Shown here in pieces: positions 1 through 64,000 of a DNA stretch of 64,000 bases (positions within the stretch are counted from its first letter, which is position 1; each line of letters opens with the position of its first letter). The notes beneath the pieces were generated by a model. It worked only from the letters and a program-made list of their open reading frames with translations, was not told where the DNA came from and made no database searches. The position numbers were made by a program, and so were the translations under genes. The DNA is taken from the NCBI RefSeq assembly GCF_964204645.1, contig NC_134027.1, forward strand, positions 20,262,485 to 20,326,484, read 5' to 3'. The stretch comes from Tubulanus polymorphus. Lineage: Eukaryota; Nemertea; Palaeonemertea; Tubulaniformes; Tubulanidae.

Positions 1-1470
1 TATTATCAGATAGGCACAAATTTGGCATCTTAAAACTTGGGTGTCATATCATGAGAAAGAAACATGGACTGTGTATCGGGGACGACATGACGATGTGGCG
101 TACTCAATAATTTTCAATGGATTAAAATTCACCATTAAATGCGGAAAATTTCTTGAAATTCTATTCAAACAATTAGTTTATTGAACTAATAAATTTTGGT
201 CAAAGGTCGTGAAAAATTCTGAATTCGTGATAAATCTCTGTCCGGGACATGAATAGCTGCTACTCGTGAAGAATGACCCCCATATAGTTCCAGGCCATAG
301 TTGAAAATGTTTTGAATTCTCGCGCGAGGAAACCAAAAAAACGGGCCAATGTGAAAATCTTTTTATCGTTGCTCTAGCCGTAAAGAATTTTTTTTTACTA
401 TGACCCGAATCAGCCATAAAACATGCCAAGCGCGCAGTCATTTATAGAAATATGTGAGTTGCTTTCAAGCGTGCACGTGCTGCGAGCGTGGCGACGAACC
501 ATATCGTTCGGAATATTGTTGGATTTATTCCAAGACAACCACTTTCAGACTTATTCACAGTGCGTGTCAGTGTTCTTTCATCAGTTTTATTTTGTCGCAG
601 AGTACCAGAGAAGCTATGCGTATAGTATCTCACTGCGAGAGACATCGAGTGTCACTCAAACGACAAATAATAGGCCGAAAGCCACCAGGCCAGTGAGATA
701 TTTTCCTCAACTCAAAATCTGCAGTTTCTTACGTATCATCTTGTCATTGTAAATCGTAGGATTCACGTATGTGAAATGTGTAGAGAATCCCACAATCATA
801 ACGAAAAAATAATATGAAGTCCGAAAAAGTTTCATTGAGCTGTTTTATTTGATGTTTCTAATAGCCATCTTCAGAAATACTGCATCTTGTATGAAAATTC
901 ATGGGTAAAGTCAGTAAATTAACAAGTGAAGATGAAATTAGGAAGACACGATTGTGTACTTTTTATGTTGTTGGTATTATGAATTGCGCAATAACGTATT
1001 TCCATAAATATCGATTATGATGATGATTTGTGTCATAAATTTTTATTTATTCATATAGAAACGCAACTATCATTGAAAATGATATAGCTGCAATATAACT
1101 TTACACTCGAATTACTGACGAACAATCATGCATCATCAAGTTTTGCTTATAATGTAATCTAAGTTATCGAACATTTTTCTCGCGAGGATAATAGATTGTA
1201 GTTAGCTACACTTTGTTTGATTCCATAATAGAATCCACCCATACAAGTTAATCGAAGAACCCCCACGCGTACACAATCTGCACAGGTTATGTCGAGGAAA
1301 AACGGATCGAACGGTTCAGTGCCAAAAATACAGTTGGAATTCAATTATAGTCCTAGAAATCAAATCATTCCCAAACTCTTGACTCTTTGAGTTTTCGTAT
1401 GGGTAGCTTAACGTGGATCCGTAAAAATTGGTTTAAAACAATGCGTCTGATTTAAATCAACAACCGATCA
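1..1470. other. Intergenic stretch, no gene recognised
   Basis: I see no coding region with recognisable domains here; the short open frames at 178-750 and 1159-1344 have no familiar content. The only recognisable item is a partial dispersed repeat at about 782-879, described separately. Confidence 0.5.
782..879 (-). repeat. Partial copy of the fold-back / Penelope-like repeat
   Basis: Contains the same series of words as the fold-back element near the right end of the window (63455-63813): a GAGAATCCCACAAT start, AAGTCCGAAAA, TTTCATT, and the reverse complement of CTGAAGATGGCTATTAG. Only one arm is present and it is diverged, so it is an old solitary copy. Confidence 0.5.
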
Positions 1471-2559
1471 TTATGTTCTTCCAGAGCGTAACAACAATTT
1501 CATTTGTTCTTTGAAGTTCTTACTGTATACATAATAAAATATACCGTTTACAGCTGAATTCAGGGCTTGAGAGATATCATTCAAGAGCAATATCGTCCAA
1601 GTCACAGACCAAGGATAATAAAGTCTCAGAATATTGTATAACATATCAGGGGAAACTGACACCATGAATAAAGAGGATGCGATAAATACCATTCTATGCG
1701 CCGTTCCATCTTGTTTATTTTGTTTAGTGTCTGTACTCGTCAGTTGGTTCCTATTTTTAGCGTGAATGTGTAATTTGATTATCATGATCAAATTCAAAAG
1801 TGGCACAAGAGCAAATGGCAAATATGTCGAGAAAATACTTTCTAACAAATACGAGTATTTGTGAGGATTTTGAACTGTTTTGGCACCGAGGACAGAGAGG
1901 CCGTATGAACATGTCTTTTTCACATGCGCAACAATCCTGTCTTGCGCGCGATATGAAGATACTCCACACCATATCAGAATACAAACGGCTGAAAATGCAT
2001 AACAATGTTTCAGATTCCAGTGTCTTTTAGCTTTAAGCGGAAAACAAATGTGAAATGCTCGATCGAACGCTACTAATAATGTAAGACTGTTGCGAATGTA
2101 TGAACCCCATTTTGAGATGATATTTCCCGCAATATAAAGCCCAGGAGCTCCCAAATCTCCGTCTAAATAAAATCCTGTTTTTCCATAGCGAATAAGTTTC
2201 AAAATCCAAACTAAATGGTTATAAATGATTATAGCGATGCAACAGACAATATCAAAAACAGCTAATAACAATAAGATGAAATGTGAAGTCGCGGAATTAT
2301 TCATTTTATGTAGTCGATAAAGTACAATCATAGTAACTGAGTTTGTTATGAGGCCAAACCATCCGATCGGTCCTATCACAGTCGCTGCAACAAAATTCCA
2401 AACTACGCGATCGTGAGGGAGGCATTTCTTCACAACCGTGGCGTTTAACATACTGCATACAAAGTGTGTGATGGTAAAGAAGTATCGGTTGACGCTGCGC
2501 ACAAGTCGAATCGCATCAGAAGACCACACCTTCGATTCTGGAATATTTTTGCGTAGCAA
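1471..2559 (-). CDS. Rhodopsin-class G-protein-coupled receptor, FMRFamide-receptor-like
   Basis: A 362-residue single-exon receptor that should sit in the plasma membrane and couple a peptide or similar ligand to heterotrimeric G proteins. Seven hydrophobic segments can be placed at about residues 57-80, 92-115, 140-168, 185-202, 240-265, 292-312 and 322-345. TM1 has an N in TNS, TM2 reads LLLAVFD with the usual Asp, the DRY box appears as FDRAFHI before PLKAK, TM6 keeps only the Pro of the CWxP switch (SVSP), and TM7 has NSAVNGIFYYVYSKNF where NPxxY is usual. The tail after TM7 is short (KEQMKLLLRSG). This pattern and the large invertebrate families of such receptors point to the FMRFamide/orphan peptide-receptor group; the ligand is inferred, not seen. 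Methionines at residues 1 and 37 are both possible starts. A broken copy of its 3' end lies 250 bp upstream. Confidence 0.8.
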   Translation of the reverse strand: MLRKNIPESKVWSSDAIRLVRSVNRYFFTITHFVCSMLNATVVKKCLPHDRVVWNFVAATVIGPIGWFGLITNSVTMIVLYRLHKMNNSATSHFILLLLAVFDIVCCIAIIIYNHLVWILKLIRYGKTGFYLDGDLGAPGLYIAGNIISKWGSYIRNSLTLLVAFDRAFHICFPLKAKRHWNLKHCYAFSAVCILIWCGVSSYRAQDRIVAHVKKTCSYGLSVLGAKTVQNPHKYSYLLESIFSTYLPFALVPLLNLIMIIKLHIHAKNRNQLTSTDTKQNKQDGTAHRMVFIASSLFMVSVSPDMLYNILRLYYPWSVTWTILLLNDISQALNSAVNGIFYYVYSKNFKEQMKLLLRSGRT

Positions 2560-2704
2560 GAAAATTACATAGTTGAAACACTGTATCGTTGAATAACATA
2601 CATTAGACAGCAGTGCTTCCAGTGAGGCAAATTCACAAGTTCATATAACATTATTTGATCGAAGTCACCTGGAATACGAAATATTTTCTTCGTATTTTAC
2701 AAAA

Positions 2705-2767
2705 TCCGAGGTCATCGCCGAAATGAATCTAATATATTAGATTAATCATTTCGCCGATGACCTTGGA
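2705..2767. repeat. 63-bp near-perfect palindrome
   Basis: The left arm TCCGAGGTCATCGCCGAAAT is matched inverted by ATTTCGCCGATGACCTTGGA on the right, with a central palindrome ATCTAATATATTAGAT. It could form a long hairpin or cruciform. It lies exactly between the GPCR gene and the truncated copy of its tail. Confidence 0.75.
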
Positions 2768-2779
2768 CGCACGAAAAAC

Positions 2780-2890
2780 GAGTAATCATCAAATATGTTC
2801 ATCGAGTGCAACAACAATTTCATCTGTTCTTTGGAGTTTTTACTTAAAACAGTAGAATATACCATGAAATATGTGTATGACAATGTCAAA
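2780..2890 (-). pseudogene. Truncated copy of the GPCR C-terminal end
   Basis: On the minus strand this encodes YFMVYSTVLSKNSKEQMKLL, clearly related to the intact receptor's YYVYSKNFKEQMKLLLR, and the DNA at 2808-2866 matches 1491-1546 with scattered changes. The rest of the receptor is missing upstream, so it is the remnant of a second tandem receptor gene or a partial duplication. Confidence 0.65.
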
Positions 2891-3191
2891 ATGTGTACAA
2901 GTCTGGATTTTTTCCCTTCTTTCACATACATTGTTCTTTATTTTCAAACGATCTCGAAACGTTCCTCGATAGCCATATGCAACTGCATACTCGATAAGAC
3001 GATAACCTTAAACCATCTGGTGTTACTTAACGCCCTGACCATACAGTGATGTTCGTTGATAATCCTATTATCTTACTCTTCAAACAAGAGCTTTTCTAGA
3101 ACTAAAATACATCTATATGAAGTAAATCATGCAAAGTTTATTTCAGTGGTCTGACACCAAAGTTTTCTTGGCTTAAAAAATTAAAAATAAA

Positions 3192-3280
3192 TTCTCACAC
3201 GCTCGAATTTATTTTTATTTTTCACTCACTCAACCTTTCAACCTCTGATATGAAACAACACTTACCCTATTACTCTAATA
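3192..3280 (+). repeat. Left terminal repeat of element A
   Basis: Contains ATTCTCACACGCTCGAATTT, then TTTCAACCTCTGATATGAAA and CCCTATTACTCT. The reverse complement of the second block recurs at the right end (10299-10348), and both blocks recur in the terminal palindromes of element B. Confidence 0.7.
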
Positions 3281-3359
3281 ATATTCATATATATGAACAT
3301 TATATAAATGAATATCATATTAATGAAATCAATTTTAATTAAAAAAATATGTATAATAA

Positions 3360-3701
3360 ATGGAAAGTAAACAAACACACGGTGAATTCTTAGATAGAAT
3401 CAAAGATACTACAAATGTCAAATCTGTAGATTATAGATTCAAAAAGTTAACAGAATTAACATTACATAAGAAATATTTAATTACAAATATTGAAACAATT
3501 ACTAATAGATATGGTAATAAATCAGTTATTCACTTAGAATATGAAGGATTAAAAGGAAATGAATATAAATTTAGAACATATTTACCAGATAGATTTCATA
3601 GATTATCTAGTGACGATAAAGAAAAAGTGTGTTCTGGTGATTTCTATTTCATATGTAAAGGTAAGAATGAAAAAGGATGTCATGATATAGATTTCGAATA
3701 A
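3360..3701 (+). CDS. Element A left terminal gene, function unknown (possible small nucleic-acid-binding protein)
   Basis: An intact 113-residue frame, the first inside the left terminus of element A, starting at the ATG of TATAATAAATGG. The N-terminal part (GEFLDRIKDTT) is followed by a segment of alternating hydrophobic residues (KKYLITNIETITNRYG) and an acidic end with KVCSGDFYFICKG. It is charged, has no membrane segment, and its strand-rich look would suit a small OB-type fold, but that is a guess. A diverged homologue (shared RINDTT / RIKDTT, CSGEFY / CSGDFY) sits inverted at the right end of the element (9905-10231). That position parallels the zinc-finger gene repeated at both ends of element B, and suggests a role tied to the termini, such as replication or end binding. 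Confidence 0.6.
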   Translation: MESKQTHGEFLDRIKDTTNVKSVDYRFKKLTELTLHKKYLITNIETITNRYGNKSVIHLEYEGLKGNEYKFRTYLPDRFHRLSSDDKEKVCSGDFYFICKGKNEKGCHDIDFE

Positions 3702-3718
3702 AAAAATACATAAAATAA

Positions 3719-4045
3719 ATGCAAGATAAATTAAAAGAATATAGTATATTTGTTGATTCAAGAAGACTTACATATTATATATCTCATAATTTATTGATAC
3801 AACTAGATAGAGAATTTAGAAGTTGTGTTGATTTAAAATTAGTAGATATTAGCTTATGTAACTCATTTTACAATATATCGAATAAAACTATTGAACATGG
3901 AGCCTTTTTAATTTTTAATAAAAATGAAAATGAATGGTTCTATACAAATTTAAAACTAAGGTTATATAATTTAGAAACATTATCACAAGAAATTAATAGA
4001 AAAGCCTGGCACAAATTAGGTAGTCATTCCGGGTTTAACCATTAG
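3719..4045 (+). pseudogene. Element A gene 2, interrupted, unknown virion-type protein
   Basis: Starts at ATG 3719 in ATAAAATAAATG, 17 bases after the previous gene. The 108-residue open part (DSRRLTYYISHNLLIQLDRE near the start) ends at a TAG at 4043. Coding-like sequence continues to about 4172, where a frameshift around 4120 is followed by a stretch ending FFNK whose TAA directly abuts the next ATG. The original gene was therefore about 150 codons. It is rich in predicted beta strands and lacks a membrane segment; a minor structural protein is possible but unproven. Confidence 0.5.
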
Positions 4046-4173
4046 ATTATTAAAAGTGATAGTTCTGATAAAATAAAGATAAGGTTATCCCATAGTGAAA
4101 AACATATAAATTTATCTTAAAAAAACCTATAGCTAAACTGTTAGGAATTCCACCAAATTTTTTTAATAAATAA

Positions 4174-4413
4174 ATGAGTGATAATAAGTAGATAATAACT
4201 GGTTTATATAATGGAGCATTACTATCAGTGGGAACGGTTGGTTATACAATGTTATTGAAGAAAGTATTCAAAATGGGAAATATTAATGTTGATAGATTTG
4301 ATATCAATGATATTCTAAAATTAACATTAGCAGTAACTTTATCTTATTTAACAATTGATTATTTGGAAAAACAAAAATATTCCTCCTATGAACGCATAAT
4401 TTTTGTTAAATAA
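4174..4413 (+). pseudogene. Element A gene 3, small protein with a hydrophobic segment
   Basis: ATG 4174 follows a T-run and AATAAATAAATG. A TAG occurs at codon 6 (4189), after which the frame is open to the TAA at 4411. The body contains a Gly-rich hydrophobic stretch (GALLSVGTVGYTMLL) and a second one (LKLTLAVTLSYLTI) around the phrase VDRFDINDI, suggesting a two-segment membrane protein of about 80 residues. Its stop codon TAA sits directly against the ATG of the next gene within GTTAAATAAATGG, so the genes are packed end to start. Confidence 0.55.
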
Positions 4414-4416
4414 ATG
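4401..4416 (+). promoter_or_regulatory. Stop-start promoter-like motif of element A
   Basis: TTTTGTTAAATAAATG: a T-run followed by TAAATAAATG, in which the upstream gene's TAA and the downstream ATG are adjacent. Similar motifs precede the ATGs at 3360, 3719, 4174, 4784, 5233, 6584 and 8341, and the core gene of element B at 58024. It resembles the TAAATG element of poxvirus late promoters in form only. Confidence 0.6.
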
Positions 4417-4757
4417 GCTTCTGCATAACTATTATAGGATCGGCAATTGTTAACGATTTAGCATTTACAGGTGGTGGTTATTTATTTAAGCATATTGATA
4501 AAATGGTTCATTATCAGACAAAATTATATGGATTATATAAACAAAGAATTATACAATCAGAAAATTTCACATAGAGATTTTCAATCAGTCGATGATGCTA
4601 TGAGTTTATATAACGCAGTAACAAATAAAGAAAAATTACATCTATATAAACCTACAATATCAGATAATTATTCCCCAAGTAATGAACAACAAAAATATGA
4701 AATAATTTGGATTTAACTGTTATTGTTATATTTGTAGCATATAAATTTACAAATTAA
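4414..4757 (+). pseudogene. Element A gene 4, broken small membrane-type protein
   Basis: Starts at ATG 4414 immediately after the previous stop, meets a TAA at codon 5, and continues in a neighbouring frame with a hydrophobic Gly-rich stretch (DLAFTGGGYLFKHI) before shifting again near 4530 into the frame open to 4716 (DFQSVDDAMSLYNAVTN). The last hydrophobic residues (TVIVIFVAYKF) lie in yet another frame at about 4717-4755. At least two frameshifts and a stop make it non-functional. The order, hydrophobic N-terminus then charged helix then hydrophobic end, suggests a membrane-linked virion protein. Confidence 0.5.
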
Positions 4758-4770
4758 TTATATATTATTT

Positions 4771-4786
4771 TTTTGTTAAATAAATG
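4771..4786 (+). promoter_or_regulatory. Gene-start motif, element A gene 5
   Basis: TTTTGTTAAATAAATG, identical over 16 bases to the copy at 4401-4416 although the surrounding coding sequences are unrelated. That identity indicates selection on the motif itself. Confidence 0.6.
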
Positions 4787-5204
4787 GATGATAAAGTTGA
4801 TAATATTGATATTATTCCTCAGGATATAAATAAAACTAAATTAAAATTATATCTAGAAAAACAAATATTAGAATTTGAAAATGACTTAAAGATAAAAAAG
4901 AAAATATATTGAAAATCTAGAACTATATATTATTTATTATAAGTGGTTCAGTTACAATTAGTTCTGTAATAACATTTTTAGCAATATTCAGTCCATAAAC
5001 ACCTTTAGCTATATCAATTGGCGTGCTAGGTTTAATTTCAAGTGTTTTAACTGGTATAAGCTCAAAATTGAATATAAAAAGTAATAAAGAAAAATAAAAT
5101 CTAATATAAAAGAAATTAATAAATTAAAAAATAGATTAGATTATATAATTAGTTTGAATGGAAATATTACAACTGAAGAACAAGATAAATTATTAAAAGA
5201 ATGA
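4784..5204 (+). pseudogene. Element A gene 5, acidic helix plus two hydrophobic segments, broken
   Basis: ATG 4784 in TTTTGTTAAATAAATGG. The first 40 codons (DDKVDNIDIIPQDINKTKL) form an acidic, helix-prone stretch, ended by a TGA at about 4909. The following frame encodes hydrophobic segments (SVITFLAIF and ISIGVLGLISSVLTGI) and a Lys/Glu-rich helical tail to a TGA near 5204, with a TAA and a small frameshift inside. It looks like a small membrane-anchored protein with a coiled tail. I do not recognise a named family. Confidence 0.5.
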
Positions 5205-5232
5205 ATAAATTATTAATTTTTTTATTATATAA

Positions 5233-6390
5233 ATGGTAGATAGTTTTCCAAAAGCTTTCCAATATAATAGATTAATTAAATATAACATTCCAGCAATAGA
5301 TTTTAATAAAAATATTTACATACAAAAATAAAGTTTTAAATTCATTAATTAATTTAGATATTTATGTTTCTGAAACTAATAATTTCAATGTAAAGATGGA
5401 AAATATTTTTCATGTATACTTAATTATTTTTAAAAAATTGAAAGATGAAAAACGATGGTTATTAAAATCTAATATGAAGTAATGAAGTATTGGCAGAACC
5501 AATTACATTATGCAGTTTATTGTGCAACAACAGGATGTGGAATTAGTTGGAATGATCATTTAAATAAATCAAAATATTATAAATCCAAAGTTTATTTAGA
5601 TTTCATACATACTTTCAAATAAGATTAATATTAAATAAATTAGAGTGTCTAGATATTTTAAAGAATTAGATAACAATATTAATTTGTCAAGGTTTTATAA
5701 AGTTTGTAATGAATATAATATAAATATGAATAATTCTGATTTTCGAACAAAAATTGGAACAATAAGATCACTTCCTTGTCCTGAAAATATTTTACAATAT
5801 TGCACACTTTTCATACCATCTAATAGTTTTTATTATATCTATAATAATAAATTAGGTTATGGTAAAATAGAAAATATGGATTTAAAAACATTAAATTCCA
5901 ATAAATTACCGAAATTTTATGACAATTTAAAACAAGAAAACAATAATGGTTGGGTTTATTTCATTTTAGAAAATAGTGAAGGTTTTACAAAATCAGGTAT
6001 ACAAAGAATAAATCAATCTATAAGAATATAGTTGATTTGTATATTAGGATCATAGGTTGAAACAAGATCCCCAATAATTGGAAATTTAAATACATCATTT
6101 GATACACAAAAACAATTCACAGTATTATTTGAAGATTATATTCATAATGATAAAAACAGATCGATTCCAGAAATCATTGTAAGATATCAAAATTATTTAG
6201 ATAAATCTCATGTAAGATTAAATTATTGTATAGGTCCTAATTTATTAATTATTTCTGATGATTTAATATTAAAAATGGGAAATATAATTGGTTATAATAA
6301 TTTGATTAAAACTGCAACAATAAATAATTCATTTGGATTAAATGATATATATATATATAAAAATTATGACTGCTCCAAAACTAATGGAAG
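5233..6390 (+). pseudogene. Element A genes 6-7, broken structural-type protein(s)
   Basis: ATG 5233 lies in ATTATATAAATGG and opens VDSFPKAFQYNRLIKYNIP, lost to a frameshift near 5325. Later blocks in other frames are clearly coding-like: YWQNQLHYAVYCATTGCGI at about 5484-5540 and, from 5645 to 6031, an open 128-codon block starting RYFKELDNNINLSRFYKV. Beyond a stop near 6030 a further 110 codons (IGNLNTSFDTQKQF onward) run to about 6390. A TATTAAATAAAT motif at 5628-5640 is followed by ATT where ATG would be expected, in frame with the 5645 block, so either a separate gene lost its start codon or this is one long gene. Penton-like or minor capsid function is a guess from context. Confidence 0.5.
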
Positions 6391-6582
6391 GTGAAAACAT
6401 TTAAAAAAATATTCAATCAACTGAAACTAAAACAAAGAATATTAAATCGAAAAATGATTTTAGAATAAATATTACAATACATCAGAAAATATAAAAACTG
6501 AAAATACTAAATTAGCTATAACTTGTATAGGTATGATAAAGGAGGAATATTATATTTCAAATTTTGATTTTTATAAGATATA
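6366..6582 (+). pseudogene. Element A gene 8, small broken gene
   Basis: An ATG at 6366 opens MTAPKLMEGENI and is stopped by TAA at about 6402; the reading then continues, with a frameshift near 6480, into ENIKTENTKLAITCIGMIKE and ends at a TAA inside the next gene-start motif. Lys/Thr-rich, without membrane segments. I do not recognise it. Confidence 0.35.
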
Positions 6583-6583
6583 A

Positions 6584-7048
6584 ATGGATGTAGAAGGTGG
6601 ATAAGATATTCCAATGGATACTTTTGATGAACCCGCTATTACCGATGAACAACAACCTGATTTTAATTAAACTAATACTGATAATGATAATGAAACAGCA
6701 TATAATTCTAATCTAAATAATGATGATGGATATGATGATGATTTTAGTGGATATAGTGATTATGAAGAATATAAAGATGATATTGAAACAAATGAAAAAT
6801 TAATAGATAATTTTAAAGCTCCCGATAGGAAAGTAATTAAAACTAAAAAAGAAAGAAAACATTTAATTAATAGATTTAAAAAAACAGATAATCCTATATT
6901 GAAAAAATATTTATTAATCATAAAACATAGTGTAACAAATACAGTTATTGATGAAATATTACCAAAAGATGTAACATATAACATTGAACCAGACGATATT
7001 TCAGAACAAATTAGAAAAGGTGATCAATTTTTCATGTCTAATTTATAG
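6584..7048 (+). pseudogene. Element A gene 9, acidic protein with in-frame stops
   Basis: ATG 6584 follows TTATAAGATATAAATGG. In-frame TAA codons appear at codon 7 and near 6669, and a TAG at about 7046; otherwise one frame stays open. The composition is strongly acidic (NDDGYDDDFSGYSDYEEY) and then turns basic (KVIKTKKERKHLINRFKK). An acidic-to-basic protein of this sort could be a core or scaffold protein, but nothing specific can be claimed. Confidence 0.5.
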
Positions 7049-7116
7049 TTTAAAAATGATTCATAGTTTATAACCTTGAATTAAATGATAAACTTGTATG
7101 AATAAAATTATCTAAA

Positions 7117-8295
7117 ATGGGGCAAGAAGATCTGTTCCATCCTGGAATGTTAGCAAGATCTTCAATTGAAAAATCAAAAGGTGGTTCAAAATTTATCAGA
7201 ATTATATGGAATGCACTCGAAAGAGTAAATGAAGAAGAACCAATTGAGAATATTTATATTAACAAATATTCACCATTTAAAAATCCAAATTCAAATCCTT
7301 TTAATGTTGATCCAGAAATGAAAGAGTATGGAGATCGATTAGATAAATTATGAACTTCAACACCAGAAACATCGAGAAGAGACACTCAACCAATTAGTAA
7401 TGATTCAAGTCAATTAGAAGTAGTATTAGAAAAAACAAATTGAAAGACCAAATAATTCAGAAGAACAGATAAATGGTACTTTAGATACATCTGATACTGT
7501 AACCGGAACAAATCAAATGCAACTTGAATTGGAAGGATTTCTTGATTTAACTGAAGAAGAATTAAAAATATTTCCTGAACAAACACGATGAGAAATTAAA
7601 GGTGTGCAAAAATCAGCTGATTAAATTGCGCACGATAAAAGTATAAGAGATTTTAAGATTAAAACTTTAAAAAAAAGAATTATCTGAATCAAATGAAGAA
7701 TTAAACATTTAAAATCTCATTTAGATCATCAATTAATTGATTAAATTGAATATAGACAAAAAGAATTATGTTTAGAAAAAGAAATTGATGATTTAAAATA
7801 TAATTTAGAATTACAGAAAGAAGAAAAAAAAACTATTATTAAAATCATATATGATTATTGTATTAATAGATTAAAAGTTATTATTAAAGATTTAATGATA
7901 AAACCAAATTCTAAAGTATCATTGAAAGAATGAATAAAATTATTATCTAAATTAGAATGTATCACAATTCTTTCAATTCTAACAGCTGTAACTAATGATA
8001 TTTACAACAATAGGTTTAGCTATATCAAATTCATTAAAAGCTACACCAAATCCTAATAAACCAGATAAACCACCAAATGATAATAATCTATACAAGATAA
8101 AGTTAAGGATGGTTTAAAAGAATTAGCAAAATATCTATGGGAACTATCTAAAGAATCTGCCGCAGCTTGACCTGGATTTATAGCATCAATTGTTGGTTTT
8201 GTTTTAAAATCTGCTGGAAATATTATTAGTTTTGCCGCAGAACATATAATTTTATTTCTAATAACAGCTGTTAGTGCTACTATTTTGGACTAGTA
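7117..8295 (+). pseudogene. Element A gene 10, long coiled-coil protein with C-terminal membrane segments, broken
   Basis: The open start (7117-7353, 78 codons; HPGMLARSSIEKSKGGSKF) is cut by a TGA. Coding-like sequence resumes in the next frame at about 7430 with acidic (LDLTEEELKIFPEQ), then long Glu/Lys/Leu-rich helical blocks from 7640 to 7930 typical of a coiled coil. From 7960 to 8290 the frames encode a Pro/Asn linker (ATPNPNKPDKPPND), LKELAKYLWELSKE, and two hydrophobic stretches (FIASIVGFVLKSAGNIISFA, then HIILFLITAVSA). At least five stops or frameshifts are present. The architecture suggests a virion or membrane-fusion-type structural protein anchored at its C-terminus. Confidence 0.55.
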
Positions 8296-8328
8296 AACAT
8301 GATAAAAGATAAACAAGTAATAATTATT

Positions 8329-8343
8329 TTTCTTAAATAAATG
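8329..8343 (+). promoter_or_regulatory. Gene-start motif, capsid-like gene of element A
   Basis: TTTTCTTAAATAAATG with the ATG at 8341, and nearly the same string as in front of the core gene of element B at 58024. Confidence 0.55.
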
Positions 8344-9549
8344 GGTGGGAGTTATATAAATCCTTCTAAGAATTGTAGAATATCTAATGCAATTTAAGCA
8401 GAGAGATCTCATCATATGATTACTCATAATCCTTCTAATATTAATCCCGATGAAACTTTATATGTTAGAATTCCTCGATTAACATAAAATACTTTTTATG
8501 TTTTAAATAGTATTTATTTATCAGCTGATATAAAAGTAACTGGTAATAATCATAATTATGTCGTAGATAATGTTGGAAGATATTTAATTAGAAAATTAAT
8601 TATAAAGATTGGACCAGAAACAGTTTTTTTCATTAGATGATTATAATTTATTTACGCATTGTAATGATTTATGGTTAACAAAAGAAAATAGAAATAATAT
8701 GATATTTCAAGGCATCCAATCAGAAAAACAAAATAAATTAAGACCAGAAGCTAATAATTGATTAAAACGATTTATGGAAGCAAATATAAAATTCCATTAG
8801 ACTTCGAATTGATAAATAGTAATGCGCCTTTATATAAATATGCTATTCAAGAAGATATTATATTCGAAATAACAATTGCTCCTGTTAATGAAATTGTATT
8901 ATATAGCGTTGATAAAGATATGGATTATAAATTATCAAATAAATGTTTAGAATATGACACAGTAACTAATGAAAATATTGCTAACACAATTCAAACTAAA
9001 TACAATCAAGGATTTTCATTATTCTATGATTATATTGATAAATTTAAAACTGTAACGATTAATGCAAATGATGAAATAATTGATGAGAATATTAACTTCC
9101 CAAGAAGATCTATTAAAGGTATATTAATACTTTTTACCATTGCAACATATTCTAATGGTGCAATTAAAGTTGATAATTATTATAATCCTGAAATATCAAA
9201 AGTAGAAATAAATAACTATCGAAGGAATAGCAAATAAAATATTTTGTCAGGGAATGAGAATGATTGATCAATGGGTTAAATTAAAAAATATTTTATGAAT
9301 GGAAAAATAAAATCATCTGAAGATTGTAATATTAATCAAATTGATTACAATACCGGCAATAAATATACAGTATGGTTAGATTTTAGGACGAAAGAGGATA
9401 AATTATACATGGTTCTGGGAAAAAAATTGCAAAATACAAAAGATGAAATACAATTATTTATGAAAAAGAAAAAAGGAGGTTTAAATTATAAAATGCATAT
9501 TTATATCATATCTGACGCGCAATTAAATATTATATTATTAGTTTTCTAA
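8341..9549 (+). pseudogene. Element A gene 11, major-capsid-like protein, broken
   Basis: ATG 8341 follows TTTTTCTTAAATAAATGG, the clearest copy of the motif. The product would be about 400 residues and resembles a family of uncharacterised capsid-like proteins that I associate with DNA-virus-like repeats in invertebrate genomes: a Gly/Asn-rich start, INPDETLYVRIPRLT, VDNVGRYLIRKLIIKIG, an open block at 8758-9237 ending in an inner strand-rich region (FPRRSIKGILILFTIATYSNG) and a C-terminal block at 9295-9549 (YTVWLDFRTKEDKLY; KKKKGGLNYKMHIYI). Breaks: TAA at about 8395, TAA near 8486, frameshifts near 8625 and 8757, and stops between 9237 and 9295. The capsid assignment rests on general resemblance and gene context, not on an alignment. 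Confidence 0.55.
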
Positions 9550-9904
9550 CACAATTAATCGTGTTAAATGTTTTATCAATTAATTTATTTGAAACGAATA
9601 TAATTTCAGACTGTTGATATTCTGAATGTATTATGTAATGTAGTCTTTTATTTTGTAATTAGATGATACAATTATTTCTATTTATTATACAAATATCTTA
9701 TTAAATTTGTGTTTATTTTTTGTTTTTATTCATATTTAGTTCATTAGGAATGAATTCATTAAATCTTATTTTCAGTCCTGCTAGTTGATTCAACAAAATA
9801 TAATCATCGAATCTTATTTTCAGTCTTACTCCTTACTACATTCAAAATTAATTATTTAAATCTTATTTTAGGTCCTATAATCTAATGCACTAAAATTGAA
9901 TTTA
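9550..9904. other. Right-hand non-coding segment of element A with short repeats
   Basis: AT-rich and without a recognisable gene. The word AATCTTATTTTCAGTCCT or close variants recurs about every 50 bases (near 9763, 9812, 9859 and 9905), giving four degenerate copies. Confidence 0.5.
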
Positions 9905-10231
9905 TCAAATCTTATTTTTATTCAAATCTATAATATGATATCCGTTTTTATCTTTACCTAAGTATGTTGAATAAAACTCACCTGAACATAAATCTTCAAC
10001 ATCTTTTAATAATTTATTGAAGCTATTTAGTAAATAAGTTTAAATTTCTATTTAGTAAATAAGTTTAATTTTCTTCTTTAAACCATCAAACATATTTTTG
10101 ATAAATATATATGTTAGTTCATTTGATTTCTTATACTTATTTTCTGTAATTCTAGCAGCAGTTGTATCGTTTATTCTCTGAAGAAAGCTATTTTGGTTAT
10201 GCGATTGTTTGTTGTCTTTATTTCCTACCAT
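9905..10231 (-). pseudogene. Element A right terminal gene, inverted diverged homologue of the left one
   Basis: On the minus strand an ATG at 10231 in AATTAAATGG opens a frame with SFLQRINDTTAARITENKYK, matching the left gene's EFLDRIKDTT and YRFKKLTEL. After a small duplication (two copies of a TTTACTAAATAG-containing unit, 10015-10065) and an in-frame TAA, the reading continues as LLKDVEDLCSGEFYSTYLGK, matching KEKVCSGDFYFICKG, and stops at 9905. The shared order and motifs show common descent, but the DNA has diverged strongly, unlike the near-identical terminal genes of element B. The gene is broken. Confidence 0.65.
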
Positions 10232-10298
10232 TTAATTACTAAATCTTTGTTAAATTCAAAATTATTCTACATACACAAATTACAATTATACGTATTAG

Positions 10299-10348
10299 TA
10301 AAGGTGGGCTTTCATATCAGAGGTTGAAGTCGGGAAAAATAAAAACAT
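10299..10348 (-). repeat. Right terminal repeat of element A
   Basis: GGGCTTTCATATCAGAGGTTGAAG followed by a GGAAAAATAAAAAC stretch is the inverse of the left terminus (3210-3265) and of the inner end repeats of element B. Confidence 0.65.
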
Positions 10349-10350
10349 CA

Positions 10351-11426
10351 AAATAGTGAAATATATAGCTATGTTATCATTTGTTTATCGAGAAAAAAAT
10401 CATATTTTTCTATAGATGAATCAATAGCAGAAATTATGAATTATTTAACCATTTGAATATTTTGATACCTTTGGTATAAAAACCCACACCATTAACCTGC
10501 TCATTTGACCGGTGGCGAATAAAATGATAAATTTCTCGAGATTTCGGGGAATTTTTTCAAAAGTCCTGCCACTTTTCAGTGTTCGGGCATCTCAACGATT
10601 GTAAGACAGCTCTACTGCATGCCAGTAGTGCAGTTAGAGCAGCCACCTTGGACTAGCCCGTTATCTAGCGGACAATTAAGTCAGTAACTCAGTCACGCCT
10701 GAGGTGACATTGCCCACATTTCTAGGTTTTCATCGTCACTCCCACGTGACCAGGCCAAGGTTTTAAGCTCAATGAATCACCAAGACAACGCCAAGATTTT
10801 TTTGCTTGCTTAATATGGTGAAAAACCTAATCATTGAGATTTGAAGTTAATTCTCAAATTAATTTTTCCTTACTGACGCAAGAAGCATAAACTCAGTTTC
10901 AAAACCTGCAACCATTCTTTATTAAGAACAGGATCATGACTGATCACTTTGTATAGTTGATCGGCATCAGCGTACATCAGCTTTACGAGTCTGTATATTT
11001 CATTCCCCCGAAATTGAGATTGATAGAAACTCCTGACGAAATAGATATTCATTTGATAATTGCGGATTTTATTTATATCATTCGCAAGTGTTGTTTATAA
11101 TAGAATGATCAAAATGAAAATGGATATTTCGAGGACGATTTCATTCAAATCAAGTAAATAGTCGAGGATTCCAAAATCTAGCATTAGATTCATAACTGCA
11201 TCGTTTGATAAAGTTATTTTTCATTACTCGAGAGAACCTCTGCATTTTCCTTAAATTGAACCGGAGTTCGTATATCAATTACTGCGTCATTATGTTTCTG
11301 GCATACGTGCGTTTTAACTTAGATCGAAATCTTTCGAATTGGAATATTTTTTGGTGGTAGAATTATGAATCTAACATCACTGCAATTGCCATCGGGAGTG
11401 TTGGCAATCGACTGTCGAGTATATGT
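10351..11426. other. Intergenic stretch
   Basis: No gene recognised. A 60-codon minus-strand frame at 10870-11052 has no familiar content. Confidence 0.45.
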
Positions 11427-12000
11427 TCAATTTCATAGTTTATCCCTTATGGATTTTCGGTAGAATGGGCAATATATTTACGTTAGTTTTACTCAGTCTA
11501 TTGCACCATGAATTAGACCTCGTTGTCATTGGCTGCGTCCGATCTCATATATTTGAATACAACGTCACTGAAAAGGATTAGCTTGGCTTCGGGAACGGGC
11601 TTTGGTATCTACGTCTTTTACACTTCTGAATTAATTTGTAAGTTTCTACTCGTTACGGCAAATATTTCGTGTATTTGAAGTCTAGAGAGAACGTTTGCCG
11701 TTTGGATGCCCTTAAGGGCAGCTATATCTCTTACCAAACCACGGCGTCGCACTTTGATTGTATCTCAATGGATCATCGTCATAGCGGTAGAGGGTGCCAT
11801 GTCCAATTTATTTGGCATTCGTGTCACGAATGGACAGCAGAAGAACTACATACTTCTTTTTGTAAAAACTGAAGAGGATGCCATTTTGCGATATTTATTA
11901 TGATGTACATAACAGCGACGCTCTACACCGTTCCATATCTTATGAACTTCTCGTGTATTGTTTTTATAGCTATAAGACTGGTATAAGACCTGGACAGCTT
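11427..12000 (+). pseudogene. Degraded rhodopsin-class GPCR
   Basis: Several receptor landmarks occur in order but in different frames. A TM1-like segment IVYPLWIFGRMGNIFTLVLL begins near 11436. A DRY-region phrase SLERTFAVWMPLRAAISLT appears at about 11680-11735, followed by a TM4-like stretch TLIVSQWIIVIAVEG to about 11790. TLYTVPYLMNFSCIVFIAIR at about 11915-11975 resembles TM5. Stops and frameshifts separate the blocks and the TM2-TM3 part is lost. The sequence is FMRFamide-receptor-like, as is the intact receptor at 1.5-2.6 kb, but in the opposite orientation. Confidence 0.55.
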
Positions 12001-13242
12001 CTTCGACAAATTCACAGAATACCATTTCAAAACAAGATAAAACTTGCTTAAGAAATCTGATGACGATAGCGTAATTCTCTCGATGCCTAACAATTTGGTC
12101 AATGCACTGAATACGGATCCGTCAATTTTGACATGGCCACGTCAACCCCACATGCGTCAACTCATAACCTTGACATCGTCGACACTTGAAACAATGCAAT
12201 TAACTGCATTGTCTATTTCTTCAGCTTTAGGAAATTTCGAACTGAAATAAGGAACATTTTTAGACATTTCGCGAGTTCAAAAGAAAAGCAAGACAAACGA
12301 AGGATGACGTTTAAAAAAATTCAAATATATATTTTACAAGTCTCATCCGTAACAGGGAAGGTTTAAAGAGGCAAAGTGCAGGGGTCATTATGGTAGTATT
12401 GAGGACTAGTGTTTAAGCGTGCATGACGTAAACATTAATGAATAAGATACTTTGTATAATAAACTTCTATGAATCATAAACAACTCGAATTTTGTAGACA
12501 TATGATATTTAGCGTATATAAATATAGAGAGAAAACGGTCGAAAACTATCGATAGGCAAATTAAATCGATTGCACTTTCAAGAATATACATACATTTTTA
12601 GTTATACATTGGGGTAACACCAGGCGTTGGTTGGAATCAAATGGGAGCCGTTGATAAAATGTAAAGGTCCCACAATCATATTGTCTAAAAAGTTGATAAA
12701 AATAATGGTATAGTGATACTACCTCTTCGTCTTAAATGTTTCTATATGTCCAATAAACCTTTTAGTAGTGGGACTTAAACGTTTTAGCACTGCATCATCG
12801 AGATATTGCAATTCACAGGGATTCAGCAGCTGTCAGTATTAGAAGACTCTTTTCATATACACTTTTATGATACATTCTATGTACAGATTAATTGCAATGA
12901 TCGATAATATTGAACGATGAAGACAACGGTATTCAATTTCCCTTATCTATAAAGCCTATCACACTGCAGCTATCAGCTAAGAAAAGAGTAGAGAACTTTT
13001 AATCCAGCTGATAGTGTGCTACAGGTAATCATGGAAAGTACTATTTAGATGACGTGTACCCTTAAAGTCCAAACAGTTGTCTCAAAAATCTAAAAAAAAT
13101 TATGGTCTTGTTAGATTCACGACTGTGCAACTGGGCCCAGGTCAGTACCAGAAAATTAAATATCGACAGAGCTTGAGTTCCATTTTCGGTGTGATAAATG
13201 AATCGATCGATTTTCATCCATCGTAAGTTCCTCTCTCTCTTT
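12001..13242. other. Intergenic stretch downstream of the calmodulin-like gene
   Basis: No gene recognised. A 68-codon plus-strand frame at 12044-12250 may be more decayed receptor sequence but shows no landmark. Confidence 0.4.
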
Positions 13243-13271
13243 TCATTGAGCACACAGAATAGCTTTGAATT
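13243..13271 (-). CDS. Calmodulin-like gene, exon 5 (terminal)
   Basis: Acceptor TTCTAATTTCAG then AATTC. The split Glu codon (G + AA) supplies position 12 of EF-hand 4, followed by FKAILCAQ and TGA. Without this exon the reading would run past an intact donor and lose that Glu. Confidence 0.75.
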
Positions 13272-16200
13272 CTGAAATTAGAAAAACATGTGTCAAACAA
13301 AATGATACATTTAGATATGTTTTATAGCCGACTAACCCCGATTCCTTTCAGATATGAACACGGCTTATGGAGATTCCCATGGGGACTGGGACTGTAGGGA
13401 ATGGGCGTGCACTGACCGGTGTAGTTTACGAATCCGTCCCGATCGGTGTCGGCTTCGTCGATCATTTCTTTCGCCTCGTCCTAAAAGAAACATCGAAAAG
13501 ATACTTCATAATCATTATTGCAAAATATTGAAATACGTTTCAGCCAAACCTTTTCCCTATTGATTTTGGCCACATATTACTATACTTCTAGTATACTATT
13601 ATACTCACATAGGGTACTCACATACAACCCTAGAAATAAGGGAACGCGCACTTTTTCACCCATATATACAGAAAATCTCAAAAAGGAACTTTTTGACTTA
13701 TCTTCCAGCAAAAAAGATGGTTCAATGTCTGTGTTAGTTGTGATATTTTTGATAATTTGCTCTGCACAAACGAATTAATTGGATGGGTGGTAGGCAAAAA
13801 ACTTCCAGGTTCCATGAACAAAAAGCTTTCCACAAATGGATGATATGCAAATTTAGACAAAGATGACGCACACATTTCCCATATATATACATCCCAAACT
13901 GATGCATGACCCACCCAGCAACGTTTGTTTCAGGTGTTAAAAACTGACCAACCGCATAATGTTCTATAATATCTAGAATGGTTTAGTTATCATAAATCGG
14001 ATAATCGTATGCTGAACTACCCGGTACCCACCACCCAAGACAAACAGAAACAACAATCTCCAGGCAGACGTACATATGTTATATTCTCTCCAAGTTTAAC
14101 GAGAACACCGTAAAGTTCATCAACCGATATTTTTCCATCTTTATTCTTATCAAACACTCTGAACACGTTGTACATCTCGGCTTCCTGGTCCGTATGCATC
14201 TTCTTATTCATCATTACCAAGAATTCGTTGAAGTCTATAGTACCGCTGTCTGAAATGATAGAAATTATTACTGTGATGATACATACACGCGCTAACCAAC
14301 TTCATTGATATACCTGGATATATTTAAGCGGGTGCAGCGAGTGTTGCGTTATATTCAATATTGTATAAACTATTGATGGTAGCTTTATTAGAGAAAATGC
14401 AACGAGAAGGCTGATAGATTTGATTTCAAAGGTTATCAGGCAATTTTCAATTTAATACAAAGGCAATTTTATTTTTTGTTCTGTTTGTAAATATTCTTAT
14501 GGCATGCTTTCTTATGAAATTGAAAAAAATGAAAGGCTTGTCCGAAACTTTAGAGCCGTTGACTGTGTTCTAATCTGGTTTCTCATAATGTCAAAAACCA
14601 ATAACGCGAATTGTTTGTTACGGTGTTTATCGTTTATTCTCCCTTACATTTTCTATCACAACTTGAACTTAGCTCACAATCAGGGGCATATTTGTTTAGA
14701 GTCAACCGATTAGGTTCAGTCGGATTCGCTCAAACCGGTAGGCCTACACGTTTTGTCAAACGAGGAGCGGTTTGCTAGGATCTTGAGCACTCTCCTGACT
14801 GGTTATTCCAAGATCAAGCGACTGAACCAGGATTGCTGTGTCAGACGTTATCATCAGCAGCCCTATCAACTTAGTGCATTCGTTTACATCACATAAATCG
14901 TTCTCAGCCTCTAATATAGTGGCTTACTCTTAGTAAAGGCAAATATAAACAACTGTGAAACTGGATCTGTGTGTATCTTAGAGGGGTATTAACATGTTAT
15001 ACATAGAGGTCATGGTATGATATTAGCTTTCATAAACAAATTGAAGTTTAGTGTTCGTATGTATTTTTTCAGTTATGGACTCACGATATGGCATTAGCAA
15101 TTTTGACAATTGTCATGTTGAAGAAGCTGCACAAGATGAAGAGGAGATGAAAAACGAAGTCTATTATTTGATCAAAGTTTCATCTATTTTTGATATCTTA
15201 CGGTAGTGTTTTCATTATGTAATCTCCGGTACTCGAAAAACGCCTAATGAAATACACCGAATCGGAAAACGCATAACGCCTAATTCCTAGAAAATGACCT
15301 AATTTCGTAATTGCACCATCTACTGAGACTCACAATCCAACTCATCAACGGAACAGTTTGAAAATACATGTGTTTTACGCTTCACGAAACAAGACTAGTA
15401 CTCTTATAAACTTCATTATAGGATGATGATAGAATGTCCGCAGTGCAAGCGATTAATTACATAACGCCATAGAAGTGTAAACTGAAGCAGTTTACACTTT
15501 TAGCAAGGAGTATTTTTATCTGGAACTGCGGATTGTGTTTTTATGCTTAAATATTGTAATCAATATTTTGCCAGGTCATTTGTAGCTAAGAAAACATATT
15601 TGTAGATTTTTCCTATGTCCATTAATGGATCTAACCCTTAGTCTTTGTCACTTTTACCCGGTTACCGTCTTGTTTATTGAGTATTTTGTCTACCTAGCGA
15701 ACTGGCACTATTTTCGAATAAGTGATGTAATAGCAATATAAACAACTCTCAACTCACCTGCCCTCGCAACTAGTTTAGCTCTCATCAGGTAATTAGTGTC
15801 TTAATATGTCATTAAGATTTGGATGAACCAATCGCTAGAAGTTTTGGTCACTAATTTCTTGATGGGAGTGTCTGAATCAACTTGGTTTTTGGCAGCACAG
15901 ATTTGATCACTCTGTGCCTGCTATCCAACTGATTAAGACGTAAAATAAACTGGTATTAACACATAAATTCAATCGTTTGAATTTTCAGGTGAGTTACATC
16001 CATTTTTCATAGTTAAATCTTATATATGTTTTGGCATAAATGTGTACCTAGGCTTGGCTGAGAAATCAGACCTTTATGTAACACGTACATTTGGTACTGA
16101 GAGTCAATTTTTATAGATTAGGTATTTAATCTAAAATGACGGCTAATGATTATTTGTTTGTAGAAATAGGCCTTTGTATTAAGTATGTAGTTAAAGAAAA

Positions 16201-19200
16201 GTCATTGTAGGACAATCTCAGTTACGATCTGATGAAGTATGAGTAATCAAGTAGTATAATATTCGATTCTATTCTGTGTATACTGTAACTAATTATCATA
16301 ACACTCTGTGCCTGCTATCCAACTGATTAAGACGTAAAATAAACTGGTATTAACACATAAATTCAATCGTTTGAATTTTCAGTTTTTGTAAAATTGGCAA
16401 CGCGCAAAAAGTCCGTTGCTAAAATGGTGGAGAACCCGTTGCTAAAATGGTGAGAACCCTTTAACGATTTCCGAAACCTCTCGCAAATGAATCCTCGCTC
16501 GGTAGCACAAAACAACGGCAGGATAACAAGATCGACGACTTCGAGGAACGATCCTCTCTGGAATTTGGCTGTACCGAGCTCTCCGGTACGTCTGCAGCCC
16601 GTCGATATACGTGTGCACAGCACGGACAATCAGGAAGCGCACGCGTTAGTACGGGGCGAACAAAGCAATATGCCGAAAGTTAGTTTGGATTATTTTGGCG
16701 TCGGGTATGGTACCAATGTACCAGCCTGGTTGGATCGTTTCGACCAATATCTCAGGCTGAACAACGTACCAGCGGAGAAACACGTCGATGTGTTTTTGTA
16801 TCATTTAGGGCACCATGCGGCCAATATCAAGAACAGCCTTCCGGTGGCCGACCAACTTGATATCAATAAGTTAAAGACGGCACTGAAAGAGCGCTTTCAG
16901 CCGTTGGAGGACCAGTTGCTTACGACCAATATTATGCAAGCGCAAAACGAGTCGGTGAACGATTATCTTAACCGTATCGATATTCTCGCGTCACAATCGT
17001 CACTGACCCCGCAACAAATCGTTTCGCGGGCAATACAAGGGTTACAGCCACGAATTGCGGCGACTGTAGCTGGCCATTTGCCCGATAGCATGCCGAAACT
17101 GCGAAAAATCGCCCTGACCGTCGAAAACTCAAGCAATTTCGTGCCGTTATCTACACCTGTTGTAGCCGCTGCTTCAACTTCAACGGATGCTGCTGTGGAG
17201 AAATTGCAGGCTCTTACAACCGTCATCGCCGAGCAGTTTCAACAGAATTTGAAAGACACCTCTGCTATGTTATCGAACCGATTTGATGATGCGATGGAAA
17301 CCCTCAGATCGGAGGTATGCGCCATTGATACTCGACACATACGTCACCAAGACCGTCCGTCGTTCGACCGCGAACAATACCGCCCACGACATTGGGCTCC
17401 TGACCACCGTCGCCAACCAAGATTTAGTCGCGGGAGAGGCCAACCAAGAGGCAGTTACAGAAATTCGTCACAGACCCAGAACCGAAATTTCGGTTCAAGT
17501 AAGTGTATAAGGTGTTTTAAGCCAGATTGTGAATCAGAAGATTCTTGTTATGCCAAATCATTAGAATGTCGTAACTGCCATAGAATAGGTCATGTCGTGC
17601 GTGCATGCCCCGATAGAAGATAGGGGTGCGCGCCTGTCCCGGTTCAAAGTACTCAGGACGGGCACCCACAGGTTCAACTTAAGGCTACCTTGGAACGCAA
17701 TTTGACTACCATTTTTATAGGTGGTCATCGTGTCAAAGGTTTGCTAGATACCGGAGCACACATTTCGTGTATATCCAAACAATGCCTAAATAGGACTAAG
17801 TTTGCACATAGTAGGTTACATAAGTCCGATATCAAAGAAGTTGTCGGTGTGGGTGGGCATCTGATTCCTGTCTTAGGGACCATAGAACTGCCCTTGACTT
17901 TTCCCGATGTCGCTACTCCGGTCATACATACTTTTCATGTCTTTGAGAAACTCCATCAACAGCTAATTCTGGGCATCGACTTTATGGATCAGAAAAAGGT
18001 CGATATTTTCTATTCTGATCAATGTTTTACTATGAAGGAATGTGCTCCTCAAAAACCATTACTTCTGGAAGTTCACTCGGTTATAGCTAGGTCATCTGTT
18101 AAAACGAAATTACCCCCCAGGTCAGAATTAAATATTCCCGTTAGGATTCCTAAACGCGTAGGTAACGAGCTCGTTCTACTATCACCTCTAGATGAGCTTG
18201 CTTTCAAGAATTTTTCCGGCGCAAAATGCCTGGTTCACATTCGAAATGGTAACGCTACAATGCGGCTCATAAACCCAACCAATAAATCCATCTCCATCAG
18301 GAATAACCAACCTCTCGCCTCTGTCTCTGAACTGGATAATTCAGTACCGATTTCGTCACTTGATGAAAAAGACTCCGACCCATCTCCGGTCAATTATAAC
18401 TCGGTCAACAACATGAGCTTACCCTCTGAATATACACACGACACGGCAGATACGTTGAAATTTCATACAAAAGCGCCGCCCCCTCCGCAGGAGAAGATTG
18501 AGTTTGATTTATCTCAGTCAGACATTTCTGAAGAGCAAAAGCAGGTCTTACAAAATTTCTTACATCAGAACAGGGACAGGTTCTCCACTAACTTACATGA
18601 ACTAGGATTCTCGAATATTCAACAACATCGAATTGATACAGGTGATCACCCGCCTGTGAATTCTCGCCCGTACCGCCAAAACGCCACCGTGCGAAATGAA
18701 CAGAATAGACAAATCGGCGAAATGCTTAAAACTGACATTATCACTCCATCTAACTCTCCATTCCAATCCCCGGTAGTCATGGTCAAGAAGAAAAATGGGG
18801 AATACCGATTTGCTGTCGACTATCGCTAGTTAAATGAAATAACGAAGCCCATGGCTTACCCATTGCCCAGAATCGCAGATGTGATTGACTCTGTGGGAGA
18901 ATCTCAGGCAAAGCTTTTTACCACGCTTGACTTAAAAAGTGGCTTCTGGCAGATCAAACTAGATCCTACTACAGCCCATAAGACAACTTTTGTAACACAG
19001 AATGGGGCGTATATGTTCAAACGCCTCCCGTTTGGTTTGAAAAACTCACCCATGACATTTCAGATGACTATGAACGAAGTTCTTAGGGGCTTTCATTGGA
19101 AATTTGCTCTTGTATACATTGACGACATTCTCATTTATAGCAGCTCATTTGAAGAACACTTGGAACATTTACAACTTATTTTTGATAGATTGAGAGAAGT

Positions 19201-22200
19201 CAAGCTAACCCTGCAACCTGAGAAGTGTAAGTTTGCAGTCAGCTCAGCCACTTATCTAGGTTTCATCTTCACCAAAGAGGGAGTGAAGGCTGATCCAAGC
19301 AAATGTGAGGCCATAAATTCTTTCCCTGAACCTAAGTGTCGAAAGGACCTCCGGGCTTTCTTAGGTTTATGCAATTTCTATCGGCGTTTTGTTAAGGATT
19401 TCTCTCATGTATCTACAAAATTGACTCCTCTTTTGAAAAAGGATGCCAAATTTATCTGGACTGACGAACATCGACAAGCCTTTAACCAATTAAAATCCAA
19501 TCTGATATCACCCCCTATCCTGGTCTATCCTGATAATAACCGTCATTATTTCTTGTCAACCGATGCGTCAGACACTGCTGTAGGTTATATATTGGGTCAG
19601 TTCGATGAAGAAGGCCGAGAGAGGGTCATCGCCTATGGGGGTCGCTCTCTGTCTACTCCCCAAAGAAATTGGCCTACCCGAGACAAAGAGGGTCTAGCCA
19701 TTGTTCTCGGTATAGATTCGTATCGTGAATATCTATCGGACAGGGAGTTTACCATTTTCACCGATCATATGTCCTTGACCCAACTTCTTAAGGCTAAGGA
19801 TACATCACAACGTGTTACCAGGTGGGCGACAAAGTTACAAGCTTATCAATTCACCATTGTCCATCGACCGGGTAAGCAGAATTCCAATGCCGATGGGGTG
19901 TCCCGACGAGATTACCCTCCCATTGAAGATGACAGCGATCATGACGATTTTCCCGCCCCACTTGGGGCCATTCTACCGTCAACTCGGTCAGACGTTTCAG
20001 TCTCTGCTAGTCGCATAGGTGAAGGCCTATCCAGCCACCCTAATGTTACTCCGAATGTTACTCCAAATGATGATTCGATAAGAACCTGGTTGGAGACGGA
20101 ACTAATGTATGAACAGGATTTACCCCCTGCAGTTTCGTCCCTTCAAGATGTAGATTTCCGGTCAAAACAATGCAGCTCTCCAACTTATGGACCCATGATT
20201 GCTTTCCTTGAGAATGGTACCTTACCCTCAGATCCAAAACTGGCTAAATGGATAACAGCTGCAGAACACCTATTTCATATGTATGACGGTATTTTGTATC
20301 GTGATTTTCGAAGCAAAAAGGAAAAGTTGGCCAGTGTCGTCGCTCAAATCGTCGTCCCGGAAGACCTTCAGTTGCATATCTTGGTAGCTTATCATGATTG
20401 TTGTGCTGGGGGTGGCCACGCAGGTATCCAAAAAACATATGACGCTATCAAAACCAAATATTTTTGGCGAAATATGTATCGGGATGTGGTCCAATATGTG
20501 CAGTCTTGCGTGTCTTGTCAGCAATCAAAGGTTAATCCACACGCAAAACCCCCTCATCTGACAAATCTGCCCATTGAGGACACATTCGGGCGTTGGCATA
20601 TCGACTTCCTGGGGCCACTTCCTGAGGGAAAAAATGGCGAGAAACATATTTTGCTCGTAGCTGATAGCTTTTCGCGCTGGCCCGAAGCATTTGCATTAAA
20701 ATCACAAGAGGCATCAGAAGTGGCAAAGGTTTTATATAATGAAATTTTTGCCCGATACGGTGCTCCGAGGTCACTTGTTTCAGATCGTGGAAAATGTTTT
20801 CTCGCTAAACTAGTTTTATCTATCTGCGAAATGTTTCAAGTTAAAAGATATCACACATCTGCTTACCACCCCAAACAAATGCATCCTGTGAGCGCACTAA
20901 TAGGTCAATTGCTCAGATTTTTCGTTCCTATATAAGCGAGGACCAGACTGAATGGCCCGATATACTATCTAGTGTTCTCATGGCTCTACGTGCTTCCCCA
21001 TCGTCTCACACGACTGGCTTTTCTCCATTTCATGTCTTATTCGGAACGGATATGTCACTACCTATTGACACTACTCTAATTCCGAAAGAGAATTTGGCTA
21101 AAACTGTGCAGGAACACATTGCACGCAAGCAAAGGCATTTGAAAGTAGTCAAAGAAATCGCTACTCAGCAAACTGAAAAGCACCAGTTACGCAACAAAGA
21201 ACTCCATGATAAGCATGCCTCGACACCAGATTACCAAGTCGGTCAAAAAGTTTGGTTGTTGCGTAAGCACACTAAGAAAGGAAAGTCTAAGAAATTCATG
21301 CCCAAATTTACAGGCCCATATAAAATTATAGCGTTAGGTAAAAATTTTACCTACTTTCTCAGATGTTGTCGAACAAACAAAGACCTGCCTTCAGCGGTGA
21401 ATGCTTCCCGCCTCAGTACTTTTGTAGACCGGGCTGATTACCCGCATCTACTACCTCAGCTCGAGAATGAGAGTACACATGACGACTCGGTAACGGATTC
21501 TCAAGTCATGCACCCTCAAAGATCAGTTACACCTGACATTCAGGACAATGAAACAGACACAGCATTTGATGCTACAAGACAGTCCCTGCAAGAGCCGACC
21601 ACTGATAAGACTTTCTTTCCAATTGATAAGATTTTAAAGATGCGTACTAGATCTGGCATTATAGAATTCTACGTAAAATGGTCCAGTAAATCTCCAAATT
21701 CTTGGCAACCCTCTGATAATCTTACCCAGGCGGCCAAGGACGAGTTCTTCCGTACCCACACGAGACAGGGTAAAACGCGAAAACGAAGGTCCTGTTTCAA
21801 GAGATCATAACTCGATTTTGCTGTTTCACCTGTGATTGGAGTATTTTTTTTTTTTAGGAGTTTGGCACGAAAGAGACAACTAATATGTGCTATGAGTTGT
21901 GCGCACAACTCTCCTTTCGCGTCTCTTGCTTGAAATAGCAGGTGTCATACTCCTAGGTTGAATTTCTTTTTATTAGGTGGAACAAATTTTCGAATACTGG
22001 AATTTGTTGAAGGATTTTTCGTGATTAGTCTCTTCCCTCGGCGAGCTCTGACTTATCTCGTGCGGGATGTTTCTCTCGTGTCCGCCTGGATCGGGTGCAA
22101 CTTACGCGGTCCGTTAGTTGCCACCCCACACCGGTCAACTTGAATCGTCGTGACAGGTTATCTTGAATTTTGTGCAATGCGTCTTCAAAGAGAATGAATC

Positions 22201-25200
22201 TGTGGTTGTCTAAATTTTGTTGGGTTATTGATTAATTATATTCCGTCAAGGGTTACCTTCAGTTAAAATACTACATGTCAAGTTTTCGAGTATAATATGG
22301 ATCTGGCGTACTATTTACCCATGTCATGGAACTTGTATTACTTTCATGGTACAGATCATGGTACATAGTTATATTATGAAAGAAAGAAAAAATGTATATC
22401 CTATGTTTTATAGTATTTTTTAATGCGCCGATGTTGCAGCTAAATGGTGGCGGTGATTTTTCTGTATCTGTGAATTTTTTTTTTTACTATATCTATGATT
22501 TGATGAGTATTTCATATTTTTATATGATAAGGATTATTAATGTTACTACACCTGGATTCGGGTTAATTTTTCTAATATAACAATATCGATGAGTCACTGT
22601 CTATTGTTAGGTGATTATGTTGATTGTTGCTGATGTTTTGCCATGTATTTACCCTTTTAGTATTATAAGAATTATGCAATGGAATAGGAATGTAAGTTTT
22701 TAGAGATATATTGCAGGACTTATGTTGAATGAGATGACTTTATATTTTTACCTCCCTAGGCTTGTGTGTTAATTTTCTGCTTTTGTGGACAAAAGCTTGA
22801 ATATAGTGTGGGAGAGTTTAGCAAGGAGTATTTTTATCTGGAACTGCGGATTGTGTTTTTATGCTTAAATATTGTAATCAATATTTTGCCAGGTCATTTG
22901 TAGCTAAGAAAACATATTTGTAGATTTTTCCTATGTCCATTAATGGATCTAACCCTTAGTCTTTGTCACTTTTACCCGGTTACCGTCTTGTTTATTGAGT
23001 ATTTTGTCTACCTAGCGAACTGGCACTATTTTCGAATAAGTGATGTAATAGCAATATAAACAACTCTCAACTCACCTGCCCTCGCAACTAGTTTAGCTCT
23101 CATCAGGTAATTAGTGTCTTAATATGTCATTAAGATTTGGATGAACCAATCGCTAGAAGTTTTGGTCACTAATTTCTTGATGGGAGTGTCTGAATCAACT
23201 TGGTTTTTGGCAGCACAGATTTGATCACTCTGTGCCTGCTATCCAACTGATTAAGACGTAAAATAAACTGGTATTAACACATAAATTCAATCGTTTGAAT
23301 TTTCAGGTGAGTTACATCCATTTTTCATAGTTAAATCTTATATATGTTTTGGCATAAATGTGTACCTAGGCTTGGCTGAGAAATCAGACCTTTATGTAAC
23401 ACGTACATTTGGTACTGAGAGTCAATTTTTATAGATTAGGTATTTAATCTAAAATGACGGCTAATGATTATTTGTTTGTAGAAATAGGCCTTTGTATTAA
23501 GTATGTAGTTAAAGAAAAGTCATTGTAGGACAATCTCAGTTACGATCTGATGAAGTATGAGTAATCAAGTAGTATAATATTCGATTCTATTCTGTGTATA
23601 CTGTAACTAATTATCATAACACTCTGTGCCTGCTATCCAACTGATTAAGACGTAAAATAAACTGGTATTAACACATAAATTCAATCGTTTGAATTTTCAG
23701 TTTTTGTAAAATTGGCAACGCGCAAAAAGTCCGTTGCTAAAATGGTGGAGAACCCGTTGCTAAAATGGTGAGAACCCTTTAACGATTTCCGAAACCTCTC
23801 GCAAATGAATCCTCGCTCGGTAGCACAAAACAACGGCAGGATAACAAGATCGACGACTTCGAGGAACGATCCTCTCTGGAATTTGGCTGTACCGAGCTCT
23901 CCGGTACGTCTGCAGCCCGTCGATATACGTGTGCACAGCACGGACAATCAGGAAGCGCACGCGTTAGTACGGGGCGAACAAAGCAATATGCCGAAAGTTA
24001 GTTTGGATTATTTTGGCGTCGGGTATGGTACCAATGTACCAGCCTGGTTGGATCGTTTCGACCAATATCTCAGGCTGAACAACGTACCAGCGGAGAAACA
24101 CGTCGATGTGTTTTTGTATCATTTAGGGCACCATGCGGCCAATATCAAGAACAGCCTTCCGGTGGCCGACCAACTTGATATCAATAAGTTAAAGACGGCA
24201 CTGAAAGAGCGCTTTCAGCCGTTGGAGGACCAGTTGCTTACGACCAATATTATGCAAGCGCAAAACGAGTCGGTGAACGATTATCTTAACCGTATCGATA
24301 TTCTCGCGTCACAATCGTCACTGACCCCGCAACAAATCGTTTCGCGGGCAATACAAGGGTTACAGCCACGAATTGCGGCGACTGTAGCTGGCCATTTGCC
24401 CGATAGCATGCCGAAACTGCGAAAAATCGCCCTGACCGTCGAAAACTCAAGCAATTTCGTGCCGTTATCTACACCTGTTGTAGCCGCTGCTTCAACTTCA
24501 ACGGATGCTGCTGTGGAGAAATTGCAGGCTCTTACAACCGTCATCGCCGAGCAGTTTCAACAGAATTTGAAAGACACCTCTGCTATGTTATCGAACCGAT
24601 TTGATGATGCGATGGAAACCCTCAGATCGGAGGTATGCGCCATTGATACTCGACACATACGTCACCAAGACCGTCCGTCGTTCGACCGCGAACAATACCG
24701 CCCACGACATTGGGCTCCTGACCACCGTCGCCAACCAAGATTTAGTCGCGGGAGAGGCCAACCAAGAGGCAGTTACAGAAATTCGTCACAGACCCAGAAC
24801 CGAAATTTCGGTTCAAGTAAGTGTATAAGGTGTTTTAAGCCAGATTGTGAATCAGAAGATTCTTGTTATGCCAAATCATTAGAATGTCGTAACTGCCATA
24901 GAATAGGTCATGTCGTGCGTGCATGCCCCGATAGAAGATAGGGGTGCGCGCCTGTCCCGGTTCAAAGTACTCAGGACGGGCACCCACAGGTTCAACTTAA
25001 GGCTACCTTGGAACGCAATTTGACTACCATTTTTATAGGTGGTCATCGTGTCAAAGGTTTGCTAGATACCGGAGCACACATTTCGTGTATATCCAAACAA
25101 TGCCTAAATAGGACTAAGTTTGCACATAGTAGGTTACATAAGTCCGATATCAAAGAAGTTGTCGGTGTGGGTGGGCATCTGATTCCTGTCTTAGGGACCA

Positions 25201-28200
25201 TAGAACTGCCCTTGACTTTTCCCGATGTCGCTACTCCGGTCATACATACTTTTCATGTCTTTGAGAAACTCCATCAACAGCTAATTCTGGGCATCGACTT
25301 TATGGATCAGAAAAAGGTCGATATTTTCTATTCTGATCAATGTTTTACTATGAAGGAATGTGCTCCTCAAAAACCATTACTTCTGGAAGTTCACTCGGTT
25401 ATAGCTAGGTCATCTGTTAAAACGAAATTACCCCCCAGGTCAGAATTAAATATTCCCGTTAGGATTCCTAAACGCGTAGGTAACGAGCTCGTTCTACTAT
25501 CACCTCTAGATGAGCTTGCTTTCAAGAATTTTTCCGGCGCAAAATGCCTGGTTCACATTCGAAATGGTAACGCTACAATGCGGCTCATAAACCCAACCAA
25601 TAAATCCATCTCCATCAGGAATAACCAACCTCTCGCCTCTGTCTCTGAACTGGATAATTCAGTACCGATTTCGTCACTTGATGAAAAAGACTCCGACCCA
25701 TCTCCGGTCAATTATAACTCGGTCAACAACATGAGCTTACCCTCTGAATATACACACGACACGGCAGATACGTTGAAATTTCATACAAAAGCGCCGCCCC
25801 CTCCGCAGGAGAAGATTGAGTTTGATTTATCTCAGTCAGACATTTCTGAAGAGCAAAAGCAGGTCTTACAAAATTTCTTACATCAGAACAGGGACAGGTT
25901 CTCCACTAACTTACATGAACTAGGATTCTCGAATATTCAACAACATCGAATTGATACAGGTGATCACCCGCCTGTGAATTCTCGCCCGTACCGCCAAAAC
26001 GCCACCGTGCGAAATGAACAGAATAGACAAATCGGCGAAATGCTTAAAACTGACATTATCACTCCATCTAACTCTCCATTCCAATCCCCGGTAGTCATGG
26101 TCAAGAAGAAAAATGGGGAATACCGATTTGCTGTCGACTATCGCTAGTTAAATGAAATAACGAAGCCCATGGCTTACCCATTGCCCAGAATCGCAGATGT
26201 GATTGACTCTGTGGGAGAATCTCAGGCAAAGCTTTTTACCACGCTTGACTTAAAAAGTGGCTTCTGGCAGATCAAACTAGATCCTACTACAGCCCATAAG
26301 ACAACTTTTGTAACACAGAATGGGGCGTATATGTTCAAACGCCTCCCGTTTGGTTTGAAAAACTCACCCATGACATTTCAGATGACTATGAACGAAGTTC
26401 TTAGGGGCTTTCATTGGAAATTTGCTCTTGTATACATTGACGACATTCTCATTTATAGCAGCTCATTTGAAGAACACTTGGAACATTTACAACTTATTTT
26501 TGATAGATTGAGAGAAGTCAAGCTAACCCTGCAACCTGAGAAGTGTAAGTTTGCAGTCAGCTCAGCCACTTATCTAGGTTTCATCTTCACCAAAGAGGGA
26601 GTGAAGGCTGATCCAAGCAAATGTGAGGCCATAAATTCTTTCCCTGAACCTAAGTGTCGAAAGGACCTCCGGGCTTTCTTAGGTTTATGCAATTTCTATC
26701 GGCGTTTTGTTAAGGATTTCTCTCATGTATCTACAAAATTGACTCCTCTTTTGAAAAAGGATGCCAAATTTATCTGGACTGACGAACATCGACAAGCCTT
26801 TAACCAATTAAAATCCAATCTGATATCACCCCCTATCCTGGTCTATCCTGATAATAACCGTCATTATTTCTTGTCAACCGATGCGTCAGACACTGCTGTA
26901 GGTTATATATTGGGTCAGTTCGATGAAGAAGGCCGAGAGAGGGTCATCGCCTATGGGGGTCGCTCTCTGTCTACTCCCCAAAGAAATTGGCCTACCCGAG
27001 ACAAAGAGGGTCTAGCCATTGTTCTCGGTATAGATTCGTATCGTGAATATCTATCGGACAGGGAGTTTACCATTTTCACCGATCATATGTCCTTGACCCA
27101 ACTTCTTAAGGCTAAGGATACATCACAACGTGTTACCAGGTGGGCGACAAAGTTACAAGCTTATCAATTCACCATTGTCCATCGACCGGGTAAGCAGAAT
27201 TCCAATGCCGATGGGGTGTCCCGACGAGATTACCCTCCCATTGAAGATGACAGCGATCATGACGATTTTCCCGCCCCACTTGGGGCCATTCTACCGTCAA
27301 CTCGGTCAGACGTTTCAGTCTCTGCTAGTCGCATAGGTGAAGGCCTATCCAGCCACCCTAATGTTACTCCGAATGTTACTCCAAATGATGATTCGATAAG
27401 AACCTGGTTGGAGACGGAACTAATGTATGAACAGGATTTACCCCCTGCAGTTTCGTCCCTTCAAGATGTAGATTTCCGGTCAAAACAATGCAGCTCTCCA
27501 ACTTATGGACCCATGATTGCTTTCCTTGAGAATGGTACCTTACCCTCAGATCCAAAACTGGCTAAATGGATAACAGCTGCAGAACACCTATTTCATATGT
27601 ATGACGGTATTTTGTATCGTGATTTTCGAAGCAAAAAGGAAAAGTTGGCCAGTGTCGTCGCTCAAATCGTCGTCCCGGAAGACCTTCAGTTGCATATCTT
27701 GGTAGCTTATCATGATTGTTGTGCTGGGGGTGGCCACGCAGGTATCCAAAAAACATATGACGCTATCAAAACCAAATATTTTTGGCGAAATATGTATCGG
27801 GATGTGGTCCAATATGTGCAGTCTTGCGTGTCTTGTCAGCAATCAAAGGTTAATCCACACGCAAAACCCCCTCATCTGACAAATCTGCCCATTGAGGACA
27901 CATTCGGGCGTTGGCATATCGACTTCCTGGGGCCACTTCCTGAGGGAAAAAATGGCGAGAAACATATTTTGCTCGTAGCTGATAGCTTTTCGCGCTGGCC
28001 CGAAGCATTTGCATTAAAATCACAAGAGGCATCAGAAGTGGCAAAGGTTTTATATAATGAAATTTTTGCCCGATACGGTGCTCCGAGGTCACTTGTTTCA
28101 GATCGTGGAAAATGTTTTCTCGCTAAACTAGTTTTATCTATCTGCGAAATGTTTCAAGTTAAAAGATATCACACATCTGCTTACCACCCCAAACAAATGC

Positions 28201-31200
28201 ATCCTGTGAGCGCACTAATAGGTCAATTGCTCAGATTTTTCGTTCCTATATAAGCGAGGACCAGACTGAATGGCCCGATATACTATCTAGTGTTCTCATG
28301 GCTCTACGTGCTTCCCCATCGTCTCACACGACTGGCTTTTCTCCATTTCATGTCTTATTCGGAACGGATATGTCACTACCTATTGACACTACTCTAATTC
28401 CGAAAGAGAATTTGGCTAAAACTGTGCAGGAACACATTGCACGCAAGCAAAGGCATTTGAAAGTAGTCAAAGAAATCGCTACTCAGCAAACTGAAAAGCA
28501 CCAGTTACGCAACAAAGAACTCCATGATAAGCATGCCTCGACACCAGATTACCAAGTCGGTCAAAAAGTTTGGTTGTTGCGTAAGCACACTAAGAAAGGA
28601 AAGTCTAAGAAATTCATGCCCAAATTTACAGGCCCATATAAAATTATAGCGTTAGGTAAAAATTTTACCTACTTTCTCAGATGTTGTCGAACAAACAAAG
28701 ACCTGCCTTCAGCGGTGAATGCTTCCCGCCTCAGTACTTTTGTAGACCGGGCTGATTACCCGCATCTACTACCTCAGCTCGAGAATGAGAGTACACATGA
28801 CGACTCGGTAACGGATTCTCAAGTCATGCACCCTCAAAGATCAGTTACACCTGACATTCAGGACAATGAAACAGACACAGCATTTGATGCTACAAGACAG
28901 TCCCTGCAAGAGCCGACCACTGATAAGACTTTCTTTCCAATTGATAAGATTTTAAAGATGCGTACTAGATCTGGCATTATAGAATTCTACGTAAAATGGT
29001 CCAGTAAATCTCCAAATTCTTGGCAACCCTCTGATAATCTTACCCAGGCGGCCAAGGACGAGTTCTTCCGTACCCACACGAGACAGGGTAAAACGCGAAA
29101 ACGAAGGTCCTGTTTCAAGAGATCATAACTCGATTTTGCTGTTTCACCTGTGATTGGAGTATTTTTTTTTTTTAGGAGTTTGGCACGAAAGAGACAACTA
29201 ATATGTGCTATGAGTTGTGCGCACAACTCTCCTTTCGCGTCTCTTGCTTGAAATAGCAGGTGTCATACTCCTAGGTTGAATTTCTTTTTATTAGGTGGAA
29301 CAAATTTTCGAATACTGGAATTTGTTGAAGGATTTTTCGTGATTAGTCTCTTCCCTCGGCGAGCTCTGACTTATCTCGTGCGGGATGTTTCTCTCGTGTC
29401 CGCCTGGATCGGGTGCAACTTACGCGGTCCGTTAGTTGCCACCCCACACCGGTCAACTTGAATCGTCGTGACAGGTTATCTTGAATTTTGTGCAATGCGT
29501 CTTCAAAGAGAATGAATCTGTGGTTGTCTAAATTTTGTTGGGTTATTGATTAATTATATTCCGTCAAGGGTTACCTTCAGTTAAAATACTACATGTCAAG
29601 TTTTCGAGTATAATATGGATCTGGCGTACTATTTACCCATGTCATGGAACTTGTATTACTTTCATGGTACAGATCATGGTACATAGTTATATTATGAAAG
29701 AAAGAAAAAATGTATATCCTATGTTTTATAGTATTTTTTAATGCGCCGATGTTGCAGCTAAATGGTGGCGGTGATTTTTCTGTATCTGTGAATTTTTTTT
29801 TTTACTATATCTATGATTTGATGAGTATTTCATATTTTTATATGATAAGGATTATTAATGTTACTACACCTGGATTCGGGTTAATTTTTCTAATATAACA
29901 ATATCGATGAGTCACTGTCTATTGTTAGGTGATTATGTTGATTGTTGCTGATGTTTTGCCATGTATTTACCCTTTTAGTATTATAAGAATTATGCAATGG
30001 AATAGGAATGTAAGTTTTTAGAGATATATTGCAGGACTTATGTTGAATGAGATGACTTTATATTTTTACCTCCCTAGGCTTGTGTGTTAATTTTCTGCTT
30101 TTGTGGACAAAAGCTTGAATATAGTGTGGGAGAGTTTAGCAAGGAGTATTTTTATCTGGAACTGCGGATTGTGTTTTTATGCTTAAATATTGTAATCAAT
30201 ATTTTGCCAGGTCATTTGTAGCTAAGAAAACATATTTGTAGATTTTTCCTATGTCCATTAATGGATCTAACCCTTAGTCTTTGTCACTTTTACCCGGTTA
30301 CCGTCTTGTTTATTGAGTATTTTGTCTACCTAGCGAACTGGCACTATTTTCGAATAAGTGATGTAATAGCAATATAAACAACTCTCAACTCACCTGCCCT
30401 CGCAACTAGTTTAGCTCTCATCAGGTAATTAGTGTCTTAATATGTCATTAAGATTTGGATGAACCAATCGCTAGAAGTTTTGGTCACTAATTTCTTGATG
30501 GGAGTGTCTGAATCAACTTGGTTTTTGGCAGCACAGATTTGATCACTCTGTGCCTGCTATCCAACTGATTAAGACGTAAAATAAACTGGTATTAACACAT
30601 AAATTCAATCGTTTGAATTTTCAGGTGAGTTACATCCATTTTTCATAGTTAAATCTTATATATGTTTTGGCATAAATGTGTACCTAGGCTTGGCTGAGAA
30701 ATCAGACCTTTATGTAACACGTACATTTGGTACTGAGAGTCAATTTTTATAGATTAGGTATTTAATCTAAAATGACGGCTAATGATTATTTGTTTGTAGA
30801 AATAGGCCTTTGTATTAAGTATGTAGTTAAAGAAAAGTCATTGTAGGACAATCTCAGTTACGATCTGATGAAGTATGAGTAATCAAGTAGTATAATATTC
30901 GATTCTATTCTGTGTATACTGTAACTAATTATCATAACACTCTGTGCCTGCTATCCAACTGATTAAGACGTAAAATAAACTGGTATTAACACATAAATTC
31001 AATCGTTTGAATTTTCAGTTTTTGTAAAATTGGCAACGCGCAAAAAGTCCGTTGCTAAACACTTCTATGATAACACGAAAACAAACGCCGCGGTTATAAA
31101 CCGGCTTTCTTGAATTTTGAAACCGGAATGCATAAATATGGTACAACCTACGCTCGTAGGTACAACGCACACAAAGACTGATAAAATAGCCTTTCTCAAA

Positions 31201-34200
31201 ATTATCCTCCAAAACTGTTCACAACCACGCTAATGTGAACCTACCGAACCAATGAGAGACTAAATAATGTCCAGCCCCTGAACTTCCTTGAACAAAAGAT
31301 AATAAACTATATGTTCCATATAAAAATATGATGTCTTTTATTATCATATATGTTATGCGTTTTCCGATTCGGTGTTTTTCATTAGGCGTTTTTCGAATAC
31401 CGTGTAATCTCTACGCGCTCACTAGGTAAAGTTCTATTCTATGTGGATAACTGGTTTTACAGCTGTGATATATGTGTTTATACAGGTTGTTTGAGGTCCA
31501 TGCTTCAACAAATTCGAAACCTGTGTGTCGTTTTAGTTAGATTAGAAAGACTTGTTATGATACTTTTCCCGGACTCGAAAGGTGGTGATTTTTTTTTCTT
31601 ATTTCTATTCTAAGGGTTTCTGCTTTTATCCATTTGTGATGGACCGGTAAAGTCCGGTATCCGGCTTTTACCGAGTCCAAATCTGTATTCTAGTGACCCC
31701 GAATTGTGTGGGAATTCTTTTGTTCTCTTTTGGCGTGGAAATAAAAGAAAGAAGACGTTAGGTAAATCTCGGCGTGGTCTTTGATTAATTTAGAGTTTCT
31801 GTGGAAACGATTATTCCCCCTTTCTTGATTGAGCCAACGAAAGAGGAGATTTTACAAATGGTGCCAGCGTACTGGGATTTTTAGAACCTTAAAACTGTGG
31901 AAATATTGAGTTGAATCGAAGCGAACATATAGTCTGTGTTAATTCTCTCACGGAGAGACGGAAAGCTATCGGTTTATTCACGGCCACTGAGATTAATCTG
32001 GTGTCGGTTATTAGTTTGCCACAGTCTGTTGAGTTAACCTCCAGTGTTTTTACCTCAGATTGCTGACCCTTACCCACCTTACAGCCAGCAATTATCAGTG
32101 TAGGCCTAAATTTGGATATTGTAGATTTTTATTTTTCACTTTTCGTATCCAATAATAATGTCGGTACCGCATAACGTAGATCATGGAGCTGAGGCTTACC
32201 TCAGTGACGATGAACCAAGCACATCGGGCGAGAATTTGTTTTTAGACAACCTCAATAAACTCATCCAAAAGTCGTTAAAAGATCAGGAGAGTCGTCTATC
32301 AAGTGATAGCCGGTCAAGCATTCCGCCACCAAAACCCTATAATATTGGGCAAAATTTTAGAATTTGGTTGGAACGGTTTAATGACTATGCAGATGAGGTC
32401 GGGATAAGCGCCATCAGGGATGGGGGTTCGTCCCGGAAGAAAAACCTTAAATGCGGCTCGATCATGAGGCTTATCAAGCAGTGTCGAATTTACAGCTCCC
32501 AGTTGATATGTCATATATGGATTTCTGCGACCGGCTGCATGACCGTTTTAAACAGTCTCGTACTGTGAGAGACTATAAAATGTTGCTGAAAGCACGGGTT
32601 CAGCGTGGAGGGGAGTCCCTTGAACATTACGCAGATGAATTACAAGAACTGGCCCAGAGCGCATATCCTACCACTTCAAGGGAAGTGCAGGACGAACTGG
32701 CTAGGGACCAGTTCCTGGCGGGGGTGAACCTACCGGATACCGCCAGGGAGTCGCTGATGATAGAGGACCCGCCCTCAATTTCGGACGCTGTACGACATGC
32801 CAGGAGTAGGCTCACTGCGAAAAAACTGACGGAAACCCTCTCCAGTTCGGCAGAAAGCCGCAAAAAGAAAGTTTCTGTGGTACCGAGGGCCAGATTGCAG
32901 CAGTCAGTGTCCCCCAAAATGACATGACTAAACTCCTTCAAATGGTTGAGTCCTTAGCCACACGAATGGATAAGATGGAGCTGAGGATGAACCAACCGTC
33001 ACAACGGAGCGACGACATATGCTGGCGCTGTCGCGAGCCTGATCATCCTGGCAGTCAGTGCCCCCAGGTCCAGTGTTACAACTGCGGTCAACGAGGACAT
33101 TATTCCAGTCAATGCCAAGTCACAGAACCATCATCATCGGGAAACGACAGGAGGGGCTCTCAGAGGGGCAGGAGAACCCCGACCCAGTAAGACTACTCTA
33201 CCCTGGGCAGCCCCATGATGCGTCAAGAAAATATCAAATACCGCAAAGACGTATGAGGCAACAGATTTTGGGTGATGTGCCTGCAGGTGACTGGAACCTA
33301 ACCCAGATGGCTGGTATAATGGTATCACCTGAACTGGAACCACTCCCCCATACCTACGAATCAGAAATTGAAACCGAGATAGCCACACCACCAACAATGG
33401 CCGGGGAGGGTTACCTCTTTCTACAACCAGCGGGGGGCGCTCAGGTGTTTACACCGTGGGCGATGTAATCGTTCATGACTCAGGACTTTATTGTACTGGC
33501 CAAATAAATAGCCAAGATGAGGTCTGTATCCTTCTCGATACGGGCGCTGCAGTCACTGTCCTAAAGACCTCAGTCTGGGCAGCAAGTAACCCAACAAAGT
33601 CGGTAAGCGAGCTGCAAAAAGCCGAGGGATGCCTAAGTACAGCTAATGGACAGGATCTTCACCTCAGAGGGATAGAGATGGCGCGGCTTACATTAGGGGG
33701 TCGTGACTTTGATATCTCCATGGTTATTGTAGATGATATTACTCAAGATTGTCTACTTGGTAGTGATTTCTTTGAGTCCTTCAACTGCAAGATTGATTTT
33801 GAATTAAAGGAGCTTATTTTTGGCACGGCTAGCATTCCACTTCAAAATCAAGAGAGTAAGGCCAGATGCTGCAGGATTTTCGCCAGTAAGACCTTGTGTA
33901 TCCCGGCGGGAACAGAGATAGTCACTAGTGGTATAATGCGACGTAAATTCGTGGGTAATAACTCGACTTCAGGTACCATTGAAAACTTAAAGTCATCAGG
34001 TCTGATGGCTGCCAAAGTAGTAGCAACCCCATCGAAGAGTCGCACACCGGTGCGACTAGCAAATTTCACCGATTCACCACAGTGGATAAAAAGGGGCCAA
34101 CCCATCGCCTGGTTTAGTCAAATTGAGTCCCTGACCTTGTCCCGGATTAATGAGGGCGAAAAGAGTCACCATGACCGTTTAGTCTCACAGGGACCGATCC

Positions 34201-37200
34201 CTGAAGAAAAGGTCCAGTCCGTGCTAGATGACTTGCAGATTGCGGATATGGGGATTCCTGAGGAGACCAAAAAGGAATTGACCAGAGTAATCCGGAGCAA
34301 CATTGATGTGTTCTCAACAGGTGATTTCGATCTGGGGCGCACCAGCCTATTAAAACACGAAATTGACACTCAGGATACTCGTCCGATTAAGCAAAACCCT
34401 CGTCGAATACCACCTCATCGACAGAAATTTGTGTCGGACACGACTGATCAACTTCTAGAACAGGGTTTGATACGTGAGTCACATGGAGCTTGGTCAAGCC
34501 CGATAGTTCTCGCAAAGAAAGCAGATGGCTCACTTAGATTCTGTGTGGACTACCGTAAACTTAATGAGGCCACGGTCAAAGACGCCCATCCATTACCGAG
34601 GGTTGACTCGACGCTTGAGACTCTCGCGGGATCAACGTGGTTTTCGTCACTCGATCTTGCAAGTGGATACTGGCAGATGCCCGTGAGTGAGGCAGATAAA
34701 GCGAAAACAGCCTTCGCTACAGAAAGGGGCTTATTCGAATGGAACGTCATGCCATTCGGGCTAACCAATGTACCTGCGTCGTTTTCACGGCTGATGGCTC
34801 TGGTTTTGGATCCCGTAGCATGGAAAACATGTTTAGTGTATCTGGACGATGTTATTGTTTTCAGCCCTGACTTGGGAAGTAATCTTAATCGACTTGTCGA
34901 AGTTTTTGCCTGTTTCCGAGCAGCTAACTTGAAGCTGAAACCCAAGAAGTGCCACTTGTTTCGGAGGATGCTGAAATTCCTAGGTCATATAGTTAGTGGG
35001 GCTGGAATCCAGACCGATCCGGAGAAAGTACAGCGAGTGGTTGATTGGCCGGCCCCCTCCAACTTAACTGAACTTAGGAGTTTCATTGGCCTCGTCGCAT
35101 ATTACTCTCGCTTCATTGAAGATTATGCATCGATTGCTCACCCGCTCTACATTCTTACCAAGAAAGGAACGCCGTTTCATTGGGGAGAGGCACAGGAGTC
35201 TGCATTTCAGCGATTGAAAATGGCCCTTGCAAAACCACCAATTCTCGGATTCCCTGATTTCAGTACGTCGTCAAAAGCCTTCATTCTCGACACTGATGCC
35301 AGCAACTTGGCTATCGGCGGTGTCCTTTCACAAGAGGATAGCCAGGGGGTTGAGAGAGTTATTGCCTACAGTGGACGAACATTGAAAGGAGGTGAAGAAA
35401 ATTACTGCACGACACGTCGAGAGATGCTTGCTTTAGTAGACATGATCCATCATTTCAGACATTATCTGCTCGGCAAAAGGTTCCTGGTAAGGACGGACCA
35501 CGCGGCCCTCAAGTGGTTAAGAAATTTTAAGGAGCAGGAGGGTCAGATTGCGCGCTGGAACGAGCGCCTTGAAGAGTACCAGTTCGATATTCAGCATCGG
35601 CCCGGAAGGCAACATGGGAATGCAGATGCCATGTCTCGTTTCCCAAAAAAGGTCAGACGTCATGGCAATTGCCCCAGTTGTGGACCGACTGAACCGAAAC
35701 CGATACGACGAATACAGGAACTGACAGGAACTGTTAAGCACGATTTGAACATGCGAGAAATTGAGAGTGCACAGAAAGCAGACCCACAAATAGACCTCGT
35801 CCGTACAATGGTGCTGAGTAATCAGCCAAAACCTACTACAAATGAGATGCGACAGTTCGGTCGTATAAGTAGGAGTCTGTTGGCTATTTATGAGCGGTTG
35901 TTAGTTGTGGACAATGTGCTGTGTGTTACACCCATAACAGGGACTCGGTACACCAGGAACCGGATTGTACTTCCGAGTAAGTTAAATGAGACCGTCCTGA
36001 GGGAGTTACACGATGGTTTTGCAGGGAAACACCTAGGTGAAAAGAAAACTGACCGGAAAGTCAAAGAACGTTTTTGGTGCCCCGGCCTGAAAGGTATGGT
36101 GCGGAGATATGTCCAGAGCTGTAAGGCCTGCCAAACCAGCAAAAACCCACCTAGAAAGGCCAGGGCCCCACTCATCTCGACACCTAATGGCCGTGCAAAC
36201 CAGCGTCTGCATATCGACGTGATAGGGCCGATAAACCCTAGGACACGAAGAGGCAACCAGTATATACTAGTTGTGCAGGACGCTTTCACTAAGTGGCCGG
36301 AAGCCTGGCCGATGCGGAACCAGAAAGTGAAAACAGTGGCACGGTTACTCATCAATGAGTGGATCTGCAGATATGGTTGCCCGGAGAGCCTCCATTCAGA
36401 TAAGGGCTCCAATTTTACGTCGAGGGTGTTCAAGGAGATCAATCAGCTACTCGGCATCCATCGAACTTTAACCACCGCTTTCCACCCTCAAGGGAACGGA
36501 CAAGTTGAAAATTTCAACAAATCGATCAAAGCGATGCTGACGGTGACAGTTGACGAGAATGGGAAAGACTGGGATGACCATCTCCCGGGATGCTTAATGG
36601 CATTCCGATCGAGTGTTCAGTCATCAACACAGAAGACCCCATCCTTTTTGACATTTGGACGTGAAATTAGCCTCCCGATTGATCTGATGGTGGCTAGCCC
36701 GGAGCTGGATCAGTCCACAACAGAATACGCCCGGTGTGTCGGGGCCCGACTTGAATCTGCCTACGATGGAGTCAGGGAGAGATTAACCGTTGCCCAACGG
36801 CGCCAGCGACAGTATTATGACAGATTCACATCACGTGGTGGCTATCAAGTGGGTGACAGAGTCTGGCTATACAGTCACTATGTCAAGCCCGGGGAAGCCC
36901 CGAAATTCCATAAGAAGTGGTATGGCCCGTTTGTAGTCACGCAGCGCCTGACTGAGGTAAATTATCGCGTGGAGACTCTGTCAGGAAAGACCAAGACCAA
37001 AGTTGTCCACTTCAACGACATGAAACCAGCCATAGTTTTGATGGTGATGAAAACCCCCAGGTTCCCCAGAACAAACCTCCCTCCACTAGGCACGGCACCA
37101 TGAAGCATGACCCGGTCGCACGAGGACATAGTCCTTCAAGCTCGGAGGAGGAGGAAGAGGACCAGCTGATTCCGGTGGACCCGCACCCTCAGAATGGAAG

Positions 37201-40200
37201 GATTCGAGCCGAAACACCTGCTGGAGCTGAGCCACCGACTTCCGCTGGCTCAGAACAAGGTGAATCCGACGGAGAATCGGTAGATGAGGGACAACCTGCC
37301 AGGGGACGGCTCCGACCGCGAGCTGCAATAAAGGCTCCTACATGGCAGATGGACTTTGTGTGCTCAGTGGCTCCCAGTAACCAAGATGTCTGGATGGAAA
37401 CTTGGGACCGGATCCGGAAACAAAAGCCATTCTGGCTGAAGAAGGGTATAGAGATCTCGAGGGCCCTGAAAATGAATCGGTCGCCAGTCAAATAGGCAAA
37501 CAATGCTAACCCTAAGTGGTTTAGTAATGTTGGCTTGGGTTTGGGATTTCCCCTGTGCGGAAAGTTGCTCAACTGGTTTCTCGAGTACCCTCAAATGGTT
37601 GTCGAGGTGCCACATAGTTCAACTGTGATAGTTGGCACTTGCCCACTAGGGAAACTGATCACATACTTGAAGACTGGTGGATCAAATCTGTATATAGCCA
37701 TATGTATATACTCAAGATGTTTTTAGTCGATAACCCACACATTTTATTAAACGAATTATTTGTTGTTTCTTCATAATAGTGAACCCTTGAGAAAGCAAAA
37801 TGGAAGCTGTCGAATTAGACCGAGTAAAATGTAGTTCTGCTGTAATCGGGAAGAAGCGAGCATTCAGTCGAGCCGTATGTGATTTTCTGCGACGCCCTGA
37901 CACCGCACCACCACCAGACGGTCATGAGTTTGTGGAAGCCGCAGAAGATGAACTTTTGAATCCCGCTTCATTGGTAACAGGAGCCGTGGTGATGGGTATA
38001 AAGACTGCCCTACCTAGGTCCCTGCCAAGGCTTCGCGGCCCAGATTCGACATGGTGGCCACAAAGTTGAAATCCTTGGTACACAAAGTCGGTGGTGATCC
38101 GGAGGACTTAAACGGGAAACTACAAAAGATTGAGTCTCGAGCAATCCGAACACGTCCGCCCGTGCTACTGTTGTCGGACTCCATGTTTAAGAATCTGAGA
38201 GCCGACTCCCTAGTGACTCCGATCAGCCATCCAGGGGAGCGAGTCAGTGGTCTACTGGACTATCTCAAGGGAGTCCAGGTGAACTGTTCAGCCGTCGTAT
38301 TCAACCACGGTATGAACCACGCGCGTGAGTTTGGGAGACACACTACTATGGATCTCCAGGAGCTCCGTAGTCTGTTGCGGAAGAGGTACCCCAAAGCTCC
38401 GCTGTATCACCTGGAAGTCCCTGTCCCTCCCTGCCTCGAAGGGAATGCAGGTGCTGTGCGGCGCATCGCCCGAATAAACCGCAAAGCGAAAGAGGTTGGC
38501 TTCATTGAGATACAACACCCGGAGCTGAAACCTACCAATTTTAATGGTATCCATTATAAGGGTCAGGTTCCGGAGTTGATCATGAGGCACATCCTGTGCT
38601 AACCCGCGGTTGATCCTGAATCATGGTTCGGGACTAGTACCTATCAATGGTTCACTACCCCCCACCCACTGCAAAGCGACATAACAACTAAAAGTTGTTG
38701 TTTACTCAAATCAGAGTACTCTCCGTTTCTGTCTCTTCTTGTTTTTCAGGTCATATGTATGCAACCTAGATGCCACACTAGCAACGAAACTGGACCTGGA
38801 TACCACACTGGCTGTCGATTACCACATAGACGTCCCACTGGCTGTCATACTCGCGTGTGAATGGTTTTGCGGTCCATCCTACTGGTTCGGATATTTTTGC
38901 AGATACAACCCGCGGTTAAACAGCTGTGTTGTCGTATACAACCGACAAAATTAAGGGGGGGGGGGTGGTGTGATGGACCGGTAAAGTCCGGTATCCGGCT
39001 TTTACCGAGTCCAAATCCGTATTCTAGTGACCCCGTATTGTGTGGGAATTCTTTTTTTCTCTTTTGGCGTGGAAATAAAAGAAAGAAGACGTTAGGTAAA
39101 TCTCGGCGTGGTCTTTGATTAAGTTAGAGGTTCTGTGGAAACGATTATTCCCCCTTTCTTGATTGAGCCAACGAAAGAGGAGATTTTACACATTCGTGTT
39201 TCCGGTACCGCAACAGAAATTACTTCGATCAATCGCTTGCATCAATGGGGATCCAGGGGGTTACTTCGATGGGGTTCGCGTTTCTCTTGCTTTTCATGAA
39301 AATTCCATTCTATACAGATGGGAGACATATTCGACTATGTGAAAAAGCACAATATCCAGGGTGGTTGTACCTCCGTGTTCATTGATTTAAATCTTATATA
39401 CAAATATTATATACCAGTCTAATCATAATCCAATAATTAAGTGGAAAGAAGTTGAATTAGAGCGCTGCCAGTCGTTTATAAATGTGACTGACTAAATTTA
39501 CGAATGTCGCTTGATTTAACCACCATACACTTCATTTGCGAATCGTTGATGTTCATCGAAAACGTAGGTAATGGCAGCCTAGGATATACTATCAGGATTC
39601 TAACACTTGATCCTGGTTTAAACGGCCAAGAATCACTTATGTTTTCCGAAAATTAACCATTGCTCAGACCACCGACGATTTGTGTTTAAACTTCGTCGTT
39701 TATTATTTTGCTTAGATGAATTCCGACTCGTTGCTAAACGAGGCGTCATCAATTAAATGCAACAGGCCCGTTTTGTTTTAAGTGTCGCCGTTTACAAGGT
39801 TGAGTAGACTTTCGATTTACACAATTAGTTGCTTTTCAAGAACATTTACAATTATAGAAAATGATTTCATAGGAAATATATTTGTGGGTAAGGGTGAAAT
39901 ATAAGGTGGGTTTACCGAGCGCTGCGATAGTAAATATTGTTGTAACGATTGTAACGAGATTATCGTCTGCATAGAAAACCAGGTGGCGGTTACCGGAAAC
40001 AGCTGTATGGATCCTAATAATTATTACTATATAGCAGTGTTTACTATTTTCTAAACATCTGTCATAATAGTTATTCGATATTAGGTATGTAATTGTTTTC
40101 CGTAGCAATTTTTTCCAGTGAATGGCATACCGGTTCACACGAATACCAGTTAACTGAATGACCGGGGAACTGTAAAAAAGAATAGTTGGCATTTTTGTGG

Positions 40201-43200
40201 GTCAAGAATTATTTGGCAAAAACTCACACCTGGTACACTGGTCTAGAGTCGAATTTAAAACCTCATGGAACCTAGAAACAGAATCTGGCAGCGATATCAA
40301 ACCAATAACAGTTATTGAAAGCGTCATAGAAGGGAACAGGAAAAAAATGAAAATGAACTTCTTTCAATGTTCGAGTATTCTTTACATAAAATCTTGGGAG
40401 GACTGCAAAAATAATTTGAAAAGCAGAAGTCCAAGGAAATCCTGCATTAGATTTAGATTACGTAACGAGTGGAAAGAATTTGCTCTTAATGACTAATTTC
40501 GAAAGGATCTGAAATAGGTAGGAAAAAAAGTAAAATGGATTTGATTTGAGTTCAAGTACAAAGTAGCCCCATCACCAACCTTTGAAAATCAAATGATGAG
40601 ATCGCAAATTAAGTCAGAAATATGAACAAAAAATGCGTTTACTTCTTTTATTGAAAAATTATGATGAAGACATGATGAAATAGAGGAGGATAATAATTTG
40701 CCGAGACTCAAGGACGGTGGATTCGTTCTCCATAAAATAAAGAGCTAACAGTGGCTCAATACAGCACCCGATGTTGCTATGTGGTTTTTCACCTGGAAAT
40801 CTGAAATTTCTGGTGTATCTATGCGATCCTATGACTCCTGAGAGCGTGCGACATATTCTGATTTCTTGGAGCAACATAATTGAATCAATTAACCCGCTTC
40901 CCTTCCCTGTGTAAAGGATTAGACGGAGAACTAGTTGCAACGAACCGTACAAGATATACATCGAGACCCTGGATCAGCTGCACATTTGTTTATTATGCTA
41001 GCTTGCTATCCTCCGTTTTTTACCGTCTGTACTAAGAGAGAAATCAACCCTCCTCGAAAGAATTTTCTACAAAATCTATCTGATACATCTAGGGTGTGGG
41101 GAAGAATGGTTGGAAAAATGCAAACATTGGCAACTTCACCACCCGTATAATTTGTAACCGATCAGACGAAAAAGCGTATCCGTGAGAAAAACATAAGACA
41201 CGAAACATCCCATTAGGGCAATATATACCATATAGACAGAGGCTTGCAGTGCCAAGTGATTAAAATGAACTTACTATCTGTATCTATATCTTCGATATAA
41301 CCCTGCAATTCAGACCGAGTTGGCGACTGCCCTAGTGACGTCATCACTGCTCCCAGCTCTTCCAGAGTTATTACCCCATCGCTGTTTTTATCAAACACGC
41401 TGAACGCATCCAGGAATTCTGTAATACAACCTTACAATACAATTTATGTATAACACTTGTTCGCATAAAACCAAACATCTACTGAAAATACAGTAGCGTA
41501 CCTGGGTGGCTAGAAAACTTTCGGAGTGTTTTGAAAATAGAAGAACGATTTCAACAGTATTCCTCAAGATGACTTATAGGATAATGATTAGAAATAGCTC
41601 GAGGAAACATTCTGGGACCTCTTTCTTTTCATAGTGTAAGATTTCATACAATTTATCATTGCTCAACATGGGCAACGTGTTCATCAGTGTCCTACATATC
41701 CGGAATCTCGAATCTTCTTCGAACTAAAGAATAATCCCATTATTAAACTCCTGAGCCATTATCTAACAAGCAGCCTTTTGGTTGATATAGCCCCGCTGTG
41801 TTTTTTACGTACTTCATCATTCTTTATCTATCTCAGTTCTGCATGGTACACCGAATTAGTAACAATTCATAGAAAGAGTTTGGGGGGTCGAATCCTAAAA
41901 CTGTCGTTGTAGCCATTCACCCAGATAGAACATCAAGAGCGAATTTCCGAAGATATCTATCCAACAGATCATTGGTCCCAAGTTTTATAGTGATCCGATA
42001 GAAACCGTAGGACTTGTAGCCATTTATAGAAATATGGGCCCTATTGTAATACCAAAACAGCTCTATATTGTTTTAGGTTTTGGCCGACAGGTCATTGGTC
42101 TCAAGTTTAATATCGATCCGATAAGAAATGCATCCAAAAGTTGTCCTTTATTGTTGTAGTTTGTTGTAGTTCCTACCCCATAGCATATTAATACGCACCG
42201 ATTTCAGTAATGGTCCGAAGATTAGTAACAATTGAAGTAAAAGTAAAACAGAGAGATGACGATGGCTCACCCTGACCTTCGATCAAGCGTAGTTAATAAA
42301 GCTTAAGCCAGTTTCGGGTTCTTATTCTTCGAGATTTGAATATTTGAGGAGTTGAACTAAATTGAATTACTGTATATACTAATCTAACAATCGTGGAACT
42401 GGGTTTTCATTTACAATAGACTGAAAAATCCAAATCCATTCGTGAAACATTACGATATTCTAGAATCATTGTCTTTACTGTACGTAAACCTTGCATGGCC
42501 AGGCAGTACGATGGGGCTGCTCAATAAATCTGTAACAGCATCACGCGGCTAAATCTCTATTCAACAACTGGCCCAATTGAGACTATAGTGGTGTAAAAGA
42601 TATAAATGATTTGAGTGTTCAACTCAATTTTAAATTGTTTTCAAAAAGGGACCCGTCCCCACTCTTGTGGAATCAGGTTAGGCTGTGAGTTCACTTGAGA
42701 CCTGCTGTTCCGTAGGTTTTGCATTCGGAACTACCCCATCTGATTTCCATAGACAGGTGGCTGCCCATAGGATTAAGTCGAAACATCAACTACACACTTA
42801 GTTTTTCTTCGTAATGGTGCGTTTTTCTTCAACTTATTCAGCTCCTGATGCGTTTATCAGAAAACTTCCGTCTGGGAACAGTTATAGTTTAACAACGCAT
42901 AGTGTCTTGTGAGAATAGAATGAAATACGTGGTAAAAGATAAACGCTCTCTTATCTTGTGATAAACTTGCTCACGAAGAAGTAAGCATCGAAATGCTTAT
43001 CGTTCTTCTTTTACCCTTACGTGCAAGATGAAAGCTTGGGTCTTGAAAGTGAAAACGTTTCCACTTCTAAAATGTAAAAAGTTATCTAGTATTATTATAT
43101 TTACCTTTTATTTCGACGCTATTGAAGCCTAGTTGATCTTCTGCCCATTTCACGTTTTTCCGATCGGCCAGGAAGCCTTGATGATAAATGTAGGATTTAT

Positions 43201-45796
43201 TTTCAACAGATGCACCGGCACAAGTTGTGCTTTCAACCTGGTCGTCGTTATCCCATGTTGTACTCGAAATGACCCCGCCACCAGTAGCGGCCGCTGCTGC
43301 TAAGGGTTCCTTAGCGTTAATCACTTCTGGAATTTTACTTACATTCTTGGCTAAATCATTACTTGTACTATTAGACGAGTCCGTTGTCTTACTGCCGGAT
43401 AAACTGATGTGTGCATCTTCCGTAGTGCCTTCAAGTTGATGTATCTCCTTCATCTGGCATAATTGCAAATTTTCGGTATGATACGAACATTTGTCACCAA
43501 CATTTTTAGCTTCGACGTTAGGTTGAACGGTATCACTCGTTGAGTGGTCATCGTCGTTACTTTTGTCTTTTTTTGTGCTTTCTTTGATAGCACATTCGTT
43601 TGTGACCGCATTATCATTCGAAACGTATGGATTTATAACCTTCCCAATCATTAAGTCTTTTGACTGATTTCCGTCACTTAATTCCGACTTTTCAGCACTG
43701 TTTTCTACGAGTGCTGTTTTCTCGGCTATTTTGAGAGAGATTTCATTTGTGTCCAACTCAATTGGTTTTTCATTTCTGTAATCCTTAGGCTTAGCCTCAG
43801 TATATCCAGCAGAGTTGAAAACCTCTTGAGTATTTTCGCTAACTTCAATCGACTCTGTCAACTTTTTAGGAGATGATATCCTCACCGCTGAAGGTGACTT
43901 GTCCGTGTCAAGTTGAATTGGTGTTTTCTTTTCATAAGCTATAGGGTTTACACCAGTCTCGTCTACTAAAACGAGGGCCTTTTCCCTCACAGGGTCACTT
44001 GATATGTCTTTCATCGGTTTACTAGATAATGAGGGTGACTTTTTTGGGTCTAACTGAATTGGCGTTTTCTTTTCATTATCTTTCGGTGTTGTACTATTTG
44101 TTCTAAGGGTCTCGTCTACCGAAACATACGCTTCTTCTTTAGCTTGTAGCTCTTTCGTTTCTGTAGGAGGGGATTTTCTCCCTGTCGAAGGTGACTTGTC
44201 AGTGTCGATTGGAATTGACTTTGTCTTTCCACAATCTTCCTGTTTTGCGTCATTTATTTTTTTGGATTCATCCACAAAAATGGAAGGCCTTTCCTTTGAC
44301 ACGTGAGTTGTATCCTTGATCGACGTTTTAGCACTTGAAGATGATGTGCCCGGGTCTAATTGAAATTGTTCGTTAGGACTCTCCACTTCATGGACAGGAC
44401 CCTTTTCCCGTGTTGATGAAAGCGACTCTGGTGTATCCATTACACATTCAGACTTCGTTTGTGGACTATAATTCTCGGATTTGCCAGTTTCGAACTGTAC
44501 CGGTTTTTTCTTGCCGTAAGCTCGTTGTTTTGGGCGCGGTTTTGGTGACCTATTTTCGCTTTCATTTATATCACTGTCAATAACAGCAGTGGAATTTAAC
44601 ACAGTGACTGGATTGTGGTTACAAACAAGCCTCGTTGGAAGTTGATCTGCACTATCCGTTTTGACGATCTCAACCGGTCGCTTGGCTTCAAAAACCTGGG
44701 CTGAATTATTTTGCACCTCAGAATTGACCCCAATTATCGAGGGTTTTGGTGAACTTTCAAGTACTGCACAGGCTGATATTTTCTTAGGGTTGGCTTCCAG
44801 TTTATTTTCGGTTTGTTTTGAAGATTTGCTATCGTCGCCACCGCTTGCCTCTGATTTCGACTTCGTTTTATCCTTCCTGAATATATCTAAGAAACCCTTT
44901 TTATGCGACGTCTTCTCCGTTTTGATAACTTGATCGCTGAGCACAAGTTGAGCTTGCGGTTTCGACGTCGAATCCGAAGGCTGAGCGCTACCGATACAAA
45001 TTGGCTTTTTCTTTTCATAAGCGCGTGGTTTGGCGGCCGACGAAACCGACACGTTCTCATCGCTTTTATCCGTCGTTATCGCCGACTCGACCGGCCGGTA
45101 TTTGATTGCCGAAAACCTGATTTTCGGTGCCTGGAATTTCTGTGGTTTATCGTGAGACATTTTGTTGTCAGCTTTCAGTTCCGAGTTAGAATCGATAAAT
45201 CGTGCCGACGAACCTGTGTTATTATCAGTCTCTGAACTATAATCCTTTGTTTTTAAAGGCGATATACGCGCTGAATTATCGTTTACGTTAGATTCGGGGT
45301 TACTCACGATTGCAACCTCCTCACTTGAGACGTAATTAGAATCAGGTCTCACTCGTTGTAAGTTGGTAACACCCGTAAAATTAACTACAGGCGTTTTTGT
45401 GACCCTGACATTCGTTAAAAATTCGGAAGAAGGTGTAATAACTTCCGGTTTTACAACAACAACGGGTACCGCTGTTGCCATAGACGACGTTGGATGATCC
45501 GTAAGAACAGTAACGGGAACCTTTCTATGCCCAGTAGAATAATCCGAATCCGAAACGACGTTAACATTTGACCTCGAAGTGGTGACATCATCTGCCGAAG
45601 AATCGCCGACCTTGACCTTAATTTCTCTGAATTCGCCGCATGGTTTTTCGACGAATGATGATTCGAAACTATCGCATGGTGGTGTTTGGTTGTCGCGTAA
45701 ATTATCGATTGCAAGAATTGTCGTATCACATAATTTTTGAATTTCGTCGAATAAACTTTCACCTCCTGAGAACAAATCCACTTCGAAATCGTCCAT
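13243..45796 (-). CDS. Calmodulin-like protein with a ~900-residue low-complexity N-terminal region (five exons)
   Basis: Exons on the minus strand: 45796-43105, 41418-41275, 14249-14074, 13480-13417 and 13271-13243. All junctions keep frame and the sum is 1035 codons, giving about 1034 residues. The first ~890 residues are polar, Ser/Lys/Glu/Pro-rich and probably disordered, with about six copies of a motif like [14 protein letters not shown]. The last ~140 form a complete calmodulin module with four canonical EF-hand loops: [36 protein letters not shown] and [12 protein letters not shown]. All Ca2+-ligand positions are present, so it should bind calcium. Intron 2 is 27,025 bp and filled with nested transposons. 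A splice acceptor 24 bases before the first ATG (TTTTCCTTTCCAG) suggests a further 5' exon, so the true start may lie upstream. The function of the long region is unknown. Confidence 0.75.
13417..13480 (-). CDS. Calmodulin-like gene, exon 4 (EF-hand 4)
   Basis: Acceptor GTTTCTTTTAG, then [20 protein letters not shown], and a donor GTCAGT after the first base of the last Glu codon. This aligns residue for residue with the start of the fourth EF-hand of calmodulin. Confidence 0.8.
14074..14249 (-). CDS. Calmodulin-like gene, exon 3 (EF-hands 2b and 3)
   Basis: Acceptor CTATCATTTCAG and donor GTACGT. It encodes [17 protein letters not shown] and EF-hand 3 with loop [12 protein letters not shown]. 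Its first two bases complete an Asn codon begun in exon 2, 27 kb away. Confidence 0.85.
14250..15226. other. Intron 2 of the calmodulin-like gene, left part
   Basis: Non-coding. A TGTAATCTC at 15218-15226 is the left target duplication of the TIR element that follows. Confidence 0.6.
15499..16423 (+). repeat. Gypsy-1 LTR 1
   Basis: 925 bp. Starts TTTAGCAAGG and ends GTTGCTAAA, an 8-bp inverted terminal pair (TTTAGCAA/TTGCTAAA) in place of the usual TG...CA. It contains an 80-bp direct duplication (15909-15988 and 16303-16382). ATGGTGGAGAACCC directly follows and is the likely primer-binding region. Confidence 0.85.
15909..16382 (+). repeat. Direct duplication bracketing an intron-like segment in the LTR
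   Basis: Two 80-bp copies from ACTCTGTGCCTGCTATCC to GAATTTTCAG lie 394 bp apart. The first is followed by GTGAGT, a consensus splice donor; the second ends in TTGAATTTTCAG, a good acceptor. The tandem duplication has therefore created a ready-made intron of 15989-16382. The same occurs in the other two LTRs. Confidence 0.7.
16487..17623 (+). CDS. Gypsy-1 Gag, copy 1
   Basis: 378 residues. A Ty3-type capsid region lies around residues 65-180 ([33 protein letters not shown]), then a Ser/Ala-rich linker, an Arg-rich stretch, and a Cys-rich nucleocapsid with CIRCFKPDC and a canonical zinc knuckle [14 protein letters not shown] near the end. It forms the particle and packages element RNA. The frame ends in TAG followed by G, and the pol frame continues in the same phase, so Gag-Pol could be made by UAG readthrough as in gammaretroviruses. 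Confidence 0.85.
   Translation: MNPRSVAQNNGRITRSTTSRNDPLWNLAVPSSPVRLQPVDIRVHSTDNQEAHALVRGEQSNMPKVSLDYFGVGYGTNVPAWLDRFDQYLRLNNVPAEKHVDVFLYHLGHHAANIKNSLPVADQLDINKLKTALKERFQPLEDQLLTTNIMQAQNESVNDYLNRIDILASQSSLTPQQIVSRAIQGLQPRIAATVAGHLPDSMPKLRKIALTVENSSNFVPLSTPVVAAASTSTDAAVEKLQALTTVIAEQFQQNLKDTSAMLSNRFDDAMETLRSEVCAIDTRHIRHQDRPSFDREQYRPRHWAPDHRRQPRFSRGRGQPRGSYRNSSQTQNRNFGSSKCIRCFKPDCESEDSCYAKSLECRNCHRIGHVVRACPDRR
17690..18829 (+). CDS. Gypsy-1 Pol part 1: protease and start of RT, copy 1
   Basis: In the same frame as gag. The aspartic protease active site is [10 protein letters not shown] at about residues 18-27, and its second half has [10 protein letters not shown] linker of ~200 residues leads to the RT start with [20 protein letters not shown]. 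It ends at TAG in the conserved motif VDYR-x-LN, where a Lys or Gln codon is expected, so this is an in-frame break. Readthrough is possible but unlikely to be efficient twice. Confidence 0.8.
   Translation: MERNLTTIFIGGHRVKGLLDTGAHISCISKQCLNRTKFAHSRLHKSDIKEVVGVGGHLIPVLGTIELPLTFPDVATPVIHTFHVFEKLHQQLILGIDFMDQKKVDIFYSDQCFTMKECAPQKPLLLEVHSVIARSSVKTKLPPRSELNIPVRIPKRVGNELVLLSPLDELAFKNFSGAKCLVHIRNGNATMRLINPTNKSISIRNNQPLASVSELDNSVPISSLDEKDSDPSPVNYNSVNNMSLPSEYTHDTADTLKFHTKAPPPPQEKIEFDLSQSDISEEQKQVLQNFLHQNRDRFSTNLHELGFSNIQQHRIDTGDHPPVNSRPYRQNATVRNEQNRQIGEMLKTDIITPSNSPFQSPVVMVKKKNGEYRFAVDYR
18851..20935 (+). CDS. Gypsy-1 Pol part 2: RT, RNase H and integrase core, copy 1
   Basis: Continues the same frame after the TAG. 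RT has [23 protein letters not shown] and the catalytic YIDDIL (about residues 90-95). RNase H begins [11 protein letters not shown] and has DKEGLAIV. Integrase has the HHCC zinc region (H...H...CVSC around [10 protein letters not shown]), the first Asp in [10 protein letters not shown] and the second in [10 protein letters not shown] one-base frameshift near 20875, just after AYHP, removes the catalytic Glu region from this frame; the rest resumes at 20980. The copy is inactive. Confidence 0.85.
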   Translation: MAYPLPRIADVIDSVGESQAKLFTTLDLKSGFWQIKLDPTTAHKTTFVTQNGAYMFKRLPFGLKNSPMTFQMTMNEVLRGFHWKFALVYIDDILIYSSSFEEHLEHLQLIFDRLREVKLTLQPEKCKFAVSSATYLGFIFTKEGVKADPSKCEAINSFPEPKCRKDLRAFLGLCNFYRRFVKDFSHVSTKLTPLLKKDAKFIWTDEHRQAFNQLKSNLISPPILVYPDNNRHYFLSTDASDTAVGYILGQFDEEGRERVIAYGGRSLSTPQRNWPTRDKEGLAIVLGIDSYREYLSDREFTIFTDHMSLTQLLKAKDTSQRVTRWATKLQAYQFTIVHRPGKQNSNADGVSRRDYPPIEDDSDHDDFPAPLGAILPSTRSDVSVSASRIGEGLSSHPNVTPNVTPNDDSIRTWLETELMYEQDLPPAVSSLQDVDFRSKQCSSPTYGPMIAFLENGTLPSDPKLAKWITAAEHLFHMYDGILYRDFRSKKEKLASVVAQIVVPEDLQLHILVAYHDCCAGGGHAGIQKTYDAIKTKYFWRNMYRDVVQYVQSCVSCQQSKVNPHAKPPHLTNLPIEDTFGRWHIDFLGPLPEGKNGEKHILLVADSFSRWPEAFALKSQEASEVAKVLYNEIFARYGAPRSLVSDRGKCFLAKLVLSICEMFQVKRYHTSAYHPKQMHPVSALIGQLLRFFVPI
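20980..21810 (+). CDS. Gypsy-1 Pol part 3: integrase end and chromodomain, copy 1
   Basis: 276 residues in the shifted frame. It covers the last integrase segment ([20 protein letters not shown]), a GPY/F-like region ([12 protein letters not shown]) and a C-terminal chromodomain-like stretch [20 protein letters not shown]...WQPSDNL. This identifies the chromovirus branch of Ty3/gypsy, whose chromodomain can steer integration to modified chromatin. Confidence 0.8.
   Translation: MALRASPSSHTTGFSPFHVLFGTDMSLPIDTTLIPKENLAKTVQEHIARKQRHLKVVKEIATQQTEKHQLRNKELHDKHASTPDYQVGQKVWLLRKHTKKGKSKKFMPKFTGPYKIIALGKNFTYFLRCCRTNKDLPSAVNASRLSTFVDRADYPHLLPQLENESTHDDSVTDSQVMHPQRSVTPDIQDNETDTAFDATRQSLQEPTTDKTFFPIDKILKMRTRSGIIEFYVKWSSKSPNSWQPSDNLTQAAKDEFFRTHTRQGKTRKRRSCFKRS
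21811..22816. other. Gypsy-1 3' untranslated region, copy 1
   Basis: About 1 kb between pol and the shared LTR with no env or other recognisable gene. AGTGTGGGAGAG directly before the LTR is the likely polypurine tract. Confidence 0.6.
22817..23741 (+). repeat. Gypsy-1 LTR 2 (shared by both copies)
   Basis: Same sequence and length as LTR 1. It serves as the 3' LTR of the first interior and the 5' LTR of the second, with no target duplication at either side. That shows tandem amplification, not two insertions. Confidence 0.85.
23805..24941 (+). CDS. Gypsy-1 Gag, copy 2
   Basis: Translation identical to the gag at 16487-17623, with the same zinc knuckle and the same terminal TAG. Confidence 0.85.
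   Translation: MNPRSVAQNNGRITRSTTSRNDPLWNLAVPSSPVRLQPVDIRVHSTDNQEAHALVRGEQSNMPKVSLDYFGVGYGTNVPAWLDRFDQYLRLNNVPAEKHVDVFLYHLGHHAANIKNSLPVADQLDINKLKTALKERFQPLEDQLLTTNIMQAQNESVNDYLNRIDILASQSSLTPQQIVSRAIQGLQPRIAATVAGHLPDSMPKLRKIALTVENSSNFVPLSTPVVAAASTSTDAAVEKLQALTTVIAEQFQQNLKDTSAMLSNRFDDAMETLRSEVCAIDTRHIRHQDRPSFDREQYRPRHWAPDHRRQPRFSRGRGQPRGSYRNSSQTQNRNFGSSKCIRCFKPDCESEDSCYAKSLECRNCHRIGHVVRACPDRR
25008..26147 (+). CDS. Gypsy-1 Pol part 1 (protease/RT start), copy 2
   Basis: Translation identical to 17690-18829, including the TAG in the RT VDYR motif. Confidence 0.8.
   Translation: MERNLTTIFIGGHRVKGLLDTGAHISCISKQCLNRTKFAHSRLHKSDIKEVVGVGGHLIPVLGTIELPLTFPDVATPVIHTFHVFEKLHQQLILGIDFMDQKKVDIFYSDQCFTMKECAPQKPLLLEVHSVIARSSVKTKLPPRSELNIPVRIPKRVGNELVLLSPLDELAFKNFSGAKCLVHIRNGNATMRLINPTNKSISIRNNQPLASVSELDNSVPISSLDEKDSDPSPVNYNSVNNMSLPSEYTHDTADTLKFHTKAPPPPQEKIEFDLSQSDISEEQKQVLQNFLHQNRDRFSTNLHELGFSNIQQHRIDTGDHPPVNSRPYRQNATVRNEQNRQIGEMLKTDIITPSNSPFQSPVVMVKKKNGEYRFAVDYR
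26169..28253 (+). CDS. Gypsy-1 Pol part 2 (RT, RNase H, integrase), copy 2
   Basis: Translation identical to 18851-20935, with the same integrase frameshift. Confidence 0.85.
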   Translation: MAYPLPRIADVIDSVGESQAKLFTTLDLKSGFWQIKLDPTTAHKTTFVTQNGAYMFKRLPFGLKNSPMTFQMTMNEVLRGFHWKFALVYIDDILIYSSSFEEHLEHLQLIFDRLREVKLTLQPEKCKFAVSSATYLGFIFTKEGVKADPSKCEAINSFPEPKCRKDLRAFLGLCNFYRRFVKDFSHVSTKLTPLLKKDAKFIWTDEHRQAFNQLKSNLISPPILVYPDNNRHYFLSTDASDTAVGYILGQFDEEGRERVIAYGGRSLSTPQRNWPTRDKEGLAIVLGIDSYREYLSDREFTIFTDHMSLTQLLKAKDTSQRVTRWATKLQAYQFTIVHRPGKQNSNADGVSRRDYPPIEDDSDHDDFPAPLGAILPSTRSDVSVSASRIGEGLSSHPNVTPNVTPNDDSIRTWLETELMYEQDLPPAVSSLQDVDFRSKQCSSPTYGPMIAFLENGTLPSDPKLAKWITAAEHLFHMYDGILYRDFRSKKEKLASVVAQIVVPEDLQLHILVAYHDCCAGGGHAGIQKTYDAIKTKYFWRNMYRDVVQYVQSCVSCQQSKVNPHAKPPHLTNLPIEDTFGRWHIDFLGPLPEGKNGEKHILLVADSFSRWPEAFALKSQEASEVAKVLYNEIFARYGAPRSLVSDRGKCFLAKLVLSICEMFQVKRYHTSAYHPKQMHPVSALIGQLLRFFVPI
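28298..29128 (+). CDS. Gypsy-1 Pol part 3 (integrase end, chromodomain), copy 2
   Basis: Translation identical to 20980-21810. Confidence 0.8.
   Translation: MALRASPSSHTTGFSPFHVLFGTDMSLPIDTTLIPKENLAKTVQEHIARKQRHLKVVKEIATQQTEKHQLRNKELHDKHASTPDYQVGQKVWLLRKHTKKGKSKKFMPKFTGPYKIIALGKNFTYFLRCCRTNKDLPSAVNASRLSTFVDRADYPHLLPQLENESTHDDSVTDSQVMHPQRSVTPDIQDNETDTAFDATRQSLQEPTTDKTFFPIDKILKMRTRSGIIEFYVKWSSKSPNSWQPSDNLTQAAKDEFFRTHTRQGKTRKRRSCFKRS
29129..30134. other. Gypsy-1 3' untranslated region, copy 2
   Basis: Same non-coding kilobase as in copy 1, ending in the purine-rich AGTGTGGGAGAG. Confidence 0.6.
30135..31059 (+). repeat. Gypsy-1 LTR 3
   Basis: Ends CCGTTGCTAAA and is followed directly by CACT, the right-hand target duplication, and then by the right half of the interrupted TIR element. 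Confidence 0.85.
31635..31856 (+). repeat. Gypsy-2 5' LTR
   Basis: 222 bp, TGTGATGGACCGG to GATTTTACA. It contains an AATAAA signal in GGAAATAAAAGAAAG. Confidence 0.85.
31859..31876 (+). other. Gypsy-2 primer-binding site
   Basis: TGGTGCCAGCGTACTGGG begins two bases after the LTR. The TGG start is expected for pairing with a tRNA CCA end; the tRNA species was not assigned. Confidence 0.6.
32158..33190 (+). pseudogene. Gypsy-2 Gag, frameshifted
   Basis: Three overlapping frames. 32158-32568 gives the start and the capsid beginning ([16 protein letters not shown]). 32451-32927 gives the rest of the capsid ([40 protein letters not shown]). 32924-33190 gives the nucleocapsid with two zinc knuckles, [14 protein letters not shown] and [15 protein letters not shown] frameshift and a TAA lie between the first two. 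The change to the third frame happens at an ATGACATGA overlap, which could be natural. Gag packages element RNA. Confidence 0.75.
33190..33468 (+). other. Gypsy-2 gag-pol linker region
   Basis: One frame is open across this interval, as the second half of 33058-33468, and overlaps the pol start by a few codons. It is Pro/Glu-rich and probably belongs to the linker between nucleocapsid and protease. Confidence 0.4.
33456..37103 (+). CDS. Gypsy-2 Pol polyprotein (protease, RT, RNase H, integrase)
   Basis: 1215 residues and uninterrupted. Aspartic protease has [10 protein letters not shown] near residue 27 and [11 protein letters not shown] begins around residue 330 with [20 protein letters not shown], then [15 protein letters not shown] and the catalytic YLDDVIVFS. 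RNase H starts [14 protein letters not shown] with REMLALV. Integrase has [10 protein letters not shown], the two-Cys pair in QSCKACQ, then [17 protein letters not shown] and [14 protein letters not shown], so the D,D,E triad is present. The GPY/F end reads [13 protein letters not shown]. All catalytic motifs are intact, so this pol could still be active. Confidence 0.9.
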   Translation: MGDVIVHDSGLYCTGQINSQDEVCILLDTGAAVTVLKTSVWAASNPTKSVSELQKAEGCLSTANGQDLHLRGIEMARLTLGGRDFDISMVIVDDITQDCLLGSDFFESFNCKIDFELKELIFGTASIPLQNQESKARCCRIFASKTLCIPAGTEIVTSGIMRRKFVGNNSTSGTIENLKSSGLMAAKVVATPSKSRTPVRLANFTDSPQWIKRGQPIAWFSQIESLTLSRINEGEKSHHDRLVSQGPIPEEKVQSVLDDLQIADMGIPEETKKELTRVIRSNIDVFSTGDFDLGRTSLLKHEIDTQDTRPIKQNPRRIPPHRQKFVSDTTDQLLEQGLIRESHGAWSSPIVLAKKADGSLRFCVDYRKLNEATVKDAHPLPRVDSTLETLAGSTWFSSLDLASGYWQMPVSEADKAKTAFATERGLFEWNVMPFGLTNVPASFSRLMALVLDPVAWKTCLVYLDDVIVFSPDLGSNLNRLVEVFACFRAANLKLKPKKCHLFRRMLKFLGHIVSGAGIQTDPEKVQRVVDWPAPSNLTELRSFIGLVAYYSRFIEDYASIAHPLYILTKKGTPFHWGEAQESAFQRLKMALAKPPILGFPDFSTSSKAFILDTDASNLAIGGVLSQEDSQGVERVIAYSGRTLKGGEENYCTTRREMLALVDMIHHFRHYLLGKRFLVRTDHAALKWLRNFKEQEGQIARWNERLEEYQFDIQHRPGRQHGNADAMSRFPKKVRRHGNCPSCGPTEPKPIRRIQELTGTVKHDLNMREIESAQKADPQIDLVRTMVLSNQPKPTTNEMRQFGRISRSLLAIYERLLVVDNVLCVTPITGTRYTRNRIVLPSKLNETVLRELHDGFAGKHLGEKKTDRKVKERFWCPGLKGMVRRYVQSCKACQTSKNPPRKARAPLISTPNGRANQRLHIDVIGPINPRTRRGNQYILVVQDAFTKWPEAWPMRNQKVKTVARLLINEWICRYGCPESLHSDKGSNFTSRVFKEINQLLGIHRTLTTAFHPQGNGQVENFNKSIKAMLTVTVDENGKDWDDHLPGCLMAFRSSVQSSTQKTPSFLTFGREISLPIDLMVASPELDQSTTEYARCVGARLESAYDGVRERLTVAQRRQRQYYDRFTSRGGYQVGDRVWLYSHYVKPGEAPKFHKKWYGPFVVTQRLTEVNYRVETLSGKTKTKVVHFNDMKPAIVLMVMKTPRFPRTNLPPLGTAP
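37100..37495 (+). CDS. Gypsy-2 acidic tail frame after Pol
   Basis: 131 codons overlapping the pol stop (ATGA). It is rich in Glu, Ser and Pro, then has [19 protein letters not shown], a basic end of the kind often found at Pol C-termini. It is therefore probably the former C-terminus of Pol displaced by a frameshift, not a separate gene. Confidence 0.5.
   Translation: MKHDPVARGHSPSSSEEEEEDQLIPVDPHPQNGRIRAETPAGAEPPTSAGSEQGESDGESVDEGQPARGRLRPRAAIKAPTWQMDFVCSVAPSNQDVWMETWDRIRKQKPFWLKKGIEISRALKMNRSPVK
37800..38069 (+). CDS. Gypsy-2 ORF3, N-terminal frame
   Basis: 89 codons beginning [20 protein letters not shown]. It ends shortly after overlapping the next frame at 38051. The content is mixed charged and helical with no known domain. 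It may be the first part of the SGNH-like ORF separated by a frameshift, or an independent small ORF. Confidence 0.45.
   Translation: MEAVELDRVKCSSAVIGKKRAFSRAVCDFLRRPDTAPPPDGHEFVEAAEDELLNPASLVTGAVVMGIKTALPRSLPRLRGPDSTWWPQS
38051..38602 (+). CDS. Gypsy-2 ORF3: SGNH/GDSL-hydrolase-like protein
   Basis: 183 residues. The four SGNH landmarks can be placed: Ser44 in LLLSDSMF (block I, SDS in place of GDS), Gly62 in HPGER (block II), Asn89 in NHGMNHA (block III) and His168 in NFNGIHYKG (block V, where the usual DxxH is NxxH). Spacing and the alternating strand-helix look ([23 protein letters not shown]) fit the flavodoxin-like fold of these esterases. Such domains are known as ORF1 partners in CR1-type LINEs, where they may bind or hydrolyse lipids; finding one after pol in an LTR element is unusual. 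Ser is present but the Asp is replaced, so activity is uncertain. Confidence 0.65.
   Translation: MVATKLKSLVHKVGGDPEDLNGKLQKIESRAIRTRPPVLLLSDSMFKNLRADSLVTPISHPGERVSGLLDYLKGVQVNCSAVVFNHGMNHAREFGRHTTMDLQELRSLLRKRYPKAPLYHLEVPVPPCLEGNAGAVRRIARINRKAKEVGFIEIQHPELKPTNFNGIHYKGQVPELIMRHILC
38951..38968 (+). other. Gypsy-2 polypurine tract
   Basis: TTAAGGGGGGGGGGGTGG lies directly before the 3' LTR, the expected site for plus-strand priming. Confidence 0.65.
38969..39190 (+). repeat. Gypsy-2 3' LTR
   Basis: 222 bp and about 98% identical to the 5' LTR. Followed by CATT, the target duplication. Confidence 0.85.
39195..41274. other. Intron 2 of the calmodulin-like gene, right part
   Basis: No further gene or clear repeat recognised. 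The open frames at 39836-40496 and 40659-41150 have no familiar content. Confidence 0.45.
41275..41418 (-). CDS. Calmodulin-like gene, exon 2 (EF-hands 1 and 2a)
   Basis: Acceptor TTGTATTACAG and donor GTAAGT. It encodes [20 protein letters not shown] through IEDIDTD, i.e. EF-hand 1 and the start of EF-hand 2. Both phases match the neighbouring exons. Confidence 0.85.
41419..43104. other. Intron 1 of the calmodulin-like gene
   Basis: About 1.7 kb between a GTAAAT donor and a TTGTATTACAG acceptor. Non-coding; nothing else recognised. Confidence 0.55.
43105..45796 (-). CDS. Calmodulin-like gene, exon 1 (long low-complexity region)
   Basis: Open for 897 codons from the ATG at 45796 ([20 protein letters not shown]). 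Donor GTAAAT lies after a single G, giving a phase that joins exactly to exon 2. The last residues before the junction, [13 protein letters not shown], read straight into EFLDAF in the way calmodulin's N-terminal helix does. The body is rich in Ser, Lys, Glu, Thr and Pro with repeated [13 protein letters not shown]-like blocks and long runs of predicted disorder; no catalytic domain is seen. Confidence 0.75.
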
Positions 45797-47307
45797 ATCG
45801 TTCCCGAACGAACCCGACTGGAAAGGAAAATAATCGTTCCATCAATTGACGTAGGAAAAACATTTACCAATATGAGTGCGAGTTATTTGCACGTAATAAT
45901 CCGTGAATAGCACATGATAGCGCGATTGAAATTTGAACATTATGAAATTTTTTTATCCCACAAAGTTTTGGTTGTAGCACCTTACCACCTCAGGAGGTCC
46001 ATTAGGTATGTGGCATCGATCAAATTCTATATTTTTTATTTTCAATGCAACGTATAAGTTGTGGGTTTTCGTTTCGTGTTAGTCCATATAAGGTTTGTTT
46101 AAATTACACCCATCAACGCTTTCTTCATATCTCATGTTGCTAATTCCAAATAGAAAAACCGATCATCGTACGTAGATCAACTACGATATCGACGATTTTT
46201 ATTTCATTTGATAATCCTGTTCAAGAACGACACGACTTATGACCATGTTGTGACAAGAATGAACGCATTTGATAAAGATTCCCACGATTTGATGTTCCGT
46301 ATAATTTGAATCAATTTTCTAATTTCGAAAATTGGCACGAAAATTGTCATCATGGCGATGAAAATGGAATGTCAACAACCAACAACGAACGATCTTTCGA
46401 AACATTTGATATTGAAGAGTGATTTGCTTTTATATTCCAAATTCTACCGTGAGAAGCAAGAGCTATACATGTGCAGGTATGCCTAGTCAAGCTCGAATCA
46501 TGAATAATGCCTACTGGTTTCAACTTAAAAAGATACTGCGAAGTTATTGGTTCGACTGATGAAGTATACATTCAAATCAGTCTGCACCGATTTACTTAGT
46601 TTACCTTGACCCATCATTTTTATTATCCCATCAACGCGTTCGATACCACCACCGACAATTTACCAGAGCTGTAGCGCCAGCTACGTCTACCTAACTTCTG
46701 TCGACAACCCTGAACTGAATGGCTGAACTAATCTGAAAAACGGGATTCTTTTTAATGAAGCTGTATACGTACCATTATGACGCTTTGAATCTTGGCATGT
46801 TTTTCTTGCCGCTCTGTGTTCGTGTGGTATGCTTGGTTTATAAGTAAAGAGAACTGTTAGGTAGCAGTATACCGGTGGTTTACAAGCTGGGTGCTATTTA
46901 AGGATCAACTTGGAGGAGAATACTCATCTATATACTATCGCCGTACGCGCTCTGGTCTATTCTATGTAATAGACTTATTTATAAACATCATCAGACCGCC
47001 CGTGCTAATCACACCTTTAATTAGGGACGAACTCGGTGTAACGTTGACATCGTCAACAAAATATTTTCGTTGACAATATTCATTCGTTCTATTATGTCGA
47101 AACGGCAAGAATTGTCAAGTTCAAGGAATGATAACAGCCTCAGAGTTCCCTTATCATATCGTAAATTGTCTGTATATGCAATCTTTACAATCCTAAAAGA
47201 AAATAGCTCTCTAATAATCACGGGCCAAGTCTCCCCCGTGTGATCGCAGCTGTGAAAAGGTCGAATTTTTGTAAGCGATTTGATTTTGTTATAGGTCATT
47301 GATTTTG

Positions 47308-47308
<1 letters not shown>
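45797..47308. other. Intergenic stretch upstream of the calmodulin-like gene
   Basis: A 5' exon and promoter of the calmodulin-like gene may lie here, since exon 1 is preceded by a splice acceptor, but I could not identify it. Confidence 0.4.

Positions 47309-47400
<92 letters not shown>
47309..47400. repeat. (TA)n microsatellite
   Basis: About 80 bases of uninterrupted TA followed by TATTATATATTATTAG. Confidence 0.95.
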
Positions 47401-49670
47401 TATTAGTTGCCACCTAAAAGAATCCTCTTATTTTCAATGACATGAAAATAGATAGGCGTACCGCATACGGAAGATATTCTCATAACTCCTTCCGCGCTAC
47501 CATAATTCTCTTTTCAAAAAGCTGCGGCAATAATTCACTGAATGACGTTTTTTTTTCTATACTATGTTTTTAACGAAATTGAAGTAAATTCCAGGGAATC
47601 TCTTATTATATATAGGAGGTTCCCTGGATGTGTTTATCTTGTGTCTGGTGTAGAAAAACCAAACATGGTGGGGCATTCGCTGCTTTATTCAGCTCTCGGA
47701 TATGCTGGTATAACTGTACTGGGCTATCCCTCCTTTCTATAACGGTTGGTTATTTCATTTCATTATGTGTGGCGTATATAATCTATGCGCGCCTAGCATA
47801 TAAGCTGGTTTTCCTCATGGATTTAAGCGCTTTTATGATCTTAAATCTCGAATTTCTCATGTTTACAACAGGATACATAGGATTTTGTAACAGTGGTCTA
47901 AGCTCGCACGAGTATAATTCATAGTAATTCGTTGTCTGGGGAACCGTGATGCCTCTCTCTCTCTCTCTGGCTGGCTTAGTTTACACTATTAATATACATG
48001 TACTTCGGCAGAATATAACTTGGATATTTTCCTTACAACTGCTTCAGCCTGTGTATGCCAAATTGCTCATGTGAGCTTAAACAAAAATTCGAGCAATCGT
48101 AAGTCAAGTAAACCGGCGTACGAATAATATTTCATTGTTTAGATAGGAATCATACAAGAATTTGCACATTAGCTTTAGATTATGGAGCGTGAAGTACGTA
48201 GGCATGTAGATATGTAAATTCGTATGAACTTGCCGACATTTTTAGATTATGTACATTGTATCAATCTACAACTGAGTGCAAAGAAATGTCCTGGGTGAAG
48301 TCCAAAACACATGTAACCTTTGCATTTGATTTAGATAACGCTCACATATGAAATCCTAGCTCCCCATAGGAGCCTGCTGCAGAATCTGCCTCGCTAGTCA
48401 CCGCTTCAAACTGCCCAGGAGTCTGCTGCTGGGCCACACCCATTGTCTCCCTGTCCATAGCTTCAAACTGTCCAGAAAATTGCCCCAATCCCATATACAC
48501 GCCTGATGATGTACGTCAGCTGCTTTCTTTACATCCATTGCGCCAGAAGTCAGACAATAGCAGGGGCGGATCCTCAAATGCCTTCCAAAAAAATCTTTAT
48601 AAGGGGATTTTTCGTGCTCGTAAGTTAGTGTATCTCCAGCCATTCCGCCATTATGATGACAAATGCTTGAGAAATGATCTGCTTCCCCCAATTATCTCAT
48701 TGAAATTATCAACACCTCATCCTGGCTACGGCTCAGCAGGATGTCATAATTTTCACCGAAACCATCGCACAAATGCTGTCAAATTGCACCATTTTCCCGA
48801 AGATTTTTCAAAATTGTCTAAATGTTTCTTTTCTAACAATAAAATCCTAGATCCGCCCCTGACAAGTAGTGCCTCTATCAATCCTCGGTTGTCTATTTAT
48901 TTTATACCAATTTCTCAGAGCACATCTAATCTATATAAGTAACGGTATCAGTTCTTTTATCTTTTATTTTGATAAAAGAAAAAATTATCTTTATAGTCAT
49001 AATCAACATTAGATGTTCATTCCATCCATTTACATGTATTTCCATCCATCAAATATTTTGTAATCTGGTTTTTGTGTTCTTAGCGATTGGAGCTATTGTG
49101 GAGCAATGAATCCGAATTCAAGAAAATTCTAATTCACAACAAAATATCTCTACAGAGATGTAGCTCAAAATAAATCGAAGCATAAATCAAGAAGTATATT
49201 ATATGTTCTTATTGTTGGAACTATCATGATTGATCAGGCAACCTGGATATACTCCTTATTTCTGCTTTTGTCAATGTGTACATTGAATTAGTGAATTAAA
49301 ATCCCCCTTGCAACCATTTTGTCAATTTGAATTCCACCTCATAAAAAAGCGAGATTTTGCAAGAATTTCTCGTCCCCATCGAATATAGATGTAGAGATTA
49401 AGCGAGTAATAGCTCAATTGAAACAGAGAAAACATCGTTCAGTTCCACCACAGAGATAGGTATAAGCGGTAATTAATGGATTGACGTGTAAGCTGAAACT
49501 ATTACGAGCATTATTTTTGTAGGTTTTGCTTTCGTTGTACGTTTTGCTTTCCGCAGTTTTCTTATCAGATGAAACCATTTTTGAGCTCTCAATGATTGAA
49601 CTCTTACTTACTTACTTAAATTCGATGTTAATGAGGCGATAGAATAATATGTTGATAGGCCAGAGTTCAA
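47401..49670. other. Intergenic stretch
   Basis: No gene recognised. A short CT run occurs at about 47951-47967. Confidence 0.45.
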
Positions 49671-50040
49671 GTTTCAAGTTTCAAGTTTGTTTATTCATTA
49701 TAATCACATGACATGATCCTCAATGAACAGCGGATTAGAAGAAAACAATATAATACATATATACAATACTAGGATTACAAAAATATTTACAGGAAAGAGT
49801 GCATAGGACATAGCGTACTGTACAATATAAGTCAAGCATAAAATTAAACATAATATTCAAATCCCGATTGGATATACTTTCCCAAATTTACCAATTCTGA
49901 TTGACTACCTATATCATTAAAAATTCTATTTATATCATTTACATCACCAATTTCCAAATCAAATTTCGTCCTGAGACAGTCGAATTTGCTACACGATAAG
50001 ATGAAGTGCTGCTCAGTAACACGCGAAATATTGGTTGGAA
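49671..50040 (-). mobile_element. 3' end of a non-LTR retrotransposon (CR1/Jockey-like)
   Basis: On the minus strand, about 49850-50015 encodes RVTEQHFILSCSKFDCLRTK, matching the ETxEHFLLxCxxYxxxR signature near the end of LINE reverse transcriptases, and then an Asp/Asn-rich end. The other end of the fragment is a short tandem AAACTTG tail (49671-49690), the usual 3' terminus of such elements. It is 5'-truncated and degraded upstream. Confidence 0.6.
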
Positions 50041-50849
50041 AAATGCAACGATAAATTATTGTTGCAAATCATGCGAATCCTGGTGCGCATATATATCAAA
50101 CAGGAAGGTGTGGCGGCTGATTCGTAAGACACATAGTAAATACTTAGATTCGACAACTGACTTCACCAACCAAGCGTACGTAGTTCTATCTCTAACGTGC
50201 AAGGGACCAAACAATCACCAATGATACGTTTGGGGTGGCGGGAGGAAGCTTCCAGACGTACCATGAGTGTAGGTATAACTGCAGTATAGGCACGATCAAT
50301 TTGCACCCGAGTCGAGTTAATTGAGAATATTTACGTCACGATTATCTCAATAATGTCGAGGGTATATTCTATGATGGCCGATTTTAACACCTTGTTAAAA
50401 CGAACGTTTTGTTTTAATATAGCATTAAAATAAAAAGTGTGTTTCAACATTAAAGGTTGTTTTAACAAGTCATTGAAATGGAAATAAGTTTCAACATGTC
50501 ACTAGTACAAAACGGTTGCGCTAATTTATTTATTTGTCTCAATGTAATATTTATTTCAACAATAGTCCTACTTCCAGAAGATGTAATCTAAATTCAACTT
50601 ATGTATGAAGTCATACAATAAATTCGTAGAAAATATGCCAAGCTAGATTTTATTAATGTACAATCACTTAAGAACATTTTTAATTTCATATTCAACATTA
50701 TGAAGTAATCCTTGAGGTGTTAAACTTTTAAAATTTGTAATGTATCAATACCGTGATACGTCAATGTACTCCCCATCAAATAACAGGATTTTCGCTAAAC
50801 GACTTAATATCACAGCCCAATCGCTCGGTGATACAGCTCAAGTTTCAGC
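50041..50849. other. Intergenic stretch
   Basis: AT-rich with several TTTTAA-type short repeats around 50390-50500. No gene recognised. Confidence 0.4.
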
Positions 50850-51205
50850 CTTAACCTCCTAAAAAGAGGAAAACCAAAGTGTCATTCAACTGAGAGACCA
50901 AACCTCCTTCACATGGCAGCCTAAACTTCTTATAACTGGCAGCCCGAATCTCCTTCGAGTGAGAGCTAGGGAATCCTTCAACTGACAGCCCACACCTTCC
51001 ACTAACAGTCCAAACCTCGTTCAACTGAGAACCCACACTTCCTTCAGTTAACAGCCGAAAATTCAACTGAGAGTGATAATCCCTTTCAAGATAAACAGCC
51101 AAAATCTCCTCAAACTGACAGCCCAAATATCCTTCGACTGGGAGCGCACAACTCCCTGAACTATTAACCAAAGTCTCTCTCCACTAACAGTTTAAACCCC
51201 CTTCG
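50850..51205. repeat. Degenerate ~30-bp tandem repeat
   Basis: Phrases like CTTCAACTGACAGCCCAAACC recur about ten times with many changes, starting some 100 bases downstream of the GST stop codon. Confidence 0.6.
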
Positions 51206-51307
51206 CTTCGAAACCCCCTTCGAATTTTTTTCGGGATAATTGGTACATATGAATTTACATCCGACCCATTTATTTTCCAAAACGCCAAAATGTTCCTTTT
51301 TTCGTTA

Positions 51308-51665
51308 TCAATCGAATGCCGCAGACGTTTCCAGTTCTTTGACGAATTCTTTGTGAGCTTTGTGAACCTCGTCCCAGAAATCCTGCATTCTTACTCTCGC
51401 CAACCACTCTTCCACTTTCGGCCACATTCTGAACTTGAACGTCGTCCATTTTAACTGAATTAATATAGTAGCTACGTAACTGTCAGCGACGGTTAGTTCG
51501 CTACAACATAGATACTTTCTTTTCTCAAGGTATCGATTTTCGAGGACCTCTAGTAAACGAGAGAGTTCCCGGATGCCGGACTCGACCAGAGCCTCGTTTG
51601 CGGCATCCGACGGCAGACGATATCGGTCCAGGAATTGTGGGTAAGTATACCGGAAGCCAACGATT
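51308..51665 (-). CDS. GST exon 4 (C-terminal domain)
   Basis: Acceptor CTTATTAATAG. The first base completes an Arg codon begun in exon 3. It ends KELETSAAFD and a stop. Confidence 0.85.
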
Positions 51666-53865
51666 CTATTAATAAGAATGAGGAGATAATTGATTATCAT
51701 TGTATCATGAAAAATACCAGGTAATTGTGTTTCACAGAAACTTTTAACATAATTATCATTAAACTTCCAACGGCTTAGTTATTACGGTGACAAACGAAAC
51801 ATCGGGTCTTCAAATCTTGAGATAAACGGAATCAAAAACACTCTAGCTATAAATCACTATACCTTAAGTGACTGTGAAGTTACATATTCATGCCTAACTC
51901 AAATATCTAATTCACATTTTACGACAGTGCACAACAAAGATTGTTATTTTCTCTATCCTATGATCCCAAAATATATTGAAACCCTATCTGACATTTAAGC
52001 GAATCATTTGGTCATGTAGTCGATCTAAAGATCGTCCCTTTCTGTATCAAAAGCAGTTGGGTACCATTGGTACAGACCTGTGCAGTTCTGAACATGCCCA
52101 ACTGATTAACGATTCACATTTGTATCGTGTGACTTTATCCGGTCCGTAGCCATTGTAATTCGTGTACTCACATGCCAAATACCTCAAAATCGCCTGCCTG
52201 CAAAGGAATATGGGTATGCTCAAACAGGAATAACCGTTTCGAAAGTCCTAAATGCTTCGCGCATTATCCTATCTTTCTCAGCAACATCGAGTCTTCACAT
52301 TGTTAATGTTTCAAAGCCAAAATCTACGGTTTTGTTTAAAAAAAAAAACAAAATTCCGCCCAACTATTATTTCAAATATCTAAATAAGAAAATGATATCC
52401 ATTCATTTTACATTTTTCACTGTGAATACTGATATTCTTATGAACGAATATTCGTCTTAGTGGACAAATACATTTACGAAGGGATACGGGCTCAAGTATG
52501 AAATATGGAAAAGTAGTGGCCTTTTTACCTGACGTATCAATACGCACAATGCTGACCAAATATCTGCTAATCTTAACATTCCCGACATACCGACAATCCG
52601 ACATACCGGCACTCCCGACATACCGGCACACCCGACATACCGGCACACCCGACATACCGACATTCCCGACATGCCGGCAATCCGACATACCGGCAATCCG
52701 ACATTCCGACACTCCCGACAAACCGGCACTCCGGCAATGCAGCAAACCTACATACAGACATTCTAGGCATTATTTAACCAGGCCAGTTGTTTTGGGAATA
52801 TATATTTGTAAGACTGGGGCATTAGGTTCCTAATAATCCCCTGTAGAGAAATACCGGGATCGTGGGGCGTTTGTATCCTAATATTCCCCTGTACAGAGTT
52901 GCTGGAATCGTGGGGCGTTCGGTTCCTAATATTCCCCTGTACAGAGGTGGTGGGATCGTGAGGCGTTTGATTCCTAATATTCCCCTGTACAGAGGTGCTG
53001 GGATCGTGGGGTGTTTGGTTCCTGATATTCCCCTGTACAGAGGTGCTGGGACCGTGGGGTGTTTGGTTCCTACTATTCCCCTTGGATCGGTGGGCGTTCG
53101 GTTCTTGATATTTCCCTGTATAGAGGTGCCGGGATCGTGGGGCGTTCGGTTCCTAATAATCCCCTGTAGAGAGGTGCTGGGATCGTGGTATGTCAAAAGT
53201 CGGGTCGGATTGTCGGTATGTCGGGAGTGTCGGAATGTCGGGATTGCCGATGTTATAATTCAAATACAGAATTATGTACCGAATCACTCATTCATTTTGT
53301 CTTAAGCTTCCGCAATGAGGGACTATATTACCATATCTTATACTTGATCCGGGATACGAACCCTTCAAACACGACTATATCGCCGTCAACCAAAAGCGGT
53401 ACTTCTCTGTGTGGGTACTGGTTAATGAATTCCAGTGTGGTGCCTTCTTTTTCAGAAAAATCCACATCGACTATTTTATGCGGGATGTTGTGCTGAAATA
53501 AAAACGTTAGGCTATATAAATCCAACTGTGGAAAATGATTACACAAGAAGCACCCTGCTATATAAGTAACAAAAAAGGTTGAATGCTGGTATCGATTTAT
53601 AATGCACTCAAATCTATTTCATTTCTTCATTAATTCAATTGATGTTGCATCGCTATTCACGGACATTAATTTCTTTCAAAATTTGGACCCTTAAGCAGGA
53701 AGGTTTTCTTACCTGTAGTAAATACAGCCAAACAGCTCTGCACGGTGGGTAAATCCGTACCACGTACAGAGTAACCGTCTCCTTCTCATTTTGCTCGCTT
53801 TCCTCCTCCTTAGTTCTCGTCTCTTCGGTACTGTTGGGGCGACATTTCGTGACAGCGTTTGCCAT
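51308..53865 (-). CDS. Glutathione S-transferase, theta-like (four exons, complete)
   Basis: Exons on the minus strand: 53865-53713, 53492-53362, 52197-52078 and 51665-51308. Junctions keep phase and give 253 residues. Residues 1-28 are a charged extension (KEEESEQNEKE). The thioredoxin-fold domain follows, with TLYVVRIYPPCRAVWLYLLQ, the cis-Pro segment HREVPLLVDGD and EGQAILRYL. The all-helical C-terminal domain includes ELTVADSYVATILIQ and WPKVEEWLARVR. The family conjugates glutathione to electrophiles in the cytosol. Two changes stand out: Tyr at the usual theta catalytic Ser (S-Q-P-C-R becomes Y-P-P-C-R), and Gly for the glutathione-gripping Ser of the ES(x)AI motif. Activity may therefore differ. 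The 412-bp intron 3 contains nothing notable; intron 2 contains minisatellites. Confidence 0.85.
52078..52197 (-). CDS. GST exon 3
   Basis: Acceptor TTCCTTTGCAG and donor GTCTGT. It encodes QAILRYLACEYTNYNGYGPD through ISWACSELH, the end of the N-terminal domain and the inter-domain linker. Confidence 0.8.
52575..52745 (+). repeat. ~17-bp minisatellite (CCGACATACCGGCACA-type)
   Basis: About ten tandem units varying around CGACATACCGGCACACC. Inverted copies occur 460 bases away at 53203-53250. Confidence 0.85.
52820..53185 (+). repeat. 48-bp tandem repeat
   Basis: Seven to eight units starting TCCTAATATTCCCCTGTACA at an exact 48-base spacing (52828, 52876, 52924, 52972, 53020 and on). One unit near 53075 is shortened. 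Because 48 is a multiple of three, open frames run through it on both strands; they are not genes. Confidence 0.9.
53203..53250 (-). repeat. Inverted copy of the 17-bp minisatellite
   Basis: CGGATTGTCGGTATGTCGGG onward is the reverse complement of units in 52575-52745. The two arrays thus flank the 48-bp repeat as inverted ends. Confidence 0.8.
53362..53492 (-). CDS. GST exon 2
   Basis: Acceptor TTTTTATTTCAG; donor GTTCGT after two bases of a Gly codon. It encodes HNIPHKIVDVDFSEKEGTTL through DIVVFE. Confidence 0.85.
53713..53865 (-). CDS. GST exon 1
   Basis: Starts MANAVTKCRPNSTEETRTKE and ends AVWLYLLQ at a GTAAGA donor, in phase 0 with exon 2. Confidence 0.85.
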
Positions 53866-55310
53866 TTCGTGTGAAATGCATCCAAGTTTTCTGTTTCAGT
53901 ATGTTATATCTGCGTTAATCCGTTAAGGAAATAAAAACCAGTTTTTGCAATTGAAACTCGTAAAAAGAAAATTCGCTCAAAGCTTTCTATGTAGAATATA
54001 TGGCAAATCTATTGTCTCATTGTATAGTGGTAGTGTTAAGTTATGGATCCTGAAAATATTTCTGACAAAATGTCGATTCTCTAACAAAAGAAATATATAT
54101 CAACTAAAGAGTAACTAACTTAAAGTACCAAAATGATAAAAAATGAAAAAGGCTTTTTACACAAAACAATGACAGCCGTTTTTGCTGATAATTCAAATTT
54201 CATATATATCTTTTCATATATATCTATCAACCCTTTTCAGCCACCACATTTAGTCAACGAAATGATGTCAACGAATCCAATTAGTGTATGCCAACCATTA
54301 GCCGGTATAATCCTATCCCGAACGAATTGAAAATGACCTGCCAGTCGCCATCGAAGTGAATGTAGGCGCATACGTACATACGTACCAATTGAAATATTCC
54401 ACTCAATGTATACTTATATCCATTTTTGAATGGAACAGCACGCGCCAAATACGGTTATATTCTGAATGGGTTATTTACAGATAATTTCAGTATTCATTTC
54501 TCCACGGGGAAGTCAATATTTAGTGCGTGCCGGTGAGGTCTAATAGGCATGAAATATTCCAGCACAGCCCACTTATAGAATTTACAGTGCCAGTGGCCGG
54601 TCAAAGTTAATCAAAACCTGGTGTTTTACTTGTAGTTATGATTACGAATCAGAATTCTGATGAAGGGTCTACTTAATCGAATTTCGTGTTGGTAATTTGT
54701 ATAACGTTTGCCAACGGGTCGCACATTTCGGAGGTTTTGTTAACGTACATATAACAAACCTCAGGAAAGATTTTTAAAATTAAAAATGATCCATTGGAGT
54801 ATTTTTCTAGTTGGCAACTAGAAAAATACTCGAATCGATTATGTATCAGTGGAATGTCGAAACTTAATTCGATTAATGATACAAATTTGGTTTAAATTGA
54901 ATATTTATCAGGCCTAAATCATATTTAGAAAATGCATTGCCCTAGTCTATAATAATATTTCGACTTAAATTTATTCGAAGCATTCGTAATACATAAATCA
55001 CATTGATCAAAAATCTATGCACAAATCTACATCGACTTATTAAACGATTCGATTTTGAATTTTACCTGATTCCTTTTCTGCAATGATAAATGCTCAGCTC
55101 TTCACGGATTTCTTATAATGAAGGGTCGGTTCTAAGCCTCGCCGTCGGACCTTTTTTTTCTGCAGATTTTAACGACATTAAAAGTTTTTTTCAAGCGTTG
55201 ATTGGCCGCCAGCAAACTGTGGCATTGTTTGGCATTGGCATTGTTGTGAACTGGTACATCAACCGAGTCATCACCCTAATATGTAAGGTGTCGCGTGTAA
55301 TCAGCTGTAG
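53866..55310. other. Intergenic stretch
   Basis: No gene recognised. It should contain the GST promoter, which I cannot delimit. Confidence 0.4.
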
Positions 55311-55316
55311 AATATG

Positions 55317-55666
55317 AGTAATAGGGATAATAGGCTTTCATACCAAAGGTCGAACGGTCGAGCTCATAAAAAATGAAAAACATGAAAATAATAACAATTT
55401 CTACTTGAATTAGTCGCGAAACTCATAAAAAATGAAAAATAATTCTCACACACTCGAATTTATTTTTCATTTTTACTCGCTAGAAAAAAGTGTGAGTAAA
55501 GTGTGAGTGAAATAAATTCGAGTGTGTGAGAATTATTTTTCATTTTTTATGAGTTTCACTCCTAATTCAAGTAGAAATTGTTATTATTTTCATGTTTTTC
55601 ATTTTTAATGAACTCGCCCCTTCAACCTTTGATATGAAAGCCTATTATCCCTATTACTCTTAAAAT
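55317..55666. repeat. Terminal palindrome, left end of element B
   Basis: The outermost ~165 bases (AGTAATAGGGATAATAGG onward) are followed, after a ~20-base centre near 55490, by their own slightly diverged reverse complement ending CCTATTATCCCTATTACT at 55666. The end can therefore fold as a long hairpin. Confidence 0.8.
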
Positions 55667-55912
55667 ATTCATATACATGAATAAAATATATATGAATAAC
55701 ATATAAATTGATAGATTATTCAATATAAAAGTGTGAGTGAAATAATTCATATTTAAAACATTGAATATTTATATTTGAATGAGTTTTAATACAAATTTTG
55801 TTATAAAATGAAGAAAGAAGAAGAAGAACCCAACTTTAAAATCGAAATCAATGAAACCAATAAATAATTTTCACAGTTTTACATTAAAAATTATATTTCA
55901 GCAACAAATTTA

Positions 55913-56428
55913 GTGTCCGCAAGACATTATAAAATCGATAACATAACTATGATTAATCAAGTATTATCAAATGAAACTTATTTAATTACTGAACTAGTAG
56001 ATACTTTTGATAATGGTGTTAAAAATCCTAAAGTATTCAATACAGTTTTAAATTTTAAAGGAACTTTAGATGAAAACATAATTAATATTCTTAAAACTCC
56101 TTTCAATGAAAGAAATAATGATATAATACTTTCAAAAGATTACAATGATTTGATTAACTTAAGAATTGAAAAAAGACAATTATATTATTTCAATTTTGAT
56201 AATAAACAAATTATCTATAACGAAAATTCATCAAATATTGGAATTCAATGTGAATTAGATAATGAAAAATCATTTAAAGATATAGCAGTTCAATGTAATT
56301 TAGATGATGAATTTAGAAAATTCAATCCTAATGAAAAAATTCATTGTTATTGCGGAGGTAAATATTCAAAATCACATAAATCAAAGCATTATGAAACAAT
56401 TAAACATAAAAACTTGCGTAAAGAGTAA
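55913..56428 (+). CDS. Element B terminal gene, left copy: zinc-finger protein of unknown function
   Basis: The open part is 171 codons. The same frame extends upstream to a better ATG at 55808 (ATAAAATGAAG), interrupted only by one TAA at codon 20. Near the start are DNITMINQVL and YLITELVDT, somewhat like the strand pattern of element A's terminal genes; the tail HCYCGGKYSKSHKSKHYETI has paired Cys and His residues of a small zinc finger. It probably binds nucleic acid or the element's ends. Its copy at 61202-61717 shares the same internal TAA. Either the protein starts further in at a non-ATG codon, the stop is bypassed, or both copies derive from one damaged parent. Confidence 0.6.
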   Translation: MSARHYKIDNITMINQVLSNETYLITELVDTFDNGVKNPKVFNTVLNFKGTLDENIINILKTPFNERNNDIILSKDYNDLINLRIEKRQLYYFNFDNKQIIYNENSSNIGIQCELDNEKSFKDIAVQCNLDDEFRKFNPNEKIHCYCGGKYSKSHKSKHYETIKHKNLRKE

Positions 56429-56489
56429 CAATTCTACATTATAATTATTGAATTGAGTTAAATGATTTAAATATCTAATAGACTGTTAA

Positions 56490-57908
56490 AATGATAAATT
56501 GTTTGACAGTTGAAATGATAAATTGTTTGACAGTTGAAATGATAAATTGTTTGACAATTGAAATGATAAATTGTTTGACAGTTGAAATGATAAATTGTTT
56601 GACAGTTGAAATGATAAATTGTTTGACTGTTGAAATGTTAAATTGTTTGACTGTTGAAATGATAAATTGTTTGACAGTTAAAATGATAAATTGTTTGACA
56701 GTTGAAATGATAAATTGCTTGACAGTTGAAATGATAAATTGTTTGCAAGTTGAAATGATATATTGTTTGACAGATGAAATGTTAAATTGTTTGACAGTTG
56801 AAATGATAAATTGTTTGACAGTTGAAATGATAAATTGTTTGACAGTTGAAATGATAAATTGTTTGACAGTTGAAATGATAAATTGTTTGACAGTTGAAAT
56901 GATAAATTGTTTGACAGTTGAAATGATAAATTGTTTGACAGTTGAAATGATAAATTGTTTGACAGTTGAAATGATAAATTGTTTGACAGTTGAAATGATA
57001 AATTGTTTGCAAGTTGAAATGATATATTGTTTGACAGATGAAATGTTAAATTGTTTGACAGTTGAAATGATAAATTGTTTGACAGTTGAAATGATAAATT
57101 GTTTGACAGTTGAAATGATAAATTGTTTGACAGTTGAAATGATAAATTGTTTGACAGTTGAAATGATAAATTGTTTGACTGTTGAAATGTTAAATTGTTT
57201 GACTGTTGAAATGATAAATTGTTTGACAGTTGAAATGATAAATTGTTTGACAGCTGAAATGATAAATTGTTTGATAGTTGAAATGATAAATTGTTTGACA
57301 GTTGAAATGATAAATTGTTCGACTGTTGAAATGATAAGACAGTTGAAATGATAAATTGTTTGACAGTTGAAATGATAAATTGTTTGACAGTTGAAATGAT
57401 AAATTGTTTGACAGTTGAAATGATAAATTGTTTGACAGTTGAAATGATAAATTGTTTGACAATTGAAATGATAAATTGTTCGACTGTTGAAATGATAAGA
57501 CAGTTGAAATGATAAATTGTTTGACAGTTGAAATGATAAATTGTTTGACAGTTGAAATGATAAATTGTTTGACAGTTGAAATGATAAATTGTTTGACAGT
57601 TGAAATGATAAATTGTTTGACAATTGAAATGATAAATTGTTTGATAGTTGAAATGATAAATTGTTTGACAGTTGAAATGATAAATTGTTCGACTGTTGAA
57701 ATGATAAGACAGTTGAAATGATAAATTGTTTGACAGTTGAAATGATAAATTGCTTGACAGTTGAAATGATAAATTGTTTGACAGTTGAAATGATAAATTG
57801 TTTGGCAGTTGAAATGATAAATTGTTTGACAGTTGAAATGATAAATTGTTTGGCAGTTGAAATGATAAATTGTTTTACAGTTGAAATGTTAAATTGTTTG
57901 GCTGTAAA
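56490..57908 (+). repeat. Left 24-bp minisatellite array of element B
   Basis: About 59 tandem units of GTTGAAATGATAAATTGTTTGACA with point variants and a few shortened units (57333, 57493, 57703). Some variants recur in blocks (56743-56790 and 57008-57056), so a higher-order repeat of about 265 bases is present. The 14-base core TTTGACAGTTGAAA is nearly self-complementary. Confidence 0.95.
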
Positions 57909-58023
57909 TTTAATTGTTATTTGATTTAATCATTTAAAAGTTTAATATTTAACAATGATGATAAAATATTTAATTAAAAACTAGCAAATATTTTATAAAC
58001 TGTTTAATTTTTCTCTTAAATAA
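57909..58023. promoter_or_regulatory. Leader with gene-start motif of the element B core
   Basis: Very AT-rich, ending TTTTTCTCTTAAATAAATGG with the ATG at 58024. It matches the motif before the capsid-like gene of element A. Confidence 0.55.
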
Positions 58024-58242
58024 ATGGATGGTTTCATCCAAACTGGGAAAAGTGATTTGAAACATTATTTAGTAGCAGGTGGATTAATATTGGCCGCGCT
58101 TTTCTTTTATTATGAAAATATCAGTAAGGATTTGATTAATGAAAATATAAAATTGAGCAAGAAATTAAAGAAGTTAAATGGAAACAATCACAGGAAGTAT
58201 AACAATAAAAAATTTAACGATTTAAATGATTTGGAGGATTAA
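58024..58242 (+). CDS. Element B core gene 1, small single-span membrane protein
   Basis: 72 residues. One hydrophobic segment HYLVAGGLILAALFFYY at about residues 14-30 is followed by a Lys/Asn-rich helical tail (ENIKLSKKLKKLNGNN) and an acidic end. There is no cleavable signal. The start is fixed by the strong motif. Its size and design resemble the small membrane-type proteins of element A (genes 3-5), although I see no direct sequence match. The function is unknown; a membrane or virion anchor is possible. Confidence 0.6.
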   Translation: MDGFIQTGKSDLKHYLVAGGLILAALFFYYENISKDLINENIKLSKKLKKLNGNNHRKYNNKKFNDLNDLED

Positions 58243-58288
58243 AACAGCATCTTTTAATTTAATTTATTCTATATATTTTGACTATAAA

Positions 58289-58594
58289 ATGAGTGAAAAT
58301 AAGGTATTAGAAATATTACATCTAATATATAAAAATCAACAGAATATTAAATCAATTATTATGCTTACAGGTTTATTTTCATTCTCAGTTTATACTATAA
58401 AACAGTTGTTAGAATTCTATGATTGCTGTAAAATTAGATACACTGAATTAATAGAAAATATGAATTATATTTCAGATAGATTGAATAATATTAAATGCTG
58501 TGAAATATGTAATAAAAGATATACAAATTTAAAGAGTTTAAAAACTCATAAATATGTTCATGAACTTGATGAAAAATTATATGATTCAAAATAA
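58289..58594 (+). CDS. Element B core gene 2, membrane segment plus C2H2 zinc finger
   Basis: I chose the ATG at 58289 (ACTATAAAATGAG), not the earlier one at 58226, which overlaps the previous gene. 101 residues: a helical start (ENKVLEILHLIYKNQQN), a hydrophobic segment IIMLTGLFSFSVYTI, then a classical C2H2 finger CEICNKRYTNLKSLKTHKYV-H with CX2CX12HX3H spacing near the C-terminus. A membrane-linked zinc finger is odd for a cell gene and suits a viral or element protein. Confidence 0.6.
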   Translation: MSENKVLEILHLIYKNQQNIKSIIMLTGLFSFSVYTIKQLLEFYDCCKIRYTELIENMNYISDRLNNIKCCEICNKRYTNLKSLKTHKYVHELDEKLYDSK

Positions 58595-58687
58595 GAAATC
58601 GACTGTTAAATTAGCTGAAAATATAAAATATATTAGTTGAAATGTATGAAAATGAGTAAATTATATTTACGTTAAAAAAGGAGGGTT

Positions 58688-58812
58688 GAGGTGTCAATGT
58701 ATTAAATACGTATTAAATACGTATCAAATACGTATTAATGGTATTAAATACGTATCAAATACGTATTAATGGTATTAAATACGTATTGATGGTATTAAAT
58801 ACATATTATGCT
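58688..58812. repeat. Short palindromic tandem repeat in the element B core
   Basis: The word AAATACGTAT(T/C) recurs seven times, with ATGGTATT spacers. Each ATACGTAT is a perfect palindrome. Confidence 0.85.
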
Positions 58813-59044
58813 TTATTTCCGAAAATGAAGTAACAGAAGTAATTTATGTTTTAATTCATTCAAGTATGATATTGTAAATTCTTTACATTTGACTAGGATA
58901 ATACAAGAGTGATATTAGTTAGTTGGCTTATTCAATAAGAGAAACAATGAAATAATACAAGAGTGATACTAACAGTTAAAGTTATTGAATTTCTTGTTAA
59001 ATCTATTTGAATTCTAGTAAATTCTTGTTAACCAATAGCGCGAC
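58813..59044. other. Right part of the element B core
   Basis: Non-coding. It contains two direct copies of AATAATACAAGAGTGATA (about 58897 and 58951). Confidence 0.6.
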
Positions 59045-61145
59045 AACTGTCAAACAATTTATCATTTCAACTGTCAAACAATTTATCATTTCAACTGTCA
59101 AACAATTTATCATTTCAACTGTCAAACAATTTATCATTTCAACAGTCGAACGATTTATCATTTCAACTGTCAAACAATTTATCATTTCAACTGTCAAACA
59201 ATTTATCATTTCAACTGTCAAACAATTTATCATTTCAACTGTCAAACAATTTATCATTTCAACTGTCTTATCATTTCAACTGTCAAACAATTTATCATTT
59301 CAACAGTTGAACAATTTATCATTTCAACTGTCAAACAATTTATCATTTCAACAGTCGACAATTTATCATTTCAACTGTCAAACAATTTATCATTTCAACA
59401 GTCGAACGATTTATCATTTCAACTGTCAAACAATTTATCATTTCAACTGTCAAACAATTTATCATTTCAACTGTCAAACAATTTATCATTTCAACTGTCA
59501 AACAATTTATCATTTCAACTGTCTTATCATTTCAACTGTCAAACAATTTATCATTTCAACAGTTGAACAATTTATCATTTCAACTGTCAAACAATTTATC
59601 ATTTCAACAGTCGACAATTTATCATTTCAACTGTCAAACAATTTATCATTTCAACTGTCAAACAATTTATCATTTCAACTCTCAAACAATTTATCATTTC
59701 AACAGTCGAACAATTTATCATTTCAACTGTCAAACAATTTATCATTTCAACTGTCAAACAATTTATCATTTCAACTGTCAAACAATTTATCATTTCAACT
59801 GTCTTATCATTTCAACTGTCAAACAATTTATCATTTCAACAGTCGAACAATTTATCATTTCAACTGTCAAACAATTTATCATTTCAACAGTCGACAATTT
59901 ATCATTTCAACTGTCAAACAATTTATCATTTCAACTGTCAAACAATTTATCATTTCAACTCTCAAACAATTTATCATTTCAACAGTCGAACAATTTATCA
60001 TTTCAACTGTCAAACAATTTATCATTTCAACTGTCAAACAATTTATCATTTCAACTGTCAAACAATTTATCATTTCAACTGTCTTATCATTTCAACCGTC
60101 AAACAATTTATCATTTCAACAGTCGAACAATTTATCATTTCAACTGTCGAACAATTTATCATTTCAACAGTCGAACAATTTATCATTTCAACTGTCAAAC
60201 AATTTATCATTTCAACTGTCAAACAATTTATCATTTCAACTGTCAAACAATTTATCATTTCAACAGTCGAACAATTTATCATTTCAACCGTCAAACAATT
60301 TATCATTTCAACAGTCGAACAATTTATCATTTCAACTGTCGAACAATTTATCATTTCAACAGTCGAACAATTTATCATTTCAACTGTCAAACAATTTATC
60401 ATTTCAACTGTCAAACAATTTATCATTTCAACTGTCAAACAATTTATCATTTCAACAGTCGAACAATTTATCATTTCAACTGTCAAACAATTTATCATTT
60501 CAACTGTCAAACAATTTATCATTTTAACTGTCAAACAATTTATCATTTCAACAGTCAAACAATTTAACATTTCAACAGTCAAACAATTTATCATTTCAGC
60601 TGTCTTATCATTTCAACTGTCAAACAATTTAACATTTCAACTGTCAAACAATTTATCATTTCAACTGTCAAACAATTTATCATTTCAACTGTCAAACAAT
60701 TTATCATTTCAACTGTCAAACAATTTATCATTTCAACTGTCAAACAATTTATCATTTCAACTGTCAAACAATTTATCATTTAAACTGTCAAACAATTTAT
60801 CATTTCAACTGTCAAACAATTTATCATTTCAACTGTCAAACAATGTATCATTTCAACTTGCAAACAATTTATCATTTCAACTGTCAAACAATTTATCATT
60901 TCAACTGTCAAACAATTTATCATTTTAACTGTCAAACAATTTATCATTTCAACAGTCAAACAATTTAACATTTCAACAGTCAAACAATTTATCATTTCAA
61001 CTGTCAAACAATTTATCATTTCAACTGTCAAACAATTTATCATTTCAACTGTCAAACAATTTATCATTTCAATTGTCAAACAATTTATCATTTCAACGGT
61101 CAAACAATTTATCATTTCAACTGTCAAACAATTTATCATTTTAAC
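59045..61145 (-). repeat. Right 24-bp minisatellite array of element B
   Basis: About 87 units of the same 24-bp repeat in opposite orientation. Breaks of the form CAACTGTCTTATCATTTCAA recur about every 270-280 bases (near 59263, 59520, 59801, 60079, 60598), a higher-order structure. It is longer than the left array, so the arms change copy number independently. Confidence 0.95.
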
Positions 61146-61201
61146 AGTCTATTAGATATTTAAATCATTTAACTCAATTCAATAATTATAATGTAGAATT
61201 G

Positions 61202-61717
61202 TTACTCTTTACGCCAGTTTTTATGTTTAATTGTTTCATAATGCTTTGATTTATGTGATTTTGAATATTTACCTCCGCAATAACAATGAATTTTTTCATT
61301 AGGATTGAATTTTCTAAATTCATCATCTAAATTACATTGAACTGCAATATCTTTAAATGATTTTTCATTATCCAATTCACATTGAATTCCAATATTTGAT
61401 GAATTTTCGTTATAGATAATTTGTTTATTATCAAAATTGAAATAATATAATTGTCTTTTTTCAATTCTTAAGTTAATCAAATCATTGTAATCTTTTGAAA
61501 GTATTATATCATTATTTCTTTCATTGAAAGGAGTTTTAAGAATATTAATTATGTTTTCATCTAAAGTTCCTTTAAAATTTAAAACTGTATTGAATACTTT
61601 AGGATTTTTAACACCATTATCAAAAGTATCTACTAGTTCAGTAATTAAATAAGTTTCATTTGATAATACTTGATTAATCATAGTTATGTTATCGATTTTA
61701 TAATGTCTTGCGGACAC
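61202..61717 (-). CDS. Element B terminal gene, right copy
   Basis: Identical to the left copy apart from one residue near the C-terminus (NWRKE against NLRKE). The upstream in-frame extension to an ATG at 61822 has the same single TAA. Confidence 0.6.
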   Translation of the reverse strand: MSARHYKIDNITMINQVLSNETYLITELVDTFDNGVKNPKVFNTVLNFKGTLDENIINILKTPFNERNNDIILSKDYNDLINLRIEKRQLYYFNFDNKQIIYNENSSNIGIQCELDNEKSFKDIAVQCNLDDEFRKFNPNEKIHCYCGGKYSKSHKSKHYETIKHKNWRKE

Positions 61718-61964
61718 TAAATTTGTTGCTGAAATATAATTTTTAATGTAAAACTGTGAAAATTATTTATTGGTTTCATTGATTTCGATTATAAAGTTGG
61801 GTTCTTCTTCTTCTTTCTTCATTTTTATAACAAAATTTGTATTAAAACTCATTCAAATATAAATATTCAATGTTTTAAATATGAATTATTTCACTCACAC
61901 TTTTATATTGAATAATCTATCAATTTATATGTTATTCATATATATTTTATTCATGTATATGAAT

Positions 61965-62314
61965 ATTTTAAGAGTAATAGGGATAATAGGCTTTCATATC
62001 AAAGGTTGAAGGGGCGAGTTCATTAAAAATGAAAAACATGAAAATAATAACAATTTCTACTTGAATTAGGAGTGAAACTCATAAAAAATGAAAAATAATT
62101 CTCACACACTCGAATTTATTTCACTCACACTTTACTCACACTTTTTTCTAGCGAGTAAAAATGAAAAATAAATTCGAGTGTGTGAGAATTATTTTTCATT
62201 TTTTATGAGTTTCGCGACTAATTCAAGTAGAAATTGTTATTATTTTCATGTTTTTCATTTTTTATGAGCTCGACCGTTCGACCTTTGGTATGAAAGCCTA
62301 TTATCCCTATTACT
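61965..62314. repeat. Terminal palindrome, right end of element B
   Basis: Mirror of the left one. The inner arm begins AGTAATAGGGATAATAGG at about 61972 and the outer arm ends CCTATTATCCCTATTACT at 62314. Confidence 0.8.
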
Positions 62315-62320
62315 AATATG

Positions 62321-63454
62321 GATCCCCAATCAAGGATCTATTTTCATGGAACTTCTTTTAGTTCCATATTATTACGTATTTATGTTTCAGCTCGCGCATT
62401 AATTCCTCAATTTACTCCAAACATATCTCTACACGTTGCACTATAATTCCGTATATCGGACTTGGGCCCACTAGGTAAATTTAATTGGGACTCAAAACGA
62501 ACGAATGAAGTATTGTGACAACTTTCCCAACGATGAATTAAGGTTAACTATGTGAATGATGTTGTTTCTTATTCAGATATCAACCTGGGAGCGGACCGGT
62601 ATGACGATAAATAGAAGTCAACAAAAGAGAGACAATGCTTGATTTACATATCTTTCAACACGATTGATCATATTTGATTGGCTTGATCAATACTGTATAT
62701 ATTATATGTAATGTGCACAGGCAATCAAAAGTCATAAGTCAGCACTTCAGCATCTTTTCCTGAATCCGAAGACGAGTTCCCGGCAATATATATTTGCAAT
62801 TGTACTAAGCAAATTATTTTGAAAGAAACAACCACTTTTAAACTTGACTGGTAACTGAAAATACACAATTGACGGCAATAGAATGTGTCAGTAGAAATTT
62901 CCTGTGATGACAGGCTAGTGAGCCCTAAAAGTACACAACAGTAATAGAGGGATAATTTGCAAGGGAACGGATATTTTTCTTTTCGTGGAAACGAAATAAT
63001 GCAACGTTTATCGAGGGAGCGAAGTGTGTTTCGTTCGAACGAAATAACGAAAAGTTACCCAAATTGCCAACATTTTGAAATGTCCAAATATGGGGATTGC
63101 AAAAAAGTATTCATTTTCACCATGTCACCTCCGGGGCTCCGTTTAAAGGCGTTTCACTTAAAATGAAATTCATGCGCGATGGTAGCGATGTACACTTCTG
63201 GGAAGCAATGTCAGAGAAAAATTTGTGTTTGACAATCCGATAATCAGAACAGAACCAATGTCGAGGAATAGTGGATCTTCCTTGCTGTGATTGCAGCTTT
63301 CATGAGTTTTCGTTACGATTCATTTAAACAATTCAGACATGTAAAGATACTGAGTAAGTACTTTTATGTACGCTGTATAGCTCTAATATTTGTTCCCGGA
63401 ATAGCTAAACGTTGTATAACTCGTATCAACATTTTAGGCCTACTGCACAGATAC
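62321..63454. other. Intergenic stretch
   Basis: No gene or clear repeat recognised. Confidence 0.4.
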
Positions 63455-63813
63455 ATGAGGAGAGAATCCCACAATGATAATAAAAAGTCCGAAAATGAAA
63501 CTTCGAGATAGTAGTTTATTTCAACGTTTCGACTATATCCTAATAGTCATCTTCAGGAATAATTACCCCTTAGTTTGCTTCCCTTTAATCTATTTTAGCG
63601 TGTAACTGTTTCTACGTTAATTTTCCTTTAGTTTGTATCATCTCTGATTACTTTAATTAGTCTCTTTGTCTCTGGATTGTATATATATATCTCATAATTT
63701 CTGTAGTATCTCATTATTCCTGAAGATGACTATTAGGATAAAGTCGAAACGTTGAAATAAATCGAAGTTTCATTTTCGGACTTTTTATTATCATTGTGGG
63801 ATTCTCTCCTCAT
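63455..63813. mobile_element. Fold-back element with Penelope-like, hammerhead-type core
   Basis: Arms of about 100 bases (63455-63563 and 63713-63813) are inverted copies of each other, starting ATGAGGAGAGAATCCC. Each arm carries CTGAAGA, a GACT/AGTC stem and GAAAC in the order of a hammerhead ribozyme core. Similar motifs are known in terminal repeats of Penelope-like retroelements. A diverged single arm lies at 782-879. Confidence 0.55.
63720..63750 (+). ncRNA. Possible minimal hammerhead ribozyme core
   Basis: CTGAAGA (fits CUGANGA) at 63720-63726, GACT at 63728-63731, AGTC at 63742-63745 as stem II, then GAAAC at 63746-63750. Stems I and III and the cleavage site were not established. 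Confidence 0.35.
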
Positions 63814-64000
63814 CGCGTCAACACGGATATAGTGTTCTACCAATCGTGCACAGATACAATTTCGACTAATTGATAAAAACGTCCTGGGGACATTGCAAAA
63901 TTAAATTTTTTCAAAAATTTTATACTTTCTTTTTTGATTACTATCATGGATTTTCCAAGTACATGTGATGACCCTTGTTCCGGGATGCGTTGACTAGTAC
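63814..64000. other. End of window
   Basis: Nothing recognised. Confidence 0.4.

What the first reader, a model, noticed from the sequence alone, without database searches (positions are those of the whole stretch)
3180..62314. Two members of one virus-like element family (A and B) without visible replication genes
Seen: both have the same terminal words (ATTCTCACAC-CTCGAATTT; TCAACCT-TGATATGAAA; CCCTATTACT), TAAATAAATGG gene starts, inward-facing terminal genes and small TM or zinc-finger proteins. B has a 6-bp target duplication. Known: 6-bp duplications and long TIRs are features of Polintons/Mavericks. Inference: a distinct family of endogenous DNA-virus-like elements, A carrying the structural gene set and B being a satellite-like form. 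Neither shows a polymerase, integrase or ATPase, so a helper would be needed.
Basis: partly seen in the sequence, partly recalled or inferred. Interest (0 to 1): 0.9.

Follow-up and report, generated by a model that had tools for sequence, protein, structure and literature searches.

The report
Helper-dependent Polinton derivatives with palindromic ends
Two virus-like elements in an unidentified animal-like genome are stripped-down relatives of a virus-like transposon (Polinton) that is abundant there, one of them built by inverted duplication of an end, and many of the family's genes start with a signal that looks like a poxvirus late promoter.

Summary
A (~3174-10355, outer edges eroded) and B (55317-62314) share terminal sequence, a start-codon signal and AT-richness; B has a 6-bp target duplication (AATATG); neither encodes a polymerase, integrase or ATPase. 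They are not a separate virus family: relatives in the same 268-Mb genome are Polintons. One 16,448-bp copy (C18, TSD GTCGTT) has type-B polymerase with an intein, rve-chromodomain integrase, A32-like ATPase, and a capsid protein whose homologue folds as a double jelly roll. A second (C4, 17,717 bp, TSD TATATA) has B-type palindromic ends around polymerase and capsid matches, so a helper class for B exists. A is a decayed derivative keeping the capsid block. B is end-duplicated: 1.7-kb inverted arms, each tipped by a ~343-bp imperfect palindrome; one such palindrome occurs alone with its own TSD. B-gene matches form 25 convergent pairs; in 5 of 6 tested pairs partner arms match best. New points: palindromic tips, defective-genome-like satellites, and a signal (T-run, then TAWATAA|ATG; ATAA before ATG at 14 of 15 gene starts of C18 versus 8 of 619 other ATGs) resembling poxvirus late promoters; only 1 of 3 B starts fits it. 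The poxvirus link is inference; the host is unidentified.

The parts
3174..3275 (.). A: remnant of left terminal palindrome (inner arm and centre; outer arm eroded)
   Evidence: aligns to B tip in pieces at 72-93%; outer arm not significant
3360..3701 (+). A: left terminal gene, 113 aa, open (called MESKQ here)
   Evidence: 81-87% aa identity to copies in L050 and L060-L064, 29% to the terminal gene of the C18 copy
3719..4105 (+). A: 5' part of a gene colinear with a 253-aa gene (penton-like by position only), truncated
   Evidence: 74% over 126 aa
4174..4713 (+). A: pieces of the 73-aa and 140-aa small genes (broken)
   Evidence: 92% over 63 aa and 91% over 66 aa to L047
4784..5201 (+). A: 144-aa gene homologue (broken); TAAATAAATGG start
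   Evidence: colinear with L047:3793 by eye
5233..6391 (+). A: homologue of the 462-aa gene (broken)
   Evidence: pieces 85% and 93% to L049
6584..8290 (+). A: homologue of the 479/539-aa coiled-coil gene (broken)
   Evidence: pieces 49-74% to L047/L049/L050
8341..9549 (+). A: major capsid protein gene, broken (stops and a frame change)
   Evidence: pieces 75-86% to L047 MCP; 2 stops in the first stretch and a frame change; fold of a homologue
9908..10231 (-). A: right inward-facing terminal gene, related to MESKQ, broken
   Evidence: 71% DNA over 163 columns to the left gene; 36-54% aa
10307..10355 (.). A: right terminal inner arm; possible outer arm 10467-10487 (weak)
   Evidence: 76% to B tip; outer arm 13 of 500 shuffles
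55311..55316 (.). B: left target-site duplication AATATG
55317..55658 (.). B: left tip, imperfect palindrome from AGTAAT to ATTACT (342 bp; 343-bp query 55318-55660 used in searches)
   Evidence: self-complementary 87% over 353 columns; 40 scored places in genome of 1,684 candidates
55317..57024 (.). B: left inverted arm
   Evidence: 497 nt 100%, 1,220 nt 98%
55778..56428 (+). B: left terminal gene (216 aa open in many copies; here a TAA and a frame difference near its start; open from ATG 55949 as 159 aa)
56481..57900 (.). B: 24-bp tandem array, about 60 copies
58024..58242 (+). B: 72-aa protein with one hydrophobic stretch (by eye); T-run + TAAATAAATGG start
   Evidence: 85% aa in L057
58289..58594 (+). 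B: 101-aa protein with hydrophobic stretch (by eye) and one C2H2 finger
   Evidence: zf-C2H2_6 E 0.0012, below the curated cut-off; 85% over 54 aa in L057
59044..61149 (.). B: inverted 24-bp tandem array, about 89 copies
60606..62314 (.). B: right inverted arm
61202..61852 (-). B: right terminal gene, same TAA as the left copy
61973..62314 (.). B: right tip, imperfect palindrome
   Evidence: 100% to the left tip over the 343-base query
62315..62320 (.). B: right target-site duplication AATATG

Best explanation
A and B are non-autonomous derivatives of one Polinton (Maverick) family that is abundant in this genome. Shown: relatives encode PolB, chromodomain integrase, A32-like ATPase and a capsid protein of a double-jelly-roll family, and the two copies whose both ends I read have AGTAAT...ATTACT ends and 6-bp TSDs; one of these has B-type palindromic ends. 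B consists of two inverted copies of one end around a short unique centre. Inferred: PolB and integrase of full-length members act in trans on B. The two 1.7-kb arms anneal into a panhandle during protein-primed replication, so one arm templates the other. The integrase inserts the linear DNA with 6-bp staggered cuts. B is therefore the transposon counterpart of a defective-interfering genome. The ~343-bp tip could fold into a hairpin and can occur alone. A arose by loss of the polymerase, integrase and ATPase regions and then decayed in place.
For: PolB PF03175 1.6e-20 and an intein; rve 1e-8 and chromodomain; Pox_A32 1e-10 to 2e-12 in 3 of 3 copies scanned; capsid homologue P0003 model pLDDT 90, Foldseek E about 1e-16 to iridovirus and PBCV-1 capsid proteins. 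C18 copy 16,448 bp, TSD GTCGTT; its end matches B's, 0 of 500 shuffles as good. In 8 other capsid loci tested, polymerase 8 of 8, ATPase 8 of 8, integrase 7 of 8 (L048 was fetched but not in that test). C4 copy 17,717 bp, TSD TATATA, B-type tip (206 columns 93%), PolB match at +2,825 and capsid match at +10,589. 6-bp TSDs at 6 of 6 B-type pairs with both tips fetched. Of 150 listed B-gene matches (of 154), neighbours within 12 kb: 25 convergent, 0 divergent, 1 same-strand; chance mean 4.8, maximum 11. Partner arm is the closest copy in 5 of 6 pairs. Same TAA in both B arms, absent from four other copies read. A's pieces colinear with relatives at 45-93% aa. Capsid median dN/dS 0.18 in 9 copies chosen as open.
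Against: No transposition was observed. In 1 of 6 pairs (L006/L005, 93.6%) another copy is closer (95.0%), and in two of the five supporting pairs the margin is only 0.2-0.3 points. The C4 element's interior was not fetched; its gene content rests on coordinates of two searches, and the gene next to its right tip is a zinc-finger gene start, not B's terminal gene (by eye). No protease was found. B's terminal gene has no homologue in the protein database, and only decayed pieces tie it to a PolB-bearing copy (L065). A has no recognisable TSD.
Confidence: 0.85

Rival explanations
1. A and B are members of a distinct endogenous DNA-virus family, not Polintons.
For: B's terminal gene found no homologue in 5.8 billion proteins (14 candidates, none at E <= 0.001); MESKQ found one.
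Against: Polinton hallmark genes, ends and TSDs in relatives; A's longest capsid piece is 84-89% identical to the 149 other scored places.
Confidence: 0.05
2. B is a composite element: two independent palindromic MITEs that happen to flank DNA and move it together.
For: A solo ~343-bp palindrome with its own 6-bp TSD exists (L023).
Against: In 29 of 30 fetched palindromes the inner flank is the same 12-base sequence with at most one mismatch, and in the 6 pairs with both tips fetched the TSD lies outside the pair; B's arms continue for 1.7 kb.
Confidence: 0.1
3. The start-codon signal is only a translation context in AT-rich DNA, not a promoter.
For: A-rich contexts before ATG are common in AT-rich genomes (recalled); a GC-rich relative (L090) lacks the signal; 3 of 9 A/B gene starts lack ATAA before ATG, 2 of them in B.
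Against: A T-run upstream co-occurs: both features at 9 of 15 gene starts of the C18 copy and 1 of 619 other ATGs; I know of no role of that run in translation.
Confidence: 0.4

Closest known systems
Polinton/Maverick elements
   Same: PolB, rve integrase with chromodomain, A32-like ATPase, double-jelly-roll capsid protein, terminal inverted repeats, 6-bp TSD; the list of hallmarks is recalled
   Different: B-type ends are ~343-bp palindromes; end-duplicated non-autonomous forms; strong start-codon signal; no protease recognised
Adintoviruses (Adintoviridae; defined in passages of PMC11071296)
   Same: animal association (the host here is animal-like), chromodomain integrase, hexon-type capsid (an Adintovirus protein is among the Foldseek matches)
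   Different: reciprocal hexon BLAST and the OTU-like PolB domain were not tested; four scans of viral contigs found no relative
Defective-interfering genomes of protein-primed linear DNA viruses (recalled, e.g. adenovirus)
   Same: inverted duplication of one end, loss of replication genes, presumed dependence on a helper
   Different: integrated in a host genome in many copies, with a conserved gene of its own (dN 0.11, dS 0.84 for the 72-aa gene in one comparison)
Virophages and Polinton-like viruses tied to large DNA viruses; PLV-like elements with entomopoxviruses (stated in a passage of PMC12220804; the primary paper is not held)
   Same: capsid-bearing, integrating; virophages share transcription signals with their giant virus (abstract start of PMC11464507 in the listing)
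   Different: no helper large virus is known here; the family search for one did not complete

Membership tests
Polinton/Maverick (relatives in this genome) | family B DNA polymerase, organellar and viral type | tested here: met
   PF03175 E 1.6e-20 on a piece of L052; 80 scored places of 2,482 candidates for a polymerase piece
Polinton/Maverick (relatives in this genome) | retroviral-type (rve) integrase, chromodomain | tested here: met
   PF00665 1e-8, above its cut-off; PF00385 2.3e-4, below its cut-off
Polinton/Maverick (relatives in this genome) | A32/FtsK-HerA packaging ATPase | tested here: met
   PF04665 in 3 of 3 pieces
Polinton/Maverick (relatives in this genome) | double-jelly-roll capsid protein | tested here: met
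   model of homologue P0003 (75% identical to L047 MCP) matches iridovirus, PBCV-1 and mavirus capsid proteins
Polinton/Maverick (relatives in this genome) | terminal inverted repeats and 6-bp TSD | tested here: met
   2 of 2 copies with both ends read: C18 GTCGTT, C4 TATATA
Polinton/Maverick (relatives in this genome) | adenain-like protease | tested here: inconclusive
   no Pfam match among the proteins scanned; not every gene was scanned and none by structure
Autonomous Polinton (A and B themselves) | own polymerase and integrase | tested here: not met
   no hit in the window
Polinton derivative (B) | family ends and 6-bp TSD | tested here: met
Polinton derivative (A) | 6-bp TSD | tested here: inconclusive
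   outer ends eroded; none seen by eye
Adintoviridae | hexon reciprocally recognisable by BLASTp; OTU-like N-terminal domain of PolB | not tested
   no reference set at hand
Poxvirus-type late promoter | T-rich core, 5-7 bp, TAAAT(G/A) at the transcription start (passage of PMC5294985) | tested here: inconclusive
   sequence layout fits most gene starts of the C18 copy and 6 of 9 A/B starts; no transcript data, no RNA polymerase identified

The most novel reading that the evidence does not exclude
An animal Polinton lineage whose genes are read by a poxvirus-like cytoplasmic RNA polymerase, making it a virophage-like hyperparasite of a large DNA virus of animals, stored in the germline in at least 150 scored copies; B is then a third-level parasite, a defective-genome satellite of that virophage with hairpin-capable ends.
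Probability: 0.2. Interest if true: 0.88.

Novelty: new variant of a known kind. Interest (0 to 1): 0.58.

Why it matters
It shows a Polinton family that has given rise to end-duplicated satellites, with signs of arm-to-arm copying in the sequences; this makes protein-primed replication of Polintons testable from genomic data. If the start signal is a poxvirus-type promoter, animal Polintons would join the virophage-like elements and suggest a route by which animals could store antiviral hyperparasites.

Tried and rejected
Homology of B's terminal gene to MESKQ: suspected by eye, not supported by profile comparison (prob 0.2). A fold for MESKQ: model too poor (pLDDT 49), so no claim. Relatives in viral contigs: four protein scans found none; a motif scan gave 24 contigs with one match each, which I did not examine. 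A scan of prokaryote genome contigs gave one GC-rich, probably misbinned relative, L090, without the start signal; its frames are broken, so it is weak counter-evidence. Host: not identified; no Rfam family in the window. Searches of the genome for a large-virus late transcription factor (PF04947) and for PF03175 as families did not complete. Reassigned genetic code for A's stops: considered, set aside because other copies are open with the standard code. Literature: no held paper has any of six exact phrases for non-autonomous Polinton/Maverick; 'Polinton' with 'promoter motif' or 'late promoter' listed 11 papers each, mainly virophage and giant-virus papers by title (listings only); 'Maverick', 'Polinton', 'non-autonomous', 'palindrom' listed 10 papers, general by title (listing only). 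Inteins in Polinton polymerases are already reported (passage of PMC11071308).
Full report
Observation. The terminal words, the start-codon word and B's target duplication are present and far beyond chance. Both elements are about 20-29% GC in a setting of about 32-38% nearby. A-left aligns to B's tip. A's first terminal gene is open; the rest of A is broken by stops and frame changes or truncated. B runs from 55317 to 62314 (6,998 bp) between AATATG duplications; a script of mine used 55318-62313.

Genome context. The window lies in a 267.8-Mb assembly of 77 contigs. It contains Ty3/gypsy elements, one with a chromodomain match, and a GPCR matching a nematode chemoreceptor model, so the host looks like an animal; I could not name it. 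A's longest capsid piece has 150 scored places (itself included) of 1,325 candidates, 84-89% identical, many with an open 415-aa frame. B's tip has 40 scored places of 1,684 candidates, each found on both strands because it is a palindrome. B's terminal gene has 154 matches, 622 candidates. A-left's junction has 40 scored places of 1,477 candidates, the C18-type end 40 of 908, a polymerase piece 80 of 2,482, many open for about 1,355 aa. Candidate numbers are unverified first looks; scored numbers are capped.

Relatives. The copy on C18 runs from 135446 to 151893, 16,448 bp, with TSD GTCGTT and inverted ends starting AGTAAT. It sits in a 118-bp satellite (spacing read). In order: zinc-finger gene, PolB with an intein, a 433-aa zinc-finger gene on the minus strand, a 253-aa gene, small genes, capsid protein, chromodomain integrase, ATPase, two genes, terminal gene. 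The PolB frame is broken in its N-terminal part in this copy. In 8 other capsid loci tested, polymerase matched in 8, ATPase in 8, integrase in 7; the loci are 10-kb cuts, and one of the ten fetched, L048, was not in that test. A homologue of the capsid protein, P0003, folds with pLDDT 90 and matches double-jelly-roll capsid proteins of iridovirus, PBCV-1 and mavirus. The protein database gave 925 capsid matches, 120 listed, one named from a bivalve, Mactra antiquata.

A. Its pieces follow the order of the capsid block of relatives: terminal gene, start of the 253-aa gene, small genes, 462-aa and coiled-coil genes, capsid gene. Polymerase, integrase, ATPase, the 433-aa and the 113-aa gene are missing. 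Two A-type ends lie 7-9 kb from a capsid gene in fitting orientation (comparing by eye), but for the one on C4 reading showed that the A-type end belongs to an older element into which another had inserted. A further element (C9, L061 and L065) has an A-type end, MESKQ, zinc-finger gene, decayed PolB without intein, and at its other end pieces of B's terminal gene (75% over 48 aa, 69% over 32 aa) and, by eye, an A/B-type end. This links the ends of A and B to one parent group.

B. Its arms are 1.7 kb, each tipped by a ~343-bp palindrome that is 87% self-complementary. All 6 pairs with both tips fetched have 6-bp TSDs outside the pair. L023 is a single palindrome with TSD AGGGTA, 1 of 30 fetched. 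Of 150 listed gene matches, neighbours within 12 kb are 25 convergent pairs, 0 divergent, 1 same-strand, against 4.8 neighbours expected at random (maximum 11 in 500 trials). Two of the 25 pairs, on C2 and C14, have the same scores and spacing and may be one locus assembled twice. In 5 of 6 pairs the partner arm is the closest copy, in two of these by only 0.2-0.3 points; in the sixth another copy is closer. Both B arms share a TAA where four other copies read have a sense codon. B's 72-aa gene is conserved in L057 at 85% aa with dN 0.11 and dS 0.84, a single comparison. The B terminal gene gives a median dN/dS of 0.31, range 0.11-1.08, from few differences and non-independent arms; integrase 0.34 (0.20-0.87, 5 copies); capsid 0.18 (0.09-0.28, 9 copies), all chosen as open copies.

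Helper. On C4 an element from 21374685 to 21392401, 17,717 bp, with TSD TATATA, has B-type tips (left 93% over 206 columns, right 84% over 412 columns to B's tip region; 222 nt identical between its own two tips); polymerase and capsid matches with open frames lie 2.8 and 10.6 kb from its left end. The gene beside its right tip is a zinc-finger gene start, not B's terminal gene (by eye). So a Polinton-sized member with B-type ends exists, as the satellite reading requires.

Start signal. At 15 gene starts of the C18 copy ATAA precedes ATG in 14, against 8 of 619 other ATGs; TTTTT lies within 8-22 nt upstream in 10 of 15 against 33 of 619; both in 9 of 15 against 1 of 619. The T-run is centred at about -16 to -11, so TAAATG begins about 7 nt after it. 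The 15 genes come from one element, so they are separate genes but one lineage. Of 9 A and B starts shown, 6 have ATAA before ATG (5 of 6 in A, 1 of 3 in B). Six retrotransposon and other ORF starts of the window do not (0 of 6). A passage of PMC5294985 describes vaccinia late promoters as a core with T residues, 5-7 bp, then TAAAT(G/A) at the transcription start. I saw no RNA polymerase among the genes scanned, so a poxvirus-like polymerase would have to come from a helper virus. A passage of PMC12220804 states that Polinton-like elements occur with entomopoxviruses. The one outside relative with DNA at hand, L090, lacks the signal. I hold the promoter reading as somewhat more likely than not and the helper virus as speculation.

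Verdict. A and B are ordinary in kind (Polinton derivatives) but unusual in form: palindromic tips, defective-genome-like satellites in number, and a strong start signal in the family.

Noticed in passing
L052:6097-6999 (C18:139096-139998): Intein-like insertion (PF14890 3.4e-6, below its cut-off; LAGLIDADG_3 7.9e-5) at the YFDTDS motif of the Polinton polymerase; the L050 and L065 polymerases lack it. Inteins in Polinton polymerases are already reported.
   Followed up: partly
window 16413-21810 and 23731-29128: Two Ty3/gypsy copies in direct orientation 7,318 bp apart with the same ORF lengths.
   Followed up: no
window 56481-57900 and 59044-61149: 24-bp tandem arrays in inverted orientation whose unit keeps a frame open (MINCLTVE repeats), capable of a long foldback.
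   Followed up: no
L051, L052 flanks of the C18 element: 118-bp satellite of about 45% GC around the insertion; by eye, in capped lists, Polinton matches lie mostly in the middle parts of the big contigs.
   Followed up: no
P0046: A partial capsid homologue is filed under Bartonella sp. CL32QHWL-2, probably contamination from an animal host.
   Followed up: no
window 52580-53188: Tandem repeats of 17 and 48 bp in a GC-richer stretch.
   Followed up: no
C4:21372900-21393200 (L091, L092): Nested insertion: a B-tipped Polinton-sized element inside the start region of the zinc-finger gene of an older A-type element.
   Followed up: partly
L090: A 4.6-kb contig in a Diapherotrites archaeon MAG carries a Polinton capsid match and, by eye, ATPase and polymerase pieces; likely misbinned.
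   Followed up: partly
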